Assembly (NCBI GenBank): GCA_947164825.1
Contig: CAMUYE010000012.1
Coordinates: 1-38,039, forward strand
Reading direction: 5' to 3'
Length of the DNA: 38,039 nucleotides
DNA from: an uncultured Clostridia bacterium
Lineage (GTDB): Bacteria; Bacillota; Clostridia; Oscillospirales; Oscillospiraceae
This document shows positions 1 through 38,039 of this stretch, piece by piece. The first letter of the stretch is position 1, and each line of letters begins with the position of its first letter. The notes beneath the pieces were generated by a model, which saw only the letters and a program-made list of their open reading frames with translations, ran no database searches and was not told where the DNA came from. A program made the translations under genes and the position numbers.

Positions 1-3046
<3,046 letters not shown>

Positions 3047-3097
3047 GGGAATTACCTCCTAATCAAAGGGACATAGGTCCCGTATTTTGACAACCAT

Positions 3098-3125
3098 AAT
3101 ATAACAGAAAAGTTCCTGTTTGTAA
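3098..3125 (-). promoter_or_regulatory. Candidate sigma-70-type promoter for PFOR
   Basis: On the minus strand TTACAA (3120-3125) is followed after 16 nt by TATATT (3098-3103); TATTAT offset by two bases is an alternative -10. It lies about 50 nt upstream of the TTG start and its ribosome site. It is divergent from the glycosyltransferase promoter. Confidence 0.5.
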
Positions 3126-3205
3126 ATGGAAAAAAGAAAAACTTTTGTTAATTTGGCATATGCGTTTTTCGAATAGCACGGCTTTTTCGGTCTTGCAAAA
3201 AAAAC

Positions 3206-3234
3206 TTGATGTTTTATTCTCCGTTTGTTATACT
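3206..3234 (+). promoter_or_regulatory. Candidate sigma-70-type promoter for the TagA-like gene
   Basis: TTGATG (3206-3211), 17-nt spacer, TATACT (3229-3234), in an AT-rich stretch 35 nt upstream of the ATG at 3269. Confidence 0.6.
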
Positions 3235-3268
3235 ATAATCCATAAGATCATAAAAGGGAGAGTTTTCC

Positions 3269-3985
3269 ATGAAGCAGGAAATCCTCGGATTACAATTTGA
3301 CAAGGTGACCATGGACGAAGCCCTTACGATCGGGGAAGCCTTTCTGGACGGGGATCACGCCGCCGTGGTGGTAACGCCGAACGCGGAGATCGGCTACGAC
3401 GCCTCCAAGGACCCGGAATTCTGCGCCATGCTGAACCAGGCAGATCTGATGCTGCCGGACGGCGCCGGCGTGGTTCTGGCGGCGAAGCTGCGCAAGACGC
3501 CTCTGAAGGGCAAGGTGGCCGGCATCGACTTTGCCCGGAATATGCTCTCCGTCTTCGCCCGCCGGGGCACCCGGCTCTATCTGCTGGGCTCCAAGCCCGG
3601 CGTGGCCGAGCAGGCCGCGGAGAAAATGAAGGAGCTGGCGCCGGGCCTTGTGATCTGCGGGACGGCGGACGGCTATTTCAAGGACGAAGCGCCTGTGATC
3701 GAGAAGATCAACGAGGCTGGGGCGGAAGCCCTCTTCGTCTGTCTGGGCGCCCCCAAGCAGGAAAAATTCATGTTCGATCATCGGGACGAGCTGAAAAGCG
3801 TCCGCCTGATGGCCGGTCTCGGCGGCAGTCTGGACGGCTTTGCGGGCAACGTCAAGCGGGCGCCGGACTGGATGATCAAAACGAATCTGGAATGGTTCTA
3901 CCGGCTCTGCAAGGAGCCGAAACGCATCGGCCGCATGATGCGGCTGCCGAAGTACGTTCTGAAGGCAGTTTTAGCAAAGAATTGA
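3269..3985 (+). CDS. WecG/TagA/CpsF-family glycosyltransferase
   Basis: Glycosyltransferase family 26. Members transfer N-acetylmannosamine(uronic acid)-type sugars to undecaprenyl-PP-GlcNAc in wall teichoic acid or exopolysaccharide linkage-unit synthesis, acting at the cytoplasmic face of the membrane. 238 residues, normal for the family. Signature blocks in order: TPNAEIGYDA (36-45), LPDGAGVV (62-69; D64 is the likely catalytic aspartate by analogy with TagA), ICGTADGYF, VCLGAPKQEKF, and GGSLDGFAGNVKRAPDW. The C-terminal LEWFYRLCKEPKRIGRMMRLPKY segment is the basic appendage implicated in membrane association. GGGAGA precedes the ATG by about 8 nt. No teichoic-acid or capsule cluster surrounds it, so the exact sugar and polymer are not determinable here. 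Confidence 0.92.
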   Translation: MKQEILGLQFDKVTMDEALTIGEAFLDGDHAAVVVTPNAEIGYDASKDPEFCAMLNQADLMLPDGAGVVLAAKLRKTPLKGKVAGIDFARNMLSVFARRGTRLYLLGSKPGVAEQAAEKMKELAPGLVICGTADGYFKDEAPVIEKINEAGAEALFVCLGAPKQEKFMFDHRDELKSVRLMAGLGGSLDGFAGNVKRAPDWMIKTNLEWFYRLCKEPKRIGRMMRLPKYVLKAVLAKN

Positions 3986-4002
3986 ACGGCGATAGCTTAC
4001 GA

Positions 4003-4030
4003 GGCATCAGGGATCAGGCATCAGGCATCA
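4003..4030 (+). repeat. Heptad array H1, 4 units
   Basis: Units GGCATCA, GGGATCA, GGCATCA, GGCATCA, directly followed by the constant flank GACCCGCCTGTAG of palindrome B1. Confidence 0.95.
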
Positions 4031-4083
4031 GACCCGCCTGTAGCGGCGCACAGTGTGCGCCACGGCGTTCCCCGCACGGACGA
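4031..4083. repeat. Palindromic module B1
   Basis: Left flank GACCCGCCTGTAG, palindrome at 4045-4061 (arms GGCGCACA / TGTGCGCC around one base), right flank CGGCGTTCCCCGCACGGACGA. Heptads abut both ends. Confidence 0.9.
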
Positions 4084-4111
4084 GGCAACAGGCAACAGGC
4101 AACAGGCAACA
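4084..4111 (+). repeat. Heptad array H2, 4 units
   Basis: Four perfect GGCAACA units immediately right of module B1. Confidence 0.95.
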
Positions 4112-4125
4112 GGGGAGACGACAGA

Positions 4126-4171
4126 ACACGCCGTAGGGGCGGCCATTGGCCGTCCGGCGTTCCCTGCCCGG
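4126..4171. repeat. Palindromic module B2
   Basis: Flank ACACGCCGTAG, stem at 4137-4155 (arms GGGCGGCCA / TGGCCGTCC, nine pairs with one G-T wobble), then GGCGTTCCCTGCCCGG. Same frame as B1 but a different stem sequence. Confidence 0.85.
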
Positions 4172-4178
4172 ATACATA

Positions 4179-4206
4179 ATGCAAAATGCAAGATGCAAAA
4201 TGCAAA
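4179..4206 (+). repeat. Heptad array H3, 4 units of a different sequence
   Basis: Units ATGCAAA, ATGCAAG, ATGCAAA, ATGCAAA. The period and copy number match H1/H2 but the unit sequence is unrelated. It runs into module A1. Confidence 0.95.
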
Positions 4207-4220
4207 ATGGGACGGGGGGA

Positions 4221-4264
4221 CGCGGATTGCCACGGCCAGTTTGCGAACTGGCCTCGCAATGACA
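4221..4264. repeat. Hairpin module A1
   Basis: Outer pair ATTGC (4226-4230) / GCAAT (4256-4260) encloses an inner 8-bp perfect stem at 4234-4253 (GGCCAGTT / AACTGGCC, loop TGCG). The outer frame CGGATTGCCACG...CTCGCAATGACA is shared with A2. Confidence 0.85.
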
Positions 4265-4309
4265 CGCCTGTAGCGCGGGCAATCTGCCCGCCATGCCGCG
4301 TACCAACGA
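4261..4309. repeat. Palindromic module B3
   Basis: Flank GACACGCCTGTAG, stem at 4275-4291 (arms GCGGGCA / TGCCCGC around ATC), then a diverged right flank ending ACGA before heptads. Confidence 0.85.
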
Positions 4310-4337
4310 GGCAACAGGCAACAGGCATCAGGCATCA
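4310..4337 (+). repeat. Heptad array H4, 4 units
   Basis: Units GGCAACA, GGCAACA, GGCATCA, GGCATCA. Both unit variants occur in one array, joining module B3 to B4. Confidence 0.95.
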
Positions 4338-4390
4338 GACCCGCCCGTAGCGGCGCACAGTGTGCGCCACGGCGTTCCCCGCTCGGAGGA
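4338..4390. repeat. Palindromic module B4
   Basis: Near-identical to B1: flank GACCCGCCCGTAG, stem 4352-4368 (GGCGCACA / TGTGCGCC), right flank CGGCGTTCCCCGCTCGGAGGA. Confidence 0.9.
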
Positions 4391-4418
4391 GGCATCAGGC
4401 AACAGGCATCAGGCATCA
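4391..4418 (+). repeat. Heptad array H5, 4 units
   Basis: Units GGCATCA, GGCAACA, GGCATCA, GGCATCA between modules B4 and B5. Confidence 0.95.
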
Positions 4419-4470
4419 GACCCGCCTGTAGCGGCGCACAGTGTGCGCCACAGGTACCCCGCACGGACGA
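4419..4470. repeat. Palindromic module B5
   Basis: Flank GACCCGCCTGTAG, stem 4433-4449 (GGCGCACA / TGTGCGCC), right flank ACAGGTACCCCGCACGGACGA. Confidence 0.9.
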
Positions 4471-4498
4471 GGCATCAGGGATCAGGCATCAGGCATCA
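4471..4498 (+). repeat. Heptad array H6, 4 units
   Basis: Units GGCATCA, GGGATCA, GGCATCA, GGCATCA. The unit order is identical to H1. Followed by GGGGACGG and module A2. Confidence 0.95.
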
Positions 4499-4510
4499 GG
4501 GGACGGGGGA

Positions 4511-4549
4511 TGCGGATTGCCACGGGCCGTGCCGGCCCTCGCAATGACA
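4511..4549. repeat. Hairpin module A2
   Basis: Same outer frame as A1 (ATTGC 4516-4520 / GCAAT 4541-4545). The inner stem is different: GGGCCG / CGGCCC (4524-4538) with loop TGC. Both arms changed together relative to A1. Confidence 0.85.
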
Positions 4550-4564
4550 AAATCGGGGTGGATA

Positions 4565-4612
4565 CCGCCTGTAGGGACGGCACTTTGCCGTCCGCGTCCC
4601 CCGCACGGACGA
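4565..4612. repeat. Palindromic module B6
   Basis: Flank ACCGCCTGTAGG, stem at 4575-4593 (GGACGGCA / TGCCGTCC, loop CTT), right flank GCGTCCCCCGCACGGACGA, then heptads. Confidence 0.9.
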
Positions 4613-4626
4613 GGCATCAGGCATCA
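4613..4626 (+). repeat. Heptad array H7, 2 units
   Basis: Two GGCATCA units, then GACACGCCTGT, which is the left flank of a B module. Here it is interrupted by the foldable element at 4638. Confidence 0.85.
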
Positions 4627-4637
4627 GACACGCCTGT

Positions 4638-4737
4638 TTGGTGTTCCTATGACGTAACCGGATACCACGTTCGGTATGAATGCTTGAAAGAGCGGCTATA
4701 TCTGTCCAAGTGCCTTGGGTGAAAATAGAAACACCAA
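4638..4737. ncRNA. Candidate 100-nt foldable element closed by a 13-bp inverted repeat
   Basis: TTGGTGTTCCTAT (4638-4650) pairs with 4725-4737 at 12 of 13 positions. Inside lie ATACC/GGTAT (4662-4666, 4673-4677), a weak GCT/AGC (4682-4693) and CCAAG/CTTGG (4706-4718), so it can fold as a closed multi-branch structure. It occupies the place where a B-module stem would follow GACACGCCTGT. Whether it is transcribed, and from which strand, is unknown. A miniature inverted-repeat element is the main alternative. Not a tRNA. Confidence 0.4.
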
Positions 4738-4804
4738 TATTTGTGTGCATTGCAGACCTTGGAACGGGGGGCAAGAATTCAATTTTCCTGTCTCTTGCGT
4801 GCGG

Positions 4805-4859
4805 TGCCTGATGCCTGAACTCGAAGAGTCACGAAGTATGCCTGTTTCCTGATGCCTGA
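4805..4859 (-). repeat. Inverted heptads H8 (2 + 3 units)
   Basis: TGCCTGA twice (4805-4818), then after 20 nt TGCCTGT, TTCCTGA, TGCCTGA (4839-4859). These are reverse complements of the GGCATCA-class units, so the block ends in heptads of opposite orientation just upstream of tmk. Confidence 0.85.
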
Positions 4860-4898
4860 TGAATCATTATCTTTAACACAAAATGCAGAGGTATTTCA

Positions 4899-5567
4899 AT
4901 GGGAAAACTGATCGTATTGGAAGGGACCGACGGGTCCGGAAAGTCTACGCAGTTTGCGCTGCTCAAAAAACGGCTGGAGGATGAGGGGATCGTCTTTCAC
5001 ACCCTGGTGTTTCCGCGCTACAACGAGCCGTCCTCCTCCCTGATCCGCATGTATCTGAACGGGGAATTCGGCTCGGAGCCCGGGGACGTCAACGCCTACG
5101 CCGCCTCCATCTTCTATGCGGTGGACCGCTACGCTTCCTACCGGATGGACTGGAAGGACTGGTATGAAACGGGCGGCCTGATCCTGTCGGACCGCTATAC
5201 CACCTCCAACGCGGTCCATCAGGGCGCGAAAGTGCCCGACGAAGAGCGGCCCGCCTTCTTCCGCTGGCTCTGCGAGCTGGAATATGAGAAGATGGGACTG
5301 CCGAAGCCCGATCTGGTCCTCTATCTGGACATGCCCACGGAGCTGACCGAGACCCTGATGCGGAAGCGGGAATCCGACACCCACACCCACGCGGACATCC
5401 ACGAAAAGAACCTGAACTATCTCATGCACTGCCGCCGCACGGGCCTGGAGGCCGCGGAGGCCCTGGGCTGGAAACGGGTCTCCTGTGCAAAAAACGGCGT
5501 CATCCGGCCCATCGAAGAGATCCACGAAGAGCTGTATCAAACCGTCAGACGCTGTATGGAGGACTGA
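4899..5567 (+). CDS. tmk: Thymidylate kinase
   Basis: Phosphorylates dTMP to dTDP with ATP, a cytoplasmic step in dTTP supply. P-loop GTDGSGKST at residues 9-17. The DR[YH] substrate motif SDRYTTSNAVHQG is at 97-109, and LYLDMPTELTETLMRKRE matches the LxLDxP...R lid region. 222 residues, slightly longer than the usual 205-215. AGAGGT (4887-4892) lies 6 nt upstream of the ATG. First gene of a tight plus-strand run: the DJ-1-family gene begins 2 nt after its stop. The repeat block directly upstream separates it from the TagA-like gene, and I see no clear promoter between the last inverted heptad and the ribosome site. Confidence 0.93.
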   Translation: MGKLIVLEGTDGSGKSTQFALLKKRLEDEGIVFHTLVFPRYNEPSSSLIRMYLNGEFGSEPGDVNAYAASIFYAVDRYASYRMDWKDWYETGGLILSDRYTTSNAVHQGAKVPDEERPAFFRWLCELEYEKMGLPKPDLVLYLDMPTELTETLMRKRESDTHTHADIHEKNLNYLMHCRRTGLEAAEALGWKRVSCAKNGVIRPIEEIHEELYQTVRRCMED

Positions 5568-5569
5568 AT

Positions 5570-6112
5570 ATGGTTTATATCTTTTTGGCTACCGGCTTTG
5601 AGGAGATCGAAGCCCTGACCCCCTGCGACCTGCTGCGGCGGGCCGGGCTGGAAGTGGCCCTGGTGGGCGTCAACGGTATGGAGATCGTCGGGTCCCACGG
5701 GATCCGGGTGCGGGCGGACATTCCCCTCGACGCGGTCCATGTGGAACAGGCGGAAATGCTCGTTCTGCCAGGCGGCCTGCGGGGCGTCCAGTCGCTTCTG
5801 AACTGCAGGGCGGCCCTGGAACAGGTACGCCGCGGCTGGGAAACGGAGAAGTTCGTCTGCGCCATTTGCGCCGCTCCGACCGTTCTCGCGTCTCTGGGCA
5901 TCGTCGGCGATCGCGAGGCCGTCTGCTACCCAGGCAAGGAGCCGGAGATGGGGGCTGCCAGGATCGTGGACGCTCCCGTGGTGCGCAGCGGCAGGCTGAT
6001 CACCGGCCGGGCCGCAGGCGCTTCCGTGCCCTTCGCCCTGGCTTTGATCGAAGCCCTGAAGGGCAGGGAAGAGGCGGAGCGGATCGCAAAGCAGATCGTT
6101 TATGAGGGATAA
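5570..6112 (+). CDS. DJ-1/PfpI-family protein (YajL/DJ-1 subclass)
   Basis: 180 residues with the DJ-1 fold signatures: FLATGFEEIEALTPCDLLRRAG at the N-terminus (E14 matches the conserved glutamate that polarises the active cysteine), LVLPGG (65-69), and the nucleophile elbow AICAAPTVLA with C100. Family members act as glyoxalases, protein or nucleotide deglycases, or redox chaperones; the precise substrate cannot be read from sequence. It starts 2 nt after the tmk stop and ends 2 nt before ispG, so it is almost certainly co-transcribed and translationally coupled with both. Confidence 0.88.
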   Translation: MVYIFLATGFEEIEALTPCDLLRRAGLEVALVGVNGMEIVGSHGIRVRADIPLDAVHVEQAEMLVLPGGLRGVQSLLNCRAALEQVRRGWETEKFVCAICAAPTVLASLGIVGDREAVCYPGKEPEMGAARIVDAPVVRSGRLITGRAAGASVPFALALIEALKGREEAERIAKQIVYEG

Positions 6113-6114
6113 CT

Positions 6115-7152
6115 ATGACCAAACAAATCAAAGTCGGCTCCGTCCCGGTCGGCGGCGGCGCGCCGGTCTCCGTTCAGTCCATGTGCAACACGAAGACCAC
6201 CGACGTGGAGGGGAGCCTGGACCAGATCAAGGCCCTGTATACCGCCGGCTGCGAGATCGTCCGGCTGACGGTTCCCACCCTGGAGGCCGCGGAGGCCTTC
6301 GGAAAGATCGCTGATCGGAGCCCCCTGCCTCTGGTGGCGGACATCCACTTCGACTACCGCTGCGCCATCGCCGCAGCGGAGCACGGCGCGGCGAAGATCC
6401 GCATCAACCCCGGCAACATCGGCGGGGAGGACCGGGTCAAGGCCGTGGTGGACTGCTGCAAGGCCCATCACATCCCCATCCGGGTGGGGGTCAACGGCGG
6501 CAGCCTGGAAAAGGAGCTGCTGGAGAAGTACGGCCATCCGACCCCGGAAGCCCTGGTGGAGTCCGCCTTCGGCCACATCCGCCTGCTGGAAAAGTACGGC
6601 TTCTATGATACCTGCGTGTCCATGAAATCCTCCAGCGTGCCCCTGATGATGGCGGCCTACCGGCTCTTTGCCTCCCAGTCCGACTATCCGCTCCACGTGG
6701 GCGTCACCGAGACCGGTACCGAGTACATGGGCACGATCAAGTCCGCCATGGGCATCGGCGGCCTGCTCTGCATGGGCATCGGCGACACAATCCGGGTTTC
6801 CCTGACCGCCGATCCGGTCAAGGAGGTCGTTGCCGGAAAAGCCATACTCAAAGCCGCCGGTCTGCGGAAGGAGGGCGTCAACATCGTCTCCTGTCCCACC
6901 TGCGGACGGACGCAGATCGACCTGATCGGCCTGGCGAACCGGGTCGAAGAAGCCCTGAAGGACTGTAAAAAGCCCATTACCGTGGCAGTTATGGGCTGCA
7001 TCGTCAACGGCCCCGGCGAGGCCCGGGAGGCCGACGTGGGCGTGGCAGGCGGCGACGGCTGCGGCGTCCTCTTCGTCAAGGGCGAGCTGAAGGAACGGCT
7101 GCCCTACGACGAGCTCCTGCCCGCGCTGCTGCGTTACGTAGAAAATATCTGA
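6115..7152 (+). CDS. ispG: 4-hydroxy-3-methylbut-2-en-1-yl diphosphate synthase (flavodoxin)
   Basis: Penultimate enzyme of the MEP isoprenoid pathway: converts methylerythritol cyclodiphosphate to HMBPP using a [4Fe-4S] cluster. TIM-barrel N-terminal part with VQSMCNTKTTDV (20-31), VADIHFDYR (74-82) and INPGNIG (97-103). The cluster cysteines are C260 and C263 (CPTCGR) and C295 (MGCIVNGPGEA); E302 is the fourth-ligand glutamate of the family. 345 residues, the bacterial single-domain form. Its position directly upstream of polC matches the common Bacillota ispG-polC order; dxr and rseP, often next to it, are not here. Confidence 0.96.
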   Translation: MTKQIKVGSVPVGGGAPVSVQSMCNTKTTDVEGSLDQIKALYTAGCEIVRLTVPTLEAAEAFGKIADRSPLPLVADIHFDYRCAIAAAEHGAAKIRINPGNIGGEDRVKAVVDCCKAHHIPIRVGVNGGSLEKELLEKYGHPTPEALVESAFGHIRLLEKYGFYDTCVSMKSSSVPLMMAAYRLFASQSDYPLHVGVTETGTEYMGTIKSAMGIGGLLCMGIGDTIRVSLTADPVKEVVAGKAILKAAGLRKEGVNIVSCPTCGRTQIDLIGLANRVEEALKDCKKPITVAVMGCIVNGPGEAREADVGVAGGDGCGVLFVKGELKERLPYDELLPALLRYVENI

Positions 7153-7166
7153 TTACTTATGCTGAA

Positions 7167-10100
7167 ATGAATGAAAACCTTTCTCTTCTGACCCTCTTCC
7201 CCGGCCTGGAGCCGGGGGAGGAGGCGGAAGCCCTCTTACAACGGAATACGGTGGAACAAGTCGACCTCCGCGTGAAAGAGCGGGAGGTCTCCGTTGTGGT
7301 ACGCAGCGAGGTCTGGCTGCCCCTTGGGCTGCTGACGAAATTCGAACAGAAGATCAAGGAGCAATACGAGCTGAAAACCGCGTCCGTCGAGCCCCGCTAT
7401 GACCCCGCCGTGTTAAAGGATCTGGATCTTTCGGACCTGACCGGCCTGCTGACGGGCTTTTGTCCCTCCGCGCCCGCGATCCTGGCAGGCTGCCGCTGGG
7501 AGATCGAGGAGACCACGATCCACGCCCATCTGCGGGCAAACGGCGTCGACGAGCTGCGGCCGGCGCTCCGGCGGACGGAGGACTGGCTCAGCGCCTGCTT
7601 CGGCGTTCCCGTGCACCTGGAACTGCACGGCGGAAAGGAACTGAGCGCCGAGGAGCTCTTTGCCGAGACGAAGCGCATCCGCGAGCAGGCCAGGGAACAG
7701 GCCCCGGCCCCGGTGATCCAGGCGGCGCAGCCCCGTTCCAACGGCAGGAAAGAGGAGCAGAGCCCCGGCATGATCTTTGGCAAGCCCTTCTTTCAGGAGC
7801 CCATTCCCATGCGCGGGCTCAACGCGGACATGTTCAAGGTCTGCGTGGAGGGCGAGGTGTTCTCCGTCAATCACAAGGAGCTGCCCAAGGCCAAGGCCGT
7901 GGTCGTCAGCTTCTATATGACGGACCATAGCGGCTCCGTCTGCGTCAATCAGTACATGGAGGAAGCCAAGGCAAAGCCCATCCTGGACGCCATTCAGGGG
8001 CCGAACCCCAAGAAGCACAAGCCCGGCAGCTATATCCGCGTCTACGGCAAGGTCACGGTCAACCGCTACGACGGCGAGCTGGTGATCCAGCCCTATTCCA
8101 TTCGGGAGGCGCAGCGGCCCGAACGGCGGGACACGGCAAAGGAAAAGCGGGTGGAGCTGCATCTGCACACCAAAATGTCCGCCATGGACGCCCTCACCGA
8201 CACCGGCGAAGCCATTGCCCGGGCGGCGAAATGGGGCCATCGGGCCATCGCCGTCACCGACCACGGCGTGACCCATTCCTTCACCGACGCCCTGGCGAAT
8301 TCCAAAACGAAGATCGCCGGAAGCGACGAGCCCATCAAGATCCTCTACGGCTGCGAGGGCTATTACATCAACGACGTGGACACGGAGGACACGCCCGCCT
8401 CTCTGAAAACCTTCCGGACCTGCGTCTTCGGGGAGGGCGACGCGCCGCTGGACGGTGAATTCGTCGCCTTCGACGTGGAGGCCACGGGCCTGTCCCCGGA
8501 ACGGGACCGGATCATCGAGATCGGCGCGGTACGGATGCGGGACGGGGAGGTGCTGGATCGCTTCTCCACCTTCGTCGATCCGGAGCGGCTTTTGACCGAC
8601 GCCATTGTGGAGCTCACCGGGATTACCGACGAGATGCTTGCGGGCGCACCTTCGGAACGGGAGGCCATCACGGGCTTCCTGGAATTCTGCGGCGATCTGC
8701 CGCTGATCGCCCACAACGCCAGCTATGACCTGAGCATGATGAAAGCGGCCTGCCGCCGGCTGGGCCTGTCCTTTTCCCCGACCTGCGCGGATACCCTGGG
8801 CCTGGCCTGGGGCCTGCTGCCCCAGTTCACCAAGCGCAAGCTGGACGTTCTGGCGGAATACTTTGAGCTGCCGGACTTCGCCCACCATCGGGCCACCGAC
8901 GACGCCGTCACCTGCGGCCTGCTCTATCAGCGTTTTGCCGAACTGCTGCGGGCCCGGGGCCTGAGCAGGCTTCAGGAAGTCAACGAGGCCGTGGCGGGGG
9001 AAAGCGTCGGCTCCCATCCGACGCCGAAGGACGGCCGCATCCACCACATCCTGCTCTTTGCCAAGAATTCCCTGGGTCTGCGCAATCTCTACCGGCTGGT
9101 TTCCTATTCCAACCTCTATTATTTCCATACCCGCAGAGGCGGGAACGGCGCGCCGGTCATCCCCAAGTCAGAGCTGATCCGCTGGCGGGAGGGCCTGATC
9201 GTGGGCTCCGCCTGCGAGGCTGGCGAACTGTTTTCGGCCATCGTGGCGAAAAAGCCCAAGGCGGAGCTGGAACGGATCGCGTCGTTCTACGACTTCCTGG
9301 AAGTCCAGCCACTGGCCAACAATCGGTTTATGCTGCTCAACGGCATGGCGCAGTCTGAGGAGGAGCTGAAAGACTTCAACCGGACGGTGGTTCGCCTCGG
9401 CGAGACCCTGCAGAAACCGGTCTGCGCCACCGGAGACGTCCACTTCCTCGACCCGGAGGATGAGCTCTTCCGCCATATCCTCCTGGCCTCCAAGGGCTTT
9501 GACGACTGCGACCGGCCCAACCCCCTCTATTTCCGCACGACCGACGAGATGCTGGAGGAGTTCTCCTATCTCGGCGAGGAAAAGGCCTATGAGATCGTGG
9601 TGAAGAACACGAATCTGATCGCCGATCAATGCGACTGGGTGCGGCCTCTGCCCCACAATCTCTACGCGCCGAAAATCGAGAATTCCGTGGAGGATCTGAA
9701 GGCTCTGGTCTACGGGAAACTCCACCGCCTCTACGGCGAAAACCCGCCGGAGCTGATCTCCAAGCGCGTGGAGACCGAGCTCGGCGACATCATCAACTGC
9801 CACTACGACGTGATCTATATTTCCGCCCAGAAGCTGGTGCAGAACTCCCTGGAGCACGGCTATCTGGTGGGCTCCCGGGGCTCCGTGGGCTCCTCTTTGG
9901 TGGCCTATCTGGCCGGGATCACCGAGGTCAACTCCCTGCCGCCCCATTACCGCTGCCCGAATCCGGCCTGCAAGCACACCAGCTTTGAAGTCGCGGCGGG
10001 CTGCAAGTGCGGCGCGGATCTGCCGGACGCCGTATGCCCCGTCTGCGGGACGAAATACCAGAAGGACGGCTTCGCCATCCCCTTCGAGACCTTCCTGGGC

Positions 10101-11552
10101 TTCGGCGGCGACAAGGTGCCGGATATCGACCTGAACTTCTCGGGCGAGTACCAGGCCAGAGCCCACGCCTACTGCGTAGAGATGTTCGGCAAGTCCCACG
10201 TCTTCCGCGCCGGCACCATCGGCGACGTGGCGGAGAAGACCGCCTTCGGCTACGTGAAGAAGTACCTCTCCGAACGCGGTCAGACGGCCAGCCGGGCCGA
10301 GGAGACCCGCCTTGCCGAAGGCTGCGTGGGCGTCAAGCGCACCTCCGGTCAGCACCCCGGCGGTCTGGTGGTCATCCCCCAGGAGAACCAGATCTGGGAC
10401 TTCTGCCCGGTGCAGCACCCGGCGGACGACCACGAATCCGAGTGGATCACCACCCACTACGACTATCACCCCATGGAGGAAAACCTGCTAAAGCTGGACA
10501 TGCTGGGCCACGACGACCCCACCATGATCCGGATGCTCCAGGATATGACCGGGGTGGATCCCCAAACGATCCCCCTGGACGACAAGGACACCATGTCCAT
10601 CTTCACCTCCTCGAAGATCCTGGGCTATGAGAACGATCCCGTGCTCGGAGAGACAGGCGCCGTGGCCATTCCGGAGTTCGGCACCGGCTTCACCCGGGGG
10701 ATGCTGAAGGAGACCCAGCCCACCCAGTTCGACGTGCTGATCCGCCTCTCCGGCTTCTCCCACGGCACCGACGTGTGGCTGGGCAACGCCCGGGATCTGA
10801 TCCTCTCCAAGACCGCCTCCGTCTCCCAGGCTATCGGCTGCCGGGACGACATTATGAACTATCTAATCTCCTGCGGCATGCCGGACAAGCGTTCCTTCAA
10901 GATCATGGAATCCGTCCGAAAGGGGAGAGGCCTCCCCGACGGCGCGGAGGAGGAGATGAAGGCCGCGGGCGTTCCCGCCTGGTATATCGGCTCCTGCAAA
11001 AAGATCAAGTATCTTTTCCCCAAGGCCCACGCCGCGGCCTACGTGATGATGGCCTTCCGCATCGCCTGGTTCAAGGTTCACGAGCCACTGGCCTTCTACG
11101 CGGCCTACTTCTACCGCCGCAGCCAGAAAGGCGGCTTTGACGCCGCCGTGATGTGCAAGGGAAAGGAAGAATGTCTCGCCGCTCTCCAGGCCATCCAGAA
11201 TATGGAGAATCCAAGCGACAAGGACGAACAGCTCCTGACCACCCTGGAAGTGGTCTACGAGTTCTATCTGCGGGGCTTCGACTTCCTCCCCATCTCCGTC
11301 TACGAGTCCGACGCGGTGAAATTCCTGCCCCGGGACGGGAAGCTCCTGCCTCCCTTCGTGGCCATCGGGGGACTGGGCGAAAACGCCGCCCGCGACATCG
11401 CGGAAGGACGGCGGGGCAAGACCTTTATCTCCATCGAAGAGTTCTGCGCCGCCTGCCCCAAGGTGTCCCAGACCCACGTGGAAGTCCTCCGCGCCGCGGG
11501 CGCCTTCGGGGACTTGCCGATGATCAGTCAGGTGAGTATGTTTGAGATGTAA
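7167..11552 (+). CDS. polC: DNA polymerase III alpha subunit, PolC type
   Basis: Gram-positive replicative polymerase with built-in proofreading, 1461 residues (family about 1440). Visible order: N-terminal domain; OB-fold region (about 205-320); PHP domain starting [17 protein letters not shown] near 330. An inserted DnaQ-type exonuclease begins [15 protein letters not shown] near 430. A zinc-binding patch (CPNPACKH...CKCG...CPVCG) starts near 929. The palm block [16 protein letters not shown] near 985 holds catalytic aspartates, and a C-terminal helix-hairpin-helix region follows. Only 14 nt follow the ispG stop, with no convincing Shine-Dalgarno, so initiation may depend on coupling to ispG. 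Complete, no frameshift. Confidence 0.98.
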
Positions 11553-11574
11553 TATCCTGAAAGGAGTTTTGATT

Positions 11575-12342
11575 ATGCAACAGCTTGAAAAGCAATTCCA
11601 TATCCATTGCGTGGAGGGCGATGTGGGCCGCTACGTGATCCTGCCCGGCGACCCCGGCCGCTGTGCCGCCATTGCCGCGCTCTTTGACGACGCCCATCAC
11701 GTGGGCCAGAACCGGGAGTACAACATCTACACCGGCTATCTGTTGGGCGAGAAGGTCTCCGTCTGCTCCACCGGCATCGGCGGTCCCTCCGCGGCCATCG
11801 CCATGGAGGAGCTGCACAACATCGGCGCGGACACCTTCATCCGCACCGGCACCTGCGGCGGCATCAACCTCAAAGTCAAGTCCGGCGACATCGTGGTCGC
11901 CACCGGCGCGATCCGCTTTGAGCACACCTCCCGGGAGTACGCGCCTCTCGAGTACCCCGCCGTGGCAAATCTGGACGTGACCCTGGCCCTGCGGGATGCC
12001 TCCCTGGCCATGGGCAAGACCACCCACGTGGGCGTGGTCCAGTGCAAGGACGCCTTCTACGGCCAGCACAGCCCCCACAAGATGCCCGTCTCCTATGAGC
12101 TGCTGAACAAGTGGGAGGCCTGGAAAAAGCTGGGCGTCCTGGCCTCCGAGATGGAGTCCGCGGCCCTATTCGTGGTGGCCGACGCCCTGGGCGTCCGCTG
12201 CGGTTCCTGCTTCCACGTGATCTGGAACCAGGAGCGCGAGGCCGCCGGTCTGGACCAGACCATGAACGAGGACACCAGCTCCTCCGTCCGGGTCTCCGTC
12301 GAAGCGCTGAAGCGTCTGATCGCCCAGGACAAGGGCCTGTAA
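11575..12342 (+). CDS. udp: Uridine phosphorylase
   Basis: Nucleoside phosphorylase family 1, cleaving uridine to uracil and ribose-1-phosphate for pyrimidine salvage. 255 residues. Motifs: [15 protein letters not shown] (phosphate-binding GDPxR), [35 protein letters not shown]-like [11 protein letters not shown], and [12 protein letters not shown] (the conserved EMES ribose-binding block). Closer to Udp than to DeoD by FAPLEFPAVA-type and GIGGPS context. The ATG at 11575 is preferred because AAGGAG (11561-11566) lies 8 nt upstream; the longer frame from 11542 overlaps polC and has no ribosome site. Substrate choice (uridine versus other nucleosides) is less certain than the family. Confidence 0.9.
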
Positions 12343-12343
12343 G

Positions 12344-12395
12344 CGCAAAAAGAAGAGGCGGGAAGCGCATCGGCTTCCCGCCTCTTCTTTTTGCG
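12344..12395. terminator. Bidirectional intrinsic terminator
   Basis: A perfect 23-bp stem (12344-12366 with 12373-12395) around a 6-nt loop. The A-run on one side and T-run on the other serve both udp (+) and the DUF3137 gene (-). Confidence 0.92.
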
Positions 12396-12401
12396 TTCAG
12401 T

Positions 12402-13385
12402 TTATTCCAACAGCATATCCGTAAAGTCCATCAGCGGGCCGTAGAGGCGGTGCGCTTCCCGGCGAAGCTGGGGGAAGCAGAAGGGACAAAGAGGCTCCCA
12501 GCGGCGGTTGAAGGAGCGGCGGCGGATCAGGATGTTGATGCAGCCGCGGCGGAAGATCACGCAGAGATCCGGATAGCGTTCGGTCATGGACAGAAGCTTT
12601 TCCGCCATTTCCACCGTGACCAGGGCCCGGAAGTCCTCGGGAGAATCCGCAAAGCAGCGGAATTGCTGCCCCAGTTCCTCGTGGTCCGGCTGGATCTCCA
12701 CCATCTTCTTGGACAGGCCGCGATGGGAGAAGCGGTTTTTCGTGCCGCGGCTCTCCAGGATCACGTTGCCGTCAAAGTCCACGTTCAGGCGGATCGTCAG
12801 CCATTGGCCGCGAACCTTGACCTTGTGGCTGGTGTAGTCGTTGGCGTAGACGCCGCCGCAGATGATCTCCTGGGCGGCTACCCAGCAGTCCCGGTAGAGC
12901 CCTTCCAGCCGGTTGGCGGTGTAGTAGCGCTCGATCTTATTGAGCAGGCCCACGTCGCAGAGTGTCTCCTGGATCGCGCTGCGGCGCTTCGTATCGTAGC
13001 TGAGATCGGAGAAGGTCTCCTCCAGGATCTCGGGCATATAGCGCTGCTTGAAGCTCTGCTCCAGCAGCCGCATTCCGAAATTGGCGAGATACAGGCCGCC
13101 GATCCCGACCGCCAGCAGAACGCCGTTCAAAATCAGCTTGGAAACGGCTTCGTCCCTGCTCATGCCCGTGACAAAGAAGCGGATATACTTTCCCGCGAAC
13201 GCCACGCGATCCGGCAGGCCGTCGGCGATGGAATTCAACAGCTCCGGGTTGAAGGCGGCCAGGACGTACTGGACGGCAAACCACAAGAGCCGGTAGACCG
13301 TGTAGCCGATGAAGGCAACGATCGCCAGCTCCAGCAGGATCAGCAGCACCTTGGCTCCTTCATATAAAACCATTCGTCTCGTCAT
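12402..13385 (-). CDS. DUF3137-like membrane protein
   Basis: 327 residues, function unknown. Two hydrophobic segments (about 11-38 and 83-104) anchor it with a large cytoplasmic C-terminal part. The region from about 185 to 300, with FDGNVILESRG, VEIQPDHEELGQQFRCFADSPEDFRALVT, and ERYPDLCVIFRRGCINILI, resembles the DUF3137 pattern (a value/position phrase, 'F..y..D....r..lt....e.l', then a short 'i...i' strand). The assignment is from memory of that family. AGGAG 9 nt before the ATG supports the start. It lies downstream of hpf behind a hairpin and may be read through from hpf. Confidence 0.6.
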   Translation of the reverse strand: MTRRMVLYEGAKVLLILLELAIVAFIGYTVYRLLWFAVQYVLAAFNPELLNSIADGLPDRVAFAGKYIRFFVTGMSRDEAVSKLILNGVLLAVGIGGLYLANFGMRLLEQSFKQRYMPEILEETFSDLSYDTKRRSAIQETLCDVGLLNKIERYYTANRLEGLYRDCWVAAQEIICGGVYANDYTSHKVKVRGQWLTIRLNVDFDGNVILESRGTKNRFSHRGLSKKMVEIQPDHEELGQQFRCFADSPEDFRALVTVEMAEKLLSMTERYPDLCVIFRRGCINILIRRRSFNRRWEPLCPFCFPQLRREAHRLYGPLMDFTDMLLE

Positions 13386-13408
13386 CGGATGATCTCCTGT
13401 TTTACAAA

Positions 13409-13434
13409 CTGAGGTACGGCGAACCGTACCTCAG
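13409..13434 (-). terminator. Probable intrinsic terminator or attenuator after hpf
   Basis: Perfect 11-bp stem CTGAGGTACGG / CCGTACCTCAG with a TTCG tetraloop on the minus strand, followed by TTTGT. The U-tract is weak, so partial read-through into the DUF3137 gene just downstream is plausible. Confidence 0.55.
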
Positions 13435-13486
13435 TCCTTTGTTCAAGCAAATGAAACGGTCACTGCAAATACGCGGTCCGGTTATA

Positions 13487-14029
13487 TCAACGAACGTCTT
13501 CCAGAAGACCGTAGTCGCCGTCGTTCCGACGGTAGACCACCGCGAAGGCGCCATCGGCGTCCTCGTCGCGGAAAGCAAAGAAGTTGTGGCTCAGCAGATT
13601 CATCTGCAGGATGGCCTCCTCGCGGCTCATGGGCATCATGGTGAATTCCTTGATCTTGATGAGCTTGTAGGCCTCGGTGTCCTCGACGTCGGGGACGAAG
13701 GAGGTGGCGTTCTCCGCGCTGCGGACGAAGGCGTCCTGGCGGATCCTGCGGGCGAGCCGGGTCTTGTTCTTGCGGATCTGGCGTTCAATGTCGGAAACGG
13801 CTGCGTCGATGGAGGCGTACATGTCCGAAGTACTCTCACTGGCGCGGAAGTACATGTTGGAGGCATGGACGGTCAATTCCACCTTGTTGCGATTCTTCTC
13901 GACGGAAAAAGCGACAAAGGCTTCCGCGTCATCCCGGAAATAGCGATCCAGCTTTGCGACCTTTTTCTCGGCGTAGGCGTGGACCTCTTGCGGCAGGGTG
14001 ACCTTCTTCTCGTTGATCTGGAATTTCAT
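13487..14029 (-). CDS. hpf: Ribosome hibernation promoting factor, long form
   Basis: 180 residues. The N-terminal RaiA/HPF domain (MKFQINEKKVTLPQEVHAYAEKKVAKLDRYF..., with NKVELTVHASNMYFRASE and DMYASIDAAVSDIERQIRKNK) binds the 30S decoding and tRNA sites. The C-terminal domain (about 125-180, KLIKIKEFTMMPMSREEAILQMNLLSHNFFAFRDED) is the long-form dimerisation module that joins two ribosomes into 100S particles in stationary phase. AAAGGAG lies about 9 nt upstream of the ATG. It has its own promoter overlapping the 3' end of the DUF4364 gene. Confidence 0.96.
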   Translation of the reverse strand: MKFQINEKKVTLPQEVHAYAEKKVAKLDRYFRDDAEAFVAFSVEKNRNKVELTVHASNMYFRASESTSDMYASIDAAVSDIERQIRKNKTRLARRIRQDAFVRSAENATSFVPDVEDTEAYKLIKIKEFTMMPMSREEAILQMNLLSHNFFAFRDEDADGAFAVVYRRNDGDYGLLEDVR

Positions 14030-14082
14030 ATTGCGTCGCTCCTTTCAAGTGCTTTGAGAAACCTTTTGGCTCCTCTGACACT

Positions 14083-14110
14083 ATTATACCACAAATCGGA
14101 ATAATATCAA
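14083..14110 (-). promoter_or_regulatory. hpf: Sigma-70-type promoter for hpf
   Basis: TTGATA (14105-14110), 16-nt spacer, TATAAT (14083-14088). The -35 box overlaps the stop codon of the upstream DUF4364 gene. Confidence 0.7.
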
Positions 14111-14649
14111 GGAGAAATTTCTTCTGATTCTTCCTTGGAAGTCAGCATTTCGGTGATGAGCTGATAGAGCTTGTCCGCTTTTCCCGGGAAAGATTTTGTT
14201 AAGAAGGCCGCCTGCCGGGGGGAGGGACAGGTGTATTCAATGGTAATCAGGCTGCCCAGCTCGTCGTCCAGGTGCATGACGGCCAGGGCCTCGCCGTTGG
14301 GCTGTTCCAGGACCTCCGTGCGGGTGAAGCTCTCCCGCCGGATCTCGCGGTTGAAGCGCTCGATGGCCCTGGCGGCCCGCTGCATCACGGGATAGGCCAG
14401 AGAATCCTTGGTGATCTCGGCGGTCTCGCGGCCCTTGTCGGTGATGACAAAGCCCTCGTCGGTCTCGGCGAGATGGCCCGTTTCCACCATCTGCGGAACC
14501 GCCTGCATCACGTCAAAATAACTCAGTTTGTCGTCCTGCAGGCAGAGCTCATAGAGCGTCTGGGTGCTGACGGGATAGAGCAGCTTGTCCGTTACGTAGA
14601 GGATCAGAAGCTTGACGTCCAGCATATCGTTGATAAATCCGTGGGGCAT
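14107..14649 (-). CDS. DUF4364-family winged-helix protein
   Basis: 180 residues. The N-terminal half (DVKLLILYVTDKLLYPVSTQTLYELCLQDDKLSYFDVMQAVPQMVETGHL followed by ITDKGRETAE) is a winged-helix DNA-binding layout typical of DUF4364, a Clostridia-wide family without an established role. The C-terminal half (from about 95) is a mixed alpha/beta domain. Strong GGAGGTG ribosome site about 6 nt before the ATG. Transcribed from its own promoter after the yajC terminator. A transcription regulator is likely but its targets are unknown. Confidence 0.8.
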   Translation of the reverse strand: MPHGFINDMLDVKLLILYVTDKLLYPVSTQTLYELCLQDDKLSYFDVMQAVPQMVETGHLAETDEGFVITDKGRETAEITKDSLAYPVMQRAARAIERFNREIRRESFTRTEVLEQPNGEALAVMHLDDELGSLITIEYTCPSPRQAAFLTKSFPGKADKLYQLITEMLTSKEESEEISP

Positions 14650-14677
14650 GGGACCACCTCCTCGATAAGGTCATTTT

Positions 14678-14706
14678 ATTATACACCGAAACCGCGGGAA
14701 ATACAA
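14678..14706 (-). promoter_or_regulatory. Sigma-70-type promoter for the DUF4364 gene
   Basis: TTGTAT (14701-14706), 17-nt spacer, TATAAT (14678-14683) on the minus strand, just after the yajC terminator. Confidence 0.65.
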
Positions 14707-14731
14707 GTACCGCGCGGAAAGAAAACAGGAA

Positions 14732-14768
14732 AATCCGGGACCGCGTCACAAGGACACGATCCCGGATT
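14732..14768 (-). terminator. Intrinsic terminator after yajC
   Basis: On the minus strand a 16-bp stem (outer AATCCGGGA / TCCCGGATT, extended inward with two G-U wobbles) and a 5-nt loop, followed by TTTTCCTGTTTTC. The wobbles pair only in the minus-strand RNA, which gives the direction. Confidence 0.8.
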
Positions 14769-14779
14769 CTGTTTAGAGA

Positions 14780-15202
14780 TCAGTTCAGACCGGCTTTCTT
14801 GTCAGCCTTGGCCTTGGCTTTCTCTTCCTTCGCCTTCTGCGCGGCTTCTTTGGCCTCGGCGGCGCGCTTGGTCTTTTCCTTTTCCGCGGTCTCGTTGGTC
14901 ATAACGGCCCACTTCTGGAGTTCCATACGGACCTGATCTTCGCTGGTCTCAATGACGATCTTCTCGTCCTTGATCTCCACGATCTTGCCGATAATGCCGC
15001 CGATGGTGATGATCTTGTCGCCCTTGTGCAGGGAGCTGCGCAGTTCCTCAGCTTCCTTCTTCTTTTTCTTCTCGGGGCGGATGATCATAAAATACATGAC
15101 GGCGAGCATGAGCACCAGCATGACGACCATGGTGCCGCCGCTGCCGAACAGACCGGCGAGGCCGCTGTTATCGGCGGCTTCTGTCATAATAAACTGAAGC
15201 AT
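14780..15202 (-). CDS. yajC: Preprotein translocase subunit YajC
   Basis: 140 residues. A single transmembrane helix (about 23-43, GGTMVVMLVLMLAVMYFMIIRP) is followed by the basic KKKKKEAEELRSSL segment and the YajC core HKGDKIITIGGIIGKIVEIKDEKIVIETSEDQVRMEL. It ends in a long Lys/Ala/Glu-rich tail (from about 105) predicted helical and charged. An accessory part of SecDF-YajC in Sec secretion. GGAGGT 6 nt before the ATG. It follows queA and tgt in the common queA-tgt-yajC order but also has its own promoter. Confidence 0.95.
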   Translation of the reverse strand: MLQFIMTEAADNSGLAGLFGSGGTMVVMLVLMLAVMYFMIIRPEKKKKKEAEELRSSLHKGDKIITIGGIIGKIVEIKDEKIVIETSEDQVRMELQKWAVMTNETAEKEKTKRAAEAKEAAQKAKEEKAKAKADKKAGLN

Positions 15203-15231
15203 AGGAGTACCTCCAATTAGAATTTTACGTT

Positions 15232-15260
15232 ATTATACATGAAACGCCGGGGTTTTGCAA
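15232..15260 (-). promoter_or_regulatory. yajC: Sigma-70-type promoter for yajC
   Basis: TTGCAA (15255-15260), 17-nt spacer, TATAAT (15232-15237), between the tgt stop and the yajC ribosome site. Confidence 0.68.
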
Positions 15261-15288
15261 GATAAAATTGCGGGAATTGACGGGCTTT

Positions 15289-16419
15289 TCAGATTTTGCG
15301 GCTGAGCTTTTCGGAATACTCCGCCCGGAAGGCCGCGAAACGGCCCTCGTCCAGGGCTTCCCGGATCCGTTCCATCAGACGGTTGTAGAAATAGAGATTG
15401 TGCATCACGCTCAGGCGCAGAGCCAGGATCTCTTCGGCCTTGAACAGGTGGTGGAGATAGGCCCGGGAGTAGCGGCGGCAGACGGGACAGTCGCACTGCG
15501 GGTCGATGGGGCTGTCGTCCAGCTCATATTTCGCGTTTTTCAGGTTGATGGCGCCCTCCCAGGTGAAAAGCCTGGCATGGCGGGCGTTCCGGGCCGGCAT
15601 CACGCAGTCGAAGAAGTCCACGCCCCGCCAGACCGCTTCAATGATGTTGGAAGGGGTGCCGACTCCCATCAGATAGCGCGTTTTATCCGCGGGCAGCCAG
15701 GGCTCCACGGCCTCGATGATCTCGTACATCACTTCCGTCGGTTCGCCCACGGCCAGACCGCCGATGGCGTAGCCGGGCAGATCCAGATCGGCGATCATCC
15801 TGGCGTGCTCGATGCGCAGATCCGCGTAGGCCCCGCCCTGGTTGATGCCCCAGAGCATCTGCTGCGGGTTCACGGTGTCGGGCAGGGCGTTGAGCCGGGC
15901 GTTTTCCGCCTTGCAGCGCAGGAGCCAGCGGTAGGTAAGGGCCATGGACTTTTTCACGTACTCCCGGGGAGAGGGGTTCTCCACGCACTCGTCGAAGGCC
16001 ATGCAGATATCGGAGCCCAGGTTGGACTGGATCTGCATGCTCTCCTCCGGCCCCATGAAGATCTTTCGCCCGTCGATGTGGGAGGCGAAGTAGACGCCCT
16101 CTTCCTTGATCTTGCGCAGGCTCGCCAGGGAGAAGACCTGGAAGCCGCCGGAGTCGGTGAGGATGGGACCGTCCCAGGTCATAAACCTGTGCAGGCCTCC
16201 CAGCTTTTTCACGATCTCGTCGCCGGGCCGCAGATGCAGATGGTAGGTGTTGGACAGCTCCACCTGGCAGCGGATCCGCTTCAGATCCTCGGCGCTGAGT
16301 CCGCCCTTGATGGCGGCCTGGGTGCCCACGTTCATAAAGACCGGGGTCTGGACCGTGCCGTGGGCGCAAGTGAAAACGCCCCGCCTGGCCTTGCCCTCGG
16401 TTTTCAATACTTCAAACAT
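15289..16419 (-). CDS. tgt: Queuine tRNA-ribosyltransferase (tRNA-guanine transglycosylase)
   Basis: Exchanges G34 of GUN-anticodon tRNAs for preQ1 on the way to queuosine. TIM barrel of 376 residues from the chosen start. Substrate-binding TDSGGFQVFSL holds D89; the nucleophile is D271 in DFFDCVMPARNARH. Zinc ligands are C309, C311, C314 and H340, with the same spacing as characterised bacterial enzymes. The ATG at 16419 is chosen because AAGGAG lies 6 nt upstream. A GTG at 16446 extends the frame by nine residues but has a badly spaced ribosome site and exceeds the usual length. Downstream of queA. Confidence 0.96.
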   Translation of the reverse strand: MFEVLKTEGKARRGVFTCAHGTVQTPVFMNVGTQAAIKGGLSAEDLKRIRCQVELSNTYHLHLRPGDEIVKKLGGLHRFMTWDGPILTDSGGFQVFSLASLRKIKEEGVYFASHIDGRKIFMGPEESMQIQSNLGSDICMAFDECVENPSPREYVKKSMALTYRWLLRCKAENARLNALPDTVNPQQMLWGINQGGAYADLRIEHARMIADLDLPGYAIGGLAVGEPTEVMYEIIEAVEPWLPADKTRYLMGVGTPSNIIEAVWRGVDFFDCVMPARNARHARLFTWEGAINLKNAKYELDDSPIDPQCDCPVCRRYSRAYLHHLFKAEEILALRLSVMHNLYFYNRLMERIREALDEGRFAAFRAEYSEKLSRKI

Positions 16420-16471
16420 AGAAAACTCCTTTTTCACAGCGGCCACTGACCTCAGCGGCCATATCTGAACG

Positions 16472-17494
<1,023 letters not shown>

Positions 17495-17517
17495 CGTGAT
17501 TACCTCATAAATCAGTT

Positions 17518-18948
17518 TTATCGTTCCCCCAGCAGGGGGAGCTCGGGCCCGATCAGCTCCGAAATCCGCTCCAGAGCGGGCTGGAAATAGCCGGATTTCA
17601 AGCCTTGGTTGTAGGGCTTTGTCAACGGAATGACGGCGTAATCGAACTCGCCGAAGCTTTTGAACACCCGGCAGGGGATATAGCCCCGGTCCGTCAGAAC
17701 CGCCTTGCCGGAATCGTCGCGGTCAAAGGCCAGGCGCAGGATCAGCGTGTCCTTCGTGACGGTCTTCATTTGGTGCGAGACGAAATTCCCCATGGAGTAG
17801 AGGACGGGAACCGTCCGACCGTCGGCGCTTGTCACCGTGTCATAGGGCTGCAGAGCGTGGGGATGGGAGCCAATGATGAAGTCATAGCCCGCGTCGGCCA
17901 GCTCCCGGGCGATCCGAAGCTGCTTGTCGGTGGGCGTGTTGACGTATTCTTTCCCCCAGTGGATATAGACCAAAAGGTATTCCGCCCCGGCCTCCCGGGC
18001 CGCCGCCGCGTCCCTGGCCGCGGTTTCCGGATCATAGCGATTCAGCAGGGTGCTGACGCCTTCCGCCGTCAGGTGGGCGTCTTTCTTATTGAAGAAGGTA
18101 GCGTAACTCATCAGGCCGAAGCGAATGCCCTTGACCTCCACGAGTATGAATCTGGGATCTTCGCGGCTTCGGAAGGTACCCGTATGGATCAGCCCGTATT
18201 CCTCCACCCGATCCAATGTGTCGTAGATCCCCCGTACTCCGGCGTCGCAGTTGTGGTTGTTGCTCATGACTACAGCGTCAAAGCCGGCGTCGCGAAGGGC
18301 CGCAAGGTAAGAAGCCGGAGCGTTGAGATGGGGCTTTCCTTCCACTTCGGGCTGCTCCGCCATATAGGGAGCTTGTTCGCTGAGAGTCCCCTCCAGATTG
18401 CCGATCACAAGATCCGCTTCGGCAAACACAGGCTGAACATAGTGGAAACTCCCGCGAAAATCGTAACCGGACGCTGTCTTTGCCGCCTCCTGCTGCCGGG
18501 TCTGGCACAGGAGATCCCCGGTCAGCATCAGGACGGCGGGGCCGTCGCCGCTATCGGCGCTTCGCCAGATCCCGTCCGGGCCGAGGCTGAATCTTGGAGC
18601 AGGCACGGAGGAAATGGGCCTTTCCGCTTCCCGTTCAATGGGACTGTAGTCCAGGGGATAGGCTTCGTAGCGTTGGATGGCTTCCTCCATGCAAAGGGGC
18701 TCCGAGGGAACTGCCGGTTCGGTTTCTGTTGAAGCGGAGGGTTCCGGTTCGGAAACGACGGAGCTTATCTGCGACTCCGTTGTCAACGCCGGGGCGTCGG
18801 TCTGCGGCCGGACGGCGCTGTCGCTTCCGGAGTCGATTACGGGATCCGGCAGTTTTCCGCAGCCGGAGGCAGCAAAGAGCAGGATCAGAACGAGCAGCAG
18901 ACACAGAAGACGGCACAGCCAGGGGAGAAAGGATCCGTTCGGTTTCAT
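17518..18948 (-). CDS. CapA/PgsA-family lipoprotein (metallophosphoesterase fold)
   Basis: Lipoprotein: a hydrophobic stretch [17 protein letters not shown] ends in an ASGC lipobox, followed by a Ser/Thr/Glu/Pro-rich linker. The CapA domain (PF09587-type) starts near [10 protein letters not shown] and continues with [34 protein letters not shown] and [10 protein letters not shown], the usual metal-binding blocks. Family members are linked to poly-gamma-glutamate or capsule assembly, but no pgsBC genes are nearby, so that role is not supported here. Start choice is uncertain: ATG at 18948 (476 residues) or 18963. The ATG at 18999 sits at the predicted transcription start and has no ribosome site. 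Confidence 0.85.
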
Positions 18949-19006
18949 GGCAGTTCTGTTCATCCTTTGTCGTTTGGTTTTTGTGGAAAAGCACTGCATC
19001 TTATTT

Positions 19007-19035
19007 ATTATACTCGATTATCCCCGAACAGTCAA
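19007..19035 (-). promoter_or_regulatory. Strong sigma-70-type promoter for the CapA-like gene
   Basis: TTGACT (19030-19035), 17-nt spacer, TATAAT (19007-19012) on the minus strand. Transcription would begin near 19000, which argues against the ATG at 18999. Confidence 0.75.
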
Positions 19036-19092
19036 TCGGAATAATCCTCTGACCGAAAGAATAAAATGCTTTGCGAATAAAGCTGTTCTGCA

Positions 19093-19110
19093 GTCCATGC
19101 GTTCATGGAC
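19093..19110 (+). promoter_or_regulatory. Small hairpin in the dapA leader
   Basis: Perfect 7-bp stem GTCCATG / CATGGAC with loop CGTT, 14 nt upstream of the dapA ribosome site. The leader is too short for a lysine riboswitch; a role in mRNA stability or initiation is only a guess. Confidence 0.4.
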
Positions 19111-19138
19111 CGGGAACGGGAAACAGGAGGTACATCCA

Positions 19139-20008
19139 ATGACAAACCCTATTTTTCGCGGGACCTGCACGGCGCTTGTGACGCCGTTTACCGAAAGCGG
19201 CATCGATTTCACAGCCCTGGATCGGCTGCTGGAGGGCCAACTGGAGGCCGGTGTGGAAGCCCTGGTCGTGGGCGGCACGACGGGGGAGGCGGCGACTCTG
19301 ACCCATGAGGAACTGATCGCCCTGATCGCCCACTGCGTCCGTTTTTGCGCCGGTCACACGAAGATCATCGCGGGAACCGGCGGGAACGACACCCGGAAGG
19401 CCGCCGAAACCGCCCGCGCAGCCGCGGCGCTGGGGGCCGACGCCCTGCTCTGCGTGACGCCCTACTACAACCGCTGCACCCAGGAAGGCCTTTTGGCCCA
19501 CTATGAGGCGGTAGCAGGGGCTTCGGAGCTGCCGATCCTGCTCTACAACGTTCCGTCCAGGACCAACGTGCGCATCGAGCCCGAGACCTGCGCGGCCCTG
19601 GCAAAGCTGCCGACTGTTGCCGGAATCAAAGAAGCTGACCCGGACGTTGCGCGGGTCCTGAAGCTCCACGCCCTCTGCGGAGCGGAATTTCCGGTGTACT
19701 GCGGCTGTGACGACCGGATCCTGCCCTTCATGGCCTGCGGGGCCCTGGGCGTGATCTCCGTTCTGTCCAATCTGCGGCCGAAAGCCGTGAAGGAGCTGAC
19801 CGACTCCGCTCTCCGGGGAGAATACGCCAGGGCCCTCAACCTCCAGCGGGAGCAGCAGCCGATGATCGAACTTCTGTTCCGCGAGGTGAACCCCATCCCC
19901 ATCAAAGCCGCGCTGAACCTCGCTGGGTTCCAGGTCGGAAACTGCCGGCTCCCGCTCACGCCCGCCTCGGATCCGCTTCTGTCCCGGATGCGGGAAATCC
20001 TGTGCTGA
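19139..20008 (+). CDS. dapA: 4-hydroxy-tetrahydrodipicolinate synthase
   Basis: Condenses pyruvate with aspartate semialdehyde, the first committed step to diaminopimelate and lysine for peptidoglycan. Class I aldolase TIM barrel of 289 residues, normal length. GGTTGEAATLTHEE (45-58, T47/T48), LYNVPSRTN (Y136, R141) and the Schiff-base lysine K164 in VAGIKEA. The ATG at 19139 has AGGAGGT (19125-19131) 7 nt upstream; the longer frame from 18677 is antisense to the CapA-like gene and is not used. Monocistronic. No other lysine genes are in the window. Related N-acetylneuraminate lyases are the main alternative, but the motifs favour DapA. Confidence 0.93.
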   Translation: MTNPIFRGTCTALVTPFTESGIDFTALDRLLEGQLEAGVEALVVGGTTGEAATLTHEELIALIAHCVRFCAGHTKIIAGTGGNDTRKAAETARAAAALGADALLCVTPYYNRCTQEGLLAHYEAVAGASELPILLYNVPSRTNVRIEPETCAALAKLPTVAGIKEADPDVARVLKLHALCGAEFPVYCGCDDRILPFMACGALGVISVLSNLRPKAVKELTDSALRGEYARALNLQREQQPMIELLFREVNPIPIKAALNLAGFQVGNCRLPLTPASDPLLSRMREILC

Positions 20009-20056
20009 ATCCTGCCTGCACAGCTCATTCGGCATGATCCGTCGGATGCGTGTATA

Positions 20057-20215
20057 ATACTGAACTCCCATAGAAACCTTTAATCTGTTTCGGCAGGAAT
20101 TGTGTCATACTTCGTTGTCGTCCTTGCCGGGCGTCAAGCCCGCCTGCGTCCTCCGCCTCGTCTGACGCAATTCCTGCACGGAACATTTTTCAATCTTTCT
20201 ATGGGAGTTCAGTAT
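20057..20215. mobile_element. 159-bp fold-back (MITE-like) element
   Basis: Ends in perfect 20-bp inverted repeats (20057-20076 and 20196-20215, reading ATACTGAACTCCCATAG inward). A second paired block lies inside (20093-20110 with 20160-20177; one wobble, one mismatch), and a CGGGC/GCCCG apex (20128-20142). It has no coding capacity. It sits between the dapA stop and the terminator that serves dapA, so the dapA transcript would carry it as a large hairpin. No clear target-site duplication beyond AT-rich flanks. Confidence 0.7.
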
Positions 20216-20231
20216 AAAATTGAAGACTTTT

Positions 20232-20272
20232 CAAATGAAAAAATCGCCCTCAAAAGGCGATTTTTTCATTTG
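20232..20272. terminator. Bidirectional intrinsic terminator
   Basis: Perfect 17-bp stem (20232-20248 with 20256-20272, loop CTCAAAA) with A6/T6 runs inside the arms. It serves dapA (+) and the YhaN-like gene (-). Confidence 0.88.
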
Positions 20273-20285
20273 AGAAGCATAGTTC

Positions 20286-22517
20286 TCACGATACGGTTTC
20301 CGGCTGGGTTTCCGGATCCGCCTTTTGCCTGGACGCCAATTCGTCCAGGATCCGCTTTTCGCGGGACTGACAGCTGAAGATCAACACCTGCCGGGTTTTG
20401 CTCAGCTCTTTCAAGGTTTCCAGCGCCAGGGCGGCTCGTTGGTCGTCGAAGTAAACCAGCGCGTCGTCCAACAGGATGGGGGCCCTCGGGATCAACAGCT
20501 CACAGATCGCCAGCCGAAGAGCCAGATAGAGCTGATCCGCAGCGCCGCCGCTGAGATAGGAAAGGGGACGGAAAACGGCGCTGTCCGTCGGGTGAACCGT
20601 AACGCGGAGATCCCGGTCAAGCCGGACCTTGTCGTATCTTCCGCCGCTGAGCCGGAAAAACAGTTCGCCGGTCTTTTCGCAGAGCAGGGGAGCGAAACGG
20701 GAGCGTAGGCTTTCGTCCGCGTCCGCAAGGGCCTGTCGGGCCAGTTGGAGCGAGGCCCAGCGATCTTCCAGCGCCTGGATCCGGCGATCCAGTTCCTCCC
20801 GCCGGGCTTCCAGCGCCAGAGGCTCGCCCATCTGGCCGATGGCGCCGGAGAGCATATCGGCTTTGGACGCGGCGGCTTCGATCCGCTCCTCCAGGGCGCG
20901 CAGGGTCAGACTGACGCTTTCCCGCTCGTACCCGGCAAAGCGCTCGGGGGTTTCGATCTTTTCGGCGGAGGCTTCCGGACTGTCCCGGAGCATATGGAGC
21001 CGCTCGCTCCGCGCCTGTTCAAGCAGACGGGCGCGTTCCAGCGCCTGCCTTGAACGCGCAGCCTCCTGAAACAGCGCGGCGGCCTTTTCCGGCGTGCCTG
21101 TGCCGGGCATCAGCGCGTCCACCCGGGCGAGGATCCGATCCCGCCGCCCGGCAAGGGTTTCAAGCGCCTCCCGCGTCCGGTGCTGCCCGGCGTTTTCCCG
21201 GGCATGAAGGCGTTTGCAATAGTCGTCGGCACGGAGCAGCACGTCCTTCGCTGTCTCGGCTTCGCAGCGTTCCAGGATCGTCTTTGCCTGTCGCTGCATG
21301 GACTCATATTCCTCGTTCCGACGCTTGCAGTCGACAAGGAGAAGGATCCGCCAGATCGTTCCGGCCAGGGCAAGAACGATCCCGCCGATCAACAGCGCAA
21401 GCTGCGGGATCAGTGCGCCCGCGACTCCCGCGCCCACGCCCAGCAGAAGCAGGACCAGCCAAAACGGGGAAGTTCCAGGCAGCGGACGCTTCGCGGCCTG
21501 GGCCTGCCGGACCAGTTCCGCGTCGGCGGCGGCCCGGTCCCGGGCTTCCTGCGCGGACATGCGTCCGAAGAGGGGATCCGGACCGGGATCCGCGGGTTCC
21601 GGCGCGTTCAGACCGTCTTCCAAGGCGACGCGCTGGACATCCGACTGGAGCTGCCGCAGCGCGGTTTCCAGCTCCTGCAGGACGGAGGCTTCGGGCAGAT
21701 CGGCGCAGACGGCTTCCCAGCTCTCCCGATCCTCTCTGGCCTCCCGGAGTTCGGCCTCAGCCCGCTCGACCCGGGCCTGCCGCTCCCGGCGTTCCAGAGC
21801 ATCGAGCCCGGCAAGGATCTCGCGGCACTCGTCTCGCCGGCGGCGGAGTTCGTGCAGATCGGCTTCCAGCTCCGCAAGCCGACGGCGGCTTTCTTCCAGC
21901 TCCCGCAGACGGAGATCCAGCGAGCGGCGTTCCTCCTCCGCCCGGGGCAGGGCGCCGCTTTGATTGTGGCGGATGGCGGTCTGCAGCTTTTTCAGCTTTT
22001 CGTCGATCTCGGCATAGGAATAGTCCTCGCTGCCGGAGCTGACAAGACCGCTCAGCCGCTTTTCAAGCTGCGGATCCGAGGAGACCGGCATATGCTGCTG
22101 GCGAATCATGCCGCAGCGCGCATAGACGGCGGCCTCAACGCCCAGCAGGGCCTGCCCGCAGCTCTTTCCGGTCAGTTCCCCGATGGGAGAGCCGGAATTC
22201 GTATCCCAGGCCCGGAAATCGCCCATGGGGGCCGTCGTGCTGCCGCGTTCCAGGGTCAGCGCACGTCCGTCCGCTTCCAGTTCCATGGTGCCGGACATGG
22301 GCATGCCGTTCCAGGGCAGGTATTTCAGCTTGTCGGGAAGGCGGTCGCGCCGGGCCCGATCCTTCGTGTCCACGCCGTAGAGCATGGAGAGGATAAACGC
22401 GAGCCAGGTGGATTTCCCGGTTTCGTTTCCGCCGGTGATTACGTTCAATCCGGGCTGAAGCCGCAGCTCCCGCCCGTCAAGCATGCCGTATGAGGCGCGC
22501 ATCCGACGTATGATCAT
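20286..22517 (-). CDS. YhaN/SbcC-like AAA ATPase with internal membrane segments
   Basis: 743 residues, a Rad50/SbcC-class ATPase. N-terminal Walker A GGNETGKST (29-37) after the family start MIIRRMRASYGMLDGRELRLQPGLNVI. Long arginine/glutamate-rich coiled coils flank two hydrophobic segments in the middle (FWLVLLLLGVGAGVAG and LALLIGGIVLALAGTIW). The ABC signature LSGGAADQLYLALRLA and Walker B PILLDDALVYFDD are near the C-terminus. The membrane segments in place of a zinc hook mark the YhaN subtype rather than SbcC. Its start overlaps the stop of the partner nuclease gene by 4 nt (ATGA). Probably a membrane-tethered DNA-processing complex; its physiological role is not well established. Confidence 0.85.
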   Translation of the reverse strand: MIIRRMRASYGMLDGRELRLQPGLNVITGGNETGKSTWLAFILSMLYGVDTKDRARRDRLPDKLKYLPWNGMPMSGTMELEADGRALTLERGSTTAPMGDFRAWDTNSGSPIGELTGKSCGQALLGVEAAVYARCGMIRQQHMPVSSDPQLEKRLSGLVSSGSEDYSYAEIDEKLKKLQTAIRHNQSGALPRAEEERRSLDLRLRELEESRRRLAELEADLHELRRRRDECREILAGLDALERRERQARVERAEAELREAREDRESWEAVCADLPEASVLQELETALRQLQSDVQRVALEDGLNAPEPADPGPDPLFGRMSAQEARDRAAADAELVRQAQAAKRPLPGTSPFWLVLLLLGVGAGVAGALIPQLALLIGGIVLALAGTIWRILLLVDCKRRNEEYESMQRQAKTILERCEAETAKDVLLRADDYCKRLHARENAGQHRTREALETLAGRRDRILARVDALMPGTGTPEKAAALFQEAARSRQALERARLLEQARSERLHMLRDSPEASAEKIETPERFAGYERESVSLTLRALEERIEAAASKADMLSGAIGQMGEPLALEARREELDRRIQALEDRWASLQLARQALADADESLRSRFAPLLCEKTGELFFRLSGGRYDKVRLDRDLRVTVHPTDSAVFRPLSYLSGGAADQLYLALRLAICELLIPRAPILLDDALVYFDDQRAALALETLKELSKTRQVLIFSCQSREKRILDELASRQKADPETQPETVS

Positions 22518-23605
22518 AGGCCAGGCACCTCCCGCCCTTCCATCAGAGCCAGCCCGATTTCGGCGGCCCGCGCCAGCAGCCTGCGCGCCTCCTCGTTCGT
22601 ATCCTCCGCGTCATAGCAGTCTTTGATCTTACGCAGGAATTCCCCCTTCAGGCTGTCCTCAGACAGATCCTTCCAGAGCGAGAGGGGCGGCAGCGTCTGA
22701 TCGACGAGCTCCAGCGCGTAAAAACGCGGCGCAAGGGCCGCTTTCAGCGCATCCAAATCCGGAGGCTGACAGCTTCCGGTGAGGATGATGCGGTAAATAT
22801 CCCGTTCAGTGTCCTCCGGAAGCATCGCTTCTGCAGCGGCGAGGGGATCCTCCGCCACCCGGACGGTCAGGCTCTGATAGATCCGGCAGCCGAGATCGAC
22901 GGCCTCTACCCGGCAGTCGCCGCCCTCCAGTTCGAGGTACAAAGCGCCGCCGGGGCCCGTCTCGTCGAAGCCCCGCCCCATGGCGAAGCCCGGATTGCCC
23001 ACGGTGGTTTTGCCGATCCGGCGGATCTCCCGCCTGTGGACGTGGCCGAGGGCCAGGTAATCCAGGTCGGAGGCGCTGACGGCGGCCTCGGGAATGGGAT
23101 TATAGACGGAGGGCGCGGCGCCCAGGGTCCCGTGCATCACCATGATCTTCGGCCCCTGGCCGGCTTCCGCCGCAAAGCCGCCGAACAGGCCGCTTTCCCG
23201 GGACTCGGTGAAGGCCGCGCCGTAAACCGTAAGCGCCGGGTTATCCAGCCGGACGGCCTGCACGCTGCGGGAGCGAAAAATATGGACGTTATCCGGCCAG
23301 GAGAGGGTCGCGTAGGGAGAGCGCGGCGTGTAGGGATCGTGGTTTCCCGGCGCGATGAAAACCCGGGCGTTCAGCTCCTGCAGGGTCTGCCGAAGCAGAT
23401 CCGCGGTCTCCCGGTAAACCCGGTCGGAGTCAAAGAGGTCTCCGGCCAGAAGCAGGATCTGACAGTTCCGGCGCTCGCATTCCTCCGCCAGGCGGCGCAG
23501 CATATCCCGCTGTTCCGCCCGGCGCTGGGCGGCCTGTTCCGGCGCCAGGGCGGCAAAAGGGCTGTCCAGGTGCAGATCAGCCGCGTGCATCATTCGCAGC
23601 ATCAT
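22514..23605 (-). CDS. YhaO/SbcD-like DNA repair metallo-nuclease
   Basis: 363 residues of the Mre11/SbcD calcineurin-like superfamily. Metal motifs: MHAADLHLDSPF (start), LLLAGDLFDSDRVY, APGNHDPYTP, VMHGTL and LGHVHRRE. The C-terminal region (about 260-350) is the shorter YhaO-type capping part. Partner of the ATPase encoded immediately downstream, mirroring sbcD-sbcC and the B. subtilis yhaO-yhaN order. AAAGGA 6 nt before the ATG at 23605; a second ATG directly follows. The first 29 nt overlap the 3' end of ymdB, so translation of the two is likely coupled. Confidence 0.87.
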   Translation of the reverse strand: MMLRMMHAADLHLDSPFAALAPEQAAQRRAEQRDMLRRLAEECERRNCQILLLAGDLFDSDRVYRETADLLRQTLQELNARVFIAPGNHDPYTPRSPYATLSWPDNVHIFRSRSVQAVRLDNPALTVYGAAFTESRESGLFGGFAAEAGQGPKIMVMHGTLGAAPSVYNPIPEAAVSASDLDYLALGHVHRREIRRIGKTTVGNPGFAMGRGFDETGPGGALYLELEGGDCRVEAVDLGCRIYQSLTVRVAEDPLAAAEAMLPEDTERDIYRIILTGSCQPPDLDALKAALAPRFYALELVDQTLPPLSLWKDLSEDSLKGEFLRKIKDCYDAEDTNEEARRLLARAAEIGLALMEGREVPGL

Positions 23606-24371
23606 AGCGGATCCTTTCCGTGTTTGTGCAGACGCCGGTGTCGGCGTCGATGGTAAACAGCACAGCGTCCAGCTTGCAGGGGCCGGGGGCGGTTTCGTAG
23701 CGGCTGCTCAGACCGCCCCGGAAGGTGGCGATGGACTGCTCCACCCGGACGCCGATGACCGAATGGATCGGCCCCGTCATCCCCAGATCCGTCACGTAGC
23801 CCGTACCCTTGGGGAGGATCTGATCGTCGGCGGTGGGAACGTGGGTGTGGGTGCCCCAGAGGGCGGAGACTTTGCCGTCCAGATGATAGCCCAGAGCCAG
23901 CTTTTCAGAGCTGGCCTCGGCGTGGAAGTCCACCAGGACCACCTTTGTCTCAATCTCCTTCAGCAGCCGTTCGGCCAGCAGAAAGGGATTGTCCGGGCCG
24001 AAGGCCATGTTGCAGCGTCCGATCAGATTGATTACGGTCACCGGACCGGCCTTGGTGTCGTAGACGCCCAGACCGCGGCCGGGGAAGAGGGGAGAGTCGT
24101 TGGCGGGGCGGAGGATGTACCGGCAGTCGTCCAGATAGTCCGCGATCTCCCTGCGGTTATAGCTGTGATTGCCCAGGGTGATCACGTCGGCTCCGGCGTC
24201 CAGCAGGGCGTCCGCCTGCCGGGGCGTAATGCCCACGGTGGCGGCGTTTTCCCCGTTGACCACGCAGAAATCCACGCGGTATTCTCTGCGCAGGGCCCGA
24301 AGCCGCTGCTGTACGAGCTGAAGGCCGGACGAACCGCAAACGTCGCCCACGGCAAGGACACGAAGCTCCAT
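23577..24371 (-). CDS. ymdB: YmdB-family metallophosphoesterase (TIGR00282 type)
   Basis: 264 residues. Motifs: LAVGDVCGSSG (D at the first metal site), VVNGENAATVGITP, ITLGNHSYNRRE (the conserved GNHxxxxxE), RPAN, VDFHAEASSEK and WGTHTHVPTAD. B. subtilis YmdB is a cyclic-nucleotide/2',3'-cNMP phosphodiesterase affecting biofilm and motility choice and RNA turnover; that function is known for the family, not shown here. The ribosome site is weak (GGATGA). First gene of a three-gene minus-strand operon with the nuclease/ATPase pair. Confidence 0.9.
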   Translation of the reverse strand: MELRVLAVGDVCGSSGLQLVQQRLRALRREYRVDFCVVNGENAATVGITPRQADALLDAGADVITLGNHSYNRREIADYLDDCRYILRPANDSPLFPGRGLGVYDTKAGPVTVINLIGRCNMAFGPDNPFLLAERLLKEIETKVVLVDFHAEASSEKLALGYHLDGKVSALWGTHTHVPTADDQILPKGTGYVTDLGMTGPIHSVIGVRVEQSIATFRGGLSSRYETAPGPCKLDAVLFTIDADTGVCTNTERIRYDAANDARG

Positions 24372-24414
24372 AAATCATCATCCATTCTGATTTTTTTACG
24401 TTTTTTCTGTGCAT

Positions 24415-24443
24415 ATTATACTTTACAAACAGGCAAAAAGCAA
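24415..24443 (-). promoter_or_regulatory. Sigma-70-type promoter for ymdB operon
   Basis: TTGCTT (24438-24443), 17-nt spacer, TATAAT (24415-24420), about 43 nt upstream of the ymdB ATG. The rest of the divergent gap to 24615 contains a GC-rich patch (about 24458-24507) with no clear feature, and a plus-strand TATAAT at 24566-24571 without a good -35. Confidence 0.7.
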
Positions 24444-24615
24444 GGGAAATTCAGATCGGCGGGGGGACGATCCGGCGGAGCCGGGCCCTTCGCGCTGCTT
24501 GCGCTTGTTAAAAGAATCGCTCCGAACTTTTTACAAAATGTTCACCGATTTTATGGCTTATGCGCTATAATATTCAAAAGAAATCTGTTTCCGAACGAAA
24601 AGAGGAGGATTTGAA

Positions 24616-25299
24616 ATGGCAGTCAAAATTTTGATCGTCGAGGACGACAACAACATCGCCGATCTGCTTCGGCTTTATCTGGAAAAGGAAAACTACGAGG
24701 TCGCCATCGCCTCCGACGGCGGCAAGGGAGTGGAGCTGTTTCGCCGCTTCCAGCCCGATCTGGTCCTGCTGGATCTGATGCTGCCCGTGCTGGACGGCTG
24801 GGGCGTCTGCCGGACCATCCGCGCCGAATCCCAAACGCCCGTCATCATGCTCACCGCCAAGGGCGAGACCGAGGATAAGGTCACCGGCCTGAAGCAGGGC
24901 GCCGACGACTACATCACCAAGCCCTTTGAGATGCGGGAGGTCCTGGCGCGGATCGAAGCCGTGCTGCGCCGCAGCGGAAACGTGCCGGAGAAGAACGAAA
25001 GAAGACTGGTCTTCGACAAGCTCATCATCGACATGGATTCCTTCGAGCTCACCGTGGACGGCAAGAAGATCCCCACGCCGCCCAAGGAGATGGAGCTGCT
25101 CTACCACCTGGCCTCCACGCCCAACCGGGTTTATCAGCGCAACAAGCTGCTGGACGAGGTCTGGGGCTTCGACTACTTTGGCGATACCCGCACCGTGGAC
25201 GTTCACATCAAGCGTCTGCGTGAAAAGCTGGAAGGCGTTTCCGATCAGTGGTCCCTCAAAACCGTCTGGGGCGTGGGCTATAAGTTTGAGGTGGTATAA
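24616..25299 (+). CDS. OmpR/PhoB-family response regulator
   Basis: 227 residues. Receiver domain 1-120 with acidic pocket E9-D10-D11, phospho-acceptor D53 (VLLDLMLP), T80 and K102 (DDYITKPF). The C-terminal winged helix (about 128-227) ends VHIKRLREKLEG...TVWGVGYKFEVV, the OmpR-type DNA-binding and wing signature. AGAGGAGG-type ribosome site. The kinase gene starts 3 nt after the stop. Probable targets include the downstream HtrA-like gene or envelope-stress genes, by analogy only. A TATAAT at 24566-24571 is the likely -10. Confidence 0.94.
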   Translation: MAVKILIVEDDNNIADLLRLYLEKENYEVAIASDGGKGVELFRRFQPDLVLLDLMLPVLDGWGVCRTIRAESQTPVIMLTAKGETEDKVTGLKQGADDYITKPFEMREVLARIEAVLRRSGNVPEKNERRLVFDKLIIDMDSFELTVDGKKIPTPPKEMELLYHLASTPNRVYQRNKLLDEVWGFDYFGDTRTVDVHIKRLREKLEGVSDQWSLKTVWGVGYKFEVV

Positions 25300-25302
25300 G
25301 CC

Positions 25303-26736
25303 GTGAAACGAAGCTTCGGCGGTCAGATGATCCTGTCTGTCTGCCTGTTGTTGCTGACTCTGATCCTGTTCAGCACCGCAGCCCAGCTGCTCTACGGCCG
25401 TCTGATCGAGGATATGCTGTCCGAGGACGTGTGCGCGTCCGCCTCCTCCGCCGCCGATATGACGGTGCTCTTCGGGGCCGACAGCTCCCGCGACCGCCAG
25501 CAGCAGCTTTGCATTCAGCTCAATTTTACCGCCCGGGCCTCGGGCAACGACACCGTCGTCTGCGACGAGAGCGGGACCATCATCGCCTGCTCCTGCGGCC
25601 CACAGACCTGCGAGCATCTGGGCTACCAGTTCAGCCACGAGCTGCTGGACGGCGCCAGCGCGAAGGGGCCGGTTTTTCGGAAAAACCTGGAGATCGGCTG
25701 CTACGGCGAGAAGCGGATCACGGCCATCAGCCTGGCCAAGAACAAAGCCGGGTCGCTGCGATACGTGGTCAGTTCCCGGCCCTCGTCCTCTGTGACGGAA
25801 CGGCTCAGGGAGGCGAGACGGCTGAATATCCTTGCCGCTCTGGCGGTGCTCGTGCTGGCGATCCCCATTATCTGGATCATTACCCAGCGGCAGATGAAGC
25901 CCATCAAACAGATGACCGCGGCTGCCCGCCGCATGGCCCACGGGCAGATGGACGTCCGCGTGGACGTGGACGACACCGACACCGCCGAGCTCAACGAGCT
26001 GGCCGTCGCCTTCAACAATATGTCCCAGGCGCTGGCGCAGTCTGAACGCAAACGCCAGGAATTCGTTGCCAACGTCAGCCACGAGCTCAAAACCCCGATG
26101 ACCACCATCTCCGGCTATATGGAGGGCATGCTCGACGGCACCATCCCGCCCGAGGAGCAGCCAAAGTATATGGAGATCACCGCGGCGGAGGTCAAGCGCC
26201 TGTCCCGGCTGGTGCGCTCCATGCTGGAAATTTCCCGTCTCCAGGATCAGGGCGTCCCCGAGGAGCGGAAGCGCAGTTTCGATCTCTGTCAGACCGTGGG
26301 CGAGGTCCTGTTGAGCTTCGAGCAGAAGATCAACGACAAAAAGCTGGAGGTCGAGACAGATCTGCCGGATCAGGGCGCCCGCACCAGGGCGGACCCGGAC
26401 GCCATTACCCAGGTCGTATACAACCTGATCGACAACGCTGTGAAATTCTGCCCGGAAAGCGGCAGACTGGGCTTGAAGATCGCCCAGGCAAAGGGCGGAA
26501 AATACCTGGTCTCGGTGTCCAACACCGGACCGACCATTCCGGCGGACGAGCTTTCCCTCATCTTCGACCGCTTCCACAAGACCGATAAAAGCCGCTCCGA
26601 GGACCGGGACGGCTGGGGCCTGGGCCTCTATATCGTCAAGACCATTATCCTCAGCCACGGAGAGGATATCTACGTCACCAGCCGGGACGGCGTGACGGAA
26701 TTCAGCTTCACCCTTCCCAAAGAGACGACGCCCTGA
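25303..26736 (+). CDS. Membrane sensor histidine kinase
   Basis: 477 residues, GTG start 3 nt after the response-regulator stop. TM1 about 9-30, an extracytoplasmic sensor of about 145 residues with seven cysteines (C44, C70, C87, C96, C98, C103, C133; unusual for a secreted domain), TM2 about 174-194, and HAMP 195-248. HisKA follows with phospho-acceptor H260 in FVANVSHELKTPMTT. HATPase_c carries N-box VYNLIDNAVKF (N374, N378), the G1-equivalent VSNTGPTIP, F-box FDRFHK and G2 GWGLGLYIVK. A prototypical class I kinase paired with the upstream regulator. The signal is unknown; the cysteine-rich sensor could respond to redox or metals. Confidence 0.94.
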   Translation: MKRSFGGQMILSVCLLLLTLILFSTAAQLLYGRLIEDMLSEDVCASASSAADMTVLFGADSSRDRQQQLCIQLNFTARASGNDTVVCDESGTIIACSCGPQTCEHLGYQFSHELLDGASAKGPVFRKNLEIGCYGEKRITAISLAKNKAGSLRYVVSSRPSSSVTERLREARRLNILAALAVLVLAIPIIWIITQRQMKPIKQMTAAARRMAHGQMDVRVDVDDTDTAELNELAVAFNNMSQALAQSERKRQEFVANVSHELKTPMTTISGYMEGMLDGTIPPEEQPKYMEITAAEVKRLSRLVRSMLEISRLQDQGVPEERKRSFDLCQTVGEVLLSFEQKINDKKLEVETDLPDQGARTRADPDAITQVVYNLIDNAVKFCPESGRLGLKIAQAKGGKYLVSVSNTGPTIPADELSLIFDRFHKTDKSRSEDRDGWGLGLYIVKTIILSHGEDIYVTSRDGVTEFSFTLPKETTP

Positions 26737-26822
26737 CCGCAGACAGGAAAACAGGGCCTGCCGCCGCAAGCGTTTGATTCTTTGATTCTATGTGATTATT
26801 CTGTTCATTTAGGAGGCGCCAT

Positions 26823-28076
26823 ATGGACGACAAACGGACTCCCATGGAGGCCGAGGTACAGGAGCTGCCGGAGCAGCCCTGCGGCTGCCCGGAGGACTAT
26901 TATGGCACCGCTGTCCGGCCCAAGCCCAGCCGCAGCTACGTGGGCCTCTGGATCTGCCTGGGGCTTGCCGTGATCGCGATCTGTACGATCAGCGTTGTGA
27001 CCGCGGTCAAACACGTTCGCCTTGAGAACGGCGAAGACGGCTGGCGCTTCGCCCTGCAAAACCAGGAGGAAACCGAAGCTTCCACGAATCCGGTGCGGAA
27101 TCTGGAGCTGCCCGGTTCGGAACAGGCCGCCGCGCCCTACGAGATCGGCTCCGACGATCTCCGCCTTCCCGTGGCCTCCGGCGGCGGGGAGCTTTTAAGC
27201 CCCACGGAGATCTATGAGTCCGTTTCCGATGCAGTGGTCTGCGTCGAGCTGAGCGGCTATTACGGCAGCGAGAGCTATACCGGCGTTGTGATCTCCTCCG
27301 ACGGCTTCATTCTCTCCGCCACCGACGGGCTCAGCGGCGCCGCTTCCATCAGCGTCAGCTTCCCGGACGGCGCCGTGCGCAGCGCGAAACGGATCGGCGA
27401 GGACTCGCTCTCCGGCGTCTGTCTTCTGAAAGTGGAGGCGGAGAAGCTGCCCTGCGTTCGCTTCAGCTCCAACGCAGAACCCAGGATCGGCCAGAGCGTC
27501 TACTGCATCGGAAATCCCTACGGCTCCCAGTTTCCCAACGTGTTCAGCGAAGGGATGCTGTCGGCCAGCCGTTCCGTGGAAGTGAACGGCAGGAGCTTCC
27601 GGCTGATGCAGACCAACGCCCTCCCCGGCGGGACGGAATACGGCTGCCCGCTGCTGGACGAGCGCGGCCTGGTGCTGGGCATCACCACGCCCATCGGGAT
27701 GCGGTTGGTTTCGGGGACGGACCCCTGCTTCGCCGTTTCCGCGGAGGATCTCGTGGGGATCGTCACCGGGTTTGAACAGGCGGCCTCGGAAAACACCGTC
27801 TGGCTCGGGTTTGAGGTCGCGGATATCCCGGAGCAGTACCGGGAGTTCTTCCGGTTCCCGGGCAGCGTTTGGATCGACAGCGTCTCCGCAGGCAGCGCCT
27901 CGGACGGGATCCTGTATCAATACGACATCATCACCGCCGTGGATGGGGTCGAGATCTCCGGCACCGACGACTTTGAACGCGTCCTTGCCGCCCACAGCGC
28001 GGGAGACCGGGTTCTGCTGACCATCTACCGAAACGGAAGGTTTTCCTATTATCTTCTGCCCATCGTCACAAGATAA
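26823..28076 (+). CDS. HtrA/DegP-like trypsin-fold protein with PDZ domain, catalytic triad absent
   Basis: 417 residues. Cytoplasmic N-terminus with a CGC pair (20-22), one membrane helix (about 39-62), linker, then a trypsin-fold region (about 126-315) and a PDZ domain (about 325-415: WLGFEVADIPE...VWIDSVSAGSASDGILYQYDIITAVDGVEISGTDDFERVL). In active HtrA proteins the triad lies in TNxHVV, TDLAxLK and NPGNSGGP. Here those positions read SATDGL (D168 for His), SGVCLLK (G198 for Asp) and PGGTEYGCP (no Ser). The fold motifs around them, such as CIGNPYG and FSEGMLS, are kept. It is probably a pseudoprotease that binds peptides. It follows the two-component genes after 86 nt, and AGGAGG precedes its ATG. 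Confidence 0.88.
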   Translation: MDDKRTPMEAEVQELPEQPCGCPEDYYGTAVRPKPSRSYVGLWICLGLAVIAICTISVVTAVKHVRLENGEDGWRFALQNQEETEASTNPVRNLELPGSEQAAAPYEIGSDDLRLPVASGGGELLSPTEIYESVSDAVVCVELSGYYGSESYTGVVISSDGFILSATDGLSGAASISVSFPDGAVRSAKRIGEDSLSGVCLLKVEAEKLPCVRFSSNAEPRIGQSVYCIGNPYGSQFPNVFSEGMLSASRSVEVNGRSFRLMQTNALPGGTEYGCPLLDERGLVLGITTPIGMRLVSGTDPCFAVSAEDLVGIVTGFEQAASENTVWLGFEVADIPEQYREFFRFPGSVWIDSVSAGSASDGILYQYDIITAVDGVEISGTDDFERVLAAHSAGDRVLLTIYRNGRFSYYLLPIVTR

Positions 28077-28081
28077 GCAAG

Positions 28082-28116
28082 GGGCGAAGCTTCCAGTCAC
28101 GAAGCTTCGCCCTTTC
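28082..28116 (+). terminator. Intrinsic terminator after the HtrA-like gene
   Basis: Perfect 12-bp stem GGGCGAAGCTTC / GAAGCTTCGCCC (28082-28093, 28101-28112) with a 7-nt loop and a short T-run (TTTCGC). Confidence 0.65.
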
Positions 28117-28147
28117 GCATAAACTGTGGCGAAAGGTGGTGCGCAAT

Positions 28148-28615
28148 ATGGATTTGCAAACCGAACGAGCCGTATGGCAGCGTGTCAAGAGCCCGGGCGG
28201 GATCACGGCGGAAGAGGCCGTACTGCCGGAACGGCTGGAAGGGCTGGTTGTCCAGGAACTGTCGGACGCCTCCGCCCTGCGTTCCGCCGCCCGGAGGATC
28301 CGCGGGCAGGGGAGCGCCGCCCTCAACCGGGCCGCCGCAAAAACCGACGCCCGCGTGCGGGAACTGACGACCATGCACTATCTGCTGACCGGGAGAAGAC
28401 TGCGGCTGAAAGCGCCGCCGCACGGCCCCGCCAAGCCCCTGCCGGAAGCCCTGCGGGAGCTGACGCTCCGTTCCCGCCAGAGCGCAAGGGCCTATGAGAG
28501 CCTGCAGGCGGAGTTCTCGGAATACGCCCGGGACTTTGCGCGCTTTGCCGCGGACGCACGGGCGCAGACCCAAATCCTGACGCAGACCCTGCAGACCCAG
28601 CTTCCGCCGAAGTGA
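28148..28615 (+). CDS. Small helical protein, possibly a degenerate ferritin-like domain
   Basis: 155 residues, no firm family. The segment DASALRSAARRIRGQGSAALNRAAAKTDARVRELTTMHYLLTGRRLRL (about 36-85) has the layout of a rubrerythrin-like helix pair, which usually reads 'A..yr.lA.r..g.....L..iA..E..H...L...yyLltG'. The metal-binding Glu and His positions are replaced by Lys/Thr and Arg. The C-terminal half (95-150) is another helical stretch rich in Arg, Ala and Gln. The ATG at 28148 is used because AAAGGTGG lies 8 nt upstream; a GTG at 28136 overlaps that ribosome site. Real gene likely, function unknown. Confidence 0.6.
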   Translation: MDLQTERAVWQRVKSPGGITAEEAVLPERLEGLVVQELSDASALRSAARRIRGQGSAALNRAAAKTDARVRELTTMHYLLTGRRLRLKAPPHGPAKPLPEALRELTLRSRQSARAYESLQAEFSEYARDFARFAADARAQTQILTQTLQTQLPPK

Positions 28616-28668
28616 TGCGGTTGTATATTGATGAAAGTGAAAAACTTTCTGAAACTGCGATTTTTTCC

Positions 28669-28697
28669 TTTTATTACGAAGGAAAGTATGATATAAT
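28669..28697 (+). promoter_or_regulatory. Candidate promoter for secA
   Basis: TATAAT (28692-28697) with a poor -35 TTTTAT (28669-28674) at 17 nt, 80 nt upstream of the secA ATG in an AT-rich leader. Confidence 0.45.
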
Positions 28698-28778
28698 AAA
28701 CAAGATTGAGCGTATTACGGATGATCGGCGACAGATGCGGCCGATGAACGGGAATCGCACAGGAAGAAAGGAAAAACG

Positions 28779-31541
28779 ATGGGACTCATTACGAAACTCT
28801 TTGGCAGCACCTCCGAACGGGAGGTCAAGAAGCTGCGGCCCTTAGTGGATAAAATCGAAGCCCTGGAGCCTGAGATGAAGGCGCTTTCCGACGACGCGCT
28901 TCGGGGCAAGACCCTTGAATTCAAACAGCGTTACGCCAAGGGCGAAAGCCTTGACGCCCTGCTGCCCGAGGCCTTTGCCGCCGTCCGGGAGGCCGCGCTG
29001 CGGGTGCTCGGTATGCGGCCTTACCGTGTCCAGCTCATCGGCGGCATCATCCTCCACCAGGGCCGGATCGCCGAAATGAAGACCGGCGAAGGCAAGACCC
29101 TGGTCGCGATCCTGCCGGCCTATCTGAACGCGCTGACCGGCGAGGGCGTCCACATCGTCACCGTAAACGACTACCTTGCCAAGCGCGACTCCGAGTGGAT
29201 GGGCAAGGTCTATCGCTTTATGGGGCTGACGGTGGGACTGATCGTGCACGATCTGAGCCCCGACGATCGCCGGAAGGCCTACGCCGCCGACATCACCTAC
29301 GGCACCAACAACGAACTGGGCTTCGACTACCTGCGGGACAATATGGCCCTGTACAAGAAGGATCAGGTGCAGCGCGGCCACAGCTTCGCCATCGTGGACG
29401 AGGTGGACTCCATTCTGATCGACGAGGCCAGAACCCCGCTGATCATCTCCGGCCAGGGCGACGAGAGCTCCAAGCTGTACGAGATGGCGGACTTCTTCGT
29501 TTCCCGGCTGAAGCGCAAGGTCTACGCCACCATGGACGACAAGCAGAGCCACGACGACGAAGACTGCGACTACTACGTGGACGAAAAGGACCGCGCCGTC
29601 CAGCTCACCGCCACCGGCATCAAGAAGGCCGAGCAGTATTTCAACGTGGAAAACCTGGCCGATCTGGAGAACTCCACGCTGTCCCACCACATCAACCAGG
29701 CCATGCGGGCCCGGGGCATTATGAAGCGGGACGTGGACTACGTGGTCAAGGACGGCCAGGTCATCATCGTGGACGAGGCCACGGGCCGTCTGATGTACGG
29801 CCGCCGCTACAACGAGGGCCTGCACCAGGCCATCGAAGCCAAGGAAGGCGTCAAGGTCGAGAGCGAGAGCAAGACCCTGGCCACCATCACCTTCCAGAAC
29901 TTCTTCCGCCTCTACAAAAAGCTCTCCGGCATGACGGGCACCGCCATGACCGAGCAGGAGGAATTCAACGGGATCTACGCCCTGGACGTGGTGGAGATCC
30001 CCACCAATAAGCCCGTGATCCGCATCGACAACCCCGACGTGGTCTACAAGACGGAGGCGGGGAAGCTCCGGGCCGTGATCCGGCAGATCGTGGAATGCCA
30101 TGAGAAGGGCCAGCCGGTCCTGGTTGGCACGATCTCCATCGAGAAATCCGAGCTGCTGTCCAAGCTTCTGAAAAGAGAAGGCATCGCCCACGCGGTGTTG
30201 AACGCCAAATTCCACGAGAAGGAAGCGGAAATCGTCGCCCAGGCCGGCAAGTTCGGCGCCGTTACCATCTCCACCAACATGGCAGGCCGCGGCACCGATA
30301 TCGTGCTGGGCGGCAACCCCGAATACATGGCCCTGGCCGATCTGCGCAAGCGTGAGGATATGACGGAAGAGCTTCTGATGGAGGCCAACGCCTATTCCGA
30401 GACCTCGGATCCCGCCATTCTGGCTGTCCGGGCTGATTTTGACGCGCTTTATCACCATTATAAGGAAATGACCGACGCCGAGGCCCAGAAGGTCCGGGCC
30501 GTGGGCGGCCTCTTCATCGTGGGCACCGAACGCCACGAGTCCCGACGCATCGACAACCAGCTCCGCGGCCGTTCCGGCCGTCAGGGCGACCCCGGCGAGA
30601 GCCGCTTCTATCTGTCCATGCAGGACGACGTCATGCGCCTGTTTGGCTCCGAGCGGGTCATGAACATGATGGAGACCCTGGGCATCGACGAGGACACCCC
30701 CATCGACGCCAAGATCCTCTCCGGGGCCATCGAAAACGCGCAAAAGACCGTGGAGAGCCGCAACTATCAGGCCCGTAAAAACGTCCTCGAATACGACGAC
30801 GTGATGAACACCCAGAGAAAGGTCATCTACGAGCAGCGTATGCAGGTGCTCAACGGCGAGGATCTGCAGAAGAACATTGAGGCCATGATGCGCTACGTGG
30901 TGGATTCCGAGGTGGAGAACAGCTTCGGCCAGTCCAATTTCGTGGAGGACGCGGCCCAGATGCGGGAGCTCATCGCCCAGTTCGAGGGCAAGTACTTCGC
31001 CCCCGGCGCCTGGATCCCCACCCGGGAGGAGCTGGACAAGCTCGAAAAGAAGGACGTCAAGGATCATCTGCTCCGGCTCATGCGGGAGACCTACGCCGCC
31101 AAGGAAGCGGAGTACGGCGCCCCCGCCATGCGCGAGGTGGAACGGGTCATTACGCTGCGGGTCGTGGACGAGTACTGGATGGACAACATCGACGCCATGA
31201 CCGATCTGCGGCAGGGCATCTCCCTGCGCTCCTACGGACAGGTGGATCCCGTGGTGGAGTACAAGCGCGAGGGCTACCAGATGTTCGAGGGCATGATCAA
31301 CGCCATCAAGGAGGAGACCGTGCGCCGGCTCTTTGCCGTCCGCATCCGCTCCGATAAGGATATGGAGCGCAAGAAGGTCGCCACCGTCACCGGAACCGGC
31401 GGCGGGGACAAGACCGTCAAGCGCCAGCCCGTGGTCAAGAAGGTCAAGGTCGGTCCCAACGACCCCTGCCCCTGCGGCTCCGGCAAGAAGTACAAGAAGT
31501 GCTGCCGGGACAAGGACCTGGGACGGACAAGTGACAATTGA
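28779..31541 (+). CDS. secA: Preprotein translocase ATPase SecA
   Basis: Motor that drives unfolded preproteins through SecYEG. 920 residues. Walker A MKTGEGKT (100-107), [13 protein letters not shown], the DEAD-like [20 protein letters not shown], helicase motifs [33 protein letters not shown] and [17 protein letters not shown], and the C-terminal zinc motif [23 protein letters not shown] lies 6 nt before the ATG. The reading frame enters a heptad repeat (first unit at 31526) just after the zinc motif, and the stop codon lies inside the second unit, so the final TSDN is repeat-encoded. Complete and functional by motif content. Confidence 0.98.
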
Positions 31542-31567
31542 CAAGGGACAAGGGACAAGTGACAAGT
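31526..31567 (+). repeat. Heptad array H9, 6 units, overlapping the end of secA
   Basis: Units GACAAGT, GACAATT, GACAAGG, GACAAGG, GACAAGT, GACAAGT. The TGA of secA (31539-31541) spans units 2 and 3. A third heptad sequence, unrelated to those near 4 kb. Confidence 0.95.
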
Positions 31568-31573
31568 ATGCTG

Positions 31574-31612
31574 CGTGTAGCGGCGCACAGTGTGCGCCAT
31601 TGCCCCGCTTGC
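31574..31612. repeat. Palindromic module B7
   Basis: Same core as B1/B4/B5, 27 kb away: TGTAGC, stem 31582-31598 (GGCGCACA / TGTGCGCC), then ATTGCCCCGC. Heptads flank it on both sides (H9, H10) with two different unit sequences. Confidence 0.9.
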
Positions 31613-31621
31613 CGATAAAAT

Positions 31622-31649
31622 GAATAATGAATAGTGAATAATGAATAAT
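31622..31649 (+). repeat. Heptad array H10, 4 units
   Basis: Units GAATAAT, GAATAGT, GAATAAT, GAATAAT: a fourth heptad sequence, AT-rich, immediately followed by the hairpin upstream of the SUFU gene. Confidence 0.95.
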
Positions 31650-31656
31650 TGTGGTG

Positions 31657-31680
31657 TTTTGCAGATTGCTATCTGCAAAA
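31657..31680. other. 10-bp perfect hairpin in the leader of the SUFU gene
   Basis: TTTTGCAGAT / ATCTGCAAAA with loop TGCT, ending 13 nt before the GGAGG of the SUFU-domain gene. It lacks a downstream T-run on the plus strand, so it is not an ordinary terminator for secA; a leader structure or operator is possible. Confidence 0.5.
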
Positions 31681-31704
31681 CGAAAACAATTTTGGAGGAA
31701 AAGC

Positions 31705-32328
31705 ATGACCCGGCATGAAATGGATAAATGGATCAAGCATTGTGATACCTATTTTAAACAAAGTGACTGCATGGTATTGCATCCCACAGTTGAAATGCCG
31801 ACCCATACTGATATTTTGATTTATGCGCCTACCGAAGAACTTCCGTTCTGGAAACTCGTGACCATGGGAGCCAGCGACTACAAAATGCCGGTGAAAAAAG
31901 CGCAGTTGGGTGATCGAAACGAATATGTTGTTTTTGTTGATCCAAAAGAAGATTTGAAGGATCACGCGTTATGCCAACGCTATGCCGCTTATCTTTGGGA
32001 AATCGCCCTCTATCCGGTCCAGACAAAGACTTACATCACGTATGGACACAGCACGTATGGACACAGCGTGGAATGGAAACCGGAAGAAGGGGAGCAAATT
32101 GTCGGCGCATTTCTGGAATTTCCTCAGATTATCCCGGATACCGGTGTGCTTCGCTGTAAACTTGGGTTCATGAAAACTGTAATCCTTCTGCAAGCCTATC
32201 TATTGAACCGGGAGGAGAATGAACGTCTGTTGGAGATCGGCCCGGAGCAATTCAGCCAATATATTTATCCGGACGGGGACGGGGACGGACATTTTTTGAA
32301 TCGTTTGAGCTTGAATACGGGTGAATGA
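31705..32328 (+). CDS. Suppressor-of-fused (SUFU) domain protein
   Basis: 207 residues from the ATG at 31705 (GGAGG 6 nt upstream). The stretch HTDILIYAPTEELPFWKLVTMGASDYKMPVKKAQLGDRNEYVVFVDP (about 33-79) follows the bacterial SUFU pattern (iDilii.pt...pf..LvT.GmS...M.......ElvI.l). Bacterial SUFU-domain proteins have been described by comparative genomics as immunity proteins in polymorphic toxin systems; no toxin gene is seen here. The gene is AT-richer than neighbours (24 G/C in 31741-31800, versus 49 in 33421-33480, counted by eye). It is bordered by repeats, which suggests later acquisition. The acetyltransferase gene begins 1 nt after its stop. Confidence 0.75.
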   Translation: MTRHEMDKWIKHCDTYFKQSDCMVLHPTVEMPTHTDILIYAPTEELPFWKLVTMGASDYKMPVKKAQLGDRNEYVVFVDPKEDLKDHALCQRYAAYLWEIALYPVQTKTYITYGHSTYGHSVEWKPEEGEQIVGAFLEFPQIIPDTGVLRCKLGFMKTVILLQAYLLNREENERLLEIGPEQFSQYIYPDGDGDGHFLNRLSLNTGE

Positions 32329-32329
32329 T

Positions 32330-32968
32330 ATGGATTACCGTGAAATCGACATGACCGCCGATCCCCGCAAGGCCCATTTTGATCACTTTCGGCACGCGCC
32401 GAATCCCCACGTCGGCCTGACGGTGGACGTAGACGTGACGGAGTTCGTACAACTCTGCAGGGAAAAGGGCTGGTCCTTCTATCCGGCCTTCATCCGGGCT
32501 GCGGCCATGGCTGCCAACGCCGTGCCGGAGCTGCGCCGCCGGATCCGGGGAGATCGTGTCGTGGAATACGAACGCTGCGATACCTCTCACATCGAGCTGC
32601 TGGAAAATGGCGCCTACTGCTACTGCACCCTGCGGCATGATCCAGCGCAAAGCTGGGACGACTATATGGCATACGCTGCTTTCCAGCGAGGGCGTGCAAA
32701 GGCCGGCGCCTCCATCGAGGAGGAGGACGACGTAGAGGGGATGTTTTTCATCTCTACGGTGCCATGGCTGCATTATCGGGCGATCTCGCAGCCCAATTTC
32801 GGTCCGGACGCCAGCAATCCCGCCATCACCTGGGGAAAGTACGAGCCGGACTACCGCGGCAGACTGATGATGCCGGTCTCTCTGCTGGTCCACCACAGCC
32901 TTGTGGACGGCCTGCAGATCGCGGCCTTCTACCGGGAGCTTGAAACGCTATTGAAGGAAATCAGGTAA
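32330..32968 (+). CDS. Chloramphenicol-acetyltransferase-fold (CatA-like) O-acetyltransferase
   Basis: 212 residues, the length of a classic CAT subunit. HFDHFRHAPNPHVGLTVDVDVTEF, SFYPAFIRAAAMAANAVPELRRRIRGDRVV, FFISTVPWLHYRAISQP and the active-site motif VHHSLVDGLQ (catalytic H189, structural D193). CAT-fold enzymes acetylate hydroxyl groups from acetyl-CoA as trimers. Whether the substrate is chloramphenicol cannot be told from sequence, and many chromosomal CatA-like proteins are not resistance genes. The ATG at 32330 follows the SUFU stop by 1 nt; an in-frame GTG at 32321 would overlap it. Base composition is again GC-rich, unlike the SUFU gene. Confidence 0.85.
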   Translation: MDYREIDMTADPRKAHFDHFRHAPNPHVGLTVDVDVTEFVQLCREKGWSFYPAFIRAAAMAANAVPELRRRIRGDRVVEYERCDTSHIELLENGAYCYCTLRHDPAQSWDDYMAYAAFQRGRAKAGASIEEEDDVEGMFFISTVPWLHYRAISQPNFGPDASNPAITWGKYEPDYRGRLMMPVSLLVHHSLVDGLQIAAFYRELETLLKEIR

Positions 32969-32971
32969 CGA

Positions 32972-33006
32972 TTACTTATTACTTATTACCTGTTACTTCT
33001 TACTTC
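32972..33006 (+). repeat. Heptad array H11, 5 units
   Basis: Units TTACTTA, TTACTTA, TTACCTG, TTACTTC, TTACTTC in the short gap between the CatA-like gene and pgeF: a fifth heptad sequence, ending 8 nt before the pgeF ribosome site. Confidence 0.93.
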
Positions 33007-33024
33007 GTTTGAACAGGAGCCGCC

Positions 33025-33813
33025 ATGTTTCACACCCACACGCCACCTGAATATTTGACCTCCGACGCCATTACGGGAAACGTGGTCCACTGCTTTTCCA
33101 CCCGGCACGGCGGCGTTTCGAGCGGATACCTTTCCTCTCTGAACCTCGGCGTCCACCGGGGGGACGACTGGAAGAACGTCTATGAGAACTACCGCCGCCT
33201 CGGAGCCGCCGTGGGCTTCACGCCGGAGCAGACCGTCTTCACCCACCAGACCCACACGGATCTCGTGGCCCGGGTCGGGGCAGGGGATCGGGGCTATGGC
33301 TTATTCCGGGAAGTGGAGCCGGAGCGGGACGGGATCTATACCAACGAGCCCGGCGTGGCGCTGGTCTGCTTCTCCGCCGACTGCACGCCGATCCTGCTGC
33401 ACGATCCGGTCCGGCACGCCGCGGCCGCGGTCCACGCGGGCTGGCGGGGGACCGCCAAGGGCATCGCCGCCCGCTGTGTGGAGGCCATGAGCCGGGACTT
33501 CGGCACGGATCCCGCGGATCTGCAGGCGGCCATCGGCCCCTGCATCGGCCCCTGCTGCTTTGAGACCGGGCCGGAGGTCCGGGACGCCATGCTCTCCTCC
33601 CTGGGCGAGGAGGCGGCGCAGTTCATCCGGCAGGAAGGGGAGAAGTTCTTCCCGGATCTGAAGCAGCTCAATGCCCTCTGGCTTCGGCGCTCCGGCGTCA
33701 AAACCATTGATATCTCCCGCGACTGTACCCGCTGTCAGCCGGACCGGTTCTGGTCGCATCGGCTGACCGGACAGGCAAGAGGCTCTCTTGCCGCGATCAT
33801 CATGCTGAAATAA
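33025..33813 (+). CDS. pgeF: PgeF/YfiH-type peptidoglycan editing factor (polyphenol-oxidase-like laccase domain)
   Basis: 262 residues of the Cu-oxidase_4 (DUF152) family. Zinc/copper ligands H77 in VFTHQTHTDLV, C120 in FSADCTPILL and H137 in AAVHAGWRGTAKG, plus AIGPCIGPCCFE and SRDCTRCQPDRFWSHR. In E. coli YfiH is reported to remove mis-incorporated serine from UDP-MurNAc precursors, and homologues also show purine nucleoside phosphorylase/deaminase activity. AGGAG lies 5 nt before the ATG. The next gene begins directly after its stop codon, so an operon with the lipoprotein, thyA and folA is likely. Confidence 0.92.
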   Translation: MFHTHTPPEYLTSDAITGNVVHCFSTRHGGVSSGYLSSLNLGVHRGDDWKNVYENYRRLGAAVGFTPEQTVFTHQTHTDLVARVGAGDRGYGLFREVEPERDGIYTNEPGVALVCFSADCTPILLHDPVRHAAAAVHAGWRGTAKGIAARCVEAMSRDFGTDPADLQAAIGPCIGPCCFETGPEVRDAMLSSLGEEAAQFIRQEGEKFFPDLKQLNALWLRRSGVKTIDISRDCTRCQPDRFWSHRLTGQARGSLAAIIMLK

Positions 33814-35439
33814 ATGGAAATGGGGGCCGTTTTCTTGAAGCGCCTGCTATGTATTCTGCTTGTTTGCTCTCTGTTGCTTTCCGGCTGTACGCTGAACCTG
33901 CCCTGGCAGCAGGAGGAGGAAACGACCGTGGAGACGGAATCCCACGAGAACAATCTCAATCAGCAAAACGAAATCCCAAAGGGCTTTGGCCTGGCCTACG
34001 TGCCCGCATACGGATTCAACCCCTATTCCTGCAACTGCATCACCAACAGGCCCGTTTTCTCCCTGGTCTACGAACCCCTGTTCGTGCTTGGCAGCGGCTT
34101 TCAGCCTGAGCCCGTGCTCTGCGAATGCTTCGCTGTGTCGGAGAGCGGAAAGACCTACGTCATCACCCTCTGCGACGGTGTGCGCTTTTCAGACGGCAGC
34201 GCTTTAAGCGCCCGGGACGCCGTGGCCTCGCTGGAAGCTGCCCGGGGCTCTGCATATTACGGCTCCCGCTTCTCGAAGGTCGACTCCATTTCCGTCCTGG
34301 ATGAGCGGTCCCTGGAGATCCGTCTGAACAAGGCCTATGAGAATCTGCCCCTGCTGTTGGACGTGCCCATCGTGAAGGCCGGCACCGAGGAGAGCGACCG
34401 TCCCGTCGGAACCGGGGCTTACGCCTTCTCGGAGGAGGCCGGGACCCTCTGCCTGCGCAGGAATCGGAGCTGGTGGCAGGACAGCCGCGCTCCCGTGGAA
34501 TACGACAGGATCGAGCTCTCCGCCTGCAAGGATCCGACCGAAGTGCGGGACAGCTTTGAATTCGGCAAGACCTCTCTGGTCTGCGCGGATCTGAACGCGC
34601 CGAACGCCGTGGGCTACCGCTGCGACTATGAGCTTTGGGACGAGCCCACCACCACCCTGCAGTATCTCGGCTTCAACCTGACAAAAGGGATCTTCTACAA
34701 GCAGGGTCTGCGCTCCGCCGTGACCCATATCATCGACCGGGAGACGCTGATCGCCTCCGTCTACAAGGGCTTTGCCGAGGCGGCCTATCTGCCCTGCGCC
34801 CCCGCAAGCCCGCTCTACGACGCGGAACTGGCTGAAACGTACAGCTATGACGAGGAGGCCTTTGCCGAAGCCCTGCGGGACGCCGCCGTTTCTCCCGAAT
34901 ACGTTGCCGCGCTGCTGGTCTGTTCCTCAGATCCCTCCCGGGTGGAGCTCGCCGGCCGGATCGCGGAGGCGCTGACGAAGGCCGGATTGAAGACGGAGCT
35001 CAAAACCGTCGACTATGATACCTACCGCTATCGGCTGAGCGCCGGGCAGTTCGATCTCTTCCTCGGGGAAGCGCGGCTTTCCGGGAATTTTGATCTGACA
35101 GAGTTTTTCCGGGCTTACGGCAGCCTGAGCTACGGCGGGATCCGCAGCGCGGGCATGGAGCAGCTTTGCTACGACTCCCTGGAAAATTCCGGCAACTGCT
35201 ACGATCTCTATCGCGGCGTCATGGAAAACGGCTATTTCTGCCCGCTGCTCTTTAAGTCCTACGCCGTCATGGCCAACCGCGGCGTCATCGGCAGCCTTCA
35301 GCCGGCGGTGGACAGCGCCTTCCATATGGCAGGCGGCAGGACCCTGGCTGACGCCAGCGCGACCTATGAGGAACTGACGGAGGAACCGACGGAGGAACCC
35401 ACCGAAGAAACCCAGACAACGGAGGTATCGGAACCATGA
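33814..35439 (+). CDS. Solute-binding lipoprotein, peptide/nickel family 5 (SBP_bac_5)
   Basis: 541 residues. Lipoprotein signal KRLLCILLVCSLLLSGC with an LSGC lipobox, then an acidic linker. The family-5 pattern includes PVFSLVYEPLFVLGSGFQPEPVLCECF, the YVITLCDGVRFSDGSALSARDAVAS block, PVGTGAYAF, and TTTLQYLGFNLTKGIFYKQGLRSAVTHIIDRETLI. The C-terminal tail is a TEEP-type acidic repeat. No permease or ATPase genes adjoin it, so it is an orphan binding protein here; the ligand is unknown. The listed ATG directly abuts the pgeF stop and lacks a ribosome site. A TTG at 33835 with GGGGG upstream would give a cleaner signal peptide (MKRLLC). It ends overlapping thyA by 4 nt. Confidence 0.85.
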   Translation: MEMGAVFLKRLLCILLVCSLLLSGCTLNLPWQQEEETTVETESHENNLNQQNEIPKGFGLAYVPAYGFNPYSCNCITNRPVFSLVYEPLFVLGSGFQPEPVLCECFAVSESGKTYVITLCDGVRFSDGSALSARDAVASLEAARGSAYYGSRFSKVDSISVLDERSLEIRLNKAYENLPLLLDVPIVKAGTEESDRPVGTGAYAFSEEAGTLCLRRNRSWWQDSRAPVEYDRIELSACKDPTEVRDSFEFGKTSLVCADLNAPNAVGYRCDYELWDEPTTTLQYLGFNLTKGIFYKQGLRSAVTHIIDRETLIASVYKGFAEAAYLPCAPASPLYDAELAETYSYDEEAFAEALRDAAVSPEYVAALLVCSSDPSRVELAGRIAEALTKAGLKTELKTVDYDTYRYRLSAGQFDLFLGEARLSGNFDLTEFFRAYGSLSYGGIRSAGMEQLCYDSLENSGNCYDLYRGVMENGYFCPLLFKSYAVMANRGVIGSLQPAVDSAFHMAGGRTLADASATYEELTEEPTEEPTEETQTTEVSEP

Positions 35440-36266
35440 GTTACGCCGATCAAGTTTACATCGAAACCTGCAAAAAGATCCTGACTGAGGGCTTCCGCGA
35501 CGACGATCTGCCGGTCCGCCCCCGCTGGGAGGACGGCACGCCCGCCCATACCGTAAAAATTTTCGGCGTGGTGAACCGCTACGATCTGCAGAAGGAATTC
35601 CCTTTGATGACTCTGCGGCGCACCTACTGGAAGTGCGCCATCGACGAACTGCTCTGGATCTGGCAGAAGAAGTCCAACCGGGTAGCGGAGCTCGGCTCTC
35701 ACATCTGGGACGCCTGGGCCGACGAGAACGGCACCATCGGAAAGGCCTACGGGTATCAGCTCGGCATCCGGCATCACTATCCGGAAGGGGACTTCGACCA
35801 GGTGGACCGGGTGCTCTACGACCTGAAACACAACCCCCAGAGCCGCCGCATCCTCACCAGTATGTACAATTTCGCGGACCTGCACGAGATGGGCCTGTAT
35901 CCCTGCGCCTATTCCATGACCTTCAACGTCACAGGAAACAAACTGAACGCCATCCTCAATCAGCGCTCCCAGGACATGCTGACCGCCAACAACTGGAACG
36001 TGGTGCAGTACGCGGCGCTGGTCTGCATGATGGCGCAGGTCTCCGGGCTGGAGCCCGGCGAGCTGGTCCACGTCATCGCCGACTGCCACATCTACGACCG
36101 CCATATCCCCATGGTGGAGGAGATGATCGAAAAAGAGCCGCTTCCGGCTCCGCGGGTCACGCTGGATCCGAAAGTCACGGACTTCTACGCCTTCACCAAA
36201 GACAGCTTTACCGTGGAGAACTACCGATTCCATCCCTTTGAACACCAAATCCCCGTCGCCATTTAG
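35436..36266 (+). CDS. thyA: Thymidylate synthase
   Basis: Methylates dUMP to dTMP using methylene-tetrahydrofolate. 276 residues. Nucleophile C157 in LYPCAYSMTFNV, followed by QRSQDMLTANNWNVVQYAALVCMMAQ (the dUMP and folate-binding RSxDxxxGxPFN equivalent, here diverged) and HVIADCHIYDRHIP. The residue after the active cysteine is Ala rather than the His of E. coli-type enzymes, a variant I recall from other Bacillota enzymes. The ATG overlaps the lipoprotein stop (ATGA). folA follows after 11 nt, coupling dTMP synthesis to regeneration of tetrahydrofolate. Confidence 0.95.
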   Translation: MSYADQVYIETCKKILTEGFRDDDLPVRPRWEDGTPAHTVKIFGVVNRYDLQKEFPLMTLRRTYWKCAIDELLWIWQKKSNRVAELGSHIWDAWADENGTIGKAYGYQLGIRHHYPEGDFDQVDRVLYDLKHNPQSRRILTSMYNFADLHEMGLYPCAYSMTFNVTGNKLNAILNQRSQDMLTANNWNVVQYAALVCMMAQVSGLEPGELVHVIADCHIYDRHIPMVEEMIEKEPLPAPRVTLDPKVTDFYAFTKDSFTVENYRFHPFEHQIPVAI

Positions 36267-36277
36267 GAGAGATATAC

Positions 36278-36784
36278 ATGAACGCCATTGTCAACGTCAC
36301 CCCCAACTGGGGCATCGGAAAAAACGGGAAGCTGCTGGTTTCCATTCCTTCGGATCTCCATCGCTTCCGCGAGCTCACCATCCACAAAACCGTCATCTAC
36401 GGGCGCAAGACCCTGGAGACCTTTCCCAACGCCGCCCCGCTGCGGGACCGGGAGAATATCATCCTGACCAGGGACAAAAACTTCAGCGTTGAAAATGCCG
36501 TCATCTGCCACGATCTGGACGAGCTGAAAAGCGTACTTCGGGACCGCTACAGCGAAAACCTCTGGGTCATCGGCGGGGAGAGCGTGTACAAGCTGTTGGT
36601 GCCCCACTGCGAGAAGGCCTACGTCACCTTCAGCTATACCGATCTGAAGGCGGACAGGTTCTTTCCCAACCTGAACCGGAACGAAAACTGGTACGTCACC
36701 GCCATCCAGCCCACCCAGATCGAAGGCCGAACCCCTTTCCGCTTCGTGGAATATACCAACACCAAACCGCTGCCGCTGCTGTAA
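36278..36784 (+). CDS. folA: Dihydrofolate reductase
   Basis: Reduces dihydrofolate to tetrahydrofolate with NADPH, recycling the folate oxidised by ThyA just upstream. 168 residues. N-terminal AIVNVTPNWGIGKNGKLLVSIPSDLHRFRELT contains the catalytic acidic residue (Asp of PSDL). VIYGRKTLETFP (NADPH site), NIILTRD and WVIGGESVYKLL (GG of the cofactor loop) follow. The usual LPW of the Met20 loop is LLV, so the conserved tryptophan is replaced by valine. I recall similar LLxxIP variants in Clostridia, so this alone is not evidence of drug resistance. AGGAGA precedes the ATG. Confidence 0.93.
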   Translation: MNAIVNVTPNWGIGKNGKLLVSIPSDLHRFRELTIHKTVIYGRKTLETFPNAAPLRDRENIILTRDKNFSVENAVICHDLDELKSVLRDRYSENLWVIGGESVYKLLVPHCEKAYVTFSYTDLKADRFFPNLNRNENWYVTAIQPTQIEGRTPFRFVEYTNTKPLPLL

Positions 36785-36813
36785 AATACGAGATACAAAA
36801 AAGCAGAATAAGG

Positions 36814-36842
36814 TTGCAAAATTTTTGGCAATAGGATATAAT
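36814..36842 (+). promoter_or_regulatory. Promoter-like sequence abutting the trmL start codon
   Basis: TTGCAA (36814-36819), 17-nt spacer, TATAAT (36837-36842). The -10 ends one base before the trmL ATG, so transcripts from here would start inside the gene. It may be fortuitous or may overlap the ribosome site AGGA. See findings. Confidence 0.4.
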
Positions 36843-36843
36843 T

Positions 36844-37326
36844 ATGTTGAACGTCGTACTGGTGGAGCCGGAGATCCCGCAGAACACCGGCAATATCTCC
36901 CGGACCTGCGCCGCCACCGGCAGCCGCCTCCATCTGATCAAGCCCCTGGGCTTCGATATTTCAGACCGTCAGCTCAAACGGGCCGGGCTGGACTACTGGC
37001 ATCTGCTGGACGTGCGGGTCTATGAAAACTTAGCGGAATTCTTCGCCGAAAACCAGGTGCGACAGATGCGCCTGTTCTCCACTAAAGCGCCCAGATGCTA
37101 CACCGAAGCCGCCTATGAGGACGAGTGCTATCTGATCTTCGGCAAAGAGACGAAGGGGCTGCCCGAACCCTTTCTGAAGGCCCACGCCGAGGACTGCGTG
37201 AAGCTCCCCATGATCGAGGAGGCCCGCTCTCTCAATCTCTCCAACGCCGTGGCCGTGGGGGTCTTCGAGGCCCTGCGGCAGCTGGGCTTTCCCCATTTGA
37301 AGCAGTGGGGAAAAATGAAGCAGTAA
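36844..37326 (+). CDS. trmL: tRNA (cytidine/uridine-34 2'-O)-methyltransferase
   Basis: SPOUT-class methyltransferase modifying the wobble nucleotide of tRNA-Leu isoacceptors. 160 residues, typical. The conserved start [29 protein letters not shown] fixes the N-terminus. Knot motifs [15 protein letters not shown] and [27 protein letters not shown] bind SAM. AGGA about 7-8 nt upstream of the ATG is the likely ribosome site. Separated from folA by 59 nt without a clear terminator. Confidence 0.94.
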
Positions 37327-37372
37327 ACCCATCCGCGCCTGCGGATCATCATACTATAAATCGGAGGTCACT

Positions 37373-38039
37373 ATGAATTACAACAAAAAATCCGTAGAAG
37401 ACGTCGACGTAAAGGGCAAGCGGGTTTTGTGCCGCTGCGACTTTAACGTACCCACCAAGGAAGGCAAGATTACCTCTGACAAGCGCATCGTCGCGGCGCT
37501 TCCCACCATCAACTACCTGCGCGAGCACGGCGCCAAGGTGATTCTCTGCTCCCACATGGGCAAGCCCAAGGGCGAGTTCAAGCCTGAGCTCAGCCTAAAG
37601 GTCGTGGCCGACCGTCTCAGCGAACTGCTGGGCGTGGAGGTTAAAATGTCCAAGGACGTGGCAGGGGAGGACGCCAAGCGTCTGGCCGCCGAACTGAAAG
37701 ACGGCGACGTGATGCTCCTGGAGAACACCCGTTTCATCAAGGGCGAGACCAAGAACGACCCCGAACTCAGCAAGGCCCTGGCCGATCTGGCTGATATCTT
37801 CGTCAACGACGCCTTCGGCTCCGCCCACCGGGCCCATTCCTCCACCGCCGGCGTAGCCGACTATCTGCCCGCTGTATGCGGTTTCCTGATCGCCAAGGAG
37901 GTCGGCATCATGGGCAAGGCCCTGGCCGATCCCGAACGCCCCTTCGTCGCCATTCTGGGCGGCGCCAAGGTCTCCGACAAGCTGAACGTCATCAACAACC
38001 TGCTGGAAAAGGTCGACACCCTGATCATCGGCGGCGGCA
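37373..38039 (+). CDS. pgk: Phosphoglycerate kinase, 3' end cut by window edge
   Basis: Glycolytic enzyme making ATP from 1,3-bisphosphoglycerate. 222 residues visible of about 395-400. N-terminal domain motifs: [24 protein letters not shown] (substrate Asp and Asn), [39 protein letters not shown], and the hinge region [25 protein letters not shown] (37363-37368) lies 4 nt before the ATG. A 6-bp hairpin (ATCCGC/GCGGAT, 37331-37346) and TATAAA precede it. gap and tpi, often neighbours, are not visible. Confidence 0.97.

Follow-up and report, generated by a model that had tools for sequence, protein, structure and literature searches.

Results

Period-7 arrays in the window

The window, the whole 38,039-nucleotide stretch analysed here, belongs to an Oscillospiraceae genome that probably comes from the ruminant gut. 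Between wecG and tmk it holds a gap crowded with arrays of 7-bp units and hairpins, and further arrays lie at the end of secA and beyond (Table 1). In 13 of 14 relatives, the BLAST matches bordering the wecG-tmk gap end about 16-70 nt apart, and in G010 about 235 nt apart. All the period-7 arrays listed in a preliminary description of this DNA were present, each starting within 3 bases of where it had been placed. Its remark that they mostly have four units also held: most comprise 4.3-4.6 units, the exceptions being those at 4612 (2.3), 4805 (2), 31525 (six) and 32971 (five). The degenerate array at 4838..4861 shows 84-95% complementarity, along 19-24 nt, with the + arrays at 4002, 4309, 4390, 4470 and 4612, and the GACAAGK array is missing at the corresponding place in the relatives G003 and G004. 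The units follow one another head to tail, without unique spacers, so the arrays do not qualify as CRISPR arrays. None of 4227 known RNA families reached its gathering score in the window, and a search of viral contigs using the WecG protein found no relative.

Table 1. Arrays and hairpins in the window
Feature	Position	Strand	Remarks
wecG-tmk gap, 913 bp	3986..4898	.	contains nine arrays and at least 7 hairpins
Array AGGCATC/AGGGATC	4002..4031	+	30 nt; purine-rich strand +
GTAG + hairpin (REP-like)	4040..4062	+	read from sequence
Array [AGGCAAC]4AGG	4083..4113	+	31 nt
GTAG + hairpin (REP-like)	4133..4155	+	read from sequence
Array [AATGCAA]4AATG, AAGATGC variant in unit 3	4178..4209	+	exact 32-mer dispersed in the genus
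Second hairpin type GATTGCCACG...CGCAATGACA	4225..4264	+	15 bp past the ATGCAAA array
GTAG + hairpin (REP-like)	4270..4292	+	read from sequence
Array AGGCAAC/AGGCATC	4309..4338	+	30 nt
GTAG + hairpin (REP-like)	4347..4369	+	read from sequence
Array AGGCATC/AGGCAAC	4390..4419	+	30 nt
GTAG + hairpin (REP-like)	4428..4449	+	read from sequence
Array AGGCATC/AGGGATC	4470..4501	+	32 nt
GTAG + hairpin (REP-like)	4571..4593	+	read from sequence
Short array AGGCATC	4612..4627	+	2.3 units
Two AGGCATC units, inverse orientation	4805..4818	-	
Degenerate AGGCATC-word array, inverse orientation	4838..4861	-	
Array GACAAGK, six units	31525..31567	+	first units contain the secA stop codon
GTAG + hairpin (REP-like)	31577..31599	+	between two arrays
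Array [AATGAAT]4AAT, AGTGAAT variant	31619..31649	+	identical in G003 and G004
Array TTACTTM, five units	32971..33006	-	between a CAT-domain gene and a laccase-domain gene

Excess of period 7 in the source genome

We scanned 432,824 bases of the source genome (G000), namely 20 stretches and the window. Exact runs, for which at least three copies were required at periods of 5 and up, numbered 41 at period 7 and, between 2 and 30, 0-5 at each of the remaining periods. DNA from a second-order Markov shuffle contained none at period 7 and no more than 3 at any other, which rules out a chance origin of the arrays. A mismatch-tolerant scan of the same 433 kb returned 89 arrays at period 7, as opposed to 8 at period 6, 2 at 8, 4 at 9 and 11 at 12, and apart from 14, a multiple of 7, no other period exceeded 11; the 41 at period 14 were largely the same arrays as those at 7. 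Eight of the 20 stretches (C37 among these) had been placed at known GGCAWCA hits, while the other 12 begin at base 1 of their contigs, with C1, C2, C5 and C11 already known to bear hits; these 12 (240 kb) gave 38 period-7 arrays, compared with 5 of period 6 and 2 of period 8. Across the 2.07-Mb assembly, three consecutive GGCAWCA units were hit 130 times, overlaps counted, and the reversed control 0 times. As the preliminary description had anticipated, the period distribution of the genome peaks sharply at 7, and the units there are of many sequences.

A home-made gene caller placed 82 of the 89 arrays outside genes (a cruder one had put 12 of the 41 exact arrays in coding DNA). Array lengths cluster near 24, 31 and 38 nt, in steps of 7, and 44 of the 89 measure 29-33 nt, across several unit families. 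The main units are AGGCAWC, which makes up 44 of the 89 arrays, AATGCAA, AAGTAAK, GACAAGK and AATGAAT. Because the intergenic DNA outside the arrays carries no period-7 signal (lag-7 match of 0.274, with lags 2-30 at 0.255-0.290, on the cruder gene calls), the 7-bp register resides in the arrays.

Changes of unit within one register

The unit sequences had been described as unrelated, which was not borne out. Inside a single array (locus L057, 8614-8685), the unit changes in phase from GACAAGT to AATAAGT and then to AAGAAGT. Likewise, the 80 unit types in the arrays sampled across the genus form one network linked by single substitutions, although decayed units within arrays inflate this connectivity and random unit sets also yield a big component (mean 47, maximum 68 of 80). 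The register is kept while the word changes, and therefore one 7-bp register carries many words here.

Dispersal of one whole array

The exact 32-mer [AATGCAA]4AATG occurs 35 times in 5 of the 23 genomes of the genus. When 20 bp on each side were clustered ungapped at 60%, the 30 copies with loci formed 16 groups by left flank and 20 by right flank (ungapped clustering may split related flanks), so that the same two ends and the same internal variant mostly stand in unlike flanks. BLAST from the lepA-hemW locus retrieved over 100 additional copies, and by eye the majority share both ends exactly or to within a few bases; the examination of fixed ends concerned this single word, AATGCAA.

At the lepA-hemW locus, where Pfam recognized lepA and a HemN-type gene, a 0.9-kb gene flanked by a + and a - array lies between the two genes in G000 and G006, and lepA nearly abuts hemW (gap below 20 nt) in G003, G010, G013, G019 and G020. 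A transposase between or near the inverted arrays was rejected, as the intervening gene matched no Pfam family, and of G004 proteins the two tested were TruB and DHH. The right-hand array consists of four units in each of G000, G004 and G006, as does the left-hand array in G000 and G006; both differ between genomes by point changes alone. The AATGAAT array of the window is identical in G000, G003 and G004. Unit number was therefore constant at three orthologous arrays (two over three species, one over two). The dispersed exact 32-mer with the same ends and this constancy make the near-constant four copies look inherited. Identical arrays in unlike flanks and a conserved copy number also speak against the earlier view that common descent was hard to reconcile with the arrays. 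Against dispersal, no target-site duplication or clean single-array empty site was seen. The lepA-hemW junction is too short to judge a duplication.

Polarity and pairing

The purine-rich strand of the arrays leads away from the closest gene edge and towards the gap in 37 cases against 10 in G000, 38 against 3 in the relatives and 65 against 20 in the listed cyanobacterial loci. It was weak among 35 listed loci of other phyla (23:12, p 0.09, p values here being uncorrected for phylogeny and clustering). The polarity is present in all four gene arrangements, with 35:6 between convergent genes, in pooled counts that include the listed loci, six from Clostridia (4:2) among them. The sets from relatives used for polarity, pairs and the unit network comprise 60 stretches in all, including 15 from G004 and 5 from G003 picked for similarity to one repeat-rich G000 stretch.

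Copies of ATGCAAA at most 1 kb apart (start to start) were arranged +- 12 times, or 10 when one orthologous pair is counted once, and never -+, an order that terminal inverted repeats of an IS or MITE could give, yet 12 pairs lay on the same strand. As a reading of all arrays, terminal inverted repeats were rejected for GGCAWCA, which sits mostly in direct higher-order repeats (26 of 27 neighbouring pairs direct, not inverted). Adjacent arrays were ordered +- 7 times and -+ 0 times in G000, and again 7 and 0 in the relatives; in the listed cyanobacterial loci the counts were 27 and 10, so -+ neighbours occur too. Four selected foldbacks had folding z-scores of -3.8 to -7.1. In the relatives, the two arrays of a +- pair have a common word no more often than expected by chance (0 of 7 pairs at distance 0-1).

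Hairpins beside the arrays

In their general features, the GTAG hairpins between the arrays resemble REPs. Array density tracks GTAG-hairpin density (Spearman 0.84 over 22 genomes, uncorrected for phylogeny), a likeness to REP/REPIN systems; in contrast to these, single arrays have, by reading, no GTAG hairpin of their own, the hairpins standing only in their neighbourhood. A RAYT/Y1 transposase as the driver was discarded, the Y1 domain being found in 12 of 23 genomes, not at all in the array-rich G007 and as five weak matches in G018. Neither Y1 transposase nor reverse transcriptase domains correlated with array density across the 23 genomes.

Occurrence in relatives and other phyla

Arrays turn over among closely related species: of 7 aligned gaps that bear arrays in G000, 5 contain none in the relative. 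The sampled DNA of 11 of the 22 relatives contained no arrays, and whole-genome searches gave a few copies in some of these 11. In 335 kb sampled from 20 genomes of other genera in the family and order, we counted 7 arrays, every one of them in G028. Further afield, we compared 80 loci listed among at least 108 stretches, with several loci per genome in some cases. The 39 cyanobacterial ones held 120 period-7 arrays of 47 unit types, leaving out the AACAGGC and AGGCATC arrays that had brought the loci in, together with 18 arrays at period 8 and no more than 8 at any other period from 4 to 13. The 35 loci of other phyla had 23 arrays at period 7 and at most 5 at any other.

Discussion

The explanation that we favour, which stands about an even chance of being correct, is that the arrays are dispersed intergenic repeats that spread ready-made, oriented by gene edges, and were later reworded in register. 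The spreading piece, about 31 bp long, would typically comprise four heptads and a further 2-4 nt, and would settle at gene edges with its purine-rich strand mostly pointing from the gene into the gap. Arrays would often form convergent pairs, which may fold back or flank an inserted stretch, in gaps that also collect REP-type hairpins. After arrival, point mutation, in-phase duplication of units and copying between arrays could alter the word and retain the 7-bp register. We infer that the spread occurred by transposition-like or ectopic copying and that units other than AATGCAA behaved in the same way.

Replication slippage that amplifies any local 7-mer, with the polymerase imposing a 7-nt ruler, would account for the many unit types, for lengths in steps of 7 and for the period-7 peak in the listed loci of other phyla. 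We consider it rather unlikely, since many loci share a small number of units (AGGCAWC in 44 of the 89 arrays), one array appears with the same ends and internal variant in unlike flanks, and unit number is constant at the three orthologous arrays. Slippage through lost mismatch repair was rejected as a cause, mutS1 being found in 22 of 23 genomes and the lone miss being an assembly 56% complete. Decidedly unlikely, in our judgement, are selected binding sites or mRNA elements acting at gene edges, for example for a DNA-binding regulator or ribosomal protein S1. Polarity in all four gene arrangements agrees with them, as do the labels of putative regulatory elements given to Geobacter arrays (PMC2700814) and of putative translational sites given to TAACTGA repeats (PMC4679880) in the available text of these papers, but the words are many, the arrays turn over in 5 of 7 aligned gaps, and samples of half the relatives (11 of 22) are devoid of them, with a few copies in some by whole-genome search.

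The polarity and pairing could also reflect selection against purine-rich, Shine-Dalgarno-like words before starts, acting on randomly oriented insertions. The sense strand near starts is indeed mostly pyrimidine-rich (15:5 in G000, 11:1 in relatives, 24:11 in the listed cyanobacterial loci). This explanation is nevertheless very unlikely, as polarity is equally strong at stops (22:5, 27:2 and 41:9, respectively) and between convergent genes (35:6), where the argument does not apply. Extremely unlikely is a reverse transcriptase that copies a short RNA template, as telomerase does: constant period and narrow array length would suit it, but RVT_1, present in 13 of 23 genomes, does not match array density. 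The domain was not found in G018, the densest sample (25 arrays per 100 kb in 40 kb sampled; assembly 92% complete), and G002, with two RVT_1, shows no array in 13 kb. Moreover, units drift within one array.

The preliminary idea of a process copying any 7-mer it finds stood in part: the sharp peak and the many words remain, the unrelatedness of the units and the exclusion of common descent do not. A genus with dense and sparse relatives, a dispersed array with fixed ends, in-phase word changes and polarity constrain any mechanism: it has to preserve a 7-bp register, accept many words, transfer entire arrays and set their direction by the gene edge. Taken together, these demands exceed what plain slippage does. 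A broader proposal, which we hold quite unlikely, is that several phyla share a word-indifferent process placing four-heptad cassettes at gene edges, purine-rich strand gap-inward and usually in convergent pairs, in which the 7-bp register and not the word is inherited, and an enzyme with a 7-nt step writes and moves it.

Comparison with known repeats

The heptanucleotide repeats of cyanobacteria, heterocystous ones included, are known as STRR, and Drosophila foldback transposons have inverted arms built from short tandem repeats. The arrays share such arms with the latter, from which they differ in that no transposase or target duplication was seen with them. With their period-7 excess and their mostly intergenic, dispersed positions, they belong with bacterial heptanucleotide SSRs (the Mrazek class and STRR). 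In many bacteria such repeats form the commonest class of long SSR or an over-represented one (Mrazek 2007, via PMC4679880 and PMC4692102), and a 7-nt polymerase contact has been hypothesized for the excess (Mrazek 2007, as told in PMC4679880). STRs of 6-9 bp are enriched in a subset of prokaryotes, 7 not being singled out in the available text of PMC12699852.

A close parallel is GGGAATC of Xanthomonas (available text of PMC4692102), with a 7-bp unit, a majority of four units, 89-93% intergenic location, and inverted pairs that converge (70 and 75 cases). It lies nearer the ORF on its own 5' side (28 nt versus 160 nt on average), in agreement with the polarity in G000, and its length and sequence vary among related species. 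G000 likewise has arrays of about four units (44 of 89 at 29-33 nt) and convergent pairs. In contrast to the one G-rich, G-quadruplex-capable unit of Xanthomonas (PMC4692102), it has several families, mostly without GGG and linked in phase; by inspection its main units do not fit GGGANTN, AGGGATC coming nearest, and in this genus one array is dispersed with fixed ends. In Geobacter metallireducens, 49 copies of GGGACCG form four tandem heptads dispersed over the genome, as here, some other repeat classes are paired on opposite strands and one class has five heptads; the units differ, and the repeats are putative regulatory elements, some inside genes (PMC2700814, available text). Cyanobacterial heptads, including GGGGAYT in Nostoc (PMC4692102) and TAACTGA, shared with Beggiatoaceae (PMC4679880), resemble those of G000 in having several words per genome in short, mostly intergenic arrays, with indels between two Cyanothece strains that are mostly multiples of 7 and with the same polarity in the 39 listed loci. 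They belong to another phylum, and few inverted pairs are reported for Nostoc GGGGAYT in the available accounts.

Altogether, we read these arrays as an unusually rich variant of the known bacterial heptad repeats, one that spreads in the form of foldback-like cassettes where REP-type hairpins also lie. For other bacteria, published accounts already describe an excess of heptanucleotides, arrays of four units and pairs that converge, as far as the available texts go, and titles and abstract openings, from few subscription journals, contained no description of heptad arrays for Oscillospiraceae or Clostridia. The polarity found in the genus recurs in the listed cyanobacterial loci and is consistent with the available Xanthomonas data. 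In this genus, one register visibly carries many words, one array is dispersed with fixed ends, and close relatives are dense or sparse in arrays.

Heptanucleotide arrays in the genome and across taxa

All of the arrays listed in the preliminary description were present in the window, as determined with Tandem Repeats Finder and by direct reading, and the sharp peak at 7 bp that it had forecast was also seen. In 432,824 bases of the window's genome (G000; 20 stretches plus the window), exact runs, requiring at least 3 copies for periods of 5 or more, numbered 41 at period 7, with 0-5 for each of the remaining periods between 2 and 30; after second-order Markov shuffling, period 7 had none and no other period more than 3. 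A mismatch-tolerant scan of the same bases found 89 arrays at period 7, 8 at period 6, 2 at 8, 4 at 9 and 11 at 12, and the 41 at period 14 were largely identical with period-7 arrays. The twelve of these stretches that started at contig base 1 gave 38 at period 7, 5 at 6 and 2 at 8. Across all families, 44 of the 89 arrays measured 29-33 nt, with smaller groups at 22-26 nt (10), 36-40 nt (7) and 43-47 nt (5).

The assembly that contains the window (2.07 Mb, 133 contigs, 82% complete) probably derives from a member of the Oscillospiraceae living in a ruminant gut; its closest named records among the matches listed were goat omasum contigs of Oscillospiraceae bacterium RGIG2672 (86-91% identity over 1.0-2.3-kb pieces). 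Three copies of GGCAWCA were present in 12 of 98 genomes, namely G000 and 11 of the 22 other members of its genus, and in 0 of the 75 genomes searched outside it. Period-7 density in 22 relatives (6-40-kb samples) ranged from 0 to 25 arrays per 100 kb and was highest in G018 (25) and G007 (20), G000 having 16-21. The small samples (6-40 kb) of 11 of these relatives held no array, and several relatives with array-empty samples yielded some copies in whole-genome searches. In G018, CCCCTAA/CCCTGAT-type arrays (stretches L180 and L194) were reminiscent of eukaryotic telomere repeats, and the gap after secA was made up largely of drifting heptads. Other genera gave 7 period-7 arrays in 335 kb from 20 genomes, every one in G028, of the same family, where stretch L277 held seven in 9.4 kb, with AAATATC and AATAATG as units.

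Scanning named genomes for three copies of GGCAWCA returned, among the matches listed, Okeania, Calothrix, Nostoc, Phycisphaerales, Gemmatimonadaceae, Treponema and others. After AACAGGC and AGGCATC arrays were taken out, 39 cyanobacterial loci among these matches (303 kb) contained 120 period-7 arrays of 47 unit types; period 8 was a second, smaller class (18 arrays), every other period from 4 to 13 reaching at most 8. The 35 loci from other phyla among the matches listed (264 kb) showed 23 at period 7 and at most 5 at other periods. Period 7 is thus favoured repeatedly across taxa, and descent from a single array is unlikely to be a full account.

Unit words and common ends

The units had been described as unrelated, a view that was not borne out: words changed in phase within arrays, commonly so (see table), and all 80 unit types in the genus samples could be linked by single substitutions. 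Where the secA stop codon lies, G000 carried GACAAGK, and the relatives G007 and G021 carried GACAATT, GACAGGT and GACAAGC words (by reading). The 80 types formed one component with 172 edges, whereas in random unit sets of the same composition the largest component averaged 47 types, never exceeding 68, and edges never exceeded 104; decayed copies within arrays inflate this network, so that drift is shown to be able to join words, not to have done so.

The exact 32-mer [AATGCAA]4AATG, with unit 3 allowed as AAAATGC or AAGATGC, had 35 copies in 5 of 23 genus genomes and its reversed control had 0. Clustering the flanks of the 30 copies with loci gave 16 groups on the left and 20 on the right; start and end positions agreed in nearly all of these copies, exceptions including one locus (L267) with an extra left unit and some copies with one extra A. 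BLAST from the lepA-hemW locus (hemW being our name for a HemN-type gene, by Pfam) gave more than 100 additional copies, most with ends at those positions or a few bases away (by eye). Left neighbours were often CGG or CGA and right neighbours AGGG or GGACGGGG (by reading, no statistics), and arrays of different words preceded one kind of GGACGGGGG stretch. Two recurrent arrays, AATGCAAAATGCAAGATGC... and AATGAATAATGAATAGTGAAT..., each carried an A-to-G variant in unit 3, near the middle of 31-32 bp.

Coordinates of arrays and associated features
Feature	Sequence	Positions	Remarks
Putative long ORF without Pfam match	window	104-3076	gene caller favours opposite strand, 2-3025
Array-rich wecG-tmk gap	window	3986-4898	
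GGACGGGGG stretches	window	after 4209; after 4500	
secA stop codon	window	31539-31541	TGA of GACAAGK array
SUFU-domain gene	window	31705-32328	between secA and CAT-domain gene
Array with word change	L057	8614-8685	GACAAGT, AATAAGT, AAGAAGT in phase
Array with word change	L057	15527	AGGGATC, AGGGATT, AAGGATT in phase
Dispersed ~95-bp repeat	L042	9409-9505	at least 20 or so matches in G004, among matches listed
Dispersed ~130-bp repeat, MITE-like	L042	10846-10978	many G003/G004 matches; inverse AATGAAT-type heptads on both outer sides
Orthologous gap	L211; L042	1784-1886; 3778-3880	outer arms GATTTGTCG/CGACAAATC conserved; inverted REP-type hairpin pair in G000, inverted GGCAATA-type heptad pair in G004

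Polarity and pairing

For the array closest to each gene edge, within 200 bp and using a home-made hexamer gene caller, the purine-rich strand pointed away from the gene and into the gap in 37/47 cases in G000 (p 1e-4), 38/41 in 60 stretches of relatives (p 1e-8), 65/85 in cyanobacterial loci (p 1e-6) and 23/35 in the 35 loci of other phyla (p 0.09), the last two among the matches listed. Array-free windows lacked the polarity (in:out) in the same gaps of G000 (stops 150:136, starts 128:263), in relatives (266:223, 264:441) and in the cyanobacterial loci listed (225:161, 177:240). With all sets pooled, it amounted to 74:19 after stops and 41:17 before starts of in-line genes, 18:5 between divergent and 35:6 between convergent genes.

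Neighbouring arrays within one gap were convergent (+-, by the strand of the purine-rich array strand) 7 times and -+ 0 times in G000, 7 and 0 in relatives, and 27 and 10 in cyanobacterial loci among the matches listed. ATGCAAA copies at most 1 kb apart were +- in 12 cases (three representing one orthologous pair), -+ in 0 and on the same strand in 12. Four close pairs picked by eye folded much more stably than shuffled sequences (z -3.8 to -7.1). At lepA-hemW in G000 and the relative G006, + and - arrays bracketed a 0.9-kb gene that had no Pfam match; G004 had this gene and the right-hand array, with the left-hand one as a BLAST match only, and lepA and hemW were less than 20 nt apart in G003, G010, G013, G019 and G020. 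Between secA and the laccase-domain gene, the window carried a GACAAGK array (+), an AATGAAT array, the SUFU-domain gene, a CAT-domain gene and a TTACTTM array (-). In the relatives' stretches, a protein search found the SUFU-domain gene in G004 only, and a G003 contig end shows the gene start.

REP-type hairpins preceded by GTAG shared the array gaps: the G000 sample had 102 of them, where each of five other tetramers gave 9-21. The density of GTAG hairpins tracked array density in 22 genomes (Spearman 0.84, kinship uncorrected). In G004, G003, G006, G010 and G002 the secA stop was the TAG of such a GTAG (L181, L170, L167, L166 and L168; by reading).

Turnover between relatives

The AATGAAT array after secA had the same sequence, including its variant, in G000, G003 and G004. 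At lepA-hemW, G000 and G006 had four units in both arrays and G004 had four in the right-hand one, with only point differences between the genomes. The wecG-tmk gap was 913 bp long in G000; of the 14 relatives compared, 13 had some 16-70 nt there and G010 had some 235. Among 20 gaps aligned between G000 and G003/G004, seven held arrays in G000 (two of these overlap each other) and the relative had none in five of the seven. None of the gaps compared between relatives showed a clean empty site for one array by itself.

Interpretation

We put at about even the chance that the arrays are dispersed repeats of about 31 bp which would be copied as wholes to gene edges in a preferred orientation and often set down as foldback-like pairs, the word drifting while the 7-bp register stays conserved. 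The near-constant four units appear to be inherited along with each copy. Among the domains checked in 23 genomes, no copying enzyme was found: Y1 transposase (12/23) and RVT_1 (13/23) did not match array density; mutS1 was found in 22/23. A slippage mechanism with a 7-nt ruler (Mrazek's proposal, which the preliminary description implies) may initiate arrays and account for gains or losses of units, but leaves the shared ends and shared variants unexplained, as well as the orientation and the unchanged unit number. The arrays could also be selected sites.

An excess of heptanucleotide repeats, arrays of four units, convergent pairing and turnover among related species are already in print (PMC4679880, PMC4692102 and PMC2700814), and the portions of the literature searched gave no account of heptad arrays in Clostridia. 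As far as our searches show, three aspects are new: in-phase word change across several families within one genome, dispersal of one heptad array with fixed ends, and polarity tested over many words and in two phyla. The polarity agrees with what PMC4692102 reports for a single Xanthomonas heptad unit, whose repeats almost always lie closer to the ORF on their 5' side; convergent pairs of them number 70 in one species and 75 in another.
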